Assembly: GCF_005116455.1 (NCBI RefSeq)
Contig: NZ_SWBP01000002.1
Span: forward strand, 186,001 to 250,000
DNA: 64,000 nucleotides
From: Pedobacter cryophilus
Lineage (GTDB): Bacteria; Bacteroidota; Bacteroidia; Sphingobacteriales; Sphingobacteriaceae
Direction of reading: 5' to 3'
The translations under genes were made by a program, and so were the position numbers. Below the pieces are notes generated by a model. It was given only the letters and a program-made list of their open reading frames with translations. It ran no database searches and was not told where the DNA came from. How positions within the stretch are numbered: position 1 is the first letter of the stretch; every line of letters starts with the position of its first letter. This document shows, one piece after another, positions 1-64,000 of this stretch.

Positions 1-196
1 CTGCTTTATCCATAGGGTCTGAAGTTACCGTTGGGCAAAGGCCAACAACTTCTCCTGCAAATTCGTCTTTTTTACAGCCGGAAATAAAAATTCCGAATAA
101 TATTAGTAAGGCTCCGAATGTCTTATAAAATTTCGAATAACTTCTTTTTTTGGGTATTTGAATACCGTCCAAATTCAAAGTAGGTTTCTTGTTCAT
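1..196 (-). CDS. Lipoprotein, N-terminal part only (possible Ig-like domain protein)
   Basis: A leftward reading frame starts at the ATG whose first base is 196 and runs off the window edge, so only about 65 residues are visible. It opens with a long basic N-region, then a hydrophobic segment ending in the lipobox FISGC, so the mature protein should be a lipoprotein starting at that Cys followed by KKDEFAGE. The last visible residues (CPTVTSDPMDKA) resemble the start of bacterial Ig-like (Big_5 type) domains found in Bacteroidetes surface proteins. That family call is a guess from a dozen residues; the lipoprotein signal is clear. The first 28 or so residues before the hydrophobic stretch are unusually long for a signal peptide. 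Confidence 0.6.
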   Translation of the reverse strand, partial: MNKKPTLNLDGIQIPKKRSYSKFYKTFGALLILFGIFISGCKKDEFAGEVVGLCPTVTSDPMDKA

Positions 197-593
197 GATT
201 GATTAATTAAGTGATATGAGTTTTTAATTTTTTAAATCCGTTTTGTGAGGTTTTATGGATCTGATACATGCAAAGCAAAGCAAGTGCTTGTTTTAAATAG
301 GCTATGTTAAAAATAAATAGGACTTGAATATTTTGGAGCAGTTAAATGTGCTTCTTGATGCGAAGAAGCAGGTTCTTAGCATCAATTATTAGTTTATAAA
401 ATGATGATATTTATTTTATAATTACTTTAAATTTATTAATTATAACTAAAATTAACTGTGTTTATGCCCTGTTTTAGGGAATAAGTGTAGTGAATGGACT
501 AAATAAATCTATAGGTATTAAAAACTTTAAATCTAGGGAAGTGATTTTTTAGTTTAAACATTGGTAATAGATAGGTCGCAGTAGTATTTAGGT
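197..593. other. AT-rich intergenic region
   Basis: No gene is supported here. It is the divergent upstream region of the leftward lipoprotein gene and contains long A/T-rich stretches without a credible reading frame or RNA gene. It ends where a dispersed repeat begins. Confidence 0.6.
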
Positions 594-673
594 GCGTTAG
601 CGGTGGTAGCGATATCCTTTTTGTTTTTTACAAAAAGATACAGCGGACAACGCGACCCTTTTGGGGAACGCCC
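594..673. repeat. Dispersed palindromic repeat, copy 1
   Basis: This 80-bp stretch runs from GCGTTAGCGG through TATCCTTTTTG and CAAAAAGATA to GGGGAACGCCC. It matches the reverse complement of 51522-51595: the same blocks (GCGTTAnCG, AGCGAnATCCTTTTTG, CAAAAAGATA, CGCCC) occur in the same order. The core can fold into a hairpin of CTTTTTG against CAAAAAG. It lies in the rpsL upstream region, before the promoter. Confidence 0.65.
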
Positions 674-803
674 TTATTTTAAAGTTTGTACAAAAGAAAT
701 AGTCAATTAATAACTTTTTCTATTTAATTTAAATCAGCTGCTACGGCACAAATACCACTATCTATTATAATTATTGCTATTATCTATACTGCTGACTTCG
801 TTC

Positions 804-818
804 TGTCAATTGTTGACA
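804..818. promoter_or_regulatory. Palindrome TGTCAA-ttg-TTGACA upstream of the rpsL promoter
   Basis: A perfect 6-bp inverted repeat with a 3-bp centre lies about 30 bp upstream of the proposed minus-33 box of the rpsL promoter. The geometry suits a small dimeric regulator, but nothing else supports an operator. Confidence 0.25.
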
Positions 819-848
819 CTATAAATCAAAAATATTTCTCACAACCTA

Positions 849-879
849 TTGAAAATCAAAAAATAAAATCCTACTTTTG
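849..879 (+). promoter_or_regulatory. Promoter of the rpsL-rpsG-fusA operon
   Basis: TACTTTTG at 872-879 fits the Bacteroidetes minus-7 consensus TAnnTTTG exactly. A TTG at 849-851 lies 20 bp upstream, close to the usual position of the minus-33 TTTG element. This gives a leader of about 70 nt before the rpsL start at 958. Confidence 0.65.
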
Positions 880-957
880 CAATCCTTTTGCTTGGGTATG
901 TTATGAACCATAGGAAAAGAATTAAAGAATTAATAAAAAACACTTAAACAAAGCTTA

Positions 958-1371
958 ATGCCAACCATTCAACAATTAGTTAGGAAAGGTAGAGTAGCTC
1001 TGGTGGATAAGAGTAAATCCCCAGCGTTGGACAGCTGTCCACAGCGAAGAGGAGTATGTACCCGTGTATATACTACTACCCCTAAAAAACCAAACTCAGC
1101 AATGCGTAAAGTTGCTCGTGTACGTTTAACCAATGGAAAAGAGATCAATGCTTATATTCCAGGTGAAGGTCACAATTTACAAGAACACTCAATTGTTTTA
1201 GTGCGTGGTGGAAGAGTTAAAGATTTACCAGGAGTACGTTACCACATCGTTCGTGGTGCATTAGATACTGCAGGTGTAGCGGGTAGAAATCAACGTCGTT
1301 CTAAATATGGTACTAAGAAACCAAAACCAGGACAAGTTGTTGCAGCACCAACAAAAGGTAAAAAGAAATAA
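958..1371 (+). CDS. rpsL: 30S ribosomal protein S12
   Basis: S12 sits at the decoding centre of the small ribosomal subunit and affects accuracy of codon reading. The 137-residue protein has the whole family pattern: the [12 protein letters not shown] loop (Lys43, Lys44) and the [15 protein letters not shown] loop (Lys88, Asp89). Residues where streptomycin-resistance substitutions are known, Lys43 and Lys88, are the wild-type Lys, so no resistance allele is seen. The C-terminus has a basic extension (GKKK), normal for the phylum. It is the first gene of the str operon, 19 bp before rpsG, behind a clear promoter at 849-879. The ATG at 958 gives the conserved MPTIQQL start. Confidence 0.98.
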
Positions 1372-1390
1372 TTAAACGGAGGACAAGACA

Positions 1391-1858
1391 ATGAGAAAAT
1401 CGAAACCAAAAAAGAGAATCATCCTGCCTGACCCAAAGTTTAACGACGTTATGGTTACCAGATTCGTAAATAATATGATGTTTGATGGAAAAAAATCTAT
1501 CGCTTATGACATCTTTTACAAAGCTATTGAAATGGTGGAAACTAAAACCACTGAAAATGGCTTAGAACAATGGAAAAAAGCTTTAAATAATGTAATGCCT
1601 GCTGTAGAGGTTAAATCTAGAAGAGTAGGTGGTGCAAATTTTCAAGTTCCAACAGAAGTAAGACCAGAGCGTAAAATTGCTTTAGGTATGAAATGGTTAA
1701 TTAGCTATTCTAGAAAGCGTGGAGAAAAAACCATGATGGAAAAATTAGCAGGTGAAATCATTTCTGCAGCAAAAGGTGAAGGTGCAGCTGTTAAGAAAAA
1801 AGAAGATACACATAAAATGGCAGAGGCTAATAAAGCATTCTCTCACTTTAGATTCTAA
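1391..1858 (+). CDS. rpsG: 30S ribosomal protein S7
   Basis: S7 nucleates assembly of the 30S head by binding the 3' domain of 16S rRNA and contacts the E-site tRNA. The 155-residue product has the usual length and the conserved block [16 protein letters not shown] followed by the helical ALGMKWLI region. The stretch GGAGGA at about 1379-1384 is one of few clear Shine-Dalgarno-like sequences in the window, and it sets the ATG at 1391. The gene lies 19 bp after rpsL and is followed by a strong hairpin before fusA, so part of the transcripts may end or be processed there. Confidence 0.98.
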
Positions 1859-1883
1859 TTTAAAAGATTACATAGATTAATTT

Positions 1884-1926
1884 GATTACACCGATTTTTG
1901 GCTTAAAACTAAAAATCGGTGTAATC
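1884..1926 (+). promoter_or_regulatory. Perfect 16-bp hairpin between rpsG and fusA
   Basis: GATTACACCGATTTTT (1884-1899) and its exact complement (1911-1926) enclose an 11-nt loop. No T-run follows, so a classical intrinsic terminator is unlikely. It may be a processing or stability element that sets the ratio of S7 to EF-G, or a palindromic repeat that landed in the spacer. Confidence 0.6.
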
Positions 1927-1953
1927 ATTTAAAAAATCAAAGAAATCCATAAA

Positions 1954-4056
1954 ATGTCAAGAGATTTAAGATTCACAAGAAACATTGGAATTGCTGCCCA
2001 CATTGATGCGGGTAAAACAACCACAACTGAGCGTATTCTTTATTACTCAGGTGTAAGTCATAAAATTGGTGAAGTACACGATGGTGCTGCAACAATGGAT
2101 TGGATGGCACAAGAGCAAGAACGTGGTATTACTATCACTTCTGCTGCTACTACAGTTGACTGGAAATACAGAGGACAAACTTACCATATCAATATAATTG
2201 ATACTCCTGGTCACGTAGATTTTACCGTTGAGGTAAATAGATCTTTACGTGTATTAGATGGTTTGGTATTTTTATTCTCGGCAGTTGATGGGGTAGAGCC
2301 ACAATCAGAAACTAACTGGCGTTTAGCTAATAACTATAACGTTTCTCGTATCGGTTTTGTTAACAAAATGGATAGAGCAGGTGCTGATTTCTTAAAAGTT
2401 GTTAAACAAGTTAAAGATATGTTAGGTAGTAATGCAGTGCCATTACAAATACCTATCGGTTCTGAAGATGGTTTCAAAGGAGTAGTAGATTTAATCAACT
2501 TCCGTGGAATTGTTTGGAATGAAGAAGATAAAGGAATGACTTTTACCGAAGTTCCAATTCCTGATGATTTAATTGAAGAAGCAAAAGAGTGGAGAGAGAA
2601 ATTGTTGGAGTCTGTTGCTGATTATGATGAATCATTAATGGAGAAATTCTTTGACGATCCAGAATCTATTACTGAGCGTGAAATTTTAGATGCTTTACGT
2701 AAAGCAGTTATAGATGCAAGTATTGTTCCTATGGTTTGTGGTTCATCTTTCAAAAATAAAGGTGTTCAAACCATGTTGGATTATGTGATGGAATTATTGC
2801 CTTCTCCAATGGATCAAGAAGGTATTAAAGGAACTCACCCAGATACTGGTGCTGAATTAGTACGTAGACCTGATGAAAAAGAACCTTTTGCAGCTTTGGC
2901 ATTCAAAATTGCAACAGATCCTTTCGTAGGTCGTTTATGTTTTATCCGTGTTTACTCAGGAAACTTAGAAGCGGGTTCTTATGTTTATAACGCTCGTTCA
3001 GAAAATAAAGAACGTATTTCTCGTATTTTCCAAATGCATGCTAACAAGCAAAACCCAATTCCTAATGTAGGAGCTGGAGATATTGCTGCGGTAGTAGGAT
3101 TTAAGGATATCAAAACAGGAGATACACTTTGTGATGAAAAGAATCCAATTGTATTGGAATCTATGAACTTCCCTGATCCAGTTATTGGTTTAGCTATTGA
3201 GCCAAAAACTCAAGCTGATGTTGATAAATTGGGTATGGCTTTAAATAAATTAGCTGAAGAGGATCCAACTTTCCGTGTTCATACTGATCAAGATTCTGGT
3301 CAAACCATTATCCAAGGTATGGGTGAGCTTCACTTAGATATTTTAATGGATCGTTTAAAGCGTGAATTTAAAGTAGAAGTAAACCAAGGAGCACCACAAG
3401 TTGCTTACAAAGAGGCAATTACTGGTACAACTCAACATAGAGAAACCTACAAGAAACAAACTGGTGGTCGTGGTAAATTTGCTGATATTCAAATCATCAT
3501 TTCTCCAAACGACGATGACAAAACAGGTCTTCAGTTTGTGAATGAAATTTCTGGTGGATCTATTCCACGTGAATTTATTCCGTCTGTACAAAAAGGATTT
3601 GAAGGTTCATTATCTAACGGAGTACTTGCAGGTTACCCTGTAACAGGTATGAAAGTTAGATTAATTGATGGTTCATTCCACGCAGTCGATTCAGATGCTT
3701 TATCTTTTGAATTAGCAGCCCGTAACGCTTACCGCGAAGCATTGCCAAAATGTAAGCCAGTGTTAATGGAGCCAATTATGAAGATTGAAGTATTAACTCC
3801 TGAAGAAAACATGGGAGATGTAATGGGCGATTTAAACCGTAGAAGAGGTCAGCTACAAGGTATGGATACTAGAGCAGGAGCTCAAGTAATTAAAGCCTTA
3901 GTACCACTTTCTGAAATGTTTGGTTATGTGACTCAATTACGTACCATTACTTCTGGTAGAGCAACTTCAACAATGGAATTTGACCATTACGAGCCAGCTC
4001 CAAAGGGCGTACAAGAAGAAGTAATAGCGAAAGCAAAAGGAAAAGTTACTTCATAG
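1954..4056 (+). CDS. fusA: Elongation factor G
   Basis: EF-G is the GTPase that drives tRNA and mRNA translocation and, with RRF, ribosome recycling. The 700-residue protein has the full G domain: the P-loop AHIDAGKTT (15-23), switch I with the [10 protein letters not shown] block, DTPGH, and NKMD for guanine recognition. Domains II to V follow, with the [13 protein letters not shown] and [14 protein letters not shown] motifs of domains IV and V. Length and motifs are those of the canonical housekeeping EF-G of the str operon. It follows rpsG after a 95-bp spacer that holds a perfect hairpin, and is followed by a palindromic repeat before rpsJ. Confidence 0.98.
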
Positions 4057-4069
4057 TATCAAGTAATTT

Positions 4070-4111
4070 GTATCAAGTATCAAGACACTTATAGGGCTTG
4101 ATACTTGATAC
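4070..4111. repeat. Palindromic repeat (TATCAAG-type), intergenic copy
   Basis: GTATCAAGTATCAAG (4070-4084) and its exact reverse complement (4097-4111) flank a 12-nt loop. A partial direct copy, GTATCAAGTAA, precedes it at the fusA stop. The same two 15-mers occur in the same order inside valS (41648-41662 and 41702-41716), so this is a dispersed element and not a fusA-specific terminator. No T-run follows. Confidence 0.8.
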
Positions 4112-4151
4112 TTAAATGTAGCCATTCAACTATAATAAAAATAAACTCACT

Positions 4152-4177
4152 CTCAATAATTAATAGCTCTTATTGAG
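4152..4177 (+). promoter_or_regulatory. Leader hairpin just upstream of rpsJ
   Basis: CTCAATAA (4152-4159) pairs perfectly with TTATTGAG (4170-4177), and the hairpin ends 17 nt before the rpsJ start. Ribosomal protein leaders are often targets of autoregulation, so a structure this close to the start codon is a candidate control element. No known ribosomal-protein leader motif was recognised. Confidence 0.35.
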
Positions 4178-4194
4178 GGTATAAACAAACAAAG

Positions 4195-4500
4195 ATGAGC
4201 CAAAGAATCAGAATTAAATTAAAATCTTACGATTACAACTTGGTAGATAAATCTGCTGAGAAAATTGTAAAGACTGTTAAACCTACGGGTGCGGTAGTTA
4301 GTGGTCCAATTCCTCTTCCAACAGAGAAGAAAATTTACACTGTATTACGCTCTCCTCACGTTAACAAAAAAGCAAGAGAGCAATTTCAATTGTGTTCTTA
4401 CAAAAGATTGTTAGACATTTATAGCGCTTCAGCAAAGACTGTTGATGCTTTAATGAAGCTAGAATTACCTTCTGGTGTAGAAGTTGAAATTAAAGTCTGA
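4195..4500 (+). CDS. rpsJ: 30S ribosomal protein S10
   Basis: S10 is a 30S head protein and, as NusE, a partner of NusB in antitermination. The 101-residue product has the conserved core [29 protein letters not shown] and ends with the [11 protein letters not shown] strand, so it is full length. It lies 138 bp after fusA. In most Bacteroidetes rpsJ leads directly into rplC, rplD and the rest of the S10 operon. Here a rho-independent terminator follows 20 bp after the stop codon and the next gene is an unrelated Fic protein, so the cluster has been split at this point. Confidence 0.97.
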
Positions 4501-4518
4501 TAGATTTTTTATAGCATT

Positions 4519-4556
4519 AAAAATCCCTTTTCGTTTTTCGGAAAGGGATTTTTTTG
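4519..4556 (+). terminator. Rho-independent terminator after rpsJ
   Basis: AAATCCCTTTTCG (4521-4533) pairs with CGGAAAGGGATTT (4539-4551) with one wobble, and a T-run follows directly. Its loop and stem (CCTTTTCGTTTTTCGG) recur almost unchanged at 5724-5740, on the other side of the Fic gene. Confidence 0.85.
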
Positions 4557-4621
4557 TTTTAGAGATTTGGGTAACTAATATTTAGTGTTTATATAATTTA
4601 GAAAGCATATAAAATAATGAC

Positions 4622-4629
4622 TATATTTG
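4622..4629 (+). promoter_or_regulatory. Minus-7 box of the Fic gene
   Basis: TATATTTG matches TAnnTTTG and ends 23 bp before the ATG at 4653. The minus-33 position holds only TTTA, so the promoter is of ordinary strength at best. Confidence 0.5.
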
Positions 4630-4652
4630 TCATGAATTAAATTGACAATAAA

Positions 4653-5699
4653 ATGAAATCTATTATTAAAGCTGCTAGAATAAAAAAAGGTCTTAAAACA
4701 AGAGAAATAGCGCAAAAGCTAAATGTTGATTCATCTTTGATTAGCAAATTTGAATCAGGAGTTAGAAGACCAACAAGAGAGCAAATTATTAAAATTGCTC
4801 ATCTATTAGATTTAGATGCACATGATTTATTGGTTGATTGGTTAAGTGGCCAAGTTGTTGATCAAATTGGGTATGGAAAATTTGCTTTAGAGGTACTTTC
4901 AGTTACAGAAGAGAAGGTGAAATACTACAAAAAAAATGAGTTAAAAACTGATGATGAATTGGCTGATACTCTAAAAGAAATTGATACTCTAAAAGAAAAG
5001 CTTGTACAATATAGAAACTTAGATAGCTATAAAATTACCGAAGCATTAGAACTAGAATATACTTTTGAAAGCAATAGGATAGAAGGAAATACACTTACTC
5101 TTAGGGAAACAGATTTGGTGGTTAATGAAGGAATTACTATTTCTGGTAAAAGTATGCGTGAGCATTTAGAAGCCATTAATCATAAAGAAGCTTTAGGTTA
5201 TTTAAAAGAGCTTATCAATAAAGATTCTGATTTTTCAGAAAGAGATTTGCTGCTTTTACATTCACTTATCTTGAAGGGAATAGATTCAAAATATGCTGGT
5301 ATATATAGAGATGTGCAGGTAATGATTAGTGGGAGTAAGCATATGCCACCACAACCTTATATCATTAAAAAACAAATGGAGGATTTATTTTTTTGGTATG
5401 AAGCGCACAAAAATGATTTACATCCTGTGGTATTAGCGGCAGAGTTAAGTGAAAGATTGGTCACCATCCATCCATTTTTAGATGGTAATGGTAGAACTTC
5501 TAGGTTGATTATGAATCTTATTCTTTTAAAAAATGGTTATGTGATTGCTAATATAAAAGGAGATGTAGAAAATAGAATGAAATATTACCAGTCTTTAGAA
5601 AATGCTCAAGTAGAAAATAGAAAAGAAGATTTTCATTTGTTTATAGCTAAAGAAGAATTGCAAGCTTTAAATAGGTATTGCTCTATTTTAGGGATTTAA
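4653..5699 (+). CDS. HTH (XRE) - Fic/DOC fusion protein
   Basis: Fic enzymes usually transfer AMP from ATP to a hydroxyl side chain of a target protein. Residues 1-60 form an XRE-type helix-turn-helix (TREIAQKLNVDSSLISKFESG), so the protein probably also binds DNA. The Fic core lies at about 195-320 and has an intact active-site motif, HPFLDGNGRTSR (273-284), with catalytic His273 and the phosphate-binding GNGR. A SxxxEG inhibitory motif (SNRIEG, 140-145) sits before the core, as in class II Fic proteins that keep themselves inactive until a signal moves that helix. No separate antitoxin gene is adjacent, in line with built-in inhibition. The gene stands alone with its own promoter between two near-identical hairpins. 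Target and trigger are unknown. Confidence 0.9.
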   Translation: MKSIIKAARIKKGLKTREIAQKLNVDSSLISKFESGVRRPTREQIIKIAHLLDLDAHDLLVDWLSGQVVDQIGYGKFALEVLSVTEEKVKYYKKNELKTDDELADTLKEIDTLKEKLVQYRNLDSYKITEALELEYTFESNRIEGNTLTLRETDLVVNEGITISGKSMREHLEAINHKEALGYLKELINKDSDFSERDLLLLHSLILKGIDSKYAGIYRDVQVMISGSKHMPPQPYIIKKQMEDLFFWYEAHKNDLHPVVLAAELSERLVTIHPFLDGNGRTSRLIMNLILLKNGYVIANIKGDVENRMKYYQSLENAQVENRKEDFHLFIAKEELQALNRYCSILGI

Positions 5700-5713
5700 A
5701 TAGTGTTAATTGA

Positions 5714-5756
5714 TGCTAATAATTCCTTTTCGTTTTTCGGAAAAGGGATTATTAGC
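5714..5756. terminator. Hairpin after the Fic gene, near-copy of the rpsJ terminator
   Basis: GCTAATAATTCCTTTTCG pairs with CGGAAAAGGGATTATTAGC with one bulge, around the loop TTTTT. No long T-run follows on the plus strand. The gene on the other side (5806-6576) converges, so the stem may serve both. The middle part is almost identical to 4525-4548. Confidence 0.6.
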
Positions 5757-5805
5757 TGATTAGTCAAAAGTTTTTATTTAGAGATTTTCAATTTTTAAAT
5801 TGAAA

Positions 5806-6576
5806 TCAATCCTTTTTTGTTTTATAAGCATAAGCAATAGTTACACCTAAATAAGAACCATTTGACAGATAAGTGCCTGTAATAGTTTCATCTTTTAGAT
5901 TTACAATATAATCACCCTTAATTAATGCAGTAGCTACGTAACTCCCATTAAAGTTTAGTCCAAATCGTAATTGATCACCGTTTTTTTGAATTTTAGTAAT
6001 ACCTGTCCCTATATTAAGGGCCAAAAATGTTTGTTTTTGAGAAGCTGAATTAAATATAAGTAAATTTGTAGGTTGATTTGAATTGGTAGGATTGTAAGAA
6101 ACACTATAATTATCTTCTTTGGTATTTGAAAAATTTAATTCTACTCCTGCACTAAACCAGAATCTTTGATTGGCCAAATTTGGATTAGTTTGATAAGTGA
6201 TTTTAAATGGTAAGCTTGGTAAAAAATACACATATCTAGAGTTAGCAAAAAAATAACCGAAACGTTCATTGTTAGGTTGTAAATCTTTAAGTTGAATTGT
6301 TCCTTTATATCCATAAGGAACAATTCTTAAACTTATACCACCAGAAAATAAAAGATGTTTTTTTTCTACTTCATAACTTAATCCAGCTTGAACTCCAGGA
6401 GTATTAAATTCTTCAAAAATTTTGTTTGTTTGGAGGCTATTTATACTACTACCTAGATTAATAAAGCTTCCGATATTAAAGTTAATATAAGAGTTTGGTT
6501 TGTCTGAAGATTCTTGAGCTCTAATTTTGGTAAATGATATTAAAAGCAAAAGGAGTACAATGTTATTTTTTTTCAT
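5806..6576 (-). CDS. Exported protein, probable small outer-membrane beta-barrel
   Basis: The product is a 256-residue protein of unknown function. It starts MKKNNIVLLLLLISFTKIRAQ, a clear signal peptide with cleavage after the AQ-type site common in the phylum. I chose the ATG at 6576 over an in-frame start 30 bp upstream because it gives a normal signal peptide. The mature part has alternating polar and hydrophobic stretches with Gly and aromatic residues (FGLNFNGSYVA, YLGVTIAYAYK at the end), the look of beta-strands in an outer-membrane barrel, and no enzymatic motif. It is transcribed towards the Fic gene and divergent from the prephenate dehydrogenase gene. Confidence 0.65.
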   Translation of the reverse strand: MKKNNIVLLLLLISFTKIRAQESSDKPNSYINFNIGSFINLGSSINSLQTNKIFEEFNTPGVQAGLSYEVEKKHLLFSGGISLRIVPYGYKGTIQLKDLQPNNERFGYFFANSRYVYFLPSLPFKITYQTNPNLANQRFWFSAGVELNFSNTKEDNYSVSYNPTNSNQPTNLLIFNSASQKQTFLALNIGTGITKIQKNGDQLRFGLNFNGSYVATALIKGDYIVNLKDETITGTYLSNGSYLGVTIAYAYKTKKD

Positions 6577-6687
6577 TTTGGCTAGATTTAATTTCAAAAA
6601 TATCAAAATTATTTAAACTTCTATAATTTCAATTCGACTACTGATTTTCTTACTTCTTTCTCTTTCATCTTTTCTATCTTAGCCACC

Positions 6688-7944
6688 ATGAAAATCGGAA
6701 TGATTGGTTTGGGAGATATGGGTAAATTATATGCCCGTACATTTTCGAAAGCAGGTTTATCTGTTTCTGGATGTGATTTACCAGATCGAAAAGCATCTTT
6801 AGTTTCAGAACTTTCTCCTTTGGGAATTGTGGTTTTGGATGATGCAAAGGAAGTTTCCAATACTTGTGATTTTATATTTTACGCTGTAGAAGCCGAGAAA
6901 ATATTAGAAGTAGTGGCATTTGCTGCAGAAGCAACTAAACCTGGTGCTATTGTTACCGGAATGACTTCTGTGAAAACCCCGGAAGTGGTTGCTTTTGAAA
7001 AGTACCTTCCGGCTGATAGCCAAATTTTAATTACTCATTCTTTACATGGCCCTGGTTTTGAAACTAAAGGGCAGAAGTTGATTGTTGCTCCGCATCGCAT
7101 TAGCAAAGAAAATTATCAAAAAGCTTTAGAAATATTAGCTGTTTTAGAATCAGAAATTATTGAATTGGAAGATTTTCATCAGCATGACCAAATTATGGCA
7201 GATACACAAGCTGTAACTCACATGGGTTTTGAGAGTATGGGGACCGCTTGGAAAAATGCGGGAACTTATCCTTGGGAAAGTGGTGCTTATGTATCTGGAA
7301 TTGATAATGTGAAAATATTGACCACTTTAAGGATTTTTGGTTATAAAGCCCATATTTATGCTGGTTTGGCAATATTAAATCCTTATGCGGCTAATCAAAT
7401 AGCGGCGTATGCGCAATCAGAATCTGAATTATTTAAAATGATGATTCAAGAAGATGAAGTGAATTTTAGAGAGCGTGTTTATAAAGCTCGGGATTTTGTT
7501 TTTCATGGGCAACATAATTTGATTTTGTTTGATGATGAGATTATGAAAGAATTTAGTGTGGGCAATAACATCGCGTTAGCTAAACCTAATTCTCATTTAA
7601 GTTTATTGGCAATGGTTGATGCCTGGTATCAATTAAAAATCAATCCTTATGATAATATGATGTGCCAAACGCCACCTTTTAAATTACGTTTAGGTATTGT
7701 TGAATATCTTTTTAAAAATGATGATTTGTTGGAAGAAACGATCCAAACTGCATTATTTGATAAAAGCATAAGAGGAGACGATTTGGAGTTTCATACCGCA
7801 GTAAGAGAATGGGCATCTATTATTAAATATCAAGATATGGAAGGTTATAAAACTCATTTTAAAGAAGCTAAAGATTTTTTTGAACCTTTATTAGAAAAAG
7901 GAAGAACTCAAAGTGCGTTGTTAATCAATAGGTTAACCCAGTAA
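6688..7944 (+). CDS. tyrA: Prephenate dehydrogenase, fungal TYR1-like form
   Basis: The enzyme would oxidise and decarboxylate prephenate to 4-hydroxyphenylpyruvate in tyrosine biosynthesis. The N-terminus is a Rossmann fold (MKIGMIGLGDMG, 3-12). A helical dimerisation domain follows, with ITHSLHGP near 115 in the place of the HPMFGP-type active-site segment. At 418 residues it is far longer than usual bacterial TyrA dehydrogenases (about 280-370). The order of motifs matches what I recall of yeast Tyr1: GLGDMG-LYA, AFEKYLP, HSLHGP, HD-I-ADTQAVTH, a long YAGLAI-NP block, PNSHLSLLA-VD-W-QL-I-PYD, KS---DDLEF---REW, FFEPLL. No shikimate-pathway gene is adjacent. The function call is firm at superfamily level; the fungal kinship needs an alignment. 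Confidence 0.8.
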   Translation: MKIGMIGLGDMGKLYARTFSKAGLSVSGCDLPDRKASLVSELSPLGIVVLDDAKEVSNTCDFIFYAVEAEKILEVVAFAAEATKPGAIVTGMTSVKTPEVVAFEKYLPADSQILITHSLHGPGFETKGQKLIVAPHRISKENYQKALEILAVLESEIIELEDFHQHDQIMADTQAVTHMGFESMGTAWKNAGTYPWESGAYVSGIDNVKILTTLRIFGYKAHIYAGLAILNPYAANQIAAYAQSESELFKMMIQEDEVNFRERVYKARDFVFHGQHNLILFDDEIMKEFSVGNNIALAKPNSHLSLLAMVDAWYQLKINPYDNMMCQTPPFKLRLGIVEYLFKNDDLLEETIQTALFDKSIRGDDLEFHTAVREWASIIKYQDMEGYKTHFKEAKDFFEPLLEKGRTQSALLINRLTQ

Positions 7945-8275
7945 TTAAAATTCCCATCCATATCATTTTCTTTCTTATCAGAAATTAAATTGATCAATAT
8001 TTAGATTTATTTAGGGCATTTTTATGTGCCTTAATACTGTCTTTTTCACTAATTTAATATTTTACCCCTATTTTCTTAAGATTTTACTCCTCTAAAACTT
8101 TAGTGTCTTATACATTAGTGTTAACCAAATAAATCTTTTTTTAGAAAATTTTACTGTTTAAAATTCAATTAGAATTTCTGCTATGGCTGATTTCTATTGA
8201 GTTAACGTTGAGTATATCAAGTCTAAATTTGGATAGCTGGATTTAAATCTGTTTTAAACCAATTAAAAATTAAAT
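7945..8275. other. Upstream region of the first PUL gene
   Basis: This 331-bp spacer has no gene. It carries the tandem boxes at 8059-8091 and a TTAACCAA at 8121-8128, 30 bp after the second box. The SusC upstream region has the same word 29 bp after its second box. No clear TAnnTTTG minus-7 box was found. Confidence 0.55.
8059..8091 (+). promoter_or_regulatory. Tandem boxes 22 bp apart: candidate site of the hybrid regulator (site 1)
   Basis: ATTTTACCCCT (8059-8069) and ATTTTACTCCT (8081-8091) are direct repeats whose starts are 22 bp apart, two turns of the helix. The same arrangement lies before the GH2 operon (20221-20253) and before susC (26894-26926). AraC-type outputs such as that of the regulator encoded at 16033-20115 often bind direct repeats with this phasing. 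The second box begins 195 bp before the start codon at 8276. Confidence 0.7.
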
Positions 8276-9769
8276 ATGATGAGAAAATTACTTTTGAAAC
8301 AAAATCTCTTGATTAAGAAATTGTCAATTTCCCTGTTTGCTCTTATTATTAGTACAAATACATTCGGGCAAAGTCCAGAAATATTTTCTACTGCAGGTAC
8401 TTACAGTTGGGTTTGTCCAACTGGTGTAACTACTTTACAAGTTGAGTGTTGGGGTGCAGGAGGAAGTGGAGGAAGTGCAACTGCAGCTGTTGGACGAGCA
8501 GGCGGTGGTGGTGGTGGTGGATCTTATGTTAAGAATAATTTTAGTGTAACTCCTGGTGTAAGTTATACAATAATTGTGGGAGCAGGTGGATTACAAGGTT
8601 TAACTACATCTGCAGGTGTAAATGGAAATCCTGGAGGTAAATCTGAATTTTCTGGACCTTCCATATCAACTTTAACTGCATCTGGTGGAGCCGCAGGGAG
8701 TGGTGCAACATCTCAAAATCAGTCAGGTCCAGGAGGATTATTAGGGGGAGTGTATGGAGTTAATATAACTTCTTCAGGAACTGCTAATAGTGGTACTTCA
8801 TCTGCTATTACAACTATTTCTGGTGGTGGGGGTTCAGGAGCTACAGCAAATACTTCACTCAGTACTGGTGTTTTATCTTATATAACTATGACAAGTCAAG
8901 GTTCGGGTTATACTAGTGTACCTACCGTAACGATAAATGGTGATGGCACAGCTTCTGCAGTAGTTAATTTTGATATTGATGCTGGAGCAAGTTTAGTTAC
9001 CAAAGGCGTTAGTGGAAGTAATGGAGTCTTAAGTACAGGAGGAGGAGCTGGTGGTGCTGGAGGAAATGGAGGGGCAGGAGGTGCAATTAATAATGTTCAG
9101 GGGACTGTTGGTGCTGTAGGTATCGCACCAGGAGGTGGAGGAAGTGGAGGTTATGCTTCAGCTTCTTCAGCTAAAGGTGGGGCTGGTGCAGTTGGGAAAG
9201 TAATATTAACATATCCAGTAACCTTACCAGTTTCATTAACTTCATTTTCTGCTCAAAAACAATCGTTATCAGTTCAATTAAAATGGACAACTGCTTCCGA
9301 AGCAAACAACTCTCATTTTGATGTAGAAAGATCAGCAGATGGAAAAGTTTTTAATAGCATTGGGCGTAAATCTGGTGCGGGTAACAGTAATACAATAATA
9401 GACTATTCATTTTCTGATCATCACCCTGCAGCAGGTACAAACTATTACCGTTTAAACCAAGTTGATTTAGATGGTAAAGCTACTTTAAGCAATCCAATTA
9501 GTGTTAATATGGGCTTTGAAGGTTTAGCAATGCAAATTTTTTCATCTTCAAATGCTTCAGATTTAAAAATTAATATTGCTGCCGACAAGGAGTCTTCAGG
9601 TCAGTTTATTATTTATACTGTTTCTGGTCAAAAAATAGTAGAACAATCTTTATCCCTAACTAAAGGGAATAATGATTTCTCTATTTCAATGCCTGATCTA
9701 GGAAGTGGAGTTTATATTGCAACCTATAAAAATGAAACTCAATCAATAAATAAAAAATTTGTGAGATAG
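8276..9769 (+). CDS. Secreted glycine-rich protein with T9SS sorting domain
   Basis: This 497-residue protein has a signal peptide that ends near NTFGQ. A beta-rich start (FSTAGTYSWVCPTGVTTLQVECWGAGGSGG) leads into a domain of Gly-rich repeats to about 300. Residues 201-233 hold a GSGYTSVPTVTINGDG segment that recurs in the SusD protein of this locus. From about 318 a fibronectin-like module (SLTSFSA, LKWTTASEANNSHFDVERS, YYRLNQVDLDGK) is followed by a type A T9SS sorting domain ending in KKFVR, so the protein should be exported and anchored or released by the T9SS. It is a single-gene unit behind the site-1 boxes and ahead of a terminator. The role is unknown; a surface adhesin or glycan-binding protein is an inference. 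The ATG at 8279 is an equally good start. Confidence 0.75.
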   Translation: MMRKLLLKQNLLIKKLSISLFALIISTNTFGQSPEIFSTAGTYSWVCPTGVTTLQVECWGAGGSGGSATAAVGRAGGGGGGGSYVKNNFSVTPGVSYTIIVGAGGLQGLTTSAGVNGNPGGKSEFSGPSISTLTASGGAAGSGATSQNQSGPGGLLGGVYGVNITSSGTANSGTSSAITTISGGGGSGATANTSLSTGVLSYITMTSQGSGYTSVPTVTINGDGTASAVVNFDIDAGASLVTKGVSGSNGVLSTGGGAGGAGGNGGAGGAINNVQGTVGAVGIAPGGGGSGGYASASSAKGGAGAVGKVILTYPVTLPVSLTSFSAQKQSLSVQLKWTTASEANNSHFDVERSADGKVFNSIGRKSGAGNSNTIIDYSFSDHHPAAGTNYYRLNQVDLDGKATLSNPISVNMGFEGLAMQIFSSSNASDLKINIAADKESSGQFIIYTVSGQKIVEQSLSLTKGNNDFSISMPDLGSGVYIATYKNETQSINKKFVR

Positions 9770-9785
9770 TTTTCTCTAATATTAT

Positions 9786-9831
9786 AATAGTCATCAGTAG
9801 GCTTTTGAGTTTACTGAATGACTATTTCTTT
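9786..9831 (+). terminator. Hairpin terminator after the glycine-rich protein gene
   Basis: AATAGTCATCAGTA (9786-9799) pairs with TACTGAATGACTATT (9812-9826) with one bulged base, and a short T-rich tail follows. It separates the 8276 gene from the esterase gene at 9897. Confidence 0.65.
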
Positions 9832-9896
9832 AATCCCAGACATTCGATATAATCTGTTTTTGATTAGTGTCTTTTGTTTAAATTTTTAATAAAACG

Positions 9897-10787
9897 ATGA
9901 TGAAAAAAATAGTTATTTTATTCAATCTATTAGTTGTAGCATCTTTTGTTTATGCTCAAGAGGAGGTTCCAGTTATAAAAAAAGTAACCTATCCGGCAGG
10001 TTATACCAGTGAGTTAAATGTAGTTTATACTTCTGCACCCGGTTGGGAAGGAAAAATGGATCTTTATTTGCCCTCAAAAGATAAAGGTTTATCTCCGGCA
10101 ATTATCAATATACATGGTGGAGGTTGGAGTGGTGGATCAAAAGATACGCAAGGAGGTTTCAATACCTATTTTAAAGCTGGCTTTGCGGTGGCAAACATTG
10201 CTTATCGTCTTTCAGGTCAAGCAACAGCTCCTGCTGCGATAGAAGATACGCGTTGTGCCTTAATTTATCTGATTAAAAATGCAAAAGCTTTAAACATTGA
10301 TGTGAACAAGATTATAATTATGGGTGGTTCGGCCGGAGGGCACTTAGCGTTAATGGGTGGTTTGTTAGCTAATGACAGCAGATTTGATACAAATTGCCCA
10401 GGAGTAAAAAATATTAAGGTAGCAGCCATTATTGATAAATATGGAATTGTAGATGTTGGCGATAAAAGATATGGCAAGTTTAGAAGCGGCTCTGAAAGGA
10501 AATGGTTAGGAGGAAAAGTTGCTGATCAAGCTTTTATAGAATCTGTTTCTCCAATTTATCAGGTTAAAAAAGATAGTCCGCCAATATTTATAGCACATGG
10601 TGATGCTGATCCAACAGTTCCTATTCAGCAATCTATCGATCTAAAGAAAAAATTGGATGAATTAGGTGTAAAAAATGAATTTATGACTATTCCGGATGGT
10701 TTACATGGGCAATTTACATCTGAGCAAAATGCAACGTTAAATAATGCAATTATGAAATTTATTTTGAGTCTGAAGGAATTCAAATGA
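9897..10787 (+). CDS. Secreted alpha/beta-hydrolase, BD-FAE-like carbohydrate esterase
   Basis: The 296-residue hydrolase has a signal peptide ending VYAQ. The oxyanion-hole motif HGGGW comes first, then the nucleophile elbow GGSAGGH with Ser145, then the acid in HGDADPTVP and the catalytic His in DGLHGQF near the C-terminus. This layout fits the bifunctional acetylesterase/feruloyl esterase-like (BD-FAE, formerly BD-FAE/Esterase_lipase) group, which removes acyl groups from plant or algal polysaccharides. Within the PUL it would strip acetyl or other esters so that the lyases can act; the exact ester is not visible from sequence. Its stop overlaps the start of the next gene by 4 bp (ATGA), so the two are co-translated. 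Confidence 0.85.
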   Translation: MMKKIVILFNLLVVASFVYAQEEVPVIKKVTYPAGYTSELNVVYTSAPGWEGKMDLYLPSKDKGLSPAIINIHGGGWSGGSKDTQGGFNTYFKAGFAVANIAYRLSGQATAPAAIEDTRCALIYLIKNAKALNIDVNKIIIMGGSAGGHLALMGGLLANDSRFDTNCPGVKNIKVAAIIDKYGIVDVGDKRYGKFRSGSERKWLGGKVADQAFIESVSPIYQVKKDSPPIFIAHGDADPTVPIQQSIDLKKKLDELGVKNEFMTIPDGLHGQFTSEQNATLNNAIMKFILSLKEFK

Positions 10788-12817
10788 ATAATAAATTAAT
10801 AATTTATCTTTTTTTGTGGATTACGAGTTGTACTCCTAGCATTGCACAAACTTCTAATCTGGTTTCAATAGATGTCAATGGTAAATTGACCTATGCTGCT
10901 GATAGTAAAGGAAATAAAGTTCCTGATTTTAGTGGGGTAGGTTATATGAACAGTGAATTGGCTATACCAACAATTGAGGTTGTGAAAACTGTAAATCCTG
11001 TATCGGGAGATAATTTAGCTAACGTACAGAGCGCTATAGACGAAGTGGCTGCTTTAACGCCAGATGCTAACGGTTTTAGAGGTGCTATTTTGTTTAAAGC
11101 GGGAAATTATAATATAAGTGATATCATCACCATTAATACGAGCGGAATTGTACTAAGAGGAGAGGGATTTAACGGTTCGGGTACCAATTTCATTGCTACC
11201 AAAACCTCACAGCATACCTTATTTAATTTTGCCGGAAGTACTGGTACAGCTCTTTCATATTCCTCATTAAAAGCAGTTACAGATACTTATGTTTCTATTG
11301 GGTCGAAACAAGTTACAGTAGCAAACGGACATACATTTGTAGTAGGTAACCATGTTTTTATTCATCATATTCCAAATCAAGCTTGGATTTCTTTATTGAA
11401 AATGGATATTTTAAGTACGTTAGCTGGTGCTGATGCTCAAACTGTTAATTGGACCCCTCAAGCCTATGATGTTTATTATGAAAGGAAGATAACCGCAGTA
11501 AATGGGAATATCATTTCTTTTGATGCGCCCGTTATGGATGTTATTGATCCATTATATACAACCGCTGAAGTGGTGAGGTTTAATGATTATAGAATACAAA
11601 AATGTGGTATAGAAAATATGAGAATTACGTCTACCTATACCTCTAACACAGATGAAAACCACGGTTGGGAAGCCATAGCTTTTAAAAATATAATAAACGC
11701 ATGGGCTTCTAACATAGAAGTGTATTATTTTGGATTTGCAGCAGTAAATGTGAATAAAAGTGCTAGTTTCATCACCGTTGATAATTGTAAAATGTTAGAT
11801 GCAAAGTCACAAATTACGGGAGGTAGACGCTATTCTTTTAATGTTGATGGACAGCGCACATTAGTTAAGAATTGTACTACACGTAGTGGTAGACATGATT
11901 ATGTAACCGGATCTATTGCAGCAGGTCCAAATGTATTTTATAATTGTACTGCTACTTTACAACAGAATAATATTGGGCCTCATCAAAGATGGTCAACTGG
12001 TATTTTATTTGACCAAATTGTTGGTAATGGTCAACTTGATGTCGAAAACAGGACTACTTCTGGTTCGGGGCATGGTTGGGCAGGAGCGCAAATTATGTTT
12101 TGGAATTGTATGGGTAGTGAAATGGTATTACAAGATCCTCCAGGTGAACATAGAAATTGGGCCGTAGGATTTAAAGGAGTAATCACCAATGTTGGGTTTA
12201 TGACTACAGAGCCAATGGGTATTAAAGAATCTAACGGAACCTATATTACTGCAATTCCTAGTTTATTTAATGCTCAGTTAAATGAAAGACTAAGCAATAA
12301 TACACTTCCAATAGTTTTGGGAGGCTTCAATATAAAGGCACAGTTTACATCAACTTTAATTAGTTGGTCTACAGTTTCAGAGAAAAACAATTATGTTTTT
12401 TTGGTGGAACACGCTACTAATAATTTAGATTTTAAAATAGTTGGAGAGGTAAAAGGTAAGGGCAACTCTAATCAAACAGCTAATTATCAGTTTGAACATC
12501 TATCTCCTGTTATTGGTTTAAATTACTATCGTTTAAAACAAGTTGATTTTGATGGGAATTTCACCTATAGCCCAATTAAGGTGATAAAGTTTAAATCAAG
12601 CGGCCTGATTTTAAAATCAAATGTTGTGGAAGAAATTTTAGAAATGAATATTACTCAAGATGTAGAAACATCTTTATTTTTTTATAATAGTGCAGGGCAA
12701 AAAATGTTAACCATAAAAGGAAAAGGTACGCAATTAGTTAACGTTTCTAGTTTTCAAGCAGGTGTTTATTACATTAAAACGGCTGAGGGTGATAGTATTA
12801 AATTTTTGAAATTGTAA
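10784..12817 (+). CDS. Secreted right-handed beta-helix protein with T9SS sorting domain
   Basis: The 677-residue protein has a signal peptide ending SIAQ. It continues with a pectate-lyase-like superfamily fold: an N-terminal cap with AILFKAGNYNISDIITINTSGIVLRGEGF, then many short beta-helix rungs to about 500 (for example RIQKCGIENMRI, ASFITVDNCKM, GPNVFYNCTA). The C-terminal 170 residues are a module related to that of the glycine-rich protein at 8276-9769 (SWSTVSEKNNYVFLVEH, YYRLKQVDFDGN) plus a T9SS sorting domain. A polysaccharide lyase or hydrolase acting at the cell surface is likely, but I cannot name a CAZy family or catalytic residues. It overlaps the esterase gene by 4 bp. Confidence 0.75.
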   Translation: MNNKLIIYLFLWITSCTPSIAQTSNLVSIDVNGKLTYAADSKGNKVPDFSGVGYMNSELAIPTIEVVKTVNPVSGDNLANVQSAIDEVAALTPDANGFRGAILFKAGNYNISDIITINTSGIVLRGEGFNGSGTNFIATKTSQHTLFNFAGSTGTALSYSSLKAVTDTYVSIGSKQVTVANGHTFVVGNHVFIHHIPNQAWISLLKMDILSTLAGADAQTVNWTPQAYDVYYERKITAVNGNIISFDAPVMDVIDPLYTTAEVVRFNDYRIQKCGIENMRITSTYTSNTDENHGWEAIAFKNIINAWASNIEVYYFGFAAVNVNKSASFITVDNCKMLDAKSQITGGRRYSFNVDGQRTLVKNCTTRSGRHDYVTGSIAAGPNVFYNCTATLQQNNIGPHQRWSTGILFDQIVGNGQLDVENRTTSGSGHGWAGAQIMFWNCMGSEMVLQDPPGEHRNWAVGFKGVITNVGFMTTEPMGIKESNGTYITAIPSLFNAQLNERLSNNTLPIVLGGFNIKAQFTSTLISWSTVSEKNNYVFLVEHATNNLDFKIVGEVKGKGNSNQTANYQFEHLSPVIGLNYYRLKQVDFDGNFTYSPIKVIKFKSSGLILKSNVVEEILEMNITQDVETSLFFYNSAGQKMLTIKGKGTQLVNVSSFQAGVYYIKTAEGDSIKFLKL

Positions 12818-13028
12818 AATTAACAAGGGAAAAATAACGAGCCTTCTAAATATTTTTTGGATGTGATAACCAATTTACCTTTCATATAGTACTAAAAAGC
12901 GTAGCTTGGGCTGATTTTATTAACCTAAATCAATATTTATAAGCAATAAAAATATGTGTTTTTTGCATTCTTTTTTAAATGAGAAAGAAAAGGACATACA
13001 CTCTAATTTAAAGGATTAAAAAAGTAAG

Positions 13029-14957
13029 ATGAAAAATTTAAAACTTGTATGCTGTATTTTTTTACTTCTCTTAGGCGGTAAATTAAGTGCAAAGGTAATT
13101 TTACCGAGTTTAATTAGTGATGGTATTGTTTTACAACGAGACATAAAAATACCCATTTGGGGTTGGGCAGATAATGGCGAAGAAGTAACCGTTTCATTTA
13201 ATGGGAAAACCTATGTTGCTAAAACAGGTATCGATAAAAAATGGAAAGTGATGCTTAATCCGGTTAAAGCAGGTGGTCCTTTTGAAATGAAAATTGTTGG
13301 AACCAATACAATTACTGTTAAAAATATTTTAATAGGCGATGTTTGGCTTTGCTCTGGTCAATCTAATATGGAGTATGAATTGTATAAATCTGCCGAGAAA
13401 TATTCTAAAGAAATAGCAGCTTCTACTAATGATCAGATCAGGCATTTTCAGGTAAAAAGACGAATTGGTTTTAACACATCTAATGATATAGAATCTGTAA
13501 ATGGGTGGCAGGCGGCTAGTCCTACAACGGTGCCTAATTTCACAGCAGTCGGTTATTTTTTTGCTAAAGATTTATATGAAAAGTATAAAGTCCCCATCGG
13601 AATCATCAATAGTTCTTTTGGCGGTACACCAGCCGAAGCATGGATGAATGAAAATGCTTTAAAAGATTTTCCAAATTATTATGCTAATGCGATGAAATAT
13701 AAGGATACTGCTTTAGTAGATAAGATTACTGCGCAAGATAAAGAGATGGTGGATAGTTGGTACAAACAAGTGAATGATGGGGATATTGGAACAAAAGAAA
13801 AGTGGTATGAGAATAATTATAATTCATTAGACTGGAAAACAATACAAATGCCTGCTTTTTGGCAAGATAAAGGTTTAAGTGATGCCGGTGTGGTTTGGTT
13901 TAAGAAAGAGATAAATATTGATGCTGCAGATTTAGGTAAAAATGCGATATTAAAATTGGGAAATATCATTCAAAGAGATATTACTTATTTTAATGGCGTA
14001 ATGGTGGGTACAACTGGTAATAAATATCTGGATAGAAACTATATTATTGAAGCAAAGCTTTTAAAAGTGGGAAAAAATGTGATCATCGTTCGTGTTTTAA
14101 ATGAAGGTGGAGATGCAGGATTTATTAAAGATAAGCCTTATCAATTAGAACTCAATAGCAAAAATATAGACCTTAAAGGCGATTGGCAATACAAACTATC
14201 TAACAGCAGTAAACCTTTGCAAAGAGGCGGAATGACGACTTTTCAAAGAGAACCTACCGCAATGTACCATGGAATGTTAGAGCCGCTTGTTGGCTATGCC
14301 ATTAAAGGTGTAATTTGGTATCAGGGAGAGTCAAACATTGGTAGAAACCAAGAATACCATCAACTATTTTCTGGCTTAATTACCCAATGGAGAGAAGAAT
14401 GGGCGCAGGGTGATTTCCCTTTTCTGTTTGTACAATTAGCCAATAACAATCCGCCTAAAAAAGAACCTAGTGAAAGTAGTTTAGCTGCTTTGCAAGAAGC
14501 TCAACAACAAACGTTGGCCTTACCAAATACAGGTATGGCGGTAGCTAATGATATTGGCGAATGGAATGATGTGCATCCTAAAAATAAATTGGATGTTGGT
14601 AAGCGATTGGCTTTAGTAGCTCAAAAAGTAGCTTACGGTGATGAGAAAGTAGTATATTCTGGTCCCGTTTATCAATCTATGAAAATTAAGAAGAATAAAA
14701 TAATTCTTAGTTTTTCAAACATAGGAAGTGGCTTAATGGCTAAAAACGAAGGGGAGTTAAAGTATTTTTCTATTGCAGGTGCTAACAAAAAATTTGTTTG
14801 GGCAAAAGCTAAAATATCTAAGAATACCATTACGGTTTGGAATGAAAATATATCATCGCCAGTAGCGGTAAGGTATGCGTGGGCAGATAATCCAGAAGGA
14901 GCCAATCTTTATAACAAAGAAGGTTTACCAGCTTCAGCTTTTAGAACTGAAAAATAG
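13029..14957 (+). CDS. Sialate O-acetylesterase-like (SASA) carbohydrate esterase
   Basis: SASA-family SGNH hydrolases remove O-acetyl groups from sugars. The 642-residue product has a signal peptide (to about 22). An N-terminal beta domain is followed by block I with the nucleophile, SGQSNMEYEL (Ser112). A jelly-roll insert comes at about 255-395, then GVIWYQGESN (oxyanion residues) and block V, NDVHPKNK (His516). The insert resembles the beta-galactosidase-type domain found in many Bacteroidetes members of the family. Bacteria without sialic acid often use these enzymes on acetylated plant or microbial glycans, so the sialate name is not a substrate call. The gene starts a unit that continues with the beta-helix protein and the regulator. 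Confidence 0.88.
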   Translation: MKNLKLVCCIFLLLLGGKLSAKVILPSLISDGIVLQRDIKIPIWGWADNGEEVTVSFNGKTYVAKTGIDKKWKVMLNPVKAGGPFEMKIVGTNTITVKNILIGDVWLCSGQSNMEYELYKSAEKYSKEIAASTNDQIRHFQVKRRIGFNTSNDIESVNGWQAASPTTVPNFTAVGYFFAKDLYEKYKVPIGIINSSFGGTPAEAWMNENALKDFPNYYANAMKYKDTALVDKITAQDKEMVDSWYKQVNDGDIGTKEKWYENNYNSLDWKTIQMPAFWQDKGLSDAGVVWFKKEINIDAADLGKNAILKLGNIIQRDITYFNGVMVGTTGNKYLDRNYIIEAKLLKVGKNVIIVRVLNEGGDAGFIKDKPYQLELNSKNIDLKGDWQYKLSNSSKPLQRGGMTTFQREPTAMYHGMLEPLVGYAIKGVIWYQGESNIGRNQEYHQLFSGLITQWREEWAQGDFPFLFVQLANNNPPKKEPSESSLAALQEAQQQTLALPNTGMAVANDIGEWNDVHPKNKLDVGKRLALVAQKVAYGDEKVVYSGPVYQSMKIKKNKIILSFSNIGSGLMAKNEGELKYFSIAGANKKFVWAKAKISKNTITVWNENISSPVAVRYAWADNPEGANLYNKEGLPASAFRTEK

Positions 14958-14987
14958 TTGAATAAAAATCAGCATAAAGCTTATAAA

Positions 14988-15977
14988 ATGTATTTCATTC
15001 CTGTTATTTCACTCATTATCAGTTTATTATTATCCGGAAATGGGCTATCTAATAAAGTTAATATCATTAATGTTGCTAATGCAATAGAATTGAAACAAGC
15101 TTTAAAGGCTGCCAAACCCGGAGACGAGATTTTGCTTAAAGATGGTTTATATCAAGGTAATTTTGTGATTGCAGCCAGTGCTTCTGGCACTAGAGATAAA
15201 CCTATTAAACTTACCGGGAGTAGAAACGCGATTTTAGATGCCAATACCATTCAAACAGGTTATGTATTATATGTACAAGCTAACTTTTGGACTATTAATG
15301 GAATCACCATTCGTAATGGTTTAAAGGGTTTAGTTACAGACCAGGCCAGTTATAATATTATAGATAATATACTGGTTACTCAAGTAGGCGAAGAAGCTAT
15401 TCATTTCAGAAAATTTAGCAAATTCAATATTGTTAAAAACTCTGAAGTGAGTTATACCGGATTAAAAACGCCGGATTATGGTGAAGGAATTTATATTGGT
15501 ACCGCTTATAGTAACTGGTCTAAAATTTCTAATGGAGAGCCTGATAAATGTGATTCTAATCAGGTTATAAACAATAAAATTGGACCTTTTGTAGCCGCCG
15601 AGTGTATTGATATTAAAGAAGGAACAACAGGTGGTATTATAAGAGGAAACAGTTTTGACTCTAAAGGAATAACAGGTGCAAATAGTGCCGATAGCTGGAT
15701 AGACGTAAAAGGAAATTATTATATCATTGAAAATAACACCGGGAATAATAGCCAGCCATCTGTTTTGCTAGATGGTTATCAGGTAAATTGTGCTTACAGC
15801 GGTTGGGGGTGTTATAATGAATTTAAAAACAACATTTCTAATGTAAATGCAAAAGGTTATGGCTTTAATATCAGATTAAAAAGTAGTAAAGGAGTAGCTA
15901 TAGGGAATATCATTTATAGCAATAATAAAGTTAAAGGAGCTTTAATGGGCGTAGCTAATATTCCGCTTTCAAAATAA
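14988..15977 (+). CDS. Secreted right-handed beta-helix protein, PL6-like
   Basis: I start this gene at ATG 14988, 30 bp after the previous stop; a TTG directly at the previous stop (14958) would add ten polar residues before the signal peptide. The 329-residue product has a signal peptide, then AIELKQALKAAKPGDEILLKDGLYQGNF, the typical N-terminus of chondroitinase B/PL6 and related beta-helices. Rungs with Asn ladders follow (NIIDNILVTQ, FNIVKNSEVSYTG, ECIDIKEGTTGGIIRGN). The Lys in ECIDIKEG is at the place of the catalytic Lys of PL6, but the partner Arg is not obvious. A lyase for uronic-acid polymers is the best guess; a structural or binding role remains possible. Confidence 0.65.
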   Translation: MYFIPVISLIISLLLSGNGLSNKVNIINVANAIELKQALKAAKPGDEILLKDGLYQGNFVIAASASGTRDKPIKLTGSRNAILDANTIQTGYVLYVQANFWTINGITIRNGLKGLVTDQASYNIIDNILVTQVGEEAIHFRKFSKFNIVKNSEVSYTGLKTPDYGEGIYIGTAYSNWSKISNGEPDKCDSNQVINNKIGPFVAAECIDIKEGTTGGIIRGNSFDSKGITGANSADSWIDVKGNYYIIENNTGNNSQPSVLLDGYQVNCAYSGWGCYNEFKNNISNVNAKGYGFNIRLKSSKGVAIGNIIYSNNKVKGALMGVANIPLSK

Positions 15978-16032
15978 TTTCCCTAAGCTTAAAATAGGAG
16001 ATAATTTTTATATTTATGAATGCTTTTTAAGT

Positions 16033-19000
16033 ATGAAATACATCAGTTTTAAACTAAAACCTTTTAAAATTTATCAAAAAACATTTGCCTTTTATATATG
16101 GGTAATGTTTTTTTCTTGTCCTTTATTTGCGCAAATCAACCAGTTTCAGTTCGAACGTTTTACGGTAGAAAGAGGCCTTTCACAAAGCAGCGTATTATCT
16201 ATCGCTCAAGATAGTATGGGCTTTATTTGGATGGGTACAAAAGATGGTTTAAACCGCTACGACTCTCAAGGGTTTGAAGTTTATAAACATCAAGTTAATG
16301 ATAAAAACTCTATCAGCAGCAGTTTAAATATCAATACTTTATTAACAGATAGTAAAGGAAACTTGTGGGTAGGCACTCAAGAAGGCTTAAATAAATATGT
16401 CCCCGAAACCAATTCTTTTATCAGGTATTTAAACCAGCCAAACAATAAAACCAGCCTTAGTAATAATACCATCAGAAGCCTTTATGAAGATAAGCAGGGA
16501 AACCTATGGGTTGGAACAGAAAATGGACTGAATAAATTAGTTGGAAATCAAAAGTTTGAACGATTTTTTTGTTCTGGATCTGTAGGTAACAAGATGGTTC
16601 ATCCTATTATAAAGGCCATTTATCAGGATAGTAAAAATATTTTGTGGGTAGGAAGTTTAAAAGGTTTGGTTTCCATGGATTTAAAAAATGGATTATATAG
16701 GCTTAAAACCTATGTACATGAGCCATTAAACCAGCAAAGTTTAGCCTCAAATGATGTTAACGCCATTACCGAAGATTTAAATCATAACCTGTGGATTGGA
16801 ACCCATTTTAACGGCTTAGATTTTTTTGATAGAACAAATAATCAGTTTCGGCATTTTAAGAGTGAGCCAGGCAATCAAAATAGCTTGAGTAGCAATACCA
16901 TAAGAAAAATAATGGTGAATAAAGATGGTAATCTTTGGATTGCTACCTTAAATGGAATAAATATTTTTGATCCGGTTAGTCGGCAATTTAAACTTCAAAA
17001 ACACGATCCGGAAAATTCTACCAGCATTAGTCAAAATTCTATCTATGATGTTTTTCAGGATAAAGCAGGCTCAGTATGGGTTGGAACATATTATGGAGGC
17101 GTAAATGTGTATCATCCTAATGCCGTTACCTTCAAAATTTATAAATATTATTCTTACAAAAATTCACTGAGCAGTAATATTATCAGTGCAATTGTAGAAG
17201 ACAAACAAAATAATTTATGGATTGGTACCGAAGCCGAGGGGTTGAATTATTATAACAGAAAAACAGGTCAGTTTGCAAAGTTTAGCGTAAGTTCTGGAGC
17301 TAAAAGCACCTTAAGTTCTAACCTTATTAAATCCATTGCTATTAATAAAAATGGCGACTTATGGATAGCAGCTTTTGAATCAGGTTTAGATTTATATTCT
17401 CCTAAAACCGGAATTTTTAAAAATTATAAGTTAAACCCTGATGATCCAAATTCATTATCAGCCAATAGAGTCTCTTATTTATTTTATGATCATTTAGATA
17501 GGCTTTGGATTGGAACCAAGGGTAGCGGGCTTTATCAATATAATGCTCAAAAAGATGGTTTTACATCATTATTAGAAAGTAAGAGTTTGTATCATTTGCC
17601 GTCAAAATTTATCAATTATATCTTTCAAGATCAAAAACAAAATATTTGGGTAGCGGCTTCCAATGGGATATTTTATCTTTCAAAAAATGGAAATAGTTTC
17701 AGCAAGTTTGAAAATCCCAATCAAATAGCTTTAAATAATGTAAACTGTATTCAACAAGATAGCAAAGGCTTAATTTGGTTTGGTAGCTCAAACAAAGGTT
17801 TGTTAAGTTTTAATATCGCTACAAAAAAGACAGTAATTTATGGTTTAGATGAAGGTTTGCCCTCTAATAATGTAACCAGTATTGTAAACGATAATGAGGG
17901 CTATTTATGGATAAGTACCGATAAAGGTTTAGCTAAATTAAATGCAGGTAAATTTAAAATTTACACCAGAGGTGATGGTTTGCCGGGTAATGTTTTTAAT
18001 TATCACTCCTTTTTAAAGGATAGTAAAGGAGAACTATTTTTTGGTGGATATAATGGTTTGGTAAGTTTTAAGCCCGAGGAAATTGTTGAGAATAAAACAG
18101 TTCCAAAAATAGCTTTCACAAGGTTAAGGCTTTTTAATAAAAATGTAGAGATTAATGATGAAACTAAATTATTATCTAAAGCATTCATAAAAACTAACGA
18201 GATTACTTTTTCTTATGATCAAAATACATTTACCATAGATTTTGTAGCACTTAACTTTGTAAAATCTCAAAAAAATAAATTTGCCTACAAGCTTGATGGC
18301 TTTGAAAATGAATGGAAAGATTTAGAAAACCCAAGCATTACCTTTAATAATTTACCCAACGGAACTTATAAACTGCTCATAAAAGGGACAAATAATGATG
18401 GTATTTGGAACTCAGAACCAAAACAACTCATCATCAATATTAACCCCCCGTTTTGGAAAACTTGGTGGGCTTATTTATTTTATACCCTAGTGGTTATAGG
18501 TTTACTTTTTATTGTGGTGAGATTTTTATTAATGCGGGCTTTATTAAAAAGAGAGCATGACATTCATCAGATGAAGTTGTCTTTTTTCACTAATGTATCT
18601 CATGAAATTAGAACGCCTTTAACACTAATTATGGCGCCGCTAGAAAAATTGATACAAGACAGCTTTGAGAACAGAAATCTTAACAGGCAATTATTAGATG
18701 TTAATAAAAATGTAAAAAGACTTTATCGTTTGGTAAACGAGTTAATGGATTTTAGAAAAGTAGAATCTGGTAAGATGAAATTGAACGTTACCGAAGATAA
18801 TTTGGTGAGTTTTATTAAAGAAATTTATTTGTCTTTTCAAGACATGGCTTTTCAAAGAAATATCCATTTTAAATTTGAAAGTGAACATTCAATTGTACAG
18901 GCTTATTTTGATAAAGATCAATTAGAGAAAGTTGTTTTTAACCTGCTTTCTAACGCTTTTAAGTTTGTTCCTGATCAAGGTAAAGTTTCCATTAATATTC

Positions 19001-20115
19001 AGGTAGTAGATTCTCAAATTTTAGTAAAAGTGTGTGATAATGGCGCCGGTATTCCAAAAGAAAGTATTCCAAAATTATTTACTGATTTTTATCAGGCAGG
19101 TAACCACCAACAGCGGAATGCAGGAACAGGGATAGGTTTAGCACTATCTAAACGGATTGCAAACCTGCACCATGGCGATTTGTTTTTAGATGAAAACGAT
19201 GCTCAAACCTGTTTTTGTCTTTTACTTAAAACGGGGTTTAATCATTTTAAAAAGGATGAATTAAAAGAAAATATAGATCAAGAGGGTTTAACCGGTTATG
19301 TGTTGCAAACAGAAATAGACAACATGATAGATCAAGAACCTGTAAAAATAAATCAGGTTAATAAAGAAGGAAAGCATGTTGTTTTGATTGCAGAAGATAA
19401 CTTAGAATTGAGGAAATTTATTACTCAAACTTTATCTTCTGATTATTTAGTTGTTGAAACCGAAAATGGCTTAAAAGCCTTGGAAATGGCTACAGAACTT
19501 ATTCCCGATTTAATTATTAGCGATGTAATGATGCCCGTAATGGATGGTTTTGAACTTTGCCGAAACGTAAAAACTGATGAAAGAACCAGTCATATTCCTG
19601 TGGTTTTATTAACGGCTCGGTCTGGAGATATTCATGAATTGGAGGGGCTAAAAACAGGTGCCGATTTATACCTCACCAAACCATTTAGTTTGCGAAAGTT
19701 GCAATTAAACATACAGAATTTAATTGCTGCTCAAGAAAATAGGAGAAAGAAGTTTAGTCATCATTTTACACTACAACCTTCAGACGTTGAATTTGAATCA
19801 TCTGATGAAGAGTTTTTAAATAAGATACTTCATTTACTAGAAGATAATATAAGCAATTCAGAATTTAATGTAAACCAATTTGCCGCAGAAATAGGAATGA
19901 GTACCCCTATTTTTTATAAAAAAATTAAAGCTTTAACAGGCTTAACCGTAAATAATTTTATTAAATCTATCCGTTTAAAAAGAGCGGTTCAATTACTACA
20001 GCAAGGCAATAATAATATATCAGAAATAGCTTATATGGTAGGCTTTACCGATGCTAAGTATTTCAGTAAAGAATTTAGTAAACAATACGGTATAAGTCCT
20101 TCAAAATTCAATTAG
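16033..20115 (+). CDS. Hybrid two-component system sensor/regulator of the PUL
   Basis: This 1360-residue protein joins sensor kinase, receiver and DNA-binding output. After a signal peptide the periplasmic part has about 14 propeller repeats of the type GNLWVGTxxGLN (Reg_prop), then a Y_Y_Y domain up to about 800. A transmembrane helix follows at 811-834, then HisKA with NVSHEIRTPL (His857) and the HATPase domain (GTGIGLALSKRI). The receiver starts near 1115 with phospho-acceptor Asp1164 in ISDVMMP, and an AraC-type double HTH fills about 1270-1360. Such proteins bind a breakdown oligosaccharide in the periplasm and activate their PUL. The gene follows the beta-helix gene by 55 bp, so it is probably in that operon. 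Likely targets are the 22-bp-spaced boxes at 8059, 20221 and 26894. Confidence 0.95.
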   Translation: MKYISFKLKPFKIYQKTFAFYIWVMFFSCPLFAQINQFQFERFTVERGLSQSSVLSIAQDSMGFIWMGTKDGLNRYDSQGFEVYKHQVNDKNSISSSLNINTLLTDSKGNLWVGTQEGLNKYVPETNSFIRYLNQPNNKTSLSNNTIRSLYEDKQGNLWVGTENGLNKLVGNQKFERFFCSGSVGNKMVHPIIKAIYQDSKNILWVGSLKGLVSMDLKNGLYRLKTYVHEPLNQQSLASNDVNAITEDLNHNLWIGTHFNGLDFFDRTNNQFRHFKSEPGNQNSLSSNTIRKIMVNKDGNLWIATLNGINIFDPVSRQFKLQKHDPENSTSISQNSIYDVFQDKAGSVWVGTYYGGVNVYHPNAVTFKIYKYYSYKNSLSSNIISAIVEDKQNNLWIGTEAEGLNYYNRKTGQFAKFSVSSGAKSTLSSNLIKSIAINKNGDLWIAAFESGLDLYSPKTGIFKNYKLNPDDPNSLSANRVSYLFYDHLDRLWIGTKGSGLYQYNAQKDGFTSLLESKSLYHLPSKFINYIFQDQKQNIWVAASNGIFYLSKNGNSFSKFENPNQIALNNVNCIQQDSKGLIWFGSSNKGLLSFNIATKKTVIYGLDEGLPSNNVTSIVNDNEGYLWISTDKGLAKLNAGKFKIYTRGDGLPGNVFNYHSFLKDSKGELFFGGYNGLVSFKPEEIVENKTVPKIAFTRLRLFNKNVEINDETKLLSKAFIKTNEITFSYDQNTFTIDFVALNFVKSQKNKFAYKLDGFENEWKDLENPSITFNNLPNGTYKLLIKGTNNDGIWNSEPKQLIININPPFWKTWWAYLFYTLVVIGLLFIVVRFLLMRALLKREHDIHQMKLSFFTNVSHEIRTPLTLIMAPLEKLIQDSFENRNLNRQLLDVNKNVKRLYRLVNELMDFRKVESGKMKLNVTEDNLVSFIKEIYLSFQDMAFQRNIHFKFESEHSIVQAYFDKDQLEKVVFNLLSNAFKFVPDQGKVSINIQVVDSQILVKVCDNGAGIPKESIPKLFTDFYQAGNHQQRNAGTGIGLALSKRIANLHHGDLFLDENDAQTCFCLLLKTGFNHFKKDELKENIDQEGLTGYVLQTEIDNMIDQEPVKINQVNKEGKHVVLIAEDNLELRKFITQTLSSDYLVVETENGLKALEMATELIPDLIISDVMMPVMDGFELCRNVKTDERTSHIPVVLLTARSGDIHELEGLKTGADLYLTKPFSLRKLQLNIQNLIAAQENRRKKFSHHFTLQPSDVEFESSDEEFLNKILHLLEDNISNSEFNVNQFAAEIGMSTPIFYKKIKALTGLTVNNFIKSIRLKRAVQLLQQGNNNISEIAYMVGFTDAKYFSKEFSKQYGISPSKFN

Positions 20116-20467
20116 CTCCTTCATCAAATTATAACACACAAAATCGTTATCATTTTTTGGTAAGTTGCGTATGAGTAGCGTAACTACTATTTACAAGCTT
20201 TTAATTGGTCGATAAATAAGATTTTCACCCTTTTTATTTAAAATATTACCTCTGTAAACTTGGCTATTGCGCTAGTTTAGTGCTTCCCAAAAAAGTAAAT
20301 TATAACCGAAACCATTATTAATGCTTAATATCTTGTTGGTATTGTTATTTAACAATGTATTAGTACAAAATAATGATATGGCTTTATTAGATTAAAAATT
20401 GCTGTTGAGAAAAAATGCCTATGAAAATAATTAATTTAACTACCCTTTTATATAATTAATTTAAGAA
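20116..20467. other. Upstream region of the GH2-lyase operon
   Basis: The 352-bp spacer has no gene. It contains the regulator-type boxes at 20221-20253 and then a long A/T-rich leader. No terminator for the regulator gene and no convincing minus-7 box was found. Confidence 0.5.
20221..20253 (+). promoter_or_regulatory. Tandem boxes 22 bp apart: candidate site of the hybrid regulator (site 2)
   Basis: ATTTTCACCCT (20221-20231) and ATATTACCTCT (20243-20253) repeat with the same 22-bp phase as site 1. The second box is the weakest of the six, matching 9 of 11 positions of ATTTTACCCCT. It lies 225 bp before the GH2 start. Confidence 0.6.
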
Positions 20468-22939
20468 ATGAAAATGATGTTGATGCGAAGATTATTAGTG
20501 TTACTTGCTGTGTTTTTAAGCCTTAGCCATTCTGTGAAATCTCAACAAACAAAGCGTTTAAACCAAGGTTGGGAGTTTTTAAAAGGAGATTTAGGAGGTG
20601 TTTGGGAAGCCATGAGGCCGGTTAAAGAAGGGAGCTCAGAAAGTGTACCCATTTGGTCAAAAGTAAGTCTTCCACATTGCTTTAATGCTCAAGATGCGGT
20701 TGACCCTGATTTAAATTATTATCAAGGGCCGGGATGGTATCGTACAAATTTAACTATAGAAAACAGCTATAAAAACGGAAGAATTCTTTTGCATTTTGAA
20801 GGTGCCGGACAAAAAACTGCGGTTTATGTTTACAATACCAAAGTAGGAGAGCATGTGGGCGGTTATGATGAATTTACGGTAGATATTACTGATGCCGTTG
20901 CTGCTTTTAAGAAAGAAAAAGTTTTTAACGAGCAATTTAAAGGTCAGGTTCCTATTGCTATAAGAACAGATAACTCCCGAGATTTAGAAATGATTCCGTC
21001 AAGTCTATCAGATTTTAATGTTTATGGCGGTATTTACAGGTACTTAAACTTGGTGTACACGCCTCCCGTTTCTGTAGATAAAGTTTTTGCATTAGCAGAG
21101 GTTGATGCTCAAGGAAAAAAAGGAACGCTAAATATTTCTGGTAGGTTTTATAATCCAACACAAGTAGGCACTGTCAACGCAATGGTTACAGTTAAAGATC
21201 CATTCGGAAAAATTATTTATACTTTAAAAAGTGAGGTTACCAGCTTTCAAAGTAAAAATGACTTAGCTAAAATCAACATCAATAAACCAAAATTATGGTC
21301 GCCAGATGCGCCAAATCTTTACACAGTAGAACTTAGTGTCGCTACAAACGGAGAAACTCATACCAATATAGAAAAAGTTGGTTTTCGCCATTTCGAATTC
21401 ATTAGAAAAGGTCCTTTTCATTTAAATGGAAAAAGATTATTGCTAAGAGGAACCCATCGCCATGAAGATCATGCGGATGTAGCCGCCGCCATGACAGAGG
21501 ATATGATTCGTACCGAAATGCTGATGATGAAAGATATGGGTGTAAACTTTATCCGTTTAGGGCATTATCAGCAATCAAGAATTGTATTAAACCTTTGTGA
21601 TAGTTTAGGCATTATGGTTTGGGAAGAAATTCCTTGGTGTAGAGGAGGTTTAGGTGGCGAAGTTTATAAAGATCAAGCCCGTAGAATGCTCACAAACATG
21701 ATAGAGCAGCATTATAACCACCCATCAGTAATTATTTGGGGCTTAGGAAATGAAAACGATTGGCCAGGTGATTTTACCACATTTGATGAAGAAGCGATTC
21801 GCACTTTTATGAAAGAACTCAACACTTTGAGCCATCAATTAGATCCTACCCGTAATACTGCCATTAGAAGATGTGATTTTTGTAAAGATATAGTAGATGT
21901 TTATTCTCCCTCTATTTGGGCCGGTTGGTACCGAGGAATATATACTGAATATAAAGAAGTTAGTAAAAAAGAATTTGATTCGGTTGATCGGTTTCTACAT
22001 GTAGAATGGGGCGGCGATAGTCATGCTGGCAGACATTCTGAAACTCCAGATGATGCTTTAAGTAAAATTAAAAAAGCTGAAAGTGCTGATGAAAGAGCAG
22101 GAGACGCATCATTATTTGGCGGAAGTGCAAGGGTTTCTAAAGATGGAGATTGGAGCGAAAGTTATGTGTGTAATTTAATAGATTGGCACTTAAAAGAGCA
22201 AGAAACCATGCCTTGGTTAAGTGGATCTGCTTATTGGCCTTTTAAAGATTTTTCTACGCCAGTAAGACCAGATAACCCTGTGCCTTACATGAACCAAAAA
22301 GGCGTAATAGAAAGAGATTTTACTAAAAAAGAAGCTTTTTACGTTTTTCAATCTTACTGGACAGACAAGCTAATGGCCCACATTTATGGTCATAGTTGGC
22401 CAACACGTTGGGGAGATGTAGGAGAAGCTAAAATGCTGAAAGTATATTCTAATGCAGAGGAAGCCGAGTTGTTTTTTAACGGACAAAGTATGGGCGTTAA
22501 AAAACGTAATAGTCAAGATTTTCCAGCATCAGGCTTACGCTGGATGGTGAATTACAAAGAAGGTGTAAACCAAATAAAAGTAATTGCCAAAAAAGGAAAA
22601 GAAACAGTAGTTGATGAGCTGACTCAAAATTACCAAACTGCTAAATGGGGAAAGCCGGCCAAATTAATTTTAGAAAAAATAGCAGATGCTGATGGCGAAA
22701 TCACCATTCAGGTTAAGGTTTTAGATGCCAACAACGTTTTATGTTTAGATGCTAAAGAGTATGTAAATTTTAACCTTACCGGTGATGGAAAACTGCTGGA
22801 TAATCGTGGGACTTCATCAGGGTCTAAAAAAGTGCAGTTCTATAATGGAAGAGCAACCATCAGTTTGAAAACCAATGGTGGTAAAAGTGTGGCTAGTGCT
22901 AAAGCAGACGGAATTTCTACCGTGTTTTTAAATCTATAG
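20468..22939 (+). CDS. Glycoside hydrolase family 2 enzyme
   Basis: GH2 enzymes are retaining exo-glycosidases: beta-galactosidases, beta-glucuronidases, beta-mannosidases and others. The 823-residue protein has a signal peptide (to about 25), a sugar-binding jelly-roll domain (30-200), an Ig-like sandwich (to about 310) and the TIM barrel. The barrel opens with LNGKRLLLRGTHRHEDH; the acid/base is Glu429 (GLGNEND) and the nucleophile is Glu513 (LHVEWGGDSH). A C-terminal DUF4982-like and Ig-like tail follows 640. The GNEND and HVEWGG variants are not those of classic LacZ, so the specificity is open; in this locus a beta-galactosidase or beta-glucuronidase acting on oligosaccharides is most likely. 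First gene of a four-gene operon, 4 bp before the next start. Confidence 0.9.
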   Translation: MKMMLMRRLLVLLAVFLSLSHSVKSQQTKRLNQGWEFLKGDLGGVWEAMRPVKEGSSESVPIWSKVSLPHCFNAQDAVDPDLNYYQGPGWYRTNLTIENSYKNGRILLHFEGAGQKTAVYVYNTKVGEHVGGYDEFTVDITDAVAAFKKEKVFNEQFKGQVPIAIRTDNSRDLEMIPSSLSDFNVYGGIYRYLNLVYTPPVSVDKVFALAEVDAQGKKGTLNISGRFYNPTQVGTVNAMVTVKDPFGKIIYTLKSEVTSFQSKNDLAKININKPKLWSPDAPNLYTVELSVATNGETHTNIEKVGFRHFEFIRKGPFHLNGKRLLLRGTHRHEDHADVAAAMTEDMIRTEMLMMKDMGVNFIRLGHYQQSRIVLNLCDSLGIMVWEEIPWCRGGLGGEVYKDQARRMLTNMIEQHYNHPSVIIWGLGNENDWPGDFTTFDEEAIRTFMKELNTLSHQLDPTRNTAIRRCDFCKDIVDVYSPSIWAGWYRGIYTEYKEVSKKEFDSVDRFLHVEWGGDSHAGRHSETPDDALSKIKKAESADERAGDASLFGGSARVSKDGDWSESYVCNLIDWHLKEQETMPWLSGSAYWPFKDFSTPVRPDNPVPYMNQKGVIERDFTKKEAFYVFQSYWTDKLMAHIYGHSWPTRWGDVGEAKMLKVYSNAEEAELFFNGQSMGVKKRNSQDFPASGLRWMVNYKEGVNQIKVIAKKGKETVVDELTQNYQTAKWGKPAKLILEKIADADGEITIQVKVLDANNVLCLDAKEYVNFNLTGDGKLLDNRGTSSGSKKVQFYNGRATISLKTNGGKSVASAKADGISTVFLNL

Positions 22940-22943
22940 TTTG

Positions 22944-24143
22944 ATGAGCAGATTAAGGAGCATCCCATTTAAATCTTTTTACTGTTTGGCTATTTTGGCT
23001 GGTTTATTTTTGATATGCAGTGCTTCAAAATCTATTGCTTCGCCAATAAACATTAAAAACCAAGCAGAAGAAATTCTAAAAAAACAGATAATGGAAGAAG
23101 CAGAATGGGCTTTAAAACAAGAACCCATTACGGTAACAGCTTCAATTTCAAATAGAAGTGCAGGCGGTAAAAATGATTTCTATTCTGAAGGAGATTATTG
23201 GTGGCCTAATCCTCAAGATCCTAATGGGCCTTACATTCAAAAAGATGGATTAACCAATCCTGATAATTTTGTAGCGCATCGTTTTGCGATGATAAGATTT
23301 AGCCAAATTATAGGTTCTCTTTCATCGGCATATAAAATCACAAAAAACAAAAAATACGTAAAACATGCAGTATTACATTTAAAAGCTTGGTTTCTGAATC
23401 CAGAAACCCGCATGAATCCAAATTTGCAATTCGCACAAGCCATTAAAGGATTATTCACCGGAAGAGGAATTGGCATTATTGATACCGTTCATTTAATGGA
23501 TGTGGCACAGGGAACTTTGGTGATGCAAAGCAAAATTAACAAAACAGATTTAGCCGCAATAAAGAATTGGTTTGCTGATTATTTAACTTGGTTAATGTCG
23601 CACCCTAATGGAAAAGCAGAAATGGCGGCTAAAAATAATCATGGTACTTGTTTTACCATGCAGGTGGCGTCTTTTGCAAAGTTAACCAACAATCAAGAGC
23701 TTTTAGATTTCTGTACAAATCGATACAAAACAGTTTTATTGCCAAATCAAATGGCAGCGAATGGCAGTTTCCCATTAGAAATGGCTCGTACAAAACCTTA
23801 TGGTTATTCTCTTTTTAATTTGGATGCCATGAGTACCTTATGTCAGATTTTATCAACTCCAAAAGATAATTTATGGGCTTATGAAACTTCTGATGGAAAG
23901 TCAATTAAAAAAGGAATCAGTTTTATTTACCCATTTATAGCCGATAAAAGTAAGTGGGAATTAAAGCCCGATGTAATGTATTGGGAAAATTGGCCTGTAG
24001 CGCAACCTGCACTTTTATTTGGCGCAAATGCTTATCAAGAAAATAGCTGGTTTTTAACCTGGAAACAATTAGATCATCAGCCTAAAGTAGCCGAAGTTAT
24101 CAGAAACTTACCGGTAAAATATCCATTAATTTGGATCAATTAA
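22944..24143 (+). CDS. Alginate-lyase-superfamily polysaccharide lyase, PL38-like
   Basis: The enzyme should cleave a uronic-acid polymer by beta-elimination. The 399-residue protein starts at ATG 22944 (a TTG one codon upstream is the alternative), with a signal peptide ending SIA. The rest is an (alpha/alpha) toroid of the alginate_lyase Pfam type. It contains YSEGDYWWPNPQDPNGPY near the start and the catalytic-type motif NNHGT (Asn231, Asn232, His233), with LARTKPYGYSLFNLDA-like helix later. PL38 members I know of cut glucuronan or related beta-1,4-glucuronic acid chains, while PL5 cuts alginate; the long N-terminal YWWPNP motif favours the PL38-type group. It is the second gene of the GH2 operon. 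Confidence 0.8.
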   Translation: MSRLRSIPFKSFYCLAILAGLFLICSASKSIASPINIKNQAEEILKKQIMEEAEWALKQEPITVTASISNRSAGGKNDFYSEGDYWWPNPQDPNGPYIQKDGLTNPDNFVAHRFAMIRFSQIIGSLSSAYKITKNKKYVKHAVLHLKAWFLNPETRMNPNLQFAQAIKGLFTGRGIGIIDTVHLMDVAQGTLVMQSKINKTDLAAIKNWFADYLTWLMSHPNGKAEMAAKNNHGTCFTMQVASFAKLTNNQELLDFCTNRYKTVLLPNQMAANGSFPLEMARTKPYGYSLFNLDAMSTLCQILSTPKDNLWAYETSDGKSIKKGISFIYPFIADKSKWELKPDVMYWENWPVAQPALLFGANAYQENSWFLTWKQLDHQPKVAEVIRNLPVKYPLIWIN

Positions 24144-24160
24144 TTTTAAAATATCATTGT

Positions 24161-25375
24161 ATGATTAATCTTATCAACCCAAAAAGAATCTTTTTAATAC
24201 TATTAATTGCCTTTTCTACTATTGGTTTTACAAACGCTCAAAAGCCTAATATTAGAAAAACATTGAAACATGCAGAGCAGCAAACTGATTTAATGCTGAG
24301 CGAAATTGAAAAAGCAGATGATAAAAACGGAACTTTAGTTTCGCCCCGCACTTTAGAAAACGGAGAATTAAAATTAGTGGCCTCCAAAGACTGGACAAGC
24401 GGTTTCTTCCCCGGCGAATTATGGTATTTATTTGAGCTTACTAAAGATGAAAAGTGGAAAACTGAGGCTCAAAAATTTACCTCCAAAATTGAAGAAGAGA
24501 AACTTAATGGCAAAACTCACGATATGGGCTTTAAGGTGTATAATAGTTTTGGAAATGGCTATCGTTTAACAAAAGACAATCATTATAAAGAGGTCATTAT
24601 TCAATCGGCTAAAACTTTAGCCACTCGTTTTAATCCTATTGTAGGTGCCATCAGATCTTGGGATCATAATGCTGATAAGTGGGATTTTCCAGTAATTATA
24701 GATAACATGTTAAACCTCGAATTGCTTTTTGAGGCTACAAAACTTACCGGAGATTCAACCTTTTATAAAATTGCAGTGAGCCATGCCAATACCACTTTAA
24801 AAAATCATTTCAGACCCGATTTTAGCACTTACCATGTAATAGGTTATAACCCCAAAACAGGTGAAGTAGTAAAGAAGAATACTCACCAAGGCTACTCAGA
24901 TGCTTCAGCATGGGCTCGTGGAATGGGTTGGGCGCTTTATGGCTATACCATGTGCTATCGCGAAACTAAAGATCCAAAGTATTTAGAACAGGCAAAAAAT
25001 ATAGAAAAATTCATATTTAGCCATAAAAATATGCCCTCAGATTTGGTCCCTTACTGGGATTTTGATGCGCCACAAATACCTCAGGAGCCCAAAGATGTTT
25101 CTGCCGCTGCAATATATGCATCAGCTTTGTATGAGTTAAGTGCTTATACCAATAACAAGAATTATATCGCGAAAGCAAATAAAATTATGAAAAGCATCAA
25201 TAAGAAATATAGTGCTGCTTTGGGCGAAAAAAGAGGATTTATTTTAGATCATAGTACAGGTTCTAAACCTCATAATGGCGAAGTAGATGTACCCTTAAGC
25301 TATGCAGATTATTACTATTTAGAGGCTTTAGTGAGATATAAAAATATTAAAAACCAGCAACCTGTAATTCAATAA
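24161..25375 (+). CDS. Unsaturated glucuronyl hydrolase, GH88
   Basis: GH88 enzymes hydrate the 4,5-double bond left by lyases and so release the unsaturated uronic acid from oligosaccharides. I chose ATG 24161, which gives a proper signal peptide ([19 protein letters not shown]); a TTG at 24131 would overlap the previous gene. The 404-residue product has the (alpha/alpha)6 barrel, with the two conserved acidic residues in THDMGF (Asp121) and [10 protein letters not shown] (Asp181), plus [20 protein letters not shown] in the substrate cleft. Its presence directly after a lyase gene is strong evidence that the locus works on a uronate-containing glycan. The next start lies 1 bp after its stop codon. 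Confidence 0.92.
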
Positions 25376-25376
25376 A

Positions 25377-26693
25377 ATGAAGAATTTAGGCTCGTTAATT
25401 GGTTTTTTTAGCTTTTTATTCCTTTTAAACACTAGTTCAATAGCTAAAGATTATGTGGTTTCTTCGGCTATAGAAATTAATATTTTAAAATTAGCACCCG
25501 GTGATACAGTGATTCTTAAACAGGGAGATTGGAAAGATCAAAAAATTGTATTTAAAGGTAAAGGAACAGAAAAACAGCCTATCTATTTGCTAAGTTCAAC
25601 AGCCAGTTCAATCACTCTGTCCGGAAACTCCAGTTTAAAAATTGAAGGAGAATGGTTAGTGGTAGATGGCTTGGCTTTCTCCGATGGTTACTCTGATAAA
25701 GAAGATGTAATTGTTTTTACTAAAAACACATCAAATAGCCGCTTAACCAATAGCAGTATTTTAAATTATAATCATCCTGATAAAAGCATAGATTATAAGT
25801 GGATTTCTTTAAACGGAACAAATAATAGGGTAGACCATTGTTCTTTAAAAGGTAAAACACATCAGGGAACTACATTGGTAGTTTGGCTTTCAGAAAAACC
25901 AAATTATCATCAAATAGATCATAATTATTTTGGTCCTCGCCCGCCTTTGGGTGTAAATGGAGGCGAAACCATTAGAATTGGAACCAGCCAATGGTCTATG
26001 TATGATTCTAATACCAAAGTAGAGTATAATATTTTTGATAAATGTGATGGTGAAGCCGAAATTATTTCCATAAAATCTGGGTATAACCAAATCAATAATA
26101 ATTTATTTTATGAGTGCGATGGTACGGTTACTTTTAGGCATGGTAACAACTCTGAAGTGGCAAATAATTATTTTATTGGTAACGGCAAAAAGGGTACAGG
26201 CGGAATTAGAATTATAGGCGAGAATCAAAGTGTGCATGATAATTACCTGCAAGGCTTAACAGGGACAGGTTTAAGGGCAGCTATTTCTGTAATGAATGGG
26301 CTAAAAGGACCTAAATTAAATGAATATTTTGCGGTTAAAAATGCAAGTATTAAGAATAATGTAATTGTAAATTGTGTGGAGGCTTTTGCTATAGGTGCCG
26401 GAAAAAATAGTACAAGAGTGGTGCCTCCAACAAATTTAACAGTAAGTAATAATTATATTATTAAGCCTAAGATACTATGGAATTTAGAAGACCAACCTCT
26501 AAAACTAACAGTAAGTAATAATTATGTAAAAGGAGCTGAATTAATTGATGGTTTTACCCAAATGTTTGAAGAGTTTGTAACCACAAAAGAAAATTTAACC
26601 AAAGAAAAAAGTAAACAAGATGCCCCTTTTTGGCTTAACGAAAGTATTGGGCCAAAATTGATAAAAAATAAATTTCAGGTAATAGTGCGGTAG
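25377..26693 (+). CDS. Polysaccharide lyase family 6 enzyme (alginate lyase/chondroitinase B type)
   Basis: The 438-residue beta-helix protein has a signal peptide ending SIAK and the family's N-terminus ([26 protein letters not shown]). The key stretches are all present: [14 protein letters not shown], then [12 protein letters not shown] with Lys233, then [17 protein letters not shown] with Arg254. Lys and Arg are 21 residues apart, the same spacing as the Lys/Arg catalytic pair of characterised PL6 alginate lyases, so the enzyme should be active. Known PL6 substrates are alginate (poly-mannuronate/guluronate, poly-MG) and dermatan sulfate; the partners here favour a non-sulfated uronan because no sulfatase is present. 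Last gene of the operon, followed by a terminator. Confidence 0.9.
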
Positions 26694-26744
26694 GTTTGGG
26701 ATAACAATAGGGTTATTATATTTTATTAATTTTTGGTTTAGGTG

Positions 26745-26773
26745 AGGATAACTTTAAGGTTATCCTTTTTTTA
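26745..26773 (+). terminator. Rho-independent terminator after the GH2-PL38-GH88-PL6 operon
   Basis: AGGATAAC (26745-26752) and GTTATCCT (26759-26766) form a perfect stem with a 6-nt loop, followed by seven Ts interrupted only afterwards. Confidence 0.85.
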
Positions 26774-26893
26774 TTTATAAGGTTATTCTTACAATCTTAT
26801 TTTCAGTATCAGAGATGATTATCTCCCATATTAAACTTTTCTTCTCTAAGCATACTAAACTCATTTTAGTTAAAATAATGTTCTTTTTTTAAG

Positions 26894-26926
26894 ATTTTCT
26901 GCCTGTTTTTTTAAGATTTTACACCT
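26894..26926 (+). promoter_or_regulatory. Tandem boxes 22 bp apart: candidate site of the hybrid regulator (site 3)
   Basis: ATTTTCTGCCT (26894-26904) and ATTTTACACCT (26916-26926), each preceded by AAG, are 22 bp apart as in sites 1 and 2. The second box begins 194 bp before the susC start, almost the same distance as at site 1 (195 bp). TTAACCAA follows at 26955-26962. The rest of the 416-bp spacer (26694-27109) holds the preceding terminator and A/T-rich leader and no gene. Confidence 0.7.
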
Positions 26927-27109
26927 ATTAGTAGGTTAACTTATTTACTTTAGATTAACCAATTAGAACTATTTCAAATCATTAAAATGAACTCTTAACT
27001 GCTAACTGCAGTGCTTAATAGAATTTTTATTCTACTTAAGATTTGGGTTATTTAATTTAATGAAATGGTATTTATTTCAATAAAAAAACCAATAACCAAA
27101 AATTAAATT

Positions 27110-30100
27110 ATGAAAAAACCAATTACTCAAAAACTAGTGAAACTAAGCACATCAGCAATGAAGGGGTTGTTGTTGCTTAGCTGGCTTTTTTTGAGCTTTT
27201 CTTTTTATGCAAAAGCTCAAAATACTGCTATTAAGATTACCGGTACGGTTGTAGATGCTAAAGGAGAACAACTTATTGGAGTGAGCGTTAAAGTAAAAGG
27301 CGGCACAGCAGCAGCAACTACAGATGTAAATGGGAAATTTAGTTTAACAGTTCCAAATGCAAGATCTATTGTTGTTTTTAGTTATTTAGGATTTGTAACA
27401 AAAGAAGAATTAGTAGGGGCTAAAAAAATATTAAATGTGACCCTCTTAGACGATTCAAAATTATTAAACGAAATTGTAGTTATTGGTTATGGCGAAGTCA
27501 ATAGAAGAGATTTAACAGGTTCTGTTTCATCTGTGGCTATGACAGATTTGTTAAAAGCACCCGTAACTTCTTTTGATGATGCATTAGCCGGTAGAATTGC
27601 CGGAGTGCAAGTAACCTCACCAGATGGAATGCCCGGCGCAGCGCCAACCATTATCATTAGAGGAGGAAATTCTGTTACACAAGATAACTCTCCATTGTAC
27701 GTAATTGATGGTTTCCCGCTTGAAAACTTTGATAACAACTCTCTTAATCCTTCAGATATAGAATCTATTGATGTGTTAAAAGATGCATCTTCTACCGCAA
27801 TTTATGGTTCTAGAGGAGCTAATGGCGTAATTATGATTACCACTAAAAAAGGAAGCATTGGCGCTCCTAAAGTGGCGTACAAAAACTTTTTTGGCATTCA
27901 ATCAAATACTAATAAAATTGAGCTAATGGATCCTTATGAGTTTGTAAGGTATCAATTAGATGTAGATTCTATTCCATCACTAGGAAATAGCAGTTATGTC
28001 ATTTATGATATCTTTAGTCCTACACTTAATCCTACTGGAACAAAATCTTTAGAAGATTATAAAGTGGCAGGAATTGACTGGCAAGACCAAATATTCAGAA
28101 ATGCAGTTATGCAAAATCATGATATTTCTGTAAGAGGAGGTAATAAGGACACAAAATATTCAGTGACAAGTTCATACACAAATCAAGAAGGTACATTAAT
28201 AGCTTCAGATTTTAAACGTTTTCAAGCTAGAGCAACACTAGACCAAGTGTTGAATAAGAAATTTAAAATGGGTTTAAATGTAAACTATAGTAATATTGCA
28301 ACTACAGGAAGTCAAATAAGTGGTCAAAATACTACCTCAGATGCTTTTTTAATAAGTGCCTGGAGATACAGACCTGTTACTGGAGATTTGGATGCCTTAG
28401 ATGATTTGTTAGATGAGCCACAAGATCCTTCCTTAGAAGAATTTTCTTCAATTAATTATCAATGGAATCCTGTTTTAACAAGAAATAACGAAACTCGTGA
28501 TCGTAAAACTTCTTTAATTACCGCAAATGCCTATGTAGATTATGCTATAACCAATAATTTAAAGTTAAAAGTTACCGGAGGTATAAATTCTAGGTTATTA
28601 AAGTATGAGCAATTTAACAACTCATTATCAAGATTAGGAAGTGCAATAAGCACCTTAGGTAATGGTGGCCCAAACGGCTCTATTAGTTACACCGGATCAG
28701 ATAATTTTTTAAATGAAAACACCTTAACCTACAATAAAATTTTCCTGAAGAAACACACCTTAAATGTTGTTTTAGGTAATACTGTGGCGCTTAATAAAGT
28801 GAACGTTTCTGGATTTGGAGCTTCTTTGGTACCCAATGAAAATTTAGGAGTAGCGGGTTTAAGTCAAGGCGTTCCATTCTCTATACAAACAGCACAAAGA
28901 CAAAACACTTTAGCTTCATTTTTAGGAAGAGTGAATTATAATTACAAATCTAAATATTTAGCCACTGCAAGTTTCAGGGCAGATGGTTCTTCAAAATTTG
29001 TAGGAGATAATATTTGGGGTTATTTCCCATCTGGTTCTGTGGCTTGGCGTTTAAGCCAAGAAGAATTCTTAAAAAATAGCAAATGGATTTCTGATGCTAA
29101 AATTAGAACCAGTTATGGCGTAATTGGAAATAATCGTGTTTCTGATTATGCATCTTATGCTTTATTAGGTACTGGAGGTAGAGACTCTTATTCTTCTGAC
29201 GGAAACTTTGCTACAGGTTCTTATCCATTAACCTTGGCAAATCCATCATTAAAATGGGAAACCACAAAAGAAATAGATTTAGGGGTTGATTTAGGATTTT
29301 TTAATCAACGGATAACCTTTGTTGCCGATTACTACAATAAAAATACAACTGATTTATTACTGAGCTCTCAACTTCCTGGTAGTGCTGGTTATATAAGCGC
29401 TTTCCAAAATATTGGATCGGTACAAAACAGAGGATATGAGTTTTCTTTAACAACTGTTAATGTAACGGGCAAAAAATTTAATTGGAGCTCTAATTTTAAT
29501 ATATCTTTTAATCGTAACAAAGTATTATCACTTACCTCTGGTCAAAATAGCTTAACCACCATAGCAAGATGGTCTAGTAGTAATACCATAGGTTCAGCTC
29601 CCGGATTTATTGCTCAAATTGGTCAACCAATTGGCATGTTTTATGGCTTAGTTTCCGATGGTGTTTATCAATACGGTGATTTTGATGCCACCACAAATCC
29701 TACTACTGGTGGAATCACTTATCTTTTAAAACCAGAAATTGCGGCCTCTAGTATCAATAGATCATCTATACAACCAGGATTTTGGAAGTTTAAGGATTTG
29801 AATGGAGATTTAGTGGTAGATGCGAACGATTTAACTACCATTGGAAATCCAAATCCCGATTTTATTGGAGGGTTTTCAAATAACTTCAGTTATAAAGGAT
29901 TTGATTTAAACGTCTTTTTACAGTTTAGCTACGGTAATGAAATTATGAATGTAAACCGTATTTTGATGGAAGGTGGCGGAGGTACAGGAGCAACCAAGGC
30001 TGCAAATATGTTTGCATCTTATGCCGATAGATGGTCACCAACCAACCCTTCAAATGAATTTTCGGCTGCTGGTGCAGGCGGTAGAGCTCCATCTTTTTAT

Positions 30101-30364
30101 CCTTCAAGAATAGTAGAAGATGGTTCTTTTATCAGGTTAAAAACCGTGAATATGGGTTATGCTTTTAATCCTTCATTAACTAAAAAGTTAAAATTAAATG
30201 GCTTAAGATTGTTTGCTTCAGCACAAAATTTATATACCCTTACAAAATATCAGGGTTTAGACCCAGAAGTAAATGCTTTTGCAACGGCACTCACCACTGG
30301 TTTAGATTATTCTGCTTATCCAAGGGCTAGAACGGTAACTTTTGGATTAGACATTACATTATAA
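27110..30364 (+). CDS. SusC-like TonB-dependent outer-membrane transporter
   Basis: SusC proteins form the outer-membrane pore through which oligosaccharides caught by SusD enter the periplasm, driven by TonB. The 1084-residue product has a long signal peptide (to about AKAQ, 37). A carboxypeptidase-regulatory-like domain follows (ITGTVVDAKGEQLIGVSVKVKGG ... FSYLGFVTKEE), then the TonB-box region EIVVIGYG near 122, a plug domain (RIAGVQVTSPDGMPGAAPTIIIRGG) and the 22-strand barrel ending in FGLDITL. It is full length. It lies 81 bp before susD in the same unit and is preceded by the regulator-type boxes of site 3. Confidence 0.96.
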   Translation: MKKPITQKLVKLSTSAMKGLLLLSWLFLSFSFYAKAQNTAIKITGTVVDAKGEQLIGVSVKVKGGTAAATTDVNGKFSLTVPNARSIVVFSYLGFVTKEELVGAKKILNVTLLDDSKLLNEIVVIGYGEVNRRDLTGSVSSVAMTDLLKAPVTSFDDALAGRIAGVQVTSPDGMPGAAPTIIIRGGNSVTQDNSPLYVIDGFPLENFDNNSLNPSDIESIDVLKDASSTAIYGSRGANGVIMITTKKGSIGAPKVAYKNFFGIQSNTNKIELMDPYEFVRYQLDVDSIPSLGNSSYVIYDIFSPTLNPTGTKSLEDYKVAGIDWQDQIFRNAVMQNHDISVRGGNKDTKYSVTSSYTNQEGTLIASDFKRFQARATLDQVLNKKFKMGLNVNYSNIATTGSQISGQNTTSDAFLISAWRYRPVTGDLDALDDLLDEPQDPSLEEFSSINYQWNPVLTRNNETRDRKTSLITANAYVDYAITNNLKLKVTGGINSRLLKYEQFNNSLSRLGSAISTLGNGGPNGSISYTGSDNFLNENTLTYNKIFLKKHTLNVVLGNTVALNKVNVSGFGASLVPNENLGVAGLSQGVPFSIQTAQRQNTLASFLGRVNYNYKSKYLATASFRADGSSKFVGDNIWGYFPSGSVAWRLSQEEFLKNSKWISDAKIRTSYGVIGNNRVSDYASYALLGTGGRDSYSSDGNFATGSYPLTLANPSLKWETTKEIDLGVDLGFFNQRITFVADYYNKNTTDLLLSSQLPGSAGYISAFQNIGSVQNRGYEFSLTTVNVTGKKFNWSSNFNISFNRNKVLSLTSGQNSLTTIARWSSSNTIGSAPGFIAQIGQPIGMFYGLVSDGVYQYGDFDATTNPTTGGITYLLKPEIAASSINRSSIQPGFWKFKDLNGDLVVDANDLTTIGNPNPDFIGGFSNNFSYKGFDLNVFLQFSYGNEIMNVNRILMEGGGGTGATKAANMFASYADRWSPTNPSNEFSAAGAGGRAPSFYPSRIVEDGSFIRLKTVNMGYAFNPSLTKKLKLNGLRLFASAQNLYTLTKYQGLDPEVNAFATALTTGLDYSAYPRARTVTFGLDITL

Positions 30365-30445
30365 ACTAACCTTTTAAGAATTAATTTTAAATAGACTTCC
30401 AGTTCAATTATTGAAGTCGATTTTTTAAACATAAAAAATATTAAA

Positions 30446-32290
30446 ATGAAAAAGCAAGTCATTATATTATCAATAATTTTAAGTTTCGGACTCACCGGAT
30501 GCGAAAAATTTTTAACAGAGCTGCCTCAGGATACTGTTGCGCCAGAAACTTTTTTCAAAACTAAAGAGCAACTAACTGCGGCATTAATGCCTGTTTATTC
30601 TCCATTAGGCAGTGCTGATGAGTCAACTTATTCTCGGTTTTTATCTTTAGAAGCAAATTCGGCCACTGATGAATATAGCGCCAGGAGTGCTGGTACCGCC
30701 ATAAATGCAGGTCTTTATAATGCAAGCGCATCTTATGCAAACTTTACTAATTGCTGGAATAATCTTTATTTAGGAATAGAACGAGCGAATTTTTTATTAG
30801 AGCAATTAGAAACTTCACCAGCACCAGCAGCCGATGTGAAACAAGTAAAAGGAGAAGCTTTATTCTTAAGAGCGTATTACCATTTTATATTGGTAAGCTA
30901 CTGGGGAGATATTCCTTTAAAGTTAACAAGTACAAAAAAAGCATCTGACGTAAGTAGAGCAAGAACTCCTGTTAAAGAAGTGTACGATCAAATTATTAAA
31001 GACATGACAGAGGCTGAGGGTTTAGTAAAAACTTCAACAGAATGGGGTGTAAACATTACCGGTAGAGTTTCAAAAACAGCAGTAGAAGGTATTTTATCAA
31101 GAGTATGTTTACATGCAGCAGGCAGGTTAAATGATGAAAGTTATTTGCCAGTAGCGGTATCTTGGGGTAAGAAAGTTGTAGCAAGTAATGAACATAGATT
31201 AAACCCCGACTATAAACAAGTTTTCATTAATCACAGTCAGGATGTTAATGATAATAAGGAAAACTTATGGGAAGTGGAGTTTATGAGAGATGCAACTGGC
31301 GTTTATGGAGAATTTGAGCGTTTTGGTTCTACAATAGGCGTACAAAATAATGATGTACCTACAGGATTTGCTCAAGCCGGATATTTTGCTACTGGAACAC
31401 TTTATGACTCTTATGCTGATGGTGATTTAAGAAGAGATTGGACTATTGCCAACTATGCTTTTGTTGGTACTGATGCATCAAGAGGTAAAACATATCTTAA
31501 CACCACAGCTACCGCATCAACACGTTGGAGACGTCCGTTAGCTAAATGGCGCAGAGAGTTTCAAAAAGCAGATGTTATTGGGATTAAGAATTTTGGTCCA
31601 ACAAATTATCCTTTGTTAAGATATTCAGATGTGCTTTTGACATTAGCTGAAGCTGATAATGCGATAAACGGACCAACAACAGAGAATATTGATTATGTAA
31701 ATCAAGTACGTAGAAGAGCTTATGGAGTTGATTTAGTAGGTAGAAATGTAATTAAATTAACCATCACTAATGGCGGAGCAGGTACTTCTTCTCCATATAC
31801 ACTCGCATCTGTAGTTACTATTTCTGGAGGAGGAGCAGCAAAAGATGCAAAGGCGGTGATTACAGCAGTATCGTCGGGTAGAATCACAGGTATTGCATTA
31901 ATAGATGGCGGCGCAGGATACACTTCCAACCCAACTATTACGATTGCTGGTGGTGGTTCAGGTGCTGTAATTACTCCAACAGTAAGTAATGGTACAGAAT
32001 ATCAGTTGATTGCTGCAAATTATTCATCAGAGGATGAGTTTCATAAGTTTATAATGAAAGAACGTAGTAGAGAGCTTACTGGCGAAGGGCACCACAAATT
32101 AGATCTATTTAGATGGGGTAATTTCTTAACTACCATGCAAGCTATGATTCCAATAGTAACCACAAACTTTAGTGCCATGGCAGTTGCTTATAGAAACGTT
32201 ACAGCCAGAGACCTTACTTTTCCAATACCTATTTCAGAAATGGAACTAAACCCAGCGATGAAAGGAAAACAAAACCCAGGTTGGGAATAA
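30446..32290 (+). CDS. SusD/RagB-like glycan-binding lipoprotein with a Gly-rich insert
   Basis: SusD proteins cap the SusC pore and bind the glycan. The 614-residue lipoprotein has the lipobox LTGC followed by EKFLTELPQDTVAPETFFKT, the TPR-type helical core (GEALFLRAYYHFILVSYWGDIPL) and the C-terminal RagB signature (FIMKERSRELTGEGHHKLDLFRWG). Residues 434-516, between RRRAYGVDL and EYQLIAANYSSEDEFHKF, are unusual: about 80 residues of Gly/Thr/Ile-rich beta repeats with GGAGYTSNPTITIAGGGSGA. That segment looks foreign to the family and resembles residues 201-233 of the glycine-rich protein at 8276. It may be an added binding module. A terminator follows directly. Confidence 0.93.
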   Translation: MKKQVIILSIILSFGLTGCEKFLTELPQDTVAPETFFKTKEQLTAALMPVYSPLGSADESTYSRFLSLEANSATDEYSARSAGTAINAGLYNASASYANFTNCWNNLYLGIERANFLLEQLETSPAPAADVKQVKGEALFLRAYYHFILVSYWGDIPLKLTSTKKASDVSRARTPVKEVYDQIIKDMTEAEGLVKTSTEWGVNITGRVSKTAVEGILSRVCLHAAGRLNDESYLPVAVSWGKKVVASNEHRLNPDYKQVFINHSQDVNDNKENLWEVEFMRDATGVYGEFERFGSTIGVQNNDVPTGFAQAGYFATGTLYDSYADGDLRRDWTIANYAFVGTDASRGKTYLNTTATASTRWRRPLAKWRREFQKADVIGIKNFGPTNYPLLRYSDVLLTLAEADNAINGPTTENIDYVNQVRRRAYGVDLVGRNVIKLTITNGGAGTSSPYTLASVVTISGGGAAKDAKAVITAVSSGRITGIALIDGGAGYTSNPTITIAGGGSGAVITPTVSNGTEYQLIAANYSSEDEFHKFIMKERSRELTGEGHHKLDLFRWGNFLTTMQAMIPIVTTNFSAMAVAYRNVTARDLTFPIPISEMELNPAMKGKQNPGWE

Positions 32291-32296
32291 AAATAA

Positions 32297-32331
32297 AAAC
32301 CTCCAAGATTTTCAAATCTTGGAGGTTTTTT
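32297..32331 (+). terminator. Rho-independent terminator after susD
   Basis: AAACCTCCAAGATT (32297-32310) pairs perfectly with 32315-32328 around the loop TTCA and is followed by Ts. It marks the end of the PUL. Confidence 0.92.
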
Positions 32332-32417
32332 ACCTTAAAAGAGATCATTCTATTTTACCAATTTTTGTTAAATAAGCATTCAAATTGTTTTTTGCAATGG
32401 TTTAATACAACCTTAAA

Positions 32418-33650
32418 TTAAGGGTACAACAAATAATTTTTTCTTTTTTCCTTATAATTATCCAATCCAGCTTTCCAACTGGCTCTAATTTCTTTTTCGG
32501 TTTTGCCATCTTTAATTTGCTGCATCAACAGGTCATTACCTGCAAGCTTATTAAAAAATGGAGTAAAAAAAGTGGCCTTTTCAGGATATTGCTGGTATAA
32601 ATCAATTAATAATTTAAGATTTAATTCTTTTTGATTTCTAATGCTTTCTAGCTCCATTTTCCTAAAATCTATACCATAACAAAGTTGGTTTTCTAAAGGT
32701 GGATTTTTACTCATTCCAGCGATACTTACCGGAGTAAAAGAAAAATCATATTTACCTTTTAACAGTGGATGCCCTAAAACCTGAAACGGAAAATTAGTCC
32801 CTCTGCCTTGGCTAATTGCGGTTCCTTCAAACAAACAAATACTTGGATATAAATAAATAGAAAGGTTATTTGGGAGATTTGGAGACGGTTTAACCGGAAG
32901 AATGTAAGCTTTAGCATGATGGTAATTAGCCACTTTTATAATGTTTAATTCGCATTGCGCACCATTAGTTAACCATTTTTCGCCGTTTATCATTTTAGCA
33001 AATTCTCCAACCGTTAAACCATGTGAAATTGGAATAGGATGTATCCCTACACCCGATTTAAATTTAGGATCTAAAATTGGTCCGTCTATTAAATTCCCAT
33101 TAGGGTTTGGTCGGTCTAAAATCAACAGAGGCACTTTATTATCGGCGCAAGCCTGCATCACTCTTGCCAAAGTAATGGTATAAGTATAAAACCTGGCACC
33201 AACATCCTGAATATCAAAAATTACTAAATCAAGGTCTTTTAAATCTTCTTTTGAAGGCGCTTGTTTAGTTCCGTACAAAGAAATTACAGGGAAACCAGTT
33301 TTGTTATCTATATAGTTACCCACTTTTTCTCCGGCATCAGCATCACCTCTAAAGCCATGTTCGGGACCAAAAATTGCTTTGATATTGACATTTAAACTCT
33401 TTAAAGTATCTACCAAAGGCACTCCATTAATTTCGGCAGTTTGATTAATAACCAAACCAATTTTCTTCCCTTTTAGCAACGGAATATATTTTTCTGTTTG
33501 GTCTGCTCCGGTTAAAATTGCATCTTCTTTTTGTGAGATTTGATTGGTCTCCACCTGCTCGTTTTTTGCTTTATTTTGATTTGCCCCGCAACCATTGCAT
33601 GCCACCATCAATAGCGGTAAAAAGAGAAACAATCTGTTTAATTTTTGCAT
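32418..33650 (-). CDS. Exo-beta-N-acetylmuramidase NamZ-like lipoprotein (DUF1343)
   Basis: Members of this family studied in Bacillus and Tannerella release terminal MurNAc from peptidoglycan fragments. The 410-residue product starts at 33650 (MQKLNRLFLF); the reading frame is open for 147 bp more, but that part overlaps the divergent gene and hides the signal peptide. The lipobox is LLMVAC, followed by a low-complexity linker. The DUF1343 core has INQTAEINGVPLVDTL, IFGPEHGFRGDADAGE, the SLYG and DLVIFDIQDVGARFYTY segments, and LDRPNPNGN. A role in wall turnover or recycling of peptidoglycan from the periplasm is inferred from the family. Confidence 0.88.
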   Translation of the reverse strand: MQKLNRLFLFLPLLMVACNGCGANQNKAKNEQVETNQISQKEDAILTGADQTEKYIPLLKGKKIGLVINQTAEINGVPLVDTLKSLNVNIKAIFGPEHGFRGDADAGEKVGNYIDNKTGFPVISLYGTKQAPSKEDLKDLDLVIFDIQDVGARFYTYTITLARVMQACADNKVPLLILDRPNPNGNLIDGPILDPKFKSGVGIHPIPISHGLTVGEFAKMINGEKWLTNGAQCELNIIKVANYHHAKAYILPVKPSPNLPNNLSIYLYPSICLFEGTAISQGRGTNFPFQVLGHPLLKGKYDFSFTPVSIAGMSKNPPLENQLCYGIDFRKMELESIRNQKELNLKLLIDLYQQYPEKATFFTPFFNKLAGNDLLMQQIKDGKTEKEIRASWKAGLDNYKEKRKNYLLYP

Positions 33651-33714
33651 AGAAATAGAATTTTTTCTGTTAAATGGTTGCATATTTGCGTAGTAACAAA
33701 TAAACAAAAACCAT

Positions 33715-34935
33715 TTGAATTTAGGATTATTTATTGCCAATAGAATTTCTTTAAAAGCAGAACGCACTTTCTCTAAATTGATTGTGAGGATTGCCATTGT
33801 AGGAATTATGCTTGGTTTAGGTGTAATGTTACTTTCTTTAGCAATAGTGAAAGGCTTTAAAGCCGAGATTAGAGAAAAAGTACGTGGTTTTAATGGCGAT
33901 ATTCAGTACATTAAATATGATCTTAACTCTTCTTATGAAAACTCTCCGTTTAACTTAAGATCAGAAGTTTTACAACAAACAAAGGCTTACAAAGGGATAG
34001 AACATGTGGCGCCATTTGCTACCAAACCCGGCATAATTAAGGCTAATGATGAAGTAGAAGGCGTAATTTTAAAAGGAATTGATGGCAATTACGATTGGGA
34101 TTATTTTAATAAAATATTAATAGCAGGTAAAACCATTAATTTTTCTGATTCTGTTGCTGCATCAAAACAAATTATCATTTCAGAATTATTGGCCAAAAGA
34201 TTAAACCTTAAAGTAGGCGATGATTTTCTGATGTATTTTGTGCAGGAATCTTTAAGAAAAAGGAAGTTTGAAATTGTAGGTATATACAATACCGGCGTTG
34301 AAGAGGTTGATAAAACGTATTTAATTGGAGATATTTCTTTAATCAGGAAGTTAAATAATTGGCAGGCTGGTGAAGTAGGAGGGTATGAAATTAGGATTAA
34401 AGATTTTTCTCAATTAGAACATGACGCTAATGAACTCAATAGTTTTTTGCCACCACAAATTAAGACGGTAAGCGTAAAAGAAAATTATCCTATCATTTTT
34501 GATTGGCTTTCTTTGTTAGATGTAAATGCACAAGTAATTTTGGTGTTAATGTTGGTAGTAGCGGTTATCAACATGATTTCGGCCTTGCTTATTATGATAT
34601 TAGAAAGAACCAATATGATTGGTTTATTAAAAGCTTTGGGCGAAAGTAATTGGGGTATCAGAAAAATATTTTTATACAACGCACTTTATTTGGTAGGTTT
34701 TGGAATGCTTTTAGGAAATATTTTTGGCTTGGGCTTAGGCTTTTTTCAGCAGCAAACTCAATTCTTTAAATTAGACGAGGCGTCTTACTATATGAAGTTT
34801 ATTCCGGTAGAATTTAACCTGATGGATATCCTGTTAATTAATTTAGGAACTCTAATTGTTTGCCTTTTAGTTTTATTGATCCCATCTATATTGGTAACTA
34901 AAATATCGCCAGTAAAGGCCATTGCTTTTAAATAA
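33715..34935 (+). CDS. FtsX-like ABC transporter permease (LolC/LolE family)
   Basis: The 406-residue inner-membrane permease belongs to the family that with LolD extracts lipoproteins from the inner membrane. It has one N-terminal membrane helix (VRIAIVGIMLGLGVMLLSLAIVKGF), a periplasmic MacB-PCD domain (about 60-260) and three C-terminal helices (VILVLMLVVAVINMISALLIMIL; ALYLVGFGMLLGNIFGLGLGF; LINLGTLIVCLLVLLIPSIL). The start is TTG: the family's N-terminus (NLGLFIANRISLKAERTFSKL) begins there and no ATG lies before the first helix. CATATTTG at 33681-33688, close to TAnnTTTG, would give a leader of some 20 nt. No ATPase gene is adjacent, which is common for this family in Bacteroidetes. Confidence 0.85.
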   Translation: MNLGLFIANRISLKAERTFSKLIVRIAIVGIMLGLGVMLLSLAIVKGFKAEIREKVRGFNGDIQYIKYDLNSSYENSPFNLRSEVLQQTKAYKGIEHVAPFATKPGIIKANDEVEGVILKGIDGNYDWDYFNKILIAGKTINFSDSVAASKQIIISELLAKRLNLKVGDDFLMYFVQESLRKRKFEIVGIYNTGVEEVDKTYLIGDISLIRKLNNWQAGEVGGYEIRIKDFSQLEHDANELNSFLPPQIKTVSVKENYPIIFDWLSLLDVNAQVILVLMLVVAVINMISALLIMILERTNMIGLLKALGESNWGIRKIFLYNALYLVGFGMLLGNIFGLGLGFFQQQTQFFKLDEASYYMKFIPVEFNLMDILLINLGTLIVCLLVLLIPSILVTKISPVKAIAFK

Positions 34936-36345
34936 TTACTTCCCTAAATTAAGTTTAAAACTTAAACCACCAGATCCAATTTTTAAGTCTTGATAACCCA
35001 AACCACTTAAAGGATATTTCATAAAAGGTTCTACAGAAATGCTGTTTTTCTTTGATAAAGGATATAAAACACCAAAAGAAAAGTTTAAAGTTCGGGCAAA
35101 CTTAAAGTAAGAGAATTGTCCGGCTGGGTTATCCAGTACACTTACCACATTACTTGTTTTTACCCCTGTAAAGGAATAATTCACTACCGAAAAATCATTT
35201 ACATATTTCTCATTAATTACACTGTAAGCACTAAAACCTGTAGAAATAAAAGTATTTGTTTTACCCATTTTCATCGCAAATTTCAAATTCAAAGGAATAT
35301 CTAAACCCACCAATTTTGCGTCTGTAGTTTGGGCACTTGGAACAGCTGCAATGGCGCTAAAAGACGCTTGTTTAAAATCGGTAGAATATTTTTTTGTCCC
35401 TTCAAAAGTGCTGGTTTGCCTGTTAATAGAAATTCCAGAATTGATACTGAGTTGATTGGTGATTTTTAACTCTGAAACTAGTCCTATTCCTAAATTAATT
35501 TGATCATTCACCCCGTTTTCAGTAAAGTTTACGTAAGTATTGGCATCAATACCTAATTTAAATCTTTTACCTTTTACAGCGTTTTTACGAGTTGTATTTT
35601 TGGCTAGAGCCGATACTAATGTTGTTTTTTCAGCTTGTTTTAATAAAGGTTGTTTGGCTAATAATCCATCTGCATCATATTGATCATCAGTATATTCGGC
35701 CTTATCATTTTCTTTTGGCTTTACGCCGATGCTACCTGATTGAGCCAGAATTTGATTATCCGGCAAATTGCTTAGTGATATCAATGAATTTTCATTGCTT
35801 TCAACAGGTAAAGTTTCAGCTGAATTTGCAAATTCAACAATCTCTTGGTTTCTTTCTACGAATTCAACTTCTTCAATTTGAGGTAGAGTTTTGGTAGGAT
35901 TTAATGCTAATGTATTTTTAGTTACAGTGTTATTTTGATTGGTGCTAACCCTGTCCTTTTTTTCATCACGATTTAAAATTTCAGTTTTTTCTGATGAATT
36001 TAGCGCTATTTCTTTTTTTGGCTTTTCTAAACTTTCCTCGATTTTATTTCCATCAATAGTTGTTAATTGCGTCTCTTTTTCTTTATCTAATTGCTGAATA
36101 GATTTTTTAGTTAAACTCTTTTCTGAGGCAATTTCTGGCTGCGAATCATAAATATTTAGGAGTAAAAATAGGGCTAAAGCAGCAGCCAGTCCGCTTGGTA
36201 TGGCATACCAAAAAATCAATCCTCTTCTTTTCTTCTTTTTGTTGGCATTAAATTTACGCCATCCATCATCAGCCATTTGATCATCATACTGACCAAAAGT
36301 ATCTCTAATGTGGTTCCTTAATTCCTTGTCAAATTGCTCGTTCAT
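34936..36345 (-). CDS. Membrane-anchored protein with C-terminal beta-barrel-like domain, partner of the ECF sigma factor
   Basis: The 469-residue product begins with a charged cytosolic segment of about 43 residues (FDKELRNHIRDTFGQYDDQMADDGWRKF). One membrane helix follows (about 44-68, FWYAIPSGLAAALALFLLLNIY), then a long polar, low-complexity linker (70-255), and finally about 210 residues that look like an outer-membrane beta-barrel domain (PF13568 type: KLGIDANTYVNF, FISTGFSAYSVINEKYVN, terminal GGLSFKLNLGK). The start overlaps the sigma factor gene by 17 bp. The first part fits an anti-sigma factor by position and topology, though no ZAS zinc motif is seen. How an inner-membrane helix and a barrel domain share one chain is unclear. 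Confidence 0.7.
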   Translation of the reverse strand: MNEQFDKELRNHIRDTFGQYDDQMADDGWRKFNANKKKKRRGLIFWYAIPSGLAAALALFLLLNIYDSQPEIASEKSLTKKSIQQLDKEKETQLTTIDGNKIEESLEKPKKEIALNSSEKTEILNRDEKKDRVSTNQNNTVTKNTLALNPTKTLPQIEEVEFVERNQEIVEFANSAETLPVESNENSLISLSNLPDNQILAQSGSIGVKPKENDKAEYTDDQYDADGLLAKQPLLKQAEKTTLVSALAKNTTRKNAVKGKRFKLGIDANTYVNFTENGVNDQINLGIGLVSELKITNQLSINSGISINRQTSTFEGTKKYSTDFKQASFSAIAAVPSAQTTDAKLVGLDIPLNLKFAMKMGKTNTFISTGFSAYSVINEKYVNDFSVVNYSFTGVKTSNVVSVLDNPAGQFSYFKFARTLNFSFGVLYPLSKKNSISVEPFMKYPLSGLGYQDLKIGSGGLSFKLNLGK

Positions 36346-36898
36346 AATTCAAATAAAAATGAGCTTTCACTAATCTTCTTAACTTCTCTTTTGCCCTTGA
36401 TAAATAAACTCTGGAGCTGCTTGATGGCATTTCTAACATATCCGCAATCTCTTCATGAGTGTAGCCATCAATCTCATAAAGGTTAAATACAACTCGGTGC
36501 ATTTCTGGCAAAGCCGCCAATAATTTTAAAATCTCTTCGGCACTTATTTTACTAATAATTTGATGGTCTGCTGGTGCTTCATCTGCATATTCAATATCTA
36601 AAACAGCGGCATGTTTAAGGTTTTTTCTTCTGTTGTCTATAGAAGTATTCACTACTATTTGCCTAAACCAAGGTTTAATCAATCGGTTATCATCAAAAGT
36701 TTTAATGGTTTTAAACAGTTTTATAAAAGCGTCGTTTACCGCTTCTAAGGCATCGTCTCTATTAATACAATACCTCAAAGAAATAGCCATAGCGTAAGCG
36801 TAGAAACGCTTATAGAGCATTTCATGAGCCGTTTTGTCTTCTTTCCGACATTTATCTATCAGTTCCTGATCGCTAAACTCGTGATAAGGTTTACGCAT
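36329..36898 (-). CDS. ECF-type RNA polymerase sigma factor
   Basis: The 189-residue protein has sigma region 2 at about 20-90 (EMLYKRFYAYAMAISLRYCINRDDALEAVNDAFIKLF, then IKPWFRQIVVNTSIDNRRK). A short linker leads to region 4 at about 125-178 (LPEMHRVVFNLYEIDGYTHEEIADMLEMPSSSSRVYLSRAKEKLR), so it is a complete two-domain group IV sigma factor. It is co-transcribed with the overlapping downstream gene for a membrane protein that may hold it inactive. No autoregulated promoter was identified, because only 49 bp separate it from the upstream lipoprotein gene. Confidence 0.92.
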   Translation of the reverse strand: MRKPYHEFSDQELIDKCRKEDKTAHEMLYKRFYAYAMAISLRYCINRDDALEAVNDAFIKLFKTIKTFDDNRLIKPWFRQIVVNTSIDNRRKNLKHAAVLDIEYADEAPADHQIISKISAEEILKLLAALPEMHRVVFNLYEIDGYTHEEIADMLEMPSSSSRVYLSRAKEKLRRLVKAHFYLNYERAI

Positions 36899-36947
36899 TA
36901 AATGGGTTATCGCTTTGTTTGTTTAAATATATGAATATCTGTTTATG

Positions 36948-37409
36948 TTATTTTTCTAGCAATACAATTTCTGCTTGTAGTTGATCATCATTATCTCCAC
37001 TTTTTATACTTTTTAAAATCGCTCTATATGCTTTTTGATGCAAATTGAAGTCTAATGTATCTGGTTTAAAACCTAACTTTTTTGGATTCCCGTAGTAGTC
37101 TCCAAAAAATAAAGAAAAAGCTACATTCTGATTGTTTTGATTTATAATAGTAAGTTTTGCTTCTGCATAGCCAGCCACAACACAAGTAGTTCCTTTCGGG
37201 CAAAATTTATCTATTAAAGCTACCACAGTAAGTTTAAGATTATCATTTGCAGTACTTTTGAAATTTACAGATTGATTTGTTTTAAGTATCGAGGTTTTAC
37301 CTAATTCAAGAGCTGGTAAATCGCTAATACTTTTCTCACATGCCACAAATCCCATTACAAAAAGAAGTACTGCACCAAAAATGTAAGATTGAAAGTTGTT
37401 GAGATACAT
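36948..37409 (-). CDS. Lipoprotein of unknown function
   Basis: The 153-residue product has a signal peptide with lipobox GFVAC at about 20-24. The mature part is beta-rich, with a Cys pair in DKFCPKGTTCVVAGYAEAKL, a pattern seen in small Bacteroidetes lipoproteins without known function. It is 49 bp upstream of the sigma factor gene on the same strand and could be in its operon. No enzymatic motif is seen. Confidence 0.65.
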   Translation of the reverse strand: MYLNNFQSYIFGAVLLFVMGFVACEKSISDLPALELGKTSILKTNQSVNFKSTANDNLKLTVVALIDKFCPKGTTCVVAGYAEAKLTIINQNNQNVAFSLFFGDYYGNPKKLGFKPDTLDFNLHQKAYRAILKSIKSGDNDDQLQAEIVLLEK

Positions 37410-37459
37410 AGCCGTTTTTAGGGTTAATACGGCTACTTAAAAACAAATGCTACAAAGGA

Positions 37460-38257
37460 TTAGAGTTTTTTTGCTTCGTTCCAAAAAACATCCATTTCGG
37501 CTAAAGTCATATCAGATAAAGATTTGTTCAATGCTGTTGCTTTTGACTCTAAATATTGAAATCTTTTAATAAATTTTTTATTGGTTTTTTCTAAAGCATC
37601 CTCAGGGTTAATGTTGATAAACCTTGCATAATTAATTAAAGAAAATAGCAAATCGCCAAATTCACCTTCTGCTTTTTCTCTATCTATTTCTTGATCATTA
37701 TCTACATTAAACTCATCTTTAAACTCTTGCATTTCTTCCTCAACCTTTTCCCAAACTTGTTGTTTTTCTTCCCAATCAAAACCTACACCTCGGGCTTTTT
37801 CCTGAATTCTTGATGCTTTTATTAAAGCAGGTAATGAGGAAGGTACGCCAGATAAAACAGATTTATTTCCTTCTTTCAACTTAATTTGCTCCCAATTTTG
37901 TTTTACTTGTTCTTCAGTTTCGGCAATTACATCTCCATAAATATGAGGGTGACGATTGATTAATTTTTCGCAAATTCCGTTCAACACATCCACTATAGTG
38001 AAATCATTAGTTTCTGATCCAATTTTAGCATAAAACACTAAATGCAGCATCAAATCACCTAATTCTTTTCTAATTTCTTGCATATCGCCTTCTAAAATGG
38101 CATCAGAAAGTTCATAGGTTTCTTCAATTGTTAAATGACGCAAGGTTTCCATGGTTTGTTTTTTATCCCATGGGCATTGTAGCCTTAAATCATTCATAAT
38201 ATTTAGTAACCTATCAAAAGCTTGGGCGGGTGTATGTTGAGGATCGAATACGTTCAT
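37460..38257 (-). CDS. mazG: Nucleoside triphosphate pyrophosphohydrolase MazG
   Basis: MazG hydrolyses NTPs and dNTPs to the monophosphate and pyrophosphate and so cleans the nucleotide pool. The 265-residue protein has two MazG domains. The first has the entry motif CPWDKKQT and the metal-binding pattern EETYE...KELGDLMLHLVF (about 45-75). The second has EEEMQEF and EGEFGDLLFSLINYARF (about 175-215) with the DALEKTNKKFIKRF helix. Both metal-binding patterns look intact. The start ATG at 38257 is the only sensible one. It stands apart from mazF-type toxin genes. Confidence 0.95.
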   Translation of the reverse strand: MNVFDPQHTPAQAFDRLLNIMNDLRLQCPWDKKQTMETLRHLTIEETYELSDAILEGDMQEIRKELGDLMLHLVFYAKIGSETNDFTIVDVLNGICEKLINRHPHIYGDVIAETEEQVKQNWEQIKLKEGNKSVLSGVPSSLPALIKASRIQEKARGVGFDWEEKQQVWEKVEEEMQEFKDEFNVDNDQEIDREKAEGEFGDLLFSLINYARFININPEDALEKTNKKFIKRFQYLESKATALNKSLSDMTLAEMDVFWNEAKKL

Positions 38258-38345
38258 GTTTCAAAAATAAGGATTTATTGCACATCGCTTTTGTAAAATA
38301 CACACAGTGGCATAAACTTTGAACCCCAAATAAAAATAAAAGACC

Positions 38346-38585
38346 ATGGAAGATTTAAAATCTAATGCATTTAGCCTTAAAGTGAATATAAATAATGACA
38401 CCAAAGAAATGATAGTGCAACCCACTGAAACTACTGATGGAGTAACTTTTTATTTTTGTGAAATTGAAGGAAAAAAAATTAGCGAGTTAAGAAAAGATGA
38501 AAACTGGCAACAGGTTTGGGGAAGTTTAACAAGTTATGAAATTAAAGAAATAGGAAGCCAAATAGATCAGCATGAAAGATTTTAA
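38346..38585 (+). CDS. Small protein of unknown function
   Basis: A 79-residue reading frame starts MEDLKSNAFSLKVNINNDTKEMIVQPTE and has a plausible amino-acid mix, with alternating beta-type residues then a short helix at the end (LTSYEIKEIGSQIDQHERF). It lies in the gap between two divergent or convergent genes and overlaps the end of the MnmD-like gene by 4 bp tail to tail. No membrane segment, signal or known motif was recognised. Calling it a gene rests on its composition, its ATG and its fit into the gap. Confidence 0.6.
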   Translation: MEDLKSNAFSLKVNINNDTKEMIVQPTETTDGVTFYFCEIEGKKISELRKDENWQQVWGSLTSYEIKEIGSQIDQHERF

Positions 38586-39268
38586 AAAGGCTTAACAGCC
38601 CTCAGCATTTCTCTTTTACCGGCTGCGCCAGGTGCTTTTTCAATCTTCATCCCTAAGGCTTTCATAATTCTTTTTAAATCGCCGGTAATGGCATAAGTTA
38701 CAAATACGCCTCCTGGTTTAAGAAAACTCACAATATGAGTGATAAAATCTTTGGTCCATAACTCTGGCTGATTGGCAGATGCAAAAGCATCAAAATAAAT
38801 CACATCAAACAATAAATCTGAAGTAAAAACTTGAGCATCAACAGGCGTAATATGCAAGTTGCAAAACTCATTCAAAGCTACACTATGCTGTAATGCTTCT
38901 TCGTAGCTAGCTTTATATAATTTCCAGGTATTGGTAGACACCAATTGTTCGTAGTCTATTTGTTCTAACAAAGAAAACGGAAGTGGAAAAGCTTCAATTC
39001 CCACATAATTTAAATCAATTTCTTTGCCGGTACAAAAATCATTAGTCAGTAAAAAATTCAATCCAGTACCAAAACCAACCTCCAAAACAGCAACACTATC
39101 TATTAATTTATCAGCTAAATAATAGCGCAATCCCGAGTTTAAAAAAACATGGTTACTTTCTTGTAAAGCCCCATTTCTGCTATGATAATTTTCTTTAACA
39201 CCAGGATGATAAACGGTTTTAGAACCGTCGGCAGTAACCACAATAGATAATTCCTCTGGTATTGACAT
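38582..39268 (-). CDS. mnmD: MnmD-like tRNA 5-methylaminomethyl-2-thiouridine methyltransferase
   Basis: The protein is a SAM-dependent methyltransferase of the DUF752/MnmC-N type. It would perform the last methylation in making mnm5s2U at the tRNA wobble position. The 228-residue chain starts at ATG 39268; the in-frame TTG 15 bp upstream is less likely. Motifs are the N-terminal TADGSKTVYHPGVKENYHSRNGALQESNHVFL, the SAM-binding AVLEVGFGTGLNFLLT, the acidic Asp in VIYFDAFASANQPELWT, and the ending LKPGGVFVTYAITGDLKRIMKALG with PGAAGKREMLRA. It lacks the FAD domain of bifunctional MnmC, as in stand-alone MnmD. Confidence 0.88.
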   Translation of the reverse strand: MSIPEELSIVVTADGSKTVYHPGVKENYHSRNGALQESNHVFLNSGLRYYLADKLIDSVAVLEVGFGTGLNFLLTNDFCTGKEIDLNYVGIEAFPLPFSLLEQIDYEQLVSTNTWKLYKASYEEALQHSVALNEFCNLHITPVDAQVFTSDLLFDVIYFDAFASANQPELWTKDFITHIVSFLKPGGVFVTYAITGDLKRIMKALGMKIEKAPGAAGKREMLRAVKPF

Positions 39269-39278
39269 GATGATGTTT

Positions 39279-39317
39279 TTCAACCTATAACTTAAAACCT
39301 AAAACTTTCAACTCAAT
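39279..39317. repeat. Word-like dispersed repeat upstream of the rhodanese/MnmD spacer
   Basis: Read on the minus strand, this spacer contains AGTTGAAAGTTTTAGGTT followed by TTAAGTT. The same 18-mer occurs at about 50394-50411 on the plus strand. It fills the gap between the two leftward genes. Confidence 0.55.
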
Positions 39318-39811
39318 TAGTAAACCTTCGTTCCTTTTTCTACCCACTTAGACCAATTTTTATTGTAGGTATGAATTTCTGTAGTTTGAACTCCGCTAGA
39401 TTTATACAACGGATTTCCTTCATTTTTCCATTCAAAAACGCTTCCATAAAGATTGAATACATTTTGGAAACCATGCTTAATGAGCTTTTCTCCAATTTTT
39501 TCACTTCTATAGCCAACCGAGCAATAAACCACAATGGTAGCATTTTTAGGGATGTCATAAACTTTACGCATATCAAACCAAATGTATCCTACGTTGCGGG
39601 CATTTTTTAAGTGGCTCACTTCAAATTCTACTTTTTCTCGGGTATCTAAGAGGTAAACATTTTTAAGGTGTTTTAGCGAATCGACTGAAATAAGTGGAAC
39701 AGTATGACTGTACATACTGTCTAACATTTGCTTAAAGTCTTTATTTTTTACTTGCGAAAAGGAAGAAAATGAGAGTAGTAAAAATGCAAATGTGAAGACT
39801 TTTTTGATCAT
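39317..39811 (-). CDS. Exported rhodanese-like protein
   Basis: The 164-residue product has a signal peptide (to SFSQ, about 20) and one rhodanese domain. The domain includes VYLLDTREKVEFEVSHLKNARNVGY and the catalytic loop VVYCSVGYRS with Cys97. Rhodanese domains handle sulfane sulfur as a Cys persulfide. The periplasmic location suggests a role in thiol chemistry or sulfur relay outside the cytosol, but nothing narrows it further. The CSVGYRS loop is of the six-residue type typical of sulfurtransferases. Confidence 0.88.
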   Translation of the reverse strand: MIKKVFTFAFLLLSFSSFSQVKNKDFKQMLDSMYSHTVPLISVDSLKHLKNVYLLDTREKVEFEVSHLKNARNVGYIWFDMRKVYDIPKNATIVVYCSVGYRSEKIGEKLIKHGFQNVFNLYGSVFEWKNEGNPLYKSSGVQTTEIHTYNKNWSKWVEKGTKVY

Positions 39812-40236
39812 AAAATATTAAACGCAGTAAATATTAAAATTGTTATAAGGATGCAAATAAGCAATAATTTATAGCACTAAACAAAGGTGAGCCAATTTTT
39901 AAATAAAAAATAAAAAAAGCCAGATAAAACACCTGTATTTTGATGTTTTGCCAAATTTTTATGAAATTTTGTAATGCTATAAAGTTTTTTGATAGGCTTT
40001 AACTAAAATAATTTCGCATCTGAAGAATACTGATGTTTTAAAATAATAGGTAAATTTATGGATTGAAGTAAGAAAAACTATAATAGCTATAAATTACCTA
40101 TTAAACCAATAATATAAAGATCTTACCACGTATTTGATTCTCAAAGGATTTAAAATGCTGATTAGAGATAAAATTTTCATGTTTTTGAATCTTTAAATCT
40201 ATAACAACAATCTTATAAAAATATTGTTACAAAATT
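39812..40236. other. Intergenic region without recognised features
   Basis: These 425 bp between divergent genes are very A/T-rich and hold no credible reading frame, RNA gene or strong hairpin. The promoters of both neighbours must lie here, but neither has a convincing TAnnTTTG box. Confidence 0.5.
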
Positions 40237-40881
40237 ATGAAATTGCCAATTTTCCCACTGCAACTCATTGTTTTCCCTGGAGAACAAGTTAACCTGCATA
40301 TTTTTGAGCAGCGTTACCGCAATCTTTTTAACGAATTAAGAAACGGTAAGGAGCTGTTTTTTGGAATTCCTCCTGTAATTAACAACGAAATTTACGGTAT
40401 TGGGACTAAGCTAAACTTATTGCAAGTGGTAAAAGATTATCAGAGTGGAGAAATGGATGTAATTGCAGAAGGAATAGAAGTTTTTAGCATCAATAAAGTT
40501 TTTCCTCAATATTTAGATAAAGCTTTTGCTGGTGCTGATGTAGAAATCTTAGAAAATGATGGAGCCTATGATTTGATCAAATTTGAAGCTTTAAAAATTC
40601 TTTACAATCAATTTCAATCATTAATGCCTCAAAAAAAGGAAATCAAAAATATACAAGGCGAAATTTATTCCTTTCAAATTGCGCATTTATCGGGTTTAAA
40701 TGAACTTCAAAAACTAGAGCTTTTAGGAAATCCATCTGAAGAGGAACGACAAGAATTTATGATCGAGCATTTTCAAAAAATTATCCCGTCTATGCAAAGC
40801 ATCGAGGAAACTCAAAAAAGAATTTTAGCTAACGGACATTTTAAAAACCTAAAAGCATTTAATTTTTCTAAGCCAGTTTAA
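40237..40881 (+). CDS. LON N-terminal (substrate-binding) domain protein
   Basis: The 214-residue protein consists of a Lon protease N-terminal-type domain without ATPase or protease domain. It starts LPIFPLQLIVFPGEQVNLHIFEQRYRNLFNEL, the conserved beta-barrel opening, followed by IGTKLNLLQVVKDYQSGEMDVIAEGIEVFSI. The second half is helical. Stand-alone members occur widely; their role is unclear, perhaps binding unfolded substrates as adaptors. A long repeat-filled spacer separates it from valS. Confidence 0.88.
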   Translation: MKLPIFPLQLIVFPGEQVNLHIFEQRYRNLFNELRNGKELFFGIPPVINNEIYGIGTKLNLLQVVKDYQSGEMDVIAEGIEVFSINKVFPQYLDKAFAGADVEILENDGAYDLIKFEALKILYNQFQSLMPQKKEIKNIQGEIYSFQIAHLSGLNELQKLELLGNPSEEERQEFMIEHFQKIIPSMQSIEETQKRILANGHFKNLKAFNFSKPV

Positions 40882-40884
40882 GGT

Positions 40885-41005
40885 AGATAGCTAAGTGGTT
40901 TAGGGTATAAGGTTACAAATCTGGTGACTTGTAACGGACACAGCTTTTTTTAATAGCAACTTAATCTCTTAAACCTTACACCTTATACCTTATACCTTTC
41001 TAAAA
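40885..41005. repeat. Word-like palindromic repeat between the LON-domain gene and valS
   Basis: Words such as GTTTAGGGTATAAGGTT on one side and AAACCTTACACCTTATACC on the other are near-complementary and flank a stretch with TACAA...TTGTA. The area resembles other word-like repeats in this window and leaves only a few bases before the valS promoter. Confidence 0.5.
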
Positions 41006-41010
41006 AATCC

Positions 41011-41018
41011 TATTTTTG
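41011..41018 (+). promoter_or_regulatory. Minus-7 box of the valS promoter
   Basis: TATTTTTG matches TAnnTTTG. A transcript starting some 7 bp later would exclude the upstream TTG codon at 41016 and leave ATG 41046 as the start. Confidence 0.55.
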
Positions 41019-41045
41019 CCCTTCGAAAAAGATTTTTTATCGTTT

Positions 41046-43745
41046 ATGAGCATTTCAAAAACTTACAATCCAAAAGAAGTAGAAGATAAGTGGTACCAGT
41101 TTTGGTTAGAAAATAAATTCTTCAAATCCGTTCCAGATGAGCGTGAGCCTTATACCATCGTAATTCCGCCACCCAATGTGACCGGAGTATTGCACATGGG
41201 GCACATGTTGAATAATACCATTCAGGATGTTTTGGTGCGTAGGGCTAGAATGAAAGGTAAAAATGCTTGCTGGGTTCCCGGTACAGATCATGCTTCTATT
41301 GCTACGGAAGCCAAAGTGGTTGCCATGCTTAAAGAAAAAGGAATCGATAAAAAAGATCTTTCTAGAGCAGAATTTTTGAATTACGCTTACGAGTGGAAAG
41401 ATAAATATGGCGGAATTATCTTAGATCAATTAAAAAAATTAGGTGCTTCTTGCGATTGGGATAGAACGGCTTTCACTATGGACCCAGCTTTATCTGAAGC
41501 TGTAATTGATACTTTCATCCATCTGCACAAAAAAGGATTGATTTACCGTGGCGTTAGAATGGTAAACTGGGATCCAAAAGGTTTAACCGCTGTTTCTGAT
41601 GAAGAAGTAATCAGGAAAGAAGTGAACCAGAAATTGTATTTCATCAAGTATCAAGTATCAAGTAGCAAGAATCAAGAAACTGAAAACGGGGAGTCTAAAG
41701 ACTTGATACTTGATACTCAATATTTGACTATTGCTACTACCCGCCCAGAAACCATAATGGCTGATGCGGCTATTTGTGTAAATCCAAATGACGAAAGGTA
41801 TCATCATTTAAAAGGAAAAAAGGTTTTTGTGCCTTTAATTAACAGAGAAATTCCAGTAATTGAGGATGAATACGTGACCATGGATTTTGGTACAGGATGT
41901 TTAAAAGTTACGCCAGCACATGATTTAAACGATTATGAACTCGGTCAAAAACATCATTTACCAGTAATTGACATTTTAAATGATGATGGAACTTTAAACG
42001 AGAAAGCCCAGATTTTAATTGGAGAAGATCGTTTCATCGCAAGAAAAAAAATAGCTAAAATGCTGGAAGAATCTGGCAATTTAGAGAAAGTAGAAGATTA
42101 TAAATCTCAAATAGGTTTTTCAGAACGAACCGATGCTGCCATAGAGCCAAAGCTTTCTATGCAATGGTTTTGCAATATGGGCGAAATGGCTGGTCCGGCT
42201 TTAGAGTATGTAAACAATGGCGATGTAAAATTAATTCCAGATAAGTTTATCAATACTTATCGCCATTGGATGGGAAATGTAAAGGATTGGTGTATTTCTC
42301 GTCAGTTATGGTGGGGGCAACAAATTCCGGCTTGGTACGCATCAAACGGTGAGGTGGTTGTTGCTAAAACTGCCGAAGAAGCTTTATCTCAGTTTAAACT
42401 GAAAACTGGTAACTCCCAACTTACAACTGAAGATTTAAAACAAGACGAAGACGTAGTAGATACCTGGTTTTCATCATGGTTATGGCCAATTTCGGTATTT
42501 GACCCCACGGTTTTTGGAAATCCAGAAAGTGAAGGCAATGCCGATTTAAACTATTATTATCCAACCAATGATTTGGTAACCGCACCAGAAATTCTATTCT
42601 TTTGGGTAGCCCGAATGATTATGGCTGGCCACGAGTTTAGAGGAAAAGCACCTTTCGAAAATGTGTATTTAACCGGAATTGTAAGAGATAAACTGGGCAG
42701 AAAAATGTCTAAATCTTTAGGTAATTCGCCTGATCCTTTAGATTTAATAGAGAAATACGGAGCAGATGGTGTAAGGGTAGGCATGTTATTGTGTTCTCCT
42801 GCCGGAAACGACATCATGTTTGATGAATCATCCTGTGAACAAGGCAGAAACTTCGCCAATAAAATTTGGAATGCTTTTAGGTTGGTAAAAGGATGGAGCC
42901 TCACCCCAACCCTCTCCGAAGGAGAGGGAGCAGCAAACGCAATAGCAATTGCATGGTTTGATGCTCGTTTTAACGAAGCTTTAGCCGAAATTGAACATAA
43001 CTATTCGCAATACCGTTTGTCAGAAGCTTTAATGGCGACTTATAAATTGGTTTGGGACGATTTCTGTGCTTGGTATTTAGAAATGGTAAAACCGGCTTAT
43101 CAGCAACCTATTGATGCCGCAACTTATAAAGCAACTATCAGTTTCTTTGAAAATTTGTTAAAAGTTTTGCATCCCTTTATGCCTTTCTTAACCGAAGAAC
43201 TTTGGCATGATGAGGTTTTTGGAGAAAGAGCAGAAAGAGAATGCTGCATTGTAGCACAATTACCAAATGCAGTAGTTACTAATCCAAAATTATTAAGTGA
43301 AATTGATTTGGTAAAACAAGTGGTTTCAGAAATTAGAAACATCAGAAACACCAAACAAATTTCTCCAAAAGAAGCCTTAAGTTTAGCTGTAAAGGTTAAT
43401 TCTGAAATCGATTTTAAAGCTTATCAAAACATCATTTTTAAACTAGCTAATATTACTGAGCTAAACATTGTGGTTGAAAAATTGGCTGGTGCAGCATCTT
43501 TTATGGCGGGTAGAGACGAGTTTTTTATTCCTTTAGCTGGTAATATAGATGTAGAAGCAGAAAAAGAACGCATCACCAAAGAAATAGCATACTTAAATGG
43601 CTTCTTAAAAGCGGTTAATGCTAAACTTTCTAACGAACGTTTTGTGCAAAATGCCAAACCAGAAATTGTTGCAGTAGAGCAAAACAAAAAAGCAGATGCG
43701 GAAGCAAAAATTGCAATTTTGGAAGAGAGTTTAAAGGCTTTATAA
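41046..43745 (+). CDS. valS: Valyl-tRNA synthetase with two in-frame palindromic inserts
   Basis: This class I synthetase charges tRNA-Val. It has [14 protein letters not shown] (HIGH-type motif, about 43-55), the CP1 editing domain with [27 protein letters not shown], and KMSKS in [14 protein letters not shown] (about 552-556). The anticodon-binding domain and a C-terminal coiled coil ([17 protein letters not shown]) follow, 899 residues in all. ATG 41046 is chosen because [20 protein letters not shown] is the family start and the minus-7 box lies at 41011. Two segments look added: residues about 202-224 in the editing domain, encoded by a palindromic repeat also found after fusA, and residues 618-628 ([11 protein letters not shown]) before the anticodon-binding domain. 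Both keep the frame, so the enzyme should be functional. Confidence 0.96.
41648..41716. repeat. TATCAAG-type palindromic repeat inside valS
   Basis: GTATCAAGTATCAAG (41648-41662) and its exact reverse complement (41702-41716) flank a 39-nt loop. The two 15-mers are identical to those at 4070-4111. The element is read in frame as YQVSSSKNQ ... SKDLILDTQ between LYFIK and [10 protein letters not shown]. Confidence 0.85.
42897..42930. repeat. Second in-frame palindromic element in valS ([10 protein letters not shown] type)
   Basis: CCCTCTCC-GAA-GGAGAGGG (42910-42928) is a perfect 8-bp hairpin with a 3-nt loop, preceded by CTCACCCCAA. Its G+C content stands out from the surrounding A/T-rich gene. 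It encodes [11 protein letters not shown], a peptide that I have seen as an insertion product in other Bacteroidetes proteins. Confidence 0.7.
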
Positions 43746-43758
43746 GATATTGATATAA

Positions 43759-43792
43759 TAAAGCCTCCAATTCATTTGAAAAGGAGGCTTTT
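43759..43792. terminator. Bidirectional terminator between valS and the converging gene
   Basis: AAAGCCTCC (43760-43768) pairs perfectly with GGAGGCTTT (43783-43791), with A-rich and T-rich flanks that would serve both strands. Confidence 0.8.
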
Positions 43793-43817
43793 AACTAAAC
43801 AAAACACCAATTATAAT

Positions 43818-44291
43818 TTATGCGCTTGCCAGCAAGTTGGAGTTGGTATCTCTAATTTGCCTGATATGATTTCTTAAAAATTCTTTAATTTCCCAACGTT
43901 TCTTTTCGTCTTTAATCTGATTTAATTGCATCACCACTTTTTGTTCTTCCTTGGTGCAAAAAATAATTTCAGAGAAACGAGTTTCAAAATAATCTAGTCG
44001 TTCAAATTTTAAACAGACTGTTTCGGCTTGATTTTTTTCTTTAAACCAAATTTCATCATCGGTTAAATAAATGTAATCTGGGTCTTTTGTAATTTGCAAA
44101 TGATAAAGGCTAAATATGGCCAATAAAGCAGCAAATGAATAAATGAGATAAGAGCTTAATTCTGTAACGATTAGGTAAAGATTGAGGAGGTAAGTGGTAC
44201 ATGCCAATAAGCCAGATACAACCAATAATACAATTAAGGTTGCCTTGGAAAAAAGACAGAGCTCACACTTTACGTAGATACTTTGCTTCAT
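43818..44291 (-). CDS. Two-helix membrane protein of unknown function
   Basis: The 157-residue protein has two hydrophobic segments close together (about 19-42, LIVLLVVSGLLACTTYLLNLYLIV; about 46-66, SSYLIYSFAALLAIFSLYHL). A cytosolic domain of about 85 residues with a beta-rich start (DYIYLTDDEIWFKEKNQ) and a helical end follows. This is the plan of small PH-like membrane proteins, but the sequence does not allow a family call. It converges on valS across a shared terminator. Confidence 0.65.
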   Translation of the reverse strand: MKQSIYVKCELCLFSKATLIVLLVVSGLLACTTYLLNLYLIVTELSSYLIYSFAALLAIFSLYHLQITKDPDYIYLTDDEIWFKEKNQAETVCLKFERLDYFETRFSEIIFCTKEEQKVVMQLNQIKDEKKRWEIKEFLRNHIRQIRDTNSNLLASA

Positions 44292-44370
44292 TTTTTTACA
44301 GTTTTAGTTTTGAGGTTGAAGCTTTGTACGTAACAATTTCTTAAAGGTTTAAGTTTTTTTGTTTTTTTTT

Positions 44371-44545
44371 AACCGCAGAGCAAACAGAGATTTCACGAAG
44401 ATCACAGAGAAAGATTTTAGCCACAAATGCACAAATGAGCACTAATCCAATCTGTGTAATTCGTGAAATCTTCTTAAAATCCGTGTTAAAAAAATCTACG
44501 CTCAATTTAACCACCCAGCATTAACGTAATTCGTGAAATTCGTGG
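44371..44545. repeat. Dispersed repeat of the CGCAGAG/TTCGTGAAATC type
   Basis: The spacer 44292-44555 holds no gene. It contains AACCGCAGAG, a perfect 12-bp inverted repeat AGATTTCACGAA (44388-44399) / TTCGTGAAATCT (44460-44471), and then CGTGAAATTCGTGGCAAAG. The last word is shared with the large array at 47023-48003, so both belong to one wider repeat family. Confidence 0.65.
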
Positions 44546-44555
44546 CAAAGGAAAA

Positions 44556-45014
44556 CTATCTATTTGTATAAATTGGCAACTCCTCCATAAAAGAATAACT
44601 CTGTTGCTCATAGTCCATTTTGCAATAATAATGTTGTAAGCCATTAGTTACCACAAGGTAATGTACTTGATGAATCATGTTGTACCTCGCAATTTGGTCA
44701 AAAACTTTCTGATCTATTTTTACATTAGTCGCTTTACATTCTACTAAAACATCGGCTTTGCCAAGCTGATTAAATATTAAAATATCAGTCCGTTTTTGTA
44801 GTTGATTCAGTTTTAAACCGCCTTCTAATTTAATGAGGGTTTTAGGGTATTTCTTTTGGAGAATAAGGAACTGAATAAAATGTTGCCTCACCCATTCTTC
44901 GGGCGTAAGTACCAATCTTTTTTTTCTGAGCTCATCAAAAATATAAGTCACCTCATTTTGTTGAGTGAGCTTAAAAGGATAGGGAGGTAAATTTAAAGCA
45001 ACAGGTTTAAACAT
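44556..45014 (-). CDS. HsdR N-terminal-like nuclease-domain protein
   Basis: The 152-residue protein consists of a single domain like the N-terminus of type I restriction enzyme R subunits (HSDR_N). The PD-(D/E)XK nuclease pattern is visible as RTDILIF followed by ADVLVECKATN, with Asp, Glu and Lys in the expected places. The start at 45014 (MFKPVALNLPPYPFKL) matches what is usual for this group; five more residues are possible upstream. Motor, specificity and methylase genes are absent, so this is not a restriction system. Stand-alone members are frequent near holA in Bacteroidetes, and a repair or housekeeping role is more likely than defence. Confidence 0.82.
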   Translation of the reverse strand: MFKPVALNLPPYPFKLTQQNEVTYIFDELRKKRLVLTPEEWVRQHFIQFLILQKKYPKTLIKLEGGLKLNQLQKRTDILIFNQLGKADVLVECKATNVKIDQKVFDQIARYNMIHQVHYLVVTNGLQHYYCKMDYEQQSYSFMEELPIYTNR

Positions 45015-45084
45015 ATGGCTAAAATACATGGTGAATTGTCAACATGCTAAATTTTAGAAAAAAAGATTTATAATTTAGCAGCAC

Positions 45085-46089
45085 ATGACTGCTCAAGACA
45101 TTATCAAAGATATTAAAGCCCGTAAGCTAAAGCCCATTTATTTGCTTCATGGCGATGAAAGCTATTATATAGATTTATTGAGCGATTATTTGGAGCAAAA
45201 TGTGCTTTCGGATGCCGAAAAAGGTTTTAACCAAACCATTATGTACGGTAAAGATACCGAGGTAATGACGCTTTTAAACGCTGCGAAACGTTACCCCATG
45301 ATGAGCGATTATCAGCTTGTTTTGGTTAAAGAAGCTCAAGAATTAAAATTAGATAAAGCCGCAGAACAGTTTCAGGCTTACTGCGAGCATCCTTTAAGCA
45401 GCACAATTTTAGTGCTTTGTCACAAATATGGCAAGTTTGATAAGCGTAAAAAAGTTTATAAAGTTATTGAGAAAAATGGGGTGGTTTTTGAATCGGCCAG
45501 TATTTACGATAACAAAGTACCTGCTTGGATAGATGATTTTGCCCACGCAAAAGGATATAAAATTAACCCAAAAGCATCAGCGCTGTTAGGCGAATATTTA
45601 GGAAACGATTTAAGCAAAGTAGCTAATGAGTTAGAGAAATTAATGCTCAACGTGGCTAAAACACAAGAAATTGGTACTAAAGAAGTTCAAGATAATATTG
45701 GAATAAGTAAAGAATACAATGTATTTGAACTCCAAAATGCTTTAGCTCGTAGAGATGTTTTTAAAGCCAATCAAATTATCAATTATTTTGAAGCCAATCC
45801 AAAAGCTAATCCTTTGGTGTTAATTATGGGGAATTTGGCAGGGTATTTCACTAAAATCTTAAAATATCATTACGTAACCGATAAATCTCAATTGGCCAAA
45901 GAATTGGGTGTAAATCCATATTTTGTTAAAGATTTTGATGTAGCCGCTAGAAATTATAATCTCGGAAAAACTTTTGAAGTGATTTCTTTATTAAGAGCGT
46001 ATGACTTAAAATCAAAAGGCGTTGATTCAACCGGAAATACAGAACACGGTGACTTATTGAAAGAGCTTATTTTTAAAATCATCCATTAA
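45085..46089 (+). CDS. holA: DNA polymerase III delta subunit
   Basis: Delta opens the beta sliding clamp during clamp loading. The 334-residue protein has the AAA-like fold without a Walker A motif. It includes KLKPIYLLHGDESYYIDLLSDYLEQNVL near the start, RYPMMSDYQLVLVKEAQEL, the region II segment LLGEYLGNDLSKVANELEKLML, and the C-terminal collar domain (NIGISKEYNVFELQNALARRD ... LIMGNLAGYFTKILKYH). It is divergent from the HsdR-N-like gene, with 70 bp between the starts. Confidence 0.94.
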   Translation: MTAQDIIKDIKARKLKPIYLLHGDESYYIDLLSDYLEQNVLSDAEKGFNQTIMYGKDTEVMTLLNAAKRYPMMSDYQLVLVKEAQELKLDKAAEQFQAYCEHPLSSTILVLCHKYGKFDKRKKVYKVIEKNGVVFESASIYDNKVPAWIDDFAHAKGYKINPKASALLGEYLGNDLSKVANELEKLMLNVAKTQEIGTKEVQDNIGISKEYNVFELQNALARRDVFKANQIINYFEANPKANPLVLIMGNLAGYFTKILKYHYVTDKSQLAKELGVNPYFVKDFDVAARNYNLGKTFEVISLLRAYDLKSKGVDSTGNTEHGDLLKELIFKIIH

Positions 46090-46139
46090 ATATAATTTAC
46101 GCTATGAACTTTAAACCTATAACTCATAACTGAATAACC

Positions 46140-46547
46140 ATGCAATACTTTTTAGTAAAATCAGAACCCTTTAAATACAGTTGGGATAAATTTAATCAAG
46201 ACGGTCGCACTTTTTGGGATGGGGTAAGAAATTACCAAGCTCGTAATAACCTAAAAGAAATGAAGGAAGGCGATTTAGTGCTTTTTTACCATAGCAATGA
46301 AGGTAAAAATGTGGTAGGCGTTGCTAAGGTGGTGAAAGAGTTTTATCAAGATCCAACCACTGAAGATAAAAATTGGGTGGTGGTAGATTTAGTTCCGGTA
46401 GAAACTTTGAAAAATCCGGTGAGTTTAGAAACTATCAAAAAAGATGAAAGACTTATTGATATTGCTTTGGTAAGGCAAGGCCGATTATCTGTAATGCAGC
46501 TTAAACAAGCAGAATTTGATAGGATTTTAGAATTGGGCGCTGGATAA
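46140..46547 (+). CDS. EVE domain protein
   Basis: The 135-residue protein is a single EVE domain, a PUA-like fold thought to bind modified nucleobases in RNA or DNA. Typical segments are the start YFLVKSEPFKYSWDKF, DGVRNYQARNNLKEMKEGDLVLFYHSNEGKNVVGVAKV, the PVE near 81, and the ending LSVMQLKQAEFDRIL. It is the short stand-alone form found in many bacteria as a core gene. It lies 50 bp after holA, with a word-like repeat in the gap, and may share its transcript. Confidence 0.93.
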   Translation: MQYFLVKSEPFKYSWDKFNQDGRTFWDGVRNYQARNNLKEMKEGDLVLFYHSNEGKNVVGVAKVVKEFYQDPTTEDKNWVVVDLVPVETLKNPVSLETIKKDERLIDIALVRQGRLSVMQLKQAEFDRILELGAG

Positions 46548-46572
46548 CCACAACAAAAAATACAAGAATCCG

Positions 46573-46594
46573 AGGTCTGTGTCCTCACAGACCT
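46573..46594. repeat. Perfect 9-bp hairpin after the EVE gene
   Basis: AGGTCTGTG and CACAGACCT are exact complements around TCCT. No T-run follows, so it is a weak terminator at best; its G+C content stands out and it may be a small dispersed palindrome. Confidence 0.5.
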
Positions 46595-46609
46595 TAATCA
46601 TATAATCCA

Positions 46610-46999
46610 ATGAAAAACTACTTTTTATTAATCATCATCATCGGATTTGCATCCTGTCAATCCGAAATTAAGCAAGAAGATTTAATTGGAAAGTGGAAAT
46701 ACATCAAATATGAAGCGGTCAATAAACCTTCAGATGTATCTTCATCTGATCTAATTGATGAACAACAACCCTATATTGTTTTTCAAAAAGAGGGCAAAGC
46801 CGAGATTTACTCTAGTGGAAAAATATTGTCAAAAGGAACGTTCTTTATAGAAAATCAAATCATTAGATATGAGGAAGTTTTGGAAGGGAATGTCAAAAGA
46901 AAAATCGCGTTTTTGATTAAGGAATTAAACCAAAATCAACTGGTTTTTGAAACCATGGATGCCGAACCCAAACGCATTACTGCCGAGAAAATAAAATAA
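46610..46999 (+). CDS. Lipocalin-like lipoprotein of unknown function
   Basis: The 129-residue product has a short signal peptide with lipobox GFASC. It then has QEDLIGKWKYIKYEAVN, the opening typical of lipocalin-like domains in Bacteroidetes, followed by beta-type alternation to the end (YIVFQKEGKAEIYSSGK, TFFIENQIIRYEEV). Ligand and function are unknown. The gene ends just before the large repeat array. Confidence 0.7.
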   Translation: MKNYFLLIIIIGFASCQSEIKQEDLIGKWKYIKYEAVNKPSDVSSSDLIDEQQPYIVFQKEGKAEIYSSGKILSKGTFFIENQIIRYEEVLEGNVKRKIAFLIKELNQNQLVFETMDAEPKRITAEKIK

Positions 47000-47022
47000 T
47001 CCGATAATAAGGTATCCTCAAA

Positions 47023-48003
47023 GCTTCGTGAAAATTGGTGCAATTCGTGGCAAAAAAAGAGAAAAAGAATGCCACGAATACACGAATGAAAACGAATCTG
47101 ACGTGGCTAAAATAGCTGTATAATTCTATAAAGTAATCGCCAAAGCTTCGTGGAAATTTGTGCAATTCGTGGCAAAAAAAGAAAAAATGAATGCCACGAA
47201 TACACGAATGAAAACGAATCTGACGTGGCTAAAATAGCTGTATAATTCTATAAGTAATCGCCACAGCTTCGTGGAAATTGGTGCAATTCATGGCTAAAAA
47301 AGAAAAAAGAATGCCACGAATACACGAATGAAAACGAATCTGACGTGGTTAAAGCAGATGAATTATCGCCACAGCTTCGTGAAAATTTGTGCAATTCGTG
47401 GCTAAAAAGAAAAAAAGAATGCCACGAATACACGAATGAAAACGAATCTGACGTGGTTAAAGCAGATGAATTATCGCCACAGCTTCGTGAAAATTTGTGC
47501 AATTCGTGGCTAAAAAAGAAAAAAGAATGCCACGAATACACGAATGAAAACGAATCTGACGTGGTTAAAGCAGATGAATTATCGCCGCAGCTTCGTGAAA
47601 ATTTGTGCAATTCGTGGCAAAAAAAGAAAAAATGAATGCCACGAATACACGAATGAAAACGAATCTAACGTGGCTAAAATAGCTGTATAATTCTATAAGT
47701 AATCGCCGCAGCTTCGTGAAAATTGTTGCAATTCGTGGCAAAAAAAGAAAAAATGAATGCCACGAACACACGAATGAAAACGAATCTGACGTGGTTAAAG
47801 CAGATGAATTATCGCCGCAGCTTCGTGAAAATTTGTGCAATTCGTGGCTAAAAAGAAAAAAAGAATGCCACGAATACACGAATGAAAACGAATGCGCTGT
47901 GGCTAAAACAAAATCATTATCGCCACAGCTTCGTGAAAATTAGTGCAATTTGTGGCAAAGTAATGGCCACAGCTTCGTGAAAATTAGTGCAATTCGTGGC
48001 TAA
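47023..48003. repeat. Array of 108-bp and 121-bp palindromic repeats
   Basis: Ten copies of GCTTCGTG mark unit starts at 47023, 47145, 47266, 47374, 47482, 47590, 47711, 47820, 47928 and 47972. Spacings are 122, 121, 108, 108, 108, 121, 109, 108 and 44. Each unit has AATTCGTGGC, an A-rich 18-nt loop, GCCACGAAT, then CACGAATGAAAACGAAT, so it folds into a long imperfect hairpin. Two tail types occur: a long one with AATAGCTGTATAATTC (units 1, 2, 6) and a short one with AAAGCAGATGAATTATC (units 3-5, 7); unit 8 has a third tail. The spacer from 47000 to 48086 has no gene. Confidence 0.92.
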
Positions 48004-48086
48004 AAAACACGCCCTCAAATAATAAAAAACATTATAATTTAATATTTAAGCCTGCTATTTATAATTTAGAGCTTTATTATTGAATT

Positions 48087-49121
48087 TTGAAAAAACCTAT
48101 TCTCGTTATCAAATTTGGAACTGCAGCCATTACCACGCCAACTCACGAGCTGGACGAAAGCGTAATTGCATCAATTGCACAACAAGTTGCCGCTTTAAAT
48201 CACCATTATAATATTGTTTTGGTTTCGTCTGGGGCAGTAGCCGCAGGTAAGAAAAAGCTAAAAAACTATAGCGGTACTTTAAGTGAAAGAAAAGCTGCTG
48301 CGGCTATTGGTAATCCTATTTTACTACAAACTTATGCTCATTATTTTGCTCCTTATGATATTTCTATAGCGCAAAGTTTGTGCGAAAGACATCATTTTTC
48401 TAACCGGACACAGTTTTTACAGCTCAAAAAAACTTACGAAGAATTGTGGAACAATCAAATTATTCCGGTAGCAAATGAGAATGATGTGGTGAGTAATTTA
48501 GAATTAAAGTTTTCTGATAATGATGAGTTGGCCACCTTAATTGCCATAGGTTTTGGTGCCGATTTAATTTTGTATAGCACTTCAGTTCCTGGCGTTTTAG
48601 ATGATAAAGGCATACTGATTAAAGAATTAAAAGTAATTGATAAGGAAGCTTTGTCTTTGGCTAAGAAGGAAAAATCAGCGGTAGGTTTAGGCGGCATGAC
48701 TTCAAAACTCACCTTTGCTAGGTTAGCCACCCAAATGGGAATTAAAGCAGTAATATTTGGCGGAAGAACAGAAAACGGAATATTAAAAGCCGTTAAAGGA
48801 GAAACAGGAACTATTTGTATGCCTCAAAGCAGCAATATTTCTGCCCGTAACAAATGGTTAGCTAGTGGAAGCTTGGTGCGTGGACAAATACAAGTAGATG
48901 AAGGCGCCAGCAAAGCTTTACAAAAAAGGCATAGCTTATTAGCCGTTGGCATGGTTAAAATCATCAGAGATTTTGAAGCAGGAGAAGTTTTTGAAATTGT
49001 TGATTCAGAAAATCAAACCATCGCGGTAGCAAAATCTAAAATAGACTCTTTAAGTCTTAAAAAACTCACCAATAAGCAAAATATAGAGATTGCTCACGCA
49101 GATGACATCGTTTTGATCTAA
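48087..49121 (+). CDS. proB: Glutamate 5-kinase
   Basis: ProB phosphorylates glutamate to gamma-glutamyl phosphate in the first step of proline synthesis. The 344-residue protein has the amino-acid-kinase domain: VIKFGTAAITTP, NHHYNIVLVSSGAVAAGKK, IIPVANENDVVSN, KFSDNDELATLIA, and KSAVGLGGMTSKLTFARLA. A C-terminal PUA domain follows (about 255-344, KWLASGSLVRGQIQVDEGA). The start is a TTG: KKPILVIKFG is the family N-terminus and no ATG lies before it. proA follows after 4 bp. The operon starts 84 bp after the end of the repeat array. Confidence 0.95.
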   Translation: MKKPILVIKFGTAAITTPTHELDESVIASIAQQVAALNHHYNIVLVSSGAVAAGKKKLKNYSGTLSERKAAAAIGNPILLQTYAHYFAPYDISIAQSLCERHHFSNRTQFLQLKKTYEELWNNQIIPVANENDVVSNLELKFSDNDELATLIAIGFGADLILYSTSVPGVLDDKGILIKELKVIDKEALSLAKKEKSAVGLGGMTSKLTFARLATQMGIKAVIFGGRTENGILKAVKGETGTICMPQSSNISARNKWLASGSLVRGQIQVDEGASKALQKRHSLLAVGMVKIIRDFEAGEVFEIVDSENQTIAVAKSKIDSLSLKKLTNKQNIEIAHADDIVLI

Positions 49122-49125
49122 AAAA

Positions 49126-50376
49126 ATGGAGAATATTACCCAATTATTAAAAAATGCAGTTGAGGCCACTACGCAAATCAAAATATTGTCGGCCGAAAAA
49201 AAGCAGCAGGTTTTAGAGCAACTAGCACAAGAGATTGATAATAATATAGCATCTATTATATCAGAAAATAAAAAAGATTTAGATAGGATGGCAGATGATG
49301 ATCCTAAAAAAGATCGTTTGCTATTAAATGAAGATAGGATAAAAGGACTGGCGCAAAGCATTATAGATGTTTCCAAATTAGATGATCCAACAGGGAAAGT
49401 CATTTCAGAAACTCATTTAGACAATGGCTTATTCATCCAAAAGAAAACCGTTGCTTTAGGTGTGGTGGGTGTAATTTATGAATCTCGCCCAAATGTAACT
49501 ATAGATGTGGCCGCACTTTGCATCAGATCTGGAAACGTATGCTTGTTAAGAGGCGGCTCGGATGCCGAAGCGACCAACCTTTGTTTGGTAAATATCATTC
49601 AAAAAGTATTGGTGGGGTTTAATTTGAATCCTAATATTGTGCAACTTTTACCAACCGATAGAAAGCATGTAGAAGAATTGCTTACCGCCGATAAATACGT
49701 GGATATTTTGATTCCAAGAGGCTCGCAACAGCTCATAGAATTTGTGAGAAAAAACGCTAAAGTGCCGGTGATAGAAACCGGAGCAGGCGTTTGCCATACT
49801 TATGTAGAGGCTACTGCAAATTTAGAAAACGCTGCAAAAATTATTTGCAACGCCAAAGTTTCTCGTCCTTCGGTTTGTAATGCTTTAGATACAGTATTAA
49901 TAGATCAATCTATTTTGGTAAGTTTAATTCCGCTGATGGCTAAGAGTTTAGCAGATTACGAGGTAGAAATTTTTGCTGATGAGCAAGCTTTTGAATTGCT
50001 AAAAAAGGCAAACTATCCTTATTTGGTAAAAGCAGCGCCAGCAGATTTTGGCCGAGAGTTTTTAGCTTTAAAGTGTTCGGTAAAAGTGGTGAATAATTTA
50101 GAAGCAGCTTTGGTGCATATTAAAGAATATTCCTCTAAACATTCGGAGGCCATTATTTCTGAAGATGCAGCTCAAATAGAAAAGTTTTTAAACGAAGTAG
50201 ATGCCGCAGCAGTTTACGCCAATGCATCTACCCGTTTTACAGATGGAGGTGTTTTTGGTTTAGGAGCCGAAATTGGAATCTCCACTCAAAAATTACATGC
50301 CCGAGGGCCATTTGCTTTAGAAAAATTAGTGACCGAAAAATGGATAGTTAAGGGAAGTGGACAGGTGAGGGGATAA
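49126..50376 (+). CDS. proA: Gamma-glutamyl phosphate reductase
   Basis: ProA reduces gamma-glutamyl phosphate with NADPH to glutamate semialdehyde, the second step of proline synthesis. The 416-residue enzyme is of the aldehyde dehydrogenase superfamily. Its motifs are VALGVVGVIYESRPNVTIDVAALCIRSGN, LLRGGSDAEATN, RGSQQLIEFVRKNAKVPVIETGAGVCHTYV, and the catalytic Cys in NAKVSRPSVCNALDTVL. The ending with GAEIGISTQKLHARGPFALEKLVTEKW is also typical. It is complete and forms a two-gene operon with proB. Confidence 0.97.
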   Translation: MENITQLLKNAVEATTQIKILSAEKKQQVLEQLAQEIDNNIASIISENKKDLDRMADDDPKKDRLLLNEDRIKGLAQSIIDVSKLDDPTGKVISETHLDNGLFIQKKTVALGVVGVIYESRPNVTIDVAALCIRSGNVCLLRGGSDAEATNLCLVNIIQKVLVGFNLNPNIVQLLPTDRKHVEELLTADKYVDILIPRGSQQLIEFVRKNAKVPVIETGAGVCHTYVEATANLENAAKIICNAKVSRPSVCNALDTVLIDQSILVSLIPLMAKSLADYEVEIFADEQAFELLKKANYPYLVKAAPADFGREFLALKCSVKVVNNLEAALVHIKEYSSKHSEAIISEDAAQIEKFLNEVDAAAVYANASTRFTDGGVFGLGAEIGISTQKLHARGPFALEKLVTEKWIVKGSGQVRG

Positions 50377-50382
50377 GTTGTA

Positions 50383-50424
50383 GGTTGTAAGTTGAAAGTT
50401 TTAGGTTATAAGTTTTAAGTTAAA
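50383..50424. repeat. Word-like repeat after proA
   Basis: GTTGTAGGTTGTAAGTTGAA is followed by AGTTTTAGGTTATAAGTTTT. The word AGTTGAAAGTTTTAGGTT is identical to the minus strand of 39279-39317. Confidence 0.6.
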
Positions 50425-50445
50425 AGAGATATAAATCATCAAAAT

Positions 50446-51516
50446 ATGCGTGTGGGTAACATTAAATTTATTTTAACTGCGGTTATTTTTTTTATTTCTT
50501 GCTCGCAGGCAGAATCTCAAAAAGTGAATTCTGAGGCTTATTTAGCCAGTAATTCAAAAAAAGGGGAAACAAAATATGCAGCCTCCTCAAAAATAAACGG
50601 GGTTAATTTTGTAGCGCCTTCCAGAGCTATAGACAACACCTGGACAAATGGTTTAAAACAAATAAACTCTTCTTGGGTGGCTTTTGTGCCTTATGCTTTT
50701 AGTAAAGTAGGTTTGGCAAATGTAAATTATGAGCCAGATAGACAGTATTGGGGCGAATCTGTAGAAGGTGTAAGAGTAAACATTAAGCAAGCACATGAAG
50801 CAGGTTTAAAAGTAATGCTTAAACCTCAAGTTTGGATGCAACGAGGTTGGATTGGCGATTTTGATTTAAGTACCGAAGAAGAATGGAAAACCTGGGAAAC
50901 CGATTATAAAAGATACATCATGTATTTTGTGAAAGTGGCTGCCGAAGAAAGTGCTGAAATGATTTGCATTGGCACCGAATATAGAAATGCCGCTAAAAAA
51001 CGCCCCGATTTTTGGTTGGCTTTAATTAAAGATATCAGAAGCCAGTATAAAGGGCAATTAACTTATTGTGCCAATTGGGACGATTACGAACAAGTTACCT
51101 TTTGGAAAGAATTAGATTTTGTAGGTATGAGCGGTTATTTCCCATTATCCGAAGCTCAAAATCCATCTGTCTCAGATTTGCAAAAGAATTGGAAACCCAT
51201 TAAAGACAAACTAAAAAAGTACAGCAATAAAATAGGCAAACCCGTTTTGTTTACCGAATATGGCTACCGCAGTATGGAACAACCCGCTTGGCGCTCATGG
51301 GAAAAGGAAAACCAACCGGTAGTCACCAATCATGATGCGCAAGCCACCGCTTACGAAGCATTATTTAAAACCTTTTGGCAAGAAAACTGGTTTGCAGGCG
51401 GCTTTGCTTGGAAATGGTACACTTCTTTCCGCCGAATGGACCCCACCAATAACAACGATTGGACTCCACAAAACAAAAAAGCCCAAGAAGTAATGAAAGC
51501 TTTTTATGGGAAGTAG
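50446..51516 (+). CDS. GH113-like glycoside hydrolase lipoprotein
   Basis: The 356-residue protein has a signal peptide with lipobox FISC and a TIM-barrel domain of the GTA_TIM/GH113-like type. It includes INGVNFVAPSR, WVAFVPYAF, GVRVNIKQAHEAGLKVMLKPQVW, and the putative acid/base Glu in MICIGTEYRNA. The putative nucleophile Glu is in KPVLFTEYGYRS, with FAGGFAWKWY near the end. GH113 enzymes known so far are beta-mannanases, but many members of this lipoprotein group are uncharacterised. It is not near the PUL and has no transporter partner, so the substrate may be a cell-surface or environmental mannan-like glycan; this is inference. Confidence 0.8.
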   Translation: MRVGNIKFILTAVIFFISCSQAESQKVNSEAYLASNSKKGETKYAASSKINGVNFVAPSRAIDNTWTNGLKQINSSWVAFVPYAFSKVGLANVNYEPDRQYWGESVEGVRVNIKQAHEAGLKVMLKPQVWMQRGWIGDFDLSTEEEWKTWETDYKRYIMYFVKVAAEESAEMICIGTEYRNAAKKRPDFWLALIKDIRSQYKGQLTYCANWDDYEQVTFWKELDFVGMSGYFPLSEAQNPSVSDLQKNWKPIKDKLKKYSNKIGKPVLFTEYGYRSMEQPAWRSWEKENQPVVTNHDAQATAYEALFKTFWQENWFAGGFAWKWYTSFRRMDPTNNNDWTPQNKKAQEVMKAFYGK

Positions 51517-51521
51517 TTTTT

Positions 51522-51608
51522 GGGCGTTTAAACACGCTATCCGCTTTATCTTTTTGCAGAAAAAGCAAAAAGGATGTCGCTCCTATCGTTAACGCAAACA
51601 ATAGGAGC
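51522..51608. repeat. Dispersed palindromic repeat, copy 2
   Basis: Reverse-complement counterpart of 594-673: GGGCGTTT ... CGCT-TCCGCTTTATCTTTTTG ... AAAAAGGATGTCGCT ... CGTTAACGC. A further hairpin, GCTCCTAT (51579-51586) with ATAGGAGC (51601-51608), closes it. It starts 6 bp after the stop of the GH113-like gene. Confidence 0.65.
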
Positions 51609-51803
51609 ATAGTAAAAAAGCACCAGATGATGAACAGCAATGCTTTAAATTATGATGAATTAAGGGATTGTTGGAAATAGATTTATTACAATTAATATAA
51701 AGAACAAGTCAGACTTTAGTACAAGTCCATGAAACTAAGATTTGAGTTATTTGGGGGTTTATTGCGTTTGGAAAGAATGTCGTAATACTATTTCCGGACG
51801 CAG

Positions 51804-51857
51804 TCCTCGGTTTTCAAAAAGCATTTAAGTGACCTTAGCGGAACACTTAAACGAGGA
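51804..51857. other. Nested hairpin element with CTTAGCGG loop, copy 1
   Basis: An outer stem TCCTCG/CGAGGA (51804-51809, 51852-51857) encloses an inner stem TTTAAGTG/CACTTAAA (51824-51831, 51844-51851) whose 12-nt loop contains CTTAGCGG. The spacer 51517-51913 holds no supported gene. A similar element lies at 52467-52513. Confidence 0.5.
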
Positions 51858-51913
51858 GGGGATGCAGGTCTAAAGTCTGTATATAATTGGACACCAAAAT
51901 CAGCACATTAATT

Positions 51914-52354
51914 ATGAAAAAAATTAAACTGAAAATCGTATTTATTTTATTGGTGGGATTGGTAACTTCTTGTGGGACTTTAGGTCATCTTAAATTTTAC
52001 CATTATGATGCTTCAAAATATGAAGTAGAGAAAGATTTATTGGAGGTGATAAAAAGCCATACAGATGCTATCCCTTTAAAATGGAAAAAAAATGCAGTAG
52101 GCATGGATTTTTTAGATGAAAAATTTATATACTTTAAAAATGCTCCAGAGGAAATACTTCGAATCGGTTTTACAGGAGACTCAATTCAATGGAAAAGCCA
52201 CACTAGTTCTAAGTTAGCTTTGGTAGGTGTATTTCGAGGAAATGAATGGCTTTTTGAAAAAGATATGAGTGCATCAGAAAAAGAACGACTACAAAAGCGA
52301 TTAGAAACAGAAATTTTATCAAAGATGCGCCACTCATACAAAAAGGAAGAATAA
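51914..52354 (+). CDS. Small lipoprotein of unknown function
   Basis: The start is ATG 51914 (MKKIKLKIVFILLVGLVTSC), which gives a normal lipoprotein signal with lipobox LVTSC; a TTG 27 bp upstream is less likely. The 146-residue product has a mixed alpha/beta character, with repeated aromatic residues (GHLKFYHYDASKYEVEKDLL) and a helical C-terminus rich in Lys and Glu (SASEKERLQKRLETEIL). No family was recognised. It is isolated between repeat elements. Confidence 0.65.
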   Translation: MKKIKLKIVFILLVGLVTSCGTLGHLKFYHYDASKYEVEKDLLEVIKSHTDAIPLKWKKNAVGMDFLDEKFIYFKNAPEEILRIGFTGDSIQWKSHTSSKLALVGVFRGNEWLFEKDMSASEKERLQKRLETEILSKMRHSYKKEE

Positions 52355-52652
52355 CAGCTGTAGTTTAATGCAAGAATAAAGCATGTAAAGCTTCTTATGT
52401 TTAGTTAGAAATAAAATAGAAGCCCTCTTTTGGAGGATTAAAAAAGGAAGAATCCCCCCAAACTGGTTTAAGTCTTAGCGGGTAAAGGCAAGAAGGGGAT
52501 GGGTTGACTTAAATCTCAATAGCAGCACAAGCGTAGACAAAATGAGAGAGCCCAGTCCTAAAAAAAAAGGTTTTTTTATACCAAAAATAACAGCAAAAAG
52601 TACAAAGAAGTGCTAAGCTTCGCACTGTTTGGTGCATGTTATAAACAAGCTA
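52355..52652. other. Repeat-containing, gene-free region
   Basis: These 298 bp have no supported gene. TTTAAGTC (52467-52474) and GACTTAAA (52506-52513) enclose CTTAGCGGG and AGAAGGGGATGGG, words that also occur in and just after the element at 51804-51857. This marks a second, diverged copy. Confidence 0.5.
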
Positions 52653-52847
52653 TTACAAAGCATTGAGTTTAGCCGCCTTGATGAGTCCATCCAAAGCGTA
52701 AAAGATATTTTCCTTGTCGTTTTCAGGCAGCTTATCAATATCTTCCAAACGTTTAATGGTCTTTTTATCCAGTTCCAGATCAGACTTACCGACCAGGAAA
52801 TCTAAAGACACCTCCAAAGCATCCGCCATCCTTACCACCCCATTCTG
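52653..52847 (-). pseudogene. C-terminal remnant of an XRE-type regulator
   Basis: The frame encodes QNGVVRMADALEVSLDFLVGKSDLELDKKTIKRLEDIDKLPENDKENIFYALDGLIKAAKLN in part. This is the end of an XRE helix-turn-helix (ADALEVSLDFLVGK is the usual fifth helix) plus the C-terminal dimer helix of small regulators. The first four helices are missing: just upstream on the minus strand the frame enters a palindromic element (52848-52890) and meets a stop. The nearest start codons (GTG, ATG) would give a protein without a DNA-binding helix. It is best read as a truncated pseudogene. Confidence 0.75.
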
Positions 52848-52890
52848 TCCGTAGTCTGTCGGGTGGGGAAGAAGCGTAAGGGACTACGGA
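52848..52890. repeat. Palindromic element that truncates the XRE remnant
   Basis: TCCGTAGTC (52848-52856) and GACTACGGA (52882-52890) are exact complements around a 25-nt G-rich loop (GTCGGGTGGGGAAGAAGCG). The XRE homology ends where this element begins, which suggests insertion or a recombination scar. Confidence 0.65.
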
Positions 52891-52964
52891 TTGGTTAATA
52901 GAAAAGAGTCTCCAGACTCGTCTAAAGTAATAACTCAATTAAACATACGGTGTAAACTTTTTTA

Positions 52965-52997
52965 ATATAGAATCTCCAAAAGAGATTCTATATTTTT
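52965..52997 (+). terminator. Strong hairpin with T-tail
   Basis: ATATAGAATCTC (52965-52976) pairs perfectly with GAGATTCTATAT (52982-52993) around CAAAA, and TTTT follows on the plus strand. It ends a few bases before the stop of the leftward gene at 53003, so it probably stops transcripts from both sides; the flank on the minus strand is A-rich, not T-rich. Confidence 0.65.
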
Positions 52998-53002
52998 AAT
53001 AC

Positions 53003-53479
53003 CTAAAACTTTAACTTCAGCCCTACTCCATTAGCGCCTAAAGTGCTTTCTAAATCAATTTTGCGATAACTTGTTTTTTGTAAGCCTTGGTTATAAGTAG
53101 TAATGGCTGTCTTAGCATGTTTACCATAGGCTACAGAAAATGGAAGCGAAATAAGAGTAGCGCCTGCCCCAATACCAAAAAGTGCCCAATTCATTTTCGC
53201 ACCAGAAATTGCGGCTCCTAACGGATACCCAATAAAGAAACCACCTATAGAACCAAATATAGTAGCAGGAACAACATTCTTTTTTGCTTTTGTCATCGCT
53301 TCAAAAGCGATTGGGTTTGTTTTTGTGATTTCAAGTAATTGTTTAGGTTTCAATATTTTTCCATTTTGCAAATAGAGCGTACTCAAACTTTTTTTAATAG
53401 TAATGCTGTCTTGTGGTGTTTGCGCAAAAACAAAGTTTACGCATAGCAATAGTTTGAGGCTAAATAAAATTTTTTTCAT
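53003..53479 (-). CDS. Exported protein with Gly-rich membrane segments
   Basis: The 158-residue product has a signal peptide (to FVFAQ, about 20). A polar region follows, then two hydrophobic Gly-rich stretches (about 71-92, PATIFGSIGGFFIGYPLGAAISG; about 96-115, WALFGIGAGATLISLPFSVAYG) that resemble a glycine zipper. The C-terminus is polar. No known family was recognised. Similar proteins are often small membrane-inserted or surface proteins of Bacteroidetes. Confidence 0.6.
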   Translation of the reverse strand: MKKILFSLKLLLCVNFVFAQTPQDSITIKKSLSTLYLQNGKILKPKQLLEITKTNPIAFEAMTKAKKNVVPATIFGSIGGFFIGYPLGAAISGAKMNWALFGIGAGATLISLPFSVAYGKHAKTAITTYNQGLQKTSYRKIDLESTLGANGVGLKLKF

Positions 53480-53761
53480 AAGGTGAATTTTAAGATTAAT
53501 TTTTAAGCACCTAAAGTATCGCCTTTCTTTTAAATTTCAAAAATATCATGCAAATTTTGTGGTTTATTTTGTGTATTATTTAATTAGTTAGTTGTTATAT
53601 GTAAAGGGGCATAAATTTCAAATTGGTTGATGTTAAAATCAGTCAATTTTTTTTATTTTTGGGGCATTAAGTTTGCTAAAAACCGCTAAATTTGCAGCTT
53701 ATAAGCTATATTTAGATAGATTTTGAAAATAGTTATATAAGCTAATTGTTAAAACGCCAAC

Positions 53762-54220
53762 ATGTATTTCCAACAAATTATATTGATCTTATTTTTAGCT
53801 ATTCCTTCAATTAATATGGCAGAGGATAAGCGAGCGACTGAAGATCAAATTATTGGTAAATGGATGTCGACAGAGCAAAATTTAATGGTCCATGTGTATA
53901 AAAATGGCGATCAGTTTAAGGCTAAAATAATTTGGTTTGATGATGCCGATGACCGCAGCAAGCCCATGAACATCCGTCGTGATGAACATAATCCTGTTCA
54001 TAGCTTAAGAGCAAGAAAAATTTTGGGTTTAGACGTTTTAAAAGATTTGAAATTTAATGCCGATGAAAAACGGTGGGAAGATGGCGTAATTTACGATCCA
54101 AAATCGGGGAGGCATTGGAGTTCTGTAGTCTATTTTAATAATAATGGTTTATTAGAAGTTAAAGGCTATTGGAAGTTTGAGTTTTTATGTAAAACCATCA
54201 CTTTTAAAAAAGTAAGCTGA
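53762..54220 (+). CDS. DUF2147 domain protein
   Basis: The 152-residue protein has a weak N-terminal signal sequence (QQIILILFLAIPSINMA). The DUF2147 pattern follows: DQIIGKWMSTEQNLMVHVYKNGDQFKAKIIWFDD, then LRARKILGLDVLKDLKF, RWEDGVIYDPKSGRHWSSVVYF, and LEVKGYWKFEFLCKTITFKK at the end. DUF2147 proteins are periplasmic or surface beta-barrel-like proteins of unknown function. Structured sequence lies between this gene and the copper regulator downstream. Confidence 0.85.
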   Translation: MYFQQIILILFLAIPSINMAEDKRATEDQIIGKWMSTEQNLMVHVYKNGDQFKAKIIWFDDADDRSKPMNIRRDEHNPVHSLRARKILGLDVLKDLKFNADEKRWEDGVIYDPKSGRHWSSVVYFNNNGLLEVKGYWKFEFLCKTITFKKVS

Positions 54221-54267
54221 TCTATGCTTTTCTGGCAAAAAAAACGGCATAAAAAACCTATAAAAAC

Positions 54268-54303
54268 AGTTAAGCTCCAAACGGGGAGAATGGAGCTTAA
54301 ACT
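54268..54303 (+). terminator. Hairpin after the DUF2147 gene
   Basis: AGTTAAGCTCCA (54268-54279) pairs with TGGAGCTTAAACT (54291-54303) with one bulge around a G-rich loop. No T-run follows. Confidence 0.5.
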
Positions 54304-54345
54304 AACCAATTATAAACCTAAATTAAACGAAAGGCATTTCTAAAA

Positions 54346-54393
54346 TGCAATGAGGTAATCCTCTAATTGCATGGTGTAAAAGTAACACCATGC
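54346..54393. other. Two abutting hairpins upstream of the HMA-AraC gene
   Basis: TGCAAT-GAGG...CCTC-ATTGCA (54346-54371) is directly followed by GCATGGTGT/ACACCATGC (54369-54377, 54385-54393), a perfect 9-bp stem. The two share a few bases and could be alternative folds. They lie about 150 bp before the regulator start, in a 321-bp spacer with no gene. Confidence 0.45.
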
Positions 54394-54541
54394 TGTTAAT
54401 TAATTGTCACTAAATTGTCATGAAATTATTAAATACTAAATGTTATCTTCGTTTTATTGTTAAATAATCATGAAATAATATCAATTTATATGATATTTAT
54501 AATATTATTTTAAATAATTGAATCATAATGTAATTAAAAGT

Positions 54542-55141
54542 ATGAGTTCAAAAAAAATGAAAACGCCAGAAAAAGAAACTACTCTATTTATAAAAAATAT
54601 GGTTTGCCCCAGGTGTATTAAAGCTGTTTGGGAAGAGTTAGAGCAATTAAATTACGAAGTGATAGATGTTTTTTTGGGTGTAGCAAGAGTAAAAGGACTT
54701 GTAAATGAGGGTGATATAGCTCAAGTTTTGTTAGCTAATGGATTTGAATTACTAAATGATAAAGACGAAAAGTTAATTGAGCGTATTAAAACAAACATTA
54801 TTGCTTTGGTTCAATCAAAAGATCCGCTTATTCAACAAAATCTTTCTGTTTGGCTAGCCAAACAATTAGATACAGAGTATCAGCATTTAAGTACACTGTT
54901 TTCTGCCGTTGAAGGAATTACTATAGAAAGGTATTTTATTTTGCAACGTTTAGAAAAAGTAAAGGAATTATTAGTGTACAATGAACTAAGCTTAAAAGAA
55001 ATTGCTTTTCAATTAGGGTTTAGCAGTATTGCTCATCTATCTGCTCAGTTTAAAAAAATGACTGGTTTTACCACTACTTATTTTAAAGAAATGGGTAACA
55101 GCAAAAGAAAATCATTAGATAATGTGATTCAGCCGTCCTAA
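54542..55141 (+). CDS. AraC-type regulator with an N-terminal HMA-like metal-binding domain
   Basis: The start is ATG 54542 (MSSKKMKTPEK); a TTG 24 bp upstream is less likely. In 199 residues the protein has an N-terminal HMA-like domain (about 12-75) with the CxxC site MVCPRC (Cys22, Cys25). An AraC-type DNA-binding domain with two HTH motifs follows (about 95-190: LSLKEIAFQLGFSSIAHLSAQFKKMTGFTTTYFKE). It sits directly upstream of copA and copZ, so it is probably a Cu(I)- or Ag(I)-responsive activator that senses metal with its own HMA domain. A terminator follows it, and direct repeats between it and copA are candidate operators. Confidence 0.85.
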   Translation: MSSKKMKTPEKETTLFIKNMVCPRCIKAVWEELEQLNYEVIDVFLGVARVKGLVNEGDIAQVLLANGFELLNDKDEKLIERIKTNIIALVQSKDPLIQQNLSVWLAKQLDTEYQHLSTLFSAVEGITIERYFILQRLEKVKELLVYNELSLKEIAFQLGFSSIAHLSAQFKKMTGFTTTYFKEMGNSKRKSLDNVIQPS

Positions 55142-55144
55142 AAT

Positions 55145-55173
55145 TATATAACTCGTTTTATAAACTATATAAC
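55145..55173 (+). promoter_or_regulatory. Direct repeats TATATAAC 21 bp apart upstream of copA
   Basis: TATATAAC occurs at 55145-55152 and 55166-55173, in the same orientation and two helical turns apart. The downstream copy ends 20 bp before the copA minus-7 box, where an AraC-type activator would touch RNA polymerase. The neighbouring gene encodes such a regulator. Confidence 0.55.
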
Positions 55174-55174
55174 A

Positions 55175-55200
55175 AGCGCTATTTCTTTAGCGCTATTTTT
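55175..55200 (+). terminator. Terminator of the HMA-AraC gene, overlapping the copA promoter
   Basis: AGCGCTA (55175-55181) pairs with TAGCGCT (55188-55194) around TTTCTT, and ATTTTT follows. The T-tail is part of the copA minus-7 box. Confidence 0.7.
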
Positions 55201-55201
55201 G
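55194..55201 (+). promoter_or_regulatory. Minus-7 box of copA
   Basis: TATTTTTG matches TAnnTTTG and ends 19 bp before the copA ATG. No good minus-33 TTTG is present; that position lies next to the TATATAAC repeat, as expected for an activator-dependent promoter. Confidence 0.6.
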
Positions 55202-55220
55202 TGGTGTTATTATAAATATC

Positions 55221-57419
55221 ATGAAAACTCAAAAAGAAATTTTTCCAGTAGTAGGCATGTCTTGTGCTTCTTGCGCCATAAGTGTAGAAAGTATGGTTTC
55301 CGCAACAAAAGGTGTGAAAAGTGCAAGTGTAAATTATGCTAATGAACAATTGCAGGTAGAGTATGATGCTGAGGATACCAATCCACAAAAAATTAAAGAA
55401 GCTGTTTTAGCTATAGGTTATGATTTGCTTATTCAAGCTAGTACGGCAAAAGATGAGCAGGCAGAATTACAAGAAAAGCAACTCAAAAAATTAAAAAGTA
55501 ATATTCTTTGGGCCACTATTTTCACCATTCCGGTGGTGGTTTTAGCCATGTTTGGGATGCACATTCCTTATGCAAATTTGGTGATGTTGGTGTTAAGCAC
55601 CCCTGTAATTTTTGTTTTTGGTAAATCTTTTTTTAGTAGCGCATTTAAATTGGCTAAATACGGTAAAGCCAATATGGATACTTTGGTGGCTTTAAGTACC
55701 GGAATAGCCTGGGTTTTTAGTGTTTTTAATACTTTTTTTGGTGATTTTTGGCTCAATAGACGTTTAACGCCTCATGTTTATTTCGAAGCCGCGGCGGTAG
55801 TTATCCTTTTTATCATGTTAGGGAAATTATTAGAAGAAAGGGCGAAATCTAATACTTCGCAAGCCATTAAGAAGCTCATCGGTCTACAGCCAAAAACAGT
55901 TTTGGTGATAAGAGACGGAAATGAAATGACCATAAAAATTGAAGAAGTAAGAATTGGAGATCGGGTTTTAGTAAAATCAGGAGAGAAAATTGCAGTTGAT
56001 GGAAAGGTCATAGACGGGCACTCTTACGTAGACGAATCTATGATTAGTGGAGAGCCTATTCCGGTAGAGAAATCTACAGATGACAAAGTTTTTGCAGGTA
56101 CCATCAACCAAAAAGGAAGTTTCAGCTTTACAGCCGAAAAAGTAGGTGCCGATACTTTGTTGGCTCATATTATTAAAATGGTACAAGAAGCGCAGGGTTC
56201 TAAAGCTCCGGTGCAAAAATTGGTTGATAAAATTGCCGGCATATTTGTCCCCGTGGTAATGGTGATAGCGCTCATTACTTTTTTTATATGGATGTTTTTT
56301 GGTGGTGAGAACGGGGTTACACAAGGTTTAATGACTATGGTTACCGTTTTGGTAATTGCTTGCCCTTGTGCTTTGGGTTTGGCCACGCCAACAGCAATAA
56401 TGGTAGGAGTGGGTAAAGGTGCCGAAAACGGAATTTTAGTGAAAGATGCCGAAGGTTTAGAGCAAGCCCAACATATAAATGCCATTATCTTAGATAAAAC
56501 CGGAACCATTACCGAGGGAAAACCTAGTGTAGCAGAGACTTTTTGGTTGAATAATGAAGAAACTCTAAAAGGTATTTTATTAGGTTTAGAACAAAAATCT
56601 GAGCATCCTTTGGCCTTATCAATCGTTCAAAAATTAAAGAAAGAGGAAGTAAAAGAAACTCAAATTCAAGATTTTGAAAGCTTAACAGGCAGAGGAGTGA
56701 AGGCTAAAGTGAAAGATGAGTTTTACTATGTGGGCAGCCATGGTTTAATGAAAGATCTCCAAATTGATATTCAAAAGCCAGAAATAGCCAATTGGAGCAA
56801 TAAAGCATATACCATTATTTACTTTTCTTCGGCAACAGCATTAATAGCTGCGTTTGCAATTTCTGATCCTATTAAAATGAGTTCTAAAAAAGCCATTCAA
56901 GATTTAAAAGATTTAGGAATTGACGTTTATATGCTTACCGGAGATGCAGAATCCACAGCTAAAGCTGTAGCAAATGAAGTTGGAATTACAAATTATAAAG
57001 CAGATGTTTTACCTGCTGATAAAGCCGAGTTTATTAAGAAATTACAAGCCGAAGGTAAAAAGGTAGCAATGGTTGGGGATGGAATTAATGATGCTCATGC
57101 TTTGGCTCAAGCCGATGTTTCTATTGCCATGGGCAAAGGTTCTGATATTGCTATTGATGTGGCTAAAATCACTTTAATATCTTCTGAACTGGATAAAGTG
57201 CCGCAAGCCATTTCGCTATCTAAACAAACAGTAAAAGTGATTAAACAAAATTTATTTTGGGCTTTTATTTATAATGTAATAGGCATTCCTATAGCCGCTG
57301 GGGTATTATTTCCTATCAACGGCTTTTTATTAAACCCTATGATAGCTGGCGCTGCAATGGCTTTAAGTTCTGTGTCAGTAGTCACCAACAGTTTAAGACT
57401 AAAATTTATGAAATTGTAG
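55221..57419 (+). CDS. copA: Copper-exporting P1B-type ATPase
   Basis: CopA pumps Cu(I) (or Ag(I)) out of the cytosol. The 732-residue protein has one N-terminal HMA domain with GMSCASC (Cys15 and Cys18 region) and eight membrane helices. It has the ion-binding CPC motif in IACPCALGLATP (Cys381, Cys383) and the phosphorylation site Asp425 in DKTGT. The HP motif follows (SEHPLAL), then GDGINDAHALAQADVSIAMG in the hinge and the two C-terminal helices. All key residues are present. The gene follows the HMA-AraC regulator and precedes a small HMA chaperone gene, forming a compact copper-resistance module. Confidence 0.96.
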   Translation: MKTQKEIFPVVGMSCASCAISVESMVSATKGVKSASVNYANEQLQVEYDAEDTNPQKIKEAVLAIGYDLLIQASTAKDEQAELQEKQLKKLKSNILWATIFTIPVVVLAMFGMHIPYANLVMLVLSTPVIFVFGKSFFSSAFKLAKYGKANMDTLVALSTGIAWVFSVFNTFFGDFWLNRRLTPHVYFEAAAVVILFIMLGKLLEERAKSNTSQAIKKLIGLQPKTVLVIRDGNEMTIKIEEVRIGDRVLVKSGEKIAVDGKVIDGHSYVDESMISGEPIPVEKSTDDKVFAGTINQKGSFSFTAEKVGADTLLAHIIKMVQEAQGSKAPVQKLVDKIAGIFVPVVMVIALITFFIWMFFGGENGVTQGLMTMVTVLVIACPCALGLATPTAIMVGVGKGAENGILVKDAEGLEQAQHINAIILDKTGTITEGKPSVAETFWLNNEETLKGILLGLEQKSEHPLALSIVQKLKKEEVKETQIQDFESLTGRGVKAKVKDEFYYVGSHGLMKDLQIDIQKPEIANWSNKAYTIIYFSSATALIAAFAISDPIKMSSKKAIQDLKDLGIDVYMLTGDAESTAKAVANEVGITNYKADVLPADKAEFIKKLQAEGKKVAMVGDGINDAHALAQADVSIAMGKGSDIAIDVAKITLISSELDKVPQAISLSKQTVKVIKQNLFWAFIYNVIGIPIAAGVLFPINGFLLNPMIAGAAMALSSVSVVTNSLRLKFMKL

Positions 57420-57420
57420 G

Positions 57421-57510
57421 TTGGTTATCAGTTACCAGTTTTGGGTTATCAGTTTTTGGTATTCCGTAATCGGTATCTAATAATCAGTTAATAATATTAT
57501 TCCACCAAAA
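57421..57510. repeat. Word-like repeat between copA and the chaperone gene
   Basis: GGTTATCAGTT occurs twice within 30 bp, separated by ACCAGTTTTG, and is followed by TGGTATTCCGTAATCGGTAT and AATCAGTTAATAAT. The 124-bp spacer may still be transcribed from the copA promoter. Confidence 0.5.
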
Positions 57511-57543
57511 TTCAATTATTCAATCATTAATAAAATAACAAAT

Positions 57544-57753
57544 ATGGAAACCTTAAAATTTAAAACAAGTTTAAAATGTAGCGGATGTGTGGCTGCTATT
57601 CAATCAAAAATGGATGAATTAGAAAATGTTAAAAAATGGGAAGTGGATTTAACGCAACCCGTAAAAATTTTGACAGTAGAAGGCGATCATTTAAATGAAG
57701 AAGAAATTATCAAGACTTTGAAAGATGCGGGTTACAGCGCAAATAAAATGTAG
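57544..57753 (+). CDS. CopZ-like copper chaperone (HMA domain)
   Basis: The 69-residue protein is a single heavy-metal-associated domain. It starts ETLKFKTSLKCSGCVAAIQ, with the CxxC metal site at Cys12 and Cys15, and ends in a helix and strand (EEEIIKTLKDAGYSANKM). It would carry Cu(I) to CopA and perhaps to the HMA domain of the regulator. It lies 124 bp after copA, with a word-like repeat in the gap. Confidence 0.9.
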   Translation: METLKFKTSLKCSGCVAAIQSKMDELENVKKWEVDLTQPVKILTVEGDHLNEEEIIKTLKDAGYSANKM

Positions 57754-57801
57754 AAACTATCTTTATATTTAGGGGTTATTAAATGATCACAAAAAATAGG
57801 G

Positions 57802-60672
57802 ATGAAAACTAGTAAACTTTTTTACCAATTAGCGTTTCTAATTATTCTTTTTCATTCCTCATTTGTGTCTTCTGATGAAAATCAAGCTTTAAAACCTTAC
57901 CAATTACCTAAAGGCGTAACTGCTAAAGATTATTTAGCCAACACCTTAATTATCAAGTATAAAAATGTGCCGTTACAGGGTGTTAAAACTTTTGGTAATG
58001 ATTCAAAAAATTCCTCAAACAGTATAAAAATAACTTATCAAAAGCCTATTCTGGTTTTCGGAGATTTAGCTGTAAAAACATTAGCAGATCAACAAAAAAT
58101 TAATGACAACGGTTTAAACCGAATTTTTGAAGTCGGTTTTGAAAGTGATATTTCTATTGAGCAGGTGATTAATGAAGTTTTAAAAGACCCAGGTATAGAA
58201 TACGCCGAGCCTCGTTTTATCTATCAAACCAGTACTACCCCAAATGATGTGGATTATGTTGCTGGTTTTCAAAATTATCTTGATCAGGTAAAAGCGCCAC
58301 AAGCTTGGGACATTCAGCCCAATGCAAACGGCGTTATTATAGCCATTGTAGATTCGGGATCTGATTTGCAGCATGTAGATTTAGCTACTAATATTTATCA
58401 AAATACGGCTGATCCTGCCAATGGTATTGATGATGATAATGACGGCTACATTGATAATTTTAGAGGTTGGGATTTTGTAGGTACATCAGCGGCTAATGTT
58501 GTAGAAGATAATAACCCAGATGTTCCTGCCGATTCTTTAGACCACGGAATTCATGTGAGCGGTTTGGCTTCTGCGGTAACTAATAATTCTATCGGAATTT
58601 CTAGTATCGCACAAACAGCTAAATTAATGATTTTAAAAGTGGGTGCTGATGATAATGCCAGGGCAATTTATCGTGGTTACGACGGAATTATATACGCCGC
58701 CAACCATGGAGCCAAAATTATCAATTGTTCTTGGGGAGGGCCGGGTGGCGGTGCTTTTGGTCAGGATGTAATTAATTATGCGGTAAGCAAAGGCTGTTTG
58801 GTGGTTGCGGCAGCAGGTAATGATGGGGATAGGGAACTCATTTATCCGGCGGCTTACAAAGGTGCATTTACGGTAGCCAACGTAAGGGCTGATGATGTAA
58901 AATCATCATCTTCAAGTTATGGTTATCACGTTTCAATTTCTTCTCCTGGAGCTTCCATTTATAGTACCGTAAATAGAGATAGATACGGTTATAAAAGCGG
59001 TACTTCTATGGCTACGCCAATTGTTTCTAGCGCTGCGGCTTTGGTGCTGGCTAAAAATCCCGGTTTAACCGGAGTGCAAGTTGGAGAATTGTTAAGGTTA
59101 AATACCGATGATATTTCTAGTATCAGCGGGAATAGTAATTTTCAAGATCAATTGGGTAATGGCAGATTAAATGTTTTTAAAGCATTAAATGCGATGAATA
59201 TGCCGTCTTTAAGAAATCAAAAAACAACCATAAGCGATAAGTCTTTGGGCGCTTACGCCATTGGCGATACCTTAAGCTACTACTTTGATTTAAAAAATGT
59301 TTTGCAAGCAAGTAGTGATATCAACGTGACTTTAAGTAGCACAAATGCTAGTGTGCAAGTGCTTAATGCAACCTTAACAACGGGTGCTTTTGCGGCATCA
59401 GAAACTAAAAAAATAGGTCCGTTTAAAGTGGTGGTTAAGCAAGGCACATTAGACAATACCTCCGTATTATTTAAATTGAGTTATAGTTCTATTTCTTCCT
59501 CTTATCAAGACAAAGAATTTTTTAATACTACCGTAAATTTAGATTATCAAAATATTACTGTAAATAAGGTTTATACCACTATTACCAGTAACGGAAGGGT
59601 AGGTTTTAGCGGCGATAATGCTTCCAACGGTTTGGGTTTTGTGTACAAAGATTTTTCTTTATTGTACGAAGCTGCGCTAATGATAGGAAATGCTGCCGAT
59701 AAGGTTTCTAATAATGCCCGGGGCATAAACGGTGTGGTAGATAATCATTTTAATAAAGTGGTGAGGGTGGGTAAGATTAACAATTCTGTAGCTGCTTATG
59801 AAGGGGTAGCCACCTCAAGTGATTTGCTAAGTCCTTCACCTTTAAATATTGAAGTAAAAAACCGACAAATTGCTTATAAGGATTCTCCTGATGATAAATA
59901 TGTGGTGGTAGAATATGAGATTTTTAACAAAAGCACCGCCACAATTAATAATATTTACGTGGCTTTATTTACCGATTGGGATGTAGATGATGGTACAAAA
60001 AATTTAGTTAAATATGATGCCGGTTTAAAAATGGGCTACACTTATGCATCTACGCCGCTTTCTCCATATGCGGGTGTAAAGCTGCTATCTGCGGAAGCTA
60101 ATCCGCTATTTTATCCTTTATCTTATCAAGTTGCCAGTGATCTTTTGCAGGATGGAAGCTTTACCATTGCTGAGAAATATCAAACTTTATCTAGCGGAGT
60201 TGGGGCAACATCTTTAGGATCTGGAAATGGTTTAGATGTGATGTTTGTGATTGGAAACGGAACTTACAGCATCCCGGTAAACGGATCTGTAAAAGTTGCA
60301 TTTGCTTTTATTGCAGGAGATAATATAACAGATATCAGTAATTCGGCAATTGTTGCACAGGCTAAATACACCCAATTATTAACCGCAGTGGAGCCGGTTT
60401 TTACGGCTAAAGGTTTTGATGTTGCCCAAAATTTTCCAAATCCGGTAAAGCAAGAAACGCAAATTTCAATATACCTTCCCGGCAACGGAAAAACAACTAT
60501 AGAGATTTATGATTTAACCGGAAAAAAGATTTTTACTTTATTAAACGCAGAACTTAAAAAAGGAACGCACTCTTTTAATTTAGATGCTTCTAACTTAAAC
60601 AGCGGAATTTATTTCTACAAAACAAGTTTTGAGGGATTAGAAAAAGTGATGAAAATGGTGGTTATTAAATAA
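57802..60672 (+). CDS. Secreted S8 subtilisin-like protease with T9SS sorting domain
   Basis: The 956-residue protein has a signal peptide (to about 25) and an inhibitor-type propeptide (about 40-140, ANTLIIKYKN ... PGIEYAEPRFIYQ). The S8 peptidase domain follows, with the complete triad: Asp184 (IVDSGSD), His248 (DHGIHVSG) and Ser402 (SGTSMATP), and the oxyanion Asn in AAGNDGD. A large beta-sandwich region (about 480-865) leads to a C-terminal T9SS sorting domain (NFPNPVKQETQISIYLPGNGKTTIEIYDLTGK ... KMVVIK). It is predicted to be exported by the T9SS and activated by removal of its propeptide. It overlaps no neighbour, and its stop lies 1 bp from the end of the converging tdk gene. Confidence 0.93.
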   Translation: MKTSKLFYQLAFLIILFHSSFVSSDENQALKPYQLPKGVTAKDYLANTLIIKYKNVPLQGVKTFGNDSKNSSNSIKITYQKPILVFGDLAVKTLADQQKINDNGLNRIFEVGFESDISIEQVINEVLKDPGIEYAEPRFIYQTSTTPNDVDYVAGFQNYLDQVKAPQAWDIQPNANGVIIAIVDSGSDLQHVDLATNIYQNTADPANGIDDDNDGYIDNFRGWDFVGTSAANVVEDNNPDVPADSLDHGIHVSGLASAVTNNSIGISSIAQTAKLMILKVGADDNARAIYRGYDGIIYAANHGAKIINCSWGGPGGGAFGQDVINYAVSKGCLVVAAAGNDGDRELIYPAAYKGAFTVANVRADDVKSSSSSYGYHVSISSPGASIYSTVNRDRYGYKSGTSMATPIVSSAAALVLAKNPGLTGVQVGELLRLNTDDISSISGNSNFQDQLGNGRLNVFKALNAMNMPSLRNQKTTISDKSLGAYAIGDTLSYYFDLKNVLQASSDINVTLSSTNASVQVLNATLTTGAFAASETKKIGPFKVVVKQGTLDNTSVLFKLSYSSISSSYQDKEFFNTTVNLDYQNITVNKVYTTITSNGRVGFSGDNASNGLGFVYKDFSLLYEAALMIGNAADKVSNNARGINGVVDNHFNKVVRVGKINNSVAAYEGVATSSDLLSPSPLNIEVKNRQIAYKDSPDDKYVVVEYEIFNKSTATINNIYVALFTDWDVDDGTKNLVKYDAGLKMGYTYASTPLSPYAGVKLLSAEANPLFYPLSYQVASDLLQDGSFTIAEKYQTLSSGVGATSLGSGNGLDVMFVIGNGTYSIPVNGSVKVAFAFIAGDNITDISNSAIVAQAKYTQLLTAVEPVFTAKGFDVAQNFPNPVKQETQISIYLPGNGKTTIEIYDLTGKKIFTLLNAELKKGTHSFNLDASNLNSGIYFYKTSFEGLEKVMKMVVIK

Positions 60673-60673
60673 C

Positions 60674-61249
60674 TTAAATACTGTTGAAACAAGCCCTGCA
60701 TCTGGGTTCGTAACTTTCTTTTTCGCCTAACATTAATTGGTTTTTATTCTCTACCAATCTATAGCTAAAAAGTGCTGGTCCGCCACATTTCATACATACT
60801 GCATGTACTTTGGTCACTTCTTCTGCAATGGCCATTAAGGCTGGCATTGGCCCAAAAGGTTTTCCGGTAAAGTCCATATCTAAGCCAGCAATAATTACTC
60901 TAACCCCTTTATTAGCCAGTTTTACGCATACCTCTGGTAATTCATCGTCAAAAAATTGAGCTTCGTCTATCCCAACAATTTGGGTGTTGCTGCCATACAA
61001 TAAAATAGCAGAAGAATGGTCAACCGGAGTAGAATGAATGGAGTTTAAATCATGAGAAACTACCGCAGTTTCATCATAACGGGTATCAGTTTTTGGTTTA
61101 AAAATCTCGACTTGTAATTTAGCAATTTGTGCTCTTCTTAATCTTCTAATCAGTTCTTCGGTTTTGCCAGAAAACATAGAACCGCAAATTACTTCAATGC
61201 TTCCGCCAAACTCATTTCTTCTTCTCAATCTTTCGTCGCCAAACAACAT
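60674..61249 (-). CDS. tdk: Thymidine kinase (type II)
   Basis: The enzyme phosphorylates thymidine to dTMP in the salvage pathway. The 191-residue protein has the P-loop GSMFSGKT (23-30), the VGIDEAQFF Walker B-like segment with the catalytic Glu, and the lasso-loop region. The zinc-binding Cys sites are CMKCG and CRACF, though the usual third and fourth Cys are spread in this family. The 14 residues before [16 protein letters not shown] are a little long but normal for Bacteroidetes. It converges with the protease gene. Confidence 0.96.
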
Positions 61250-61301
61250 ATATAATCCTAAACTTGATGTGTACCTTTCGGCTAATATCAGAATTATATG
61301 T

Positions 61302-61309
61302 TATTTTTG
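61302..61309 (+). promoter_or_regulatory. Minus-7 box upstream of the acidic protein gene
   Basis: TATTTTTG matches TAnnTTTG, 46 bp before the ATG at 61356. The minus-33 position shows only TTTC. Confidence 0.45.
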
Positions 61310-61355
61310 ATAGCGTTTTACCAACAATAATACTTATTACATACGTTTTTATATC

Positions 61356-62351
61356 ATGATGAATCAGCAGGAAATTCTTAGAAAGATAGGTCATATCATC
61401 CAGGAGTTAAATGACCAGCAACAGTATTTAAGTAACACCTCTAAAATCAATCTGTTAGAATTGGAATTGTTTACCGCCAATGCTGATTTTTTGATCGACC
61501 ATATAGAGATTTTAAAGAAGTTGAATAGCCAGGGAAGCGAGACAAAAGTTATTGAGGAACAGGTAGAAACAAAAGCAAAAGAGTTTTTTGAAGAGGAACT
61601 CGTGATTGAAAAAGTAGTGGTTTATCCTCCTGATTTAATCCCAGATGAGGAAGATGAGGAATTGGAAGAAATACAAGAACCAAGAGAAAAGCCATTTTTT
61701 GCGTTCTCATTAGAAGAAGAACCGGTAGAAATGGTTTTTGATTTTGAAAAGAAAATACCAGTTGAGGAAGTTTTTGATAGAGAATTAAGTGAAGAAGAGA
61801 AGGAAGTTTTAAAAGCAAAATCAAATTTTCCAGAAGAAGTGGTTCCTATTATAGAGGAAGAAGAAGGTCCCGAGCCTTATTTGATTATTCAGGAAAAAGA
61901 GAAGGAAGCTGTAGTTGAGGAAGAAGTTTTTGCGGAAATTATAGACGAAGAGGCTTTTATTGTGGAAGAAGAAGTAGTTGAAGAGGAGGAGGAGGAAATT
62001 CTTATCAAAGAAAATGTTAAACCAACAGTAGTAACTATAGAACCTAAAATGACTTTGAATGATTTGCTTTCTTCAAAGAAAGATCAGCGTATGCCATCAT
62101 CAAATTTAGGGCAAAAAGCTTCAATTGATCTTAAAACAACCATTAGCTTAAACGATAAAATGATTTTTATTAAAGAGCTTTTTAGTGGTTACAACTTAGC
62201 CTACAGCGAGGCTATTGAAATTCTTAACCGATTTGAATCTTTTGATGCGGCAGATAATTTCTTGCTTAAAAACTATGCTAAAAAGAACAATTGGGAAAAT
62301 AAGCAAGATGTTGTAGACCGTTTTTATGAATATTTGAATAGGAAATTTTAA
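61356..62351 (+). CDS. Acidic protein of unknown function with coiled-coil N-terminus
   Basis: The 331-residue protein starts with a helical segment (about 1-60, QQEILRKIGHIIQELNDQQQYLSNTSKINLLELELF). The middle is extremely rich in Glu and Val (about 70-230, for example EEEVVEEEEEEILI), which suggests an extended acidic linker. The C-terminal 100 residues form a helical domain (DLKTTISLNDKMIFIKELFSGYNLAYSEAIEILNRFESFDAADNFLLKNYAKKNNW) that is conserved, as I recall, in Sphingobacteriales proteins without known function. It has neither signal nor membrane segment, so it is cytosolic. It is divergent from tdk. Confidence 0.75.
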   Translation: MMNQQEILRKIGHIIQELNDQQQYLSNTSKINLLELELFTANADFLIDHIEILKKLNSQGSETKVIEEQVETKAKEFFEEELVIEKVVVYPPDLIPDEEDEELEEIQEPREKPFFAFSLEEEPVEMVFDFEKKIPVEEVFDRELSEEEKEVLKAKSNFPEEVVPIIEEEEGPEPYLIIQEKEKEAVVEEEVFAEIIDEEAFIVEEEVVEEEEEEILIKENVKPTVVTIEPKMTLNDLLSSKKDQRMPSSNLGQKASIDLKTTISLNDKMIFIKELFSGYNLAYSEAIEILNRFESFDAADNFLLKNYAKKNNWENKQDVVDRFYEYLNRKF

Positions 62352-62362
62352 ATAGTTTTTAC

Positions 62363-62665
62363 CGCAAAGGTAAAAGAGAAGAAATCTAAGAGTTCTTCCA
62401 GTTCTCTGTGAATCTCCGCGTCTTTGTGGTTAATTAAATCACGCAAAGAGCGCAAAGTTTAAACGCAAAGTTCGCAAAGGTAAAAGAGCGAAGAAATATA
62501 TGCGTCCTTCCAGCTTTCTGTGAATCTCCGTGTCTCTGTGGTTAATTATTTCACGCAAAGAGCGCAAAGTTTAAGCGCAAAGTTCGCAAAGAGCAAAAAA
62601 GAAGAAATATAAGCGTCCAACTTTCTACGAATATCAGAATCTCTGTGGTTTATTCTTAAAATAAA
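62363..62665. repeat. Tandem repeat of about 111 bp (2.5 copies)
   Basis: Copies start at 62363, 62473 and 62585 with CGCAAAGG/CGCAAAGAG, at spacings of 110 and 112. Each contains CTTCCAG, CTGTGAATCTCCG, CTGTGGTTAATTA and CACGCAAAGAGCGCAAAG. The last copy is incomplete and more diverged. The spacer 62352-62846 has no gene. Words such as CTGTGGTT and GCAAAGAG also link it to the repeat at 44371. Confidence 0.85.
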
Positions 62666-62846
62666 TTGCCAAATATTAACTGTGAACCTACTTCACAATT
62701 TCTAATCTCATTTTTCATATTTAACGTCTTACAGGGTTGTTTTTTGTGAACTTTGGTTTACAATTTGTCAATCTTACTTTTCATCAAAAAATAAATGATC
62801 TATCTTGATAATTAATTTGTTTATAAGAATAATTAATTGCTTCGAT

Positions 62847-63545
62847 ATGAGAACAGAATTAATAAACGACATTATTGGCTGGGATACTGCAAACTGGTCT
62901 AAATCTCTTGATTATTGGAATCAGAAAATTGATATTAAAGGTAAAAATTACAACTGTTTAGAAATTGGCGCCGAGCAAGGAGGTTTATCTTTATGGCTCG
63001 CTTTAAATGGTAATAAAGTGATTTGCACTGATTTTAGTTATTTTGATCAGCCTCAAATTCTTCAAAAAGCAAAAAATTTGCATCGAAAGTATAACTGCGA
63101 AAGAAAAATTACCTACCAACCACTAAGTGCGCTAGAAATTCCTTATGATAATTACTTTGATATTATTCTGTTTAAATCTGTTTTGGGCGGTATTGGCTCT
63201 AATAAAATAAAAGACGTAGATCAATTAGTAATCAATCAAATATATAAAGCCTTAAAGCCAGGTGGGAAACTGTTATTTGTAGAAAACACAGCAGCTTCGC
63301 TATTACATAAATACTCTAGAAAGTGGTTTATTAGATGGTCTAGCGAATGGAATTATTCTAAACTTAAAGATATAGTGAAGCTTTTTTCGTCTTATAAAAC
63401 GCTGAATTATAAAACAGTAGGATTTTTAGGAACTTTTGGTAGAAACGAAAAGCAAAGGATATTTTTAGGTAAAATTGATGCTATTTGTGATTATTTAATC
63501 CCAAAATCTAATCGGTATATTATGATTGGTGTAGCCGAGAAATAA
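62847..63545 (+). CDS. Class I SAM-dependent methyltransferase
   Basis: I start the gene at ATG 62847 (MRTELINDIIGWDTANW); the upstream TTG adds an unlikely hydrophobic lead. The 232-residue protein has the SAM-binding motif CLEIGAEQGGLSLWLA (about 38-53), a second motif VICTDFS, then DIILFKSVLGGI and the post-motif ALKPGGKLLFVENT, which make a type 11 methyltransferase fold. The substrate is unknown. Its N-terminal half, with LINDIIGWDTANWSKSLDYW, resembles methyltransferases in sugar or glycolipid pathways, but no neighbour supports that. Confidence 0.82.
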   Translation: MRTELINDIIGWDTANWSKSLDYWNQKIDIKGKNYNCLEIGAEQGGLSLWLALNGNKVICTDFSYFDQPQILQKAKNLHRKYNCERKITYQPLSALEIPYDNYFDIILFKSVLGGIGSNKIKDVDQLVINQIYKALKPGGKLLFVENTAASLLHKYSRKWFIRWSSEWNYSKLKDIVKLFSSYKTLNYKTVGFLGTFGRNEKQRIFLGKIDAICDYLIPKSNRYIMIGVAEK

Positions 63546-63562
63546 TTTTTTTTAAAAATAGC

Positions 63563-64000
63563 TTAAATAATACCCATTCTGTTAGAGTCTAACTTTAACA
63601 AAATGAAGAGTAAAATAGTGAAACTTATTAAAGAAGAGCCACCATAGCTTATAAAAGGCAGAGGAATGCCAATTACAGGCATTAAACCGATAGTCATGGC
63701 TATGTTCACAAAGAAATGGCAAAAAACGATACAGGCAACGGCATAACCATAAACCCGACTGAAAGAGGATCTTTGCCTTTCGGCGAGGTGTAAAATACGA
63801 AGCAAAAGCATTAAATAAATAGCAATCACCACAAAACTGCCCACAAACCCCCATTCTTCACCAACGGTACAAAATATAAAATCGGTACTTTGTTCGGGTA
63901 CAAAGTTAAATTTTGTTTGGGTTCCCTGTAAATAACCTTTCCCTAATAAACCGCCAGAACCAATGGCAATTTTAGATTGGTCTACATTATAACCAGCGCC
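63563..64000 (-). CDS. rodA: Rod shape-determining protein RodA, C-terminal part (gene runs off the window)
   Basis: RodA is the SEDS glycosyltransferase that polymerises lipid II for side-wall growth together with PBP2. Only the last 145 codons are present, read leftward; the N-terminal part lies beyond base 64000. The visible part has the invariant QSKIAIGSGG, GYLQGTQTKFNFVPEQSTDFIFCTVGEEWGFVG segment and the closing helices (AVACIVFCHFFVNIAMTIGLMPVIGIPLPFISYGGSSLISF), all typical of RodA rather than FtsW. The stop leaves a KLDSNRMGII tail. Confidence 0.94.
   Translation of the reverse strand, partial: GAGYNVDQSKIAIGSGGLLGKGYLQGTQTKFNFVPEQSTDFIFCTVGEEWGFVGSFVVIAIYLMLLLRILHLAERQRSSFSRVYGYAVACIVFCHFFVNIAMTIGLMPVIGIPLPFISYGGSSLISFTILLFILLKLDSNRMGII

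Follow-up and report, generated by a model that had tools for sequence, protein, structure and literature searches.

At the pBAD promoter of E. coli, AraC, a soluble arabinose-binding regulator, occupies two direct half-sites, araI1 and araI2, which lie two helical turns apart, the downstream half-site adjoining the -35 element, and activation there is of the class II type. Direct repeats have also been described for HTCS regulators: the passages of Ravcheev et al. (2013; PMC3878776) compared here report 16 predicted HTCS motifs, all of them direct repeats, with an average of 21 bp. HTCSs bind directly at their clusters in ChIP-seq (PMC3404733), and HTCS output domains bind two susCD promoters with predicted sites in EMSA (Gao et al., 2024; PMC11253607).

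In the window, by which we mean the whole 64-kb stretch of DNA analysed here, three promoters of a PUL carry tandem sites that very probably serve as operators for the cluster's own HTCS (gene at 16033-20115), whose AraC-type output domain would bind them. Operators of the direct-repeat kind are already known, and the window sites, judged from their sequence, appear to add a well-supported case. As far as the compared passages of PMC3878776 go, the likeness to Bacteroides HTCS operators lies in a direct pair about 21 bp apart, upstream of susC or enzyme operons beside the HTCS gene. In contrast, the window belongs to a Pedobacter-like genus, the spacing in this genome is 22 bp, and those passages give no fixed distance to the promoter, whereas here the distance is fixed at +19. 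The half-site here is TTAAGATTTTnCnCCT. Like the HTCSs studied at the bt4114 and bt4662 promoters (PMC11253607), the window regulator has a receiver and an AraC-type HTH, an S/CHIP receiver motif (here SHIP, at residue 1186) and predicted sites in a susCD promoter; binding at the bt4114 and bt4662 promoters is experimental, whereas binding by the window HTCS is predicted.

An HTCS gene, tandem half-sites and predicted -7 boxes

The regulator gene encodes a complete HTCS, in which Pfam places a propeller sensor, a histidine kinase (motif SHEIRTPL), a receiver and an AraC-type HTH in one chain (Table 1); the receiver-HTH part covers residues about 1113-1360. PDB entries 4a2l and 12aw are relatives of the protein; for its output domain the relative is 12aw, a solved HTCS fragment, with Rns and AraC as weaker ones. 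As no residue of the window HTCS could be confidently equated with the alpha-6 Asp of the S/CHIP-DK motif (PMC11253607), we make no claim about it.

Both lyases of the four-gene operon behind site 2 match solved alginate-lyase-type enzymes; the second is PL6, and the first is taken to be PL38-like. A terminator-like hairpin after the PL6 gene splits this operon from site 3. The secreted Gly-rich protein behind site 1 (window 8276-9769) carries a Por-type sorting tail, and proteins of this kind recur in the regulon in several species (for example L198:8633-10114). A gene for a NamZ-type exo-muramidase (32418-33797) follows immediately after susD and is encoded on the other strand.

An earlier note on this DNA had reported six 11-bp boxes, paired at a spacing of 22 bp. 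On reading the window sequence we found all six, with that start-to-start distance in each pair: ATTTTACCCCT/ATTTTACTCCT at 8059/8081 (site 1), ATTTTCACCCT/ATATTACCTCT at 20221/20243 (site 2) and ATTTTCTGCCT/ATTTTACACCT at 26894/26916 (site 3). The distances it gave from the start of the second box to the ATG (195, 225 and 194 bp for sites 1, 2 and 3) were also right. The boxes were correctly placed but drawn too short: alignment of the six copies gives a conserved half-site of about 16 bp, TTAAGATTTTnCnCCT, which holds two conserved words, TTAAG and CnCCT, roughly one helical turn apart. At all three sites the two similar copies run in the same direction, their spacing is close to the ~21 bp of HTCS operators (22 bp here, 21 or 22 bp in orthologs), and they lie in promoters of the PUL adjoining the HTCS gene, that of susC included. 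No site was found before the HTCS gene, as the note had said of the regulator, or before either unit of the esterase region (9897 and 13029).

In each of the three promoters, the word TAnnTTAG starts exactly 19 nt past the downstream half-site; the intergenic DNA of the cluster (1,441 nt) contains this word three times, each at the +19 position. The Bacteroidota sigma-A -7 box is TAnnTTTG at -12 to -5 (PMC9723704; also PMC7366714), and TAnnTTAG departs from it by one mismatch, at the same distance at all three sites. Reckoned from these predicted -7 boxes, the upstream half-site runs from about -69 to -54 and the downstream one from about -47 to -32. A scan for sigma-70 promoters was uninformative for Bacteroidota.

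A further word, TTAACCAA, follows 28-29 nt past the end of the second box at sites 1 and 3. We considered it as an operator half and rejected it: it is common in the window (13 occurrences vs 7.5 expected), and its ACCAA lies 4-5 nt past the -7 box, at about +1 to +6 on the predicted start, so that a part in the predicted start region fits better than one in the operator. In Pedobacter-like loci, ACCAA occurs exactly 4 nt past such -7 boxes 15 times vs about 5 at other offsets, an excess that comes partly from orthologous promoters and from a second promoter type that shares ACCAA. Nor was the palindrome TTTGGTWNACCAAW enriched in the genome (2 matches vs 9 in the reversed control).

Table 1. 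Features of the cluster in window coordinates; half-sites are from the alignment of copies, and promoter elements are predicted.
Feature	Position	Strand	Sequence or content	Remark
Gly-rich protein gene	8276..9769	+	Gly_rich_2, Por_Secre_tail	behind site 1
HTCS gene	16033..20115	+	Reg_prop, Y_Y_Y, HisKA, HATPase_c, Response_reg, HTH_18 (Pfam)	
Enzyme operon	20468..26693	+	GH2 / PL38-like lyase / GH88 / PL6	behind site 2
Terminator-like hairpin	26744..26767	+		after PL6 gene
susC-susD pair	27110..32290	+		behind site 3
Site 1, upstream half-site	8054..8069	+	TTAATATTTTACCCCT	
Site 1, downstream half-site	8076..8091	+	TTAAGATTTTACTCCT	start-to-start 22 bp
Site 1, predicted -7 box	8111..8118	+	TACATTAG	predicted +1 near 8123
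Site 1, word at predicted transcript start	8124..8128	+	ACCAA	
Site 2, upstream half-site	20216..20231	+	ATAAGATTTTCACCCT	
Site 2, downstream half-site	20238..20253	+	TTAAAATATTACCTCT	
Site 2, predicted -7 box	20273..20280	+	TAGTTTAG	predicted +1 near 20285
Site 3, upstream half-site	26889..26904	+	TTAAGATTTTCTGCCT	
Site 3, downstream half-site	26911..26926	+	TTAAGATTTTACACCT	
Site 3, predicted -7 box	26946..26953	+	TACTTTAG	predicted +1 = 26958, first A of ACCAA

Rarity in the genome and conservation in relatives

Single boxes are not rare, with 159 matches to ATTTTACNCCT at ≤2 mismatches vs 130 expected. When a matrix was built from two sites, the held-out third was the top non-training match at spacing 22 in the 64 kb, both strands; with spacings of 15-30 allowed, at most one other place scored as high in the six tests. 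In the 4.0-Mb genome, the tandem pattern at ≤1 mismatch occurs at four places, the three sites and C1:1142980, a junction of two coding sequences. The full module, including the -7 box, has exactly three matches in the genome at ≤3 mismatches, namely the three sites, and the reversed-pattern control has none; the pattern was derived from the sites themselves, so that what counts is the lack of any further match. Of the outside matches, the two examined as possible extra regulon members, C1:1142980 and C15:106212 (a terminator-like stretch), were rejected, and both lack the -7 layout. The many random hits away from glycan genes that the earlier note had named as contrary evidence did not appear, the genome holding no further promoter-associated matches.

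We located orthologous clusters in Pedobacter-like genomes through relatives of SusC and the HTCS. Related sites, spaced by 21 or 22 bp, occur in seven other such genomes that encode an orthologous HTCS, and the genes behind them are susC, GH2, a PL38-like gene or a Gly-rich unit. They stand before susC and the PL38-like gene in L061, before susC and GH2 in L155 (P. psychrophilus) and L148 (G011), before susC and a Gly-rich unit in L150 and L145 (G003), before the Gly-rich unit in L141 (G011), before GH2 in L154 (G002) and before two genes in L152 (P. puniceum). In most of them 19 or 20 nt separate the repeat from the -7 box, these sites being degenerate and their register partly chosen by eye. 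The boxes are thus kept, with drift, at orthologous promoters and not lost, as they would have been had the note's other counter-indication held, and together with the uniqueness in the genome this supports its reading of them as operators. The exact 22-bp spacing it described holds for the three window sites, while relatives use 21 or 22 bp.

A search of 60 relatives, which share descent and are not fully independent tests, gave no match to the 22-bp module at ≤3 mismatches. The 21-bp module at the same threshold matched only G009, G011 and G017, with no match for its control, and each of these three genomes encodes an orthologous HTCS (56-61% identical). The match lies near the HTCS gene in two of the three, in G009 in the stretch that separates a susC gene from the end of the HTCS gene. 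The match of P. psychrophilus (G017) lies about 13 kb from the HTCS gene, at the Gly-rich unit, upstream of genes for a secreted protein, a Gly-rich protein and then an esterase, all on the same strand. This Gly-rich protein shares 59% identity with its window counterpart over the C-terminal part, and the esterase shares 78% with its own. Because a homologous unit stands behind an operator-like site in P. psychrophilus, the comparison supports counting the Gly-rich unit as part of the regulon, and it suggests that the esterase may share the Gly-rich transcription unit. The earlier note was right that the esterase and regulator units lack boxes of their own; different expression of the esterase unit, which it also suggested, is doubtful, since in P. 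psychrophilus the Gly-rich and esterase genes form an unbroken row on one strand behind one operator.

The sites might instead be operators of another regulator, either another HTCS or a Crp/GntR-type factor, with the cluster HTCS acting elsewhere. About five other HTCSs are encoded in the genome, and the same clusters in relatives carry a second, palindromic operator-like sequence. Yet the sites are confined to this cluster, and every match of the 21-bp module among the 60 relatives falls in a genome that encodes an ortholog of the cluster HTCS. The recognition helix, moreover, is kept along with the motif: in the orthologs of L061, L150, L148, L062 and L154 the DNA-binding domain shows 64-78% identity with that of the window HTCS, and all five share GMSTP(I/V)FYKK in the first recognition helix, whereas in five other HTCS paralogs examined in the genome the domain is 35-45% identical and the recognition helix differs. 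Direct repeats two turns apart are also the published signature of HTCSs and do not suit a palindrome-binding factor. We consider assignment to another regulator unlikely, and the HTCS of the cluster remains our reading. Two loci with an HTCS 55-56% identical, L149 (G003) and L151 (G036), showed no convincing site in the locus DNA examined; possibly their target genes lie outside that DNA, or the difference lies in their recognition helix, which reads STSVFYKK (STSVF vs STPVF).

The palindromes, TTTGGTAAACCAATTAATTGGTTTACCAAA-like and overlapping the -7 box and start, mark a second promoter type in the related clusters (L150:1414, L150:13526, L141:3940(-) and L145:2865) and were not found in the window. 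The one in L141 lies just upstream of a gene for a 249-aa FadR/GntR-like regulator, which suggests a repressor operator.

That the repeated words belong to the core promoter or the 5' leader, as a sigma-factor or RNA element, would account for their fixed distance to the -7 element and for the recurrence of ACCAA at the predicted start. However, the tandem words lie upstream of that start and would not be transcribed, and the full module is absent from the rest of the genome. In a paralog HTCS cluster of the same genome (L161), moreover, the same layout occurs with other half-site words, as expected of different activators working with one sigma factor, and we regard a core-promoter or leader feature as very improbable. 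Chance similarity in AT-rich intergenic DNA, for which the loose tandem pattern at ≤3 mismatches (3 matches vs 1.7 expected in the window) and the long T runs that inflate similarity at site 3 could be cited, is hardly credible against the leave-one-out ranks, the genome-wide uniqueness with an empty control, the -7 box at +19 in every case and the conservation in other species.

Proposed mechanism and a possible general layout

Taking the tandem pairs as HTCS operators, we infer from their geometry how binding, activation and induction might proceed. A single AraC-type domain would read each half-site of about 16 bp, with its two helix-turn-helix units on the words TTAAG and CnCCT. With a repeat of 21-22 bp, an activated dimer would have both its domains on one face of the helix, separated by two turns, and binding would presumably depend on phosphorylation. 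The downstream half-site (-47 to -32) would occupy the position of the -33 element. Because it ends 19 nt before the -7 box, at that position, the bound HTCS is most likely a class II-type activator, which would contact RNA polymerase and substitute for the missing -33 element. In its direct half-sites two turns apart and its class II-type activation, such a promoter would resemble pBAD; unlike AraC, the window regulator is a membrane-bound phosphorelay hybrid, and the sigma factor is one with a -7 box. Sensing of a glycan, probably one that contains uronate (candidates are acetylated uronate polymers of a glucuronan- or alginate-like kind), would then jointly induce the Gly-rich unit, the GH2-PL38-GH88-PL6 operon and susCD.

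The layout may extend beyond this cluster. In 79 susC upstream regions, with no motif assumed, tandem 16-mers (≥12/16 identical) were found at lag 22 in 21 regions and at lag 21 in 9, compared with about 3 at other lags; the lag-22 count is an upper bound, since it includes some repeated terminators and palindromes. Upstream of 618 noncoding -7 boxes from ~107 Bacteroidota PUL loci, repeats (≥11/16) numbered 32 at lag 21 and 13 at lag 22 over a background of ~8.5, and their ends lay mostly 18-26 nt before the -7 box. Kinship among loci inflates both lag counts. It is moderately likely that HTCS promoters across Bacteroidota share a 21-22 bp repeat ending about 19 nt before the -7 box, in which the regulator takes over from the -33 element and the half-site sequence alone varies. 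The literature we found, in a search that left supplements and most subscription papers aside, states no fixed distance between repeat and -7 box; this coupling is the less familiar part of the layout and may be new.

Several other tandem words were seen in the same genome. In the L161 cluster (C14) the 21-bp tandem TGAACAAATTTAGCAT/TAAACAAATGTACTAT at L161:8096(-) lies 20 nt before TACTTTAG. At L185:12075 and L185:18850 (C12), 21-bp tandem words precede TAnnTTTG near a further HTCS gene and are possibly its operators. A perfect 22-bp tandem repeat of TTCACGCAAAGGTCGCAAAGTT lies in a noncoding stretch at L184:4927 (C9).

For this organism, the analysis places three units under one sensor as a small putative regulon and yields predictions at the level of single bases. 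If the general layout is true, sequence alone would suffice to read HTCS regulons together with their start sites: where the repeat stands with respect to the -7 box would be a rule that makes the regulons of glycan clusters predictable without expression data. Half-sites could likewise be matched to recognition helices, and their linkage across many HTCSs could give a readable recognition code for these regulators.

Follow-up and report, generated by a model that had tools for sequence, protein, structure and literature searches.

A metallochaperone-like domain fused to an AraC domain: a probable copper-responsive regulator of copA-type operons in Bacteroidota

Organization of the regulator-copA-copZ locus

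The window, that is, the whole 64-kb stretch of Pedobacter cryophilus DNA that was analysed, carries a regulator gene followed by copA and then by copZ. The first-pass annotation of this DNA had placed the regulator directly upstream of the two copper genes, and the coordinates obtained here agreed with that placement. In the open reading frame listing of the window the regulator starts with an ATG at 54542, and the features recognised in and around the three genes were the following.

54542..55141 (stop included), plus strand: gene for the putative HMA-AraC copper regulator, 199 aa (open reading frame, HTH_18 match, HMA by profile and model)
54575..54757, plus strand: HMA (metallochaperone) domain, approximately residues 12-72 (secondary structure of the model, profile match)
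54605..54616, plus strand: CxRC motif C22-P-R-C25, presumed Cu(I) site (C22, R24 and C25 invariant in 13 aligned relatives)
54854..55084, plus strand: AraC-type DNA-binding domain, residues 105-181 (PF12833, Foldseek matches to AraC domains)
55143..55152, plus strand: predicted distal operator half-site ATTATATAAC (the whole site has a held-out motif score of 17.2)
55164..55173, plus strand: predicted proximal operator half-site ACTATATAAC, spaced 21 bp from its distal counterpart
55175..55194, plus strand: terminator-like hairpin within the spacer, without conservation among relatives
55194..55201, plus strand: copA promoter -7 box TATTTTTG (TAnnTTTG), its TTTG lying at the distance conserved among relatives (offset 55 or 56)
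55221..57419, plus strand: copA, copper P1B ATPase carrying a CPC motif and, at its N-terminus, an HMA domain (619 bits with TIGR01511, whose cut-off is 397)
57544..57753, plus strand: copZ, HMA copper chaperone (PF00403, 32.9 bits against 24.8)

The C-terminal half of the regulator matched PF12833 (HTH_18) with 61 bits and PF00165 with 32 bits in Pfam, against curated cut-offs of 33.6 and 26.6, respectively, and an AraC-type helix-turn-helix above its curated cut-off is what defines membership of the AraC/XylS family. For this DNA-binding part, Pfam and NCBIfam returned generic AraC matches only, apart from a weak NCBIfam match to Ada that spans the same AraC region. Pfam found no MerR domain, the AraC domains being matched instead, and neither a CsoR fold nor a BlaI-type domain with CxC pairs was matched by Pfam or NCBIfam.

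A metallochaperone-like N-terminal half

The N-terminal motif of the regulator reads KNMVCPRC. The Pfam HMA family (PF00403) was not among the matches of this protein up to an E value of 1, and 8 of 13 relatives matched it weakly (best E 0.0019). We then built a profile from the N-termini of the 13 relatives and searched it against solved structures. The HMA region of ATP7B was matched with an E value of 8e-18 and the CopA and CopZ structures with E values of approximately 1e-6 to 1e-5 (2e-5 for one CopZ match), copper HMA proteins occupying the top of the ranking and zinc and mercury ones lying below. A direct hhalign comparison of the regulator N-terminus with the local CopZ was weak (probability 35.7%, E 0.0004), and it is thus the profile search of solved structures that carries the homology argument. 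In the AlphaFold models, whose mean pLDDT was 87.7 for the whole regulator and 85.6 for its N-terminus, the secondary structure elements of the N-terminal part follow the order beta-alpha-beta-beta-alpha-beta. Foldseek matched this fold to Menkes domain 6, CCS, CsoZ, Atx1 and Hah1, mostly copper chaperones and HMA domains of copper ATPases, with probabilities of about 1 and modest E values (0.02-0.1). Judged by profile and model, the N-terminus is an HMA-like metallochaperone fold with an MxCxxC site, in a sense wider than PF00403. The fusion of an HMA-like CxxC domain to an AraC domain, as described by the first-pass annotation, was recovered by the HTH_18 match, the profile, the models and Foldseek.

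A 21-bp direct repeat with fixed spacing to the -7 box

The sequence TATATAAC occurs ahead of copA at positions 55145 and 55166, with a spacing of exactly 21 bp, and these are two of only three plus-strand copies in the whole 64-kb window. A putative operator motif was learned by expectation maximization on 70 non-redundant regulator-to-copA regions. They derived from 80 intergenic regions, a set from which duplicates and loci lacking a same-strand copA match downstream had been removed, after discarding the window itself, regions shorter than 40 bases and any region that had a 25-mer in common with one already kept. The learned motif is a direct repeat, with a self-match peak of 0.79 at 21 bp and a next best value of 0.40 among offsets 9 to 26. 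None of 5,000 dinucleotide shuffles reached the score of the held-out window site, the shuffle maximum being 14.3, and this site was the best one on both strands of the window, with a runner-up of 10.9. The reading of these repeats as operator-like in the first-pass annotation was supported. Scores above 8 were found in 76 of the 80 intergenic regions (model trained on 70 of the 80), and a scan of the 80 named loci (644,937 bases) found 80 sites above 15, distributed over 62 of the loci and all on the strand of the regulator, compared to 2 in the reversed-sequence control; most of the scanned loci had also served in motif training, and these site counts are not independent of the motif.

The tetranucleotide TTTG lies outside the trained motif. 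Of the 80 sites, 61 have it at offset 56 and 9 at offset 55, together 70, and it occurred at most 4 times at every other offset from 36 to 85. In 56 of the 61 sites with TTTG at offset 56 an A was found three bases before it, as in TAnnTTTG, and the spacer of these 61 sites contained no conserved -33 element. According to the accessible part of a study of Flavobacterium psychrophilum, TAnnTTTG is the main -7 box of that bacterium, at -12 to -5 (PMC9723704). With this numbering the half-sites fall at approximately -64 to -55 and -43 to -34, and the proximal one would reach the usual -33 region, the position expected for an activator.

A terminator-like hairpin (55175-55194) does overlap the -7 box (55194-55201), as had been noted in the first-pass annotation, but a stem in the spacer between operator and -7 box was found at just 7 of the 80 relatives' sites. 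The hairpin is hence not a conserved part of the system, and we dropped the overlap as an element of the mechanism. Its incidental nature, like the fixed distance from site to -7 box and the phylum-wide spread described below, goes beyond the first reading of this DNA.

Several other loci, for example L061 (at 6879), L071 (7071), L073 (7175), L095 (7070) and L106 (7128), have a second predicted operator in the copA-copZ gap, again with TTTG at the right distance, which suggests that copZ has its own copper promoter in those genomes. The copA-copZ gap of the window contributed none of the six best plus-strand sites, the sixth of which scores 4.9.

Genes marked by the predicted operator in the host genome

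The pattern formed by the repeat plus TTTG had three matches in the 4-Mb host genome and none in a backwards control. One is the copA site of the window. Another precedes an operon for small secreted proteins, a histidine-rich protein and a product of 910 aa, read by us as a multicopper oxidase, which would make this a periplasmic copper operon. The third (C1:18749) was set aside as a chance match, since it lies inside a coding sequence, read as that of a nucleotide-sugar dehydrogenase. The host also contains a second HMA-AraC copy, 48% identical to the regulator of the window, in a locus (L151) where copA comes first, copZ second and the regulator gene third. Directly after this second HMA-AraC gene lies one for a DUF326 four-helix, cysteine-rich protein of the copper-storage type (2482-2826, minus strand). 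The site of this second copA is weaker (13.6) and was missed by the strict pattern, its TTTG being correctly placed. Five P1B ATPases were found in the genome, and only the two CPC CopA pumps carry the site; none was found at the CPH-type, zinc-type and CcoI-type ATPases, whose subtypes were read from their motifs.

Other copper sensors were sought in the host among CsoR, MerR-type and BlaI/CopY-like proteins. This search returned no CsoR domain. It did return two MerR-type proteins, neither with a cysteine pair like that of CueR, and two BlaI/CopY-like proteins, both devoid of cysteine.

Distribution and gene neighbourhoods

Relatives of the regulator were detected in 124 of 151 sampled genomes of the family (window protein as query, E 1e-12 or better) and in 182 of 395 genomes of the phylum (profile query, 1e-15 or better). 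The 80 named loci belong to Bacteroidota and to a few Ignavibacteria, Melioribacteraceae and Rhodohalobacter. Plasmid-borne copies were seen in Hymenobacter and others, most of them bearing an AraC family or helix-turn-helix annotation. Deduplication by the last 150 residues reduced 166 open reading frames to 152, and 174 distinct relatives entered the CxxC count. The first-pass annotation had made its reading depend on conservation of the CxxC in orthologs, and 162 of these 174 retain it. As the peptide pattern of the contig scan contained MVC and was thereby biased towards relatives that retain the first cysteine or both, CxxC was rechecked in 20 low-ranked relatives from a pattern-free search of the family genomes; 15 of them have it, and only 4 combine a site scoring above 12 with a correctly spaced TTTG.

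The copper assignment also stood up to the neighbourhood analysis: a copper or heavy-metal gene lies within 1.4 kb of 118 of the 162 CxxC relatives. An operator-like site was found downstream of an equal number (118 of 162), and 108 have both. For 44 of the 162, no metal gene was recognised within 1.4 kb, and for 44 a downstream operator-like site is lacking; the former count rests on ten tblastn queries, which other metal genes would escape. Metal-gene linkage and operator-like site co-occurred in 9.2 of 10 independent tree pairs (median p 0.004).

Forty-four of the 80 named loci show a P1B ATPase match, 300 residues or longer, that begins no more than 1.3 kb downstream. These ATPases are at least 54% identical to the CopA of the window in 32 cases and 35-47% identical in 12, and in 42 of the 44 loci an operator-like site follows the regulator at short distance. 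Such a site was also present in 20 of the 36 loci lacking an adjacent P1B ATPase; permeases, HMA-membrane proteins and multicopper oxidases appear, from their translations, to be among the genes near it. The remaining 16 loci have neither a P1B ATPase as defined above nor a site above 15.

In L043, L046, L048, L051, L053 and L081 a permease resembling the SO_0444-type metal efflux family takes the place of copA behind the same predicted operator. CxxC copies with no recognised metal gene or adjacent operator were seen in L041, L045, L047, L057, L072, L091 and L099, and these may act in trans or on other genes. Tandem HMA-AraC genes are found upstream of copA in L062 (4001-5204), L111 (4001-5229) and L139; in L062 and L111 the second copy is 37-39% identical to the regulator of the window and carries CxRC.

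A sister clade without recognised metal-gene neighbours

Twelve relatives read MVSxRC and have lost the first cysteine. Together with 12 CxxC relatives (eleven MVCIRC, one MVCERC) they form a single Sphingobacteriaceae-family clade of 24 rows with 100% local support (L163, L164, L170, L173-L177, L179-L192, L195 and L198, L178 not being a member). None of the 24 has a metal-gene neighbour recognised by the ten tblastn queries; the translations of adjacent genes resemble CsbD-type, DUF892-type, MlaE/MlaF-type and repeat proteins, and some members retain the repeat with TTTG before unrelated genes. The clade is possibly a branch that lost the copper job, with a repurposed regulator. We had considered the loss of the cysteine as an independent test, with a metal gene near 0 of 12 relatives lacking CxxC versus 118 of 162 having it, and dropped this contrast because all 12 fall in one clade and provide no informative independent pairs.

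Discussion

The system in the window is probably a one-component, copper-responsive regulator of copA-type operons, most likely an AraC-type activator with an HMA fold as its effector domain. What the sequence analysis shows is the domain architecture, the linkage of the genes, the repeat with its spacing to the -7 box and the genes that carry it. We infer that its ligand is Cu(I), that it activates rather than represses and that its copies pair on copper. Rising cytosolic Cu(I) would bind the CxRC site, and two copies of the regulator would then occupy the 21-bp direct repeat, roughly ATNNTRYAA-N12-ANNNYRYAA. With the proximal half-site at the -33 position and its spacing to the -7 box fixed, the bound pair would recruit RNA polymerase and switch on copA, copZ, the second copA operon and the putative periplasmic copper-oxidase operon. 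Pairing might occur through one Cu(I) bridging two CxRC sites. A single Cu(I) bridging two sites is seen in dimers of HMA chaperones.

The same proximal half-site, by reaching the usual -33 region, would also allow a bound protein to block the polymerase, and the regulator could then be a copper-sensitive repressor whose apo-protein sits on the repeat until Cu(I) releases it, as with CopY and CsoR. We consider this unlikely: a repressor would have no need for the fixed TTTG distance kept in 61 plus 9 of the 80 sites, which favours an activator, the spacer shows no conserved -33 element with which the promoter could function unaided, and AraC-family proteins are mostly activators. The nature of the metal raises another alternative, since HMA domains are found in zinc and mercury proteins too, 12 of the 44 adjacent P1B ATPases are just 35-47% identical to the CopA of the window and some loci have permeases; the protein might accordingly sense another soft metal or several of them (Ag, Au, Hg, Zn, Cd) and not mainly Cu(I). 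This appears improbable, given that the N-terminal profile ranks copper HMA proteins at the top and that the host site marks the CPC CopA pumps and the presumed multicopper-oxidase operon, not the zinc-type pump.

It could further be argued from the sister clade, half of whose members lack the first cysteine while some keep the repeat, that the HMA domain is merely structural or copper-buffering, the regulator being always on or receiving its signal from elsewhere. Retention of CxxC in 162 of 174 relatives, with all 12 exceptions in a clade without recognised metal neighbours, makes this very unlikely in our view.

Several known systems share parts of this arrangement. CopY is a one-component copper sensor of copA/copZ-type operons. 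Ada joins an AraC domain to an N-terminal cysteine-based module used as a sensor, but that module is a zinc Cys4 methyl acceptor and not an HMA domain, and the present regulator has no DNA-repair domain. AraC, MarA/SoxS and YesN-type proteins have the same C-terminal DNA-binding domain, and the I1-I2 half-sites of AraC are direct and spaced 21 bp, as in the predicted operator described here; in the present regulator an HMA fold of about 60 residues replaces the usual ligand-binding domain, in a whole protein of about 190 aa. CopZ, Atx1 and the N-terminal HMA domains of CopA have the same fold and an MxCxxC-type site, whereas that of the regulator is fused to a DNA-binding domain and has an Arg conserved between its two cysteines (MVCxRC) as well as a GFE segment that is likewise conserved. 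As described in the available portion of a marine-bacteria survey, CsoR is also a one-component copper sensor of copA/copZ-type operons, and CueR is a one-component Cu(I)-responsive activator of copA (PMC10141476). CsoR and CopY differ in being repressors with other folds. CueR has a MerR fold and acts on an overlong promoter spacer, in contrast to the AraC domain, the HMA sensor and the 21-bp direct repeat that stands in place of a -33 element. The regulator is thus an AraC-family protein by its domain that most likely acts like a copper activator such as CueR, yet is not CueR.

In titles and abstracts of the open literature, to which the search was confined, we found no description of an HMA-AraC copper regulator. 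A copper survey of the flavobacterium Bizionia argentinensis reported, in the text accessible to us, MerR- and CopY-like proteins without a copper site and proposed two ArsR-like candidates, the word AraC being absent from that text (PMC11213822). The marine-bacteria survey, in its available portion, lists Bacteroidota with only two-component and ECF-type copper systems (PMC10141476). As far as these portions go, neither survey names a sensor of the HMA-AraC type in Bacteroidota.

A wider reading, which we offer as a tentative possibility, is that Bacteroidota and their neighbours have in this protein their general sensor of cytosolic copper, so far overlooked: an HMA-fold activator that would receive Cu(I) from CopZ by HMA-to-HMA exchange and would sit as a shared-Cu(I) pair on the 21-bp repeat, a sister branch having given up the metal job, along with the first cysteine in half of its members, and having been rewired to other genes. 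If true, the compact protein might find use as a copper biosensor part, and the passage of copper from chaperone to regulator between identical folds would become testable. The readable operator would allow prediction of copper regulons across many environmental and gut bacteria, and the regulator, found in about half of the sampled genomes of the phylum, would fill the place of its apparently missing copper sensor.
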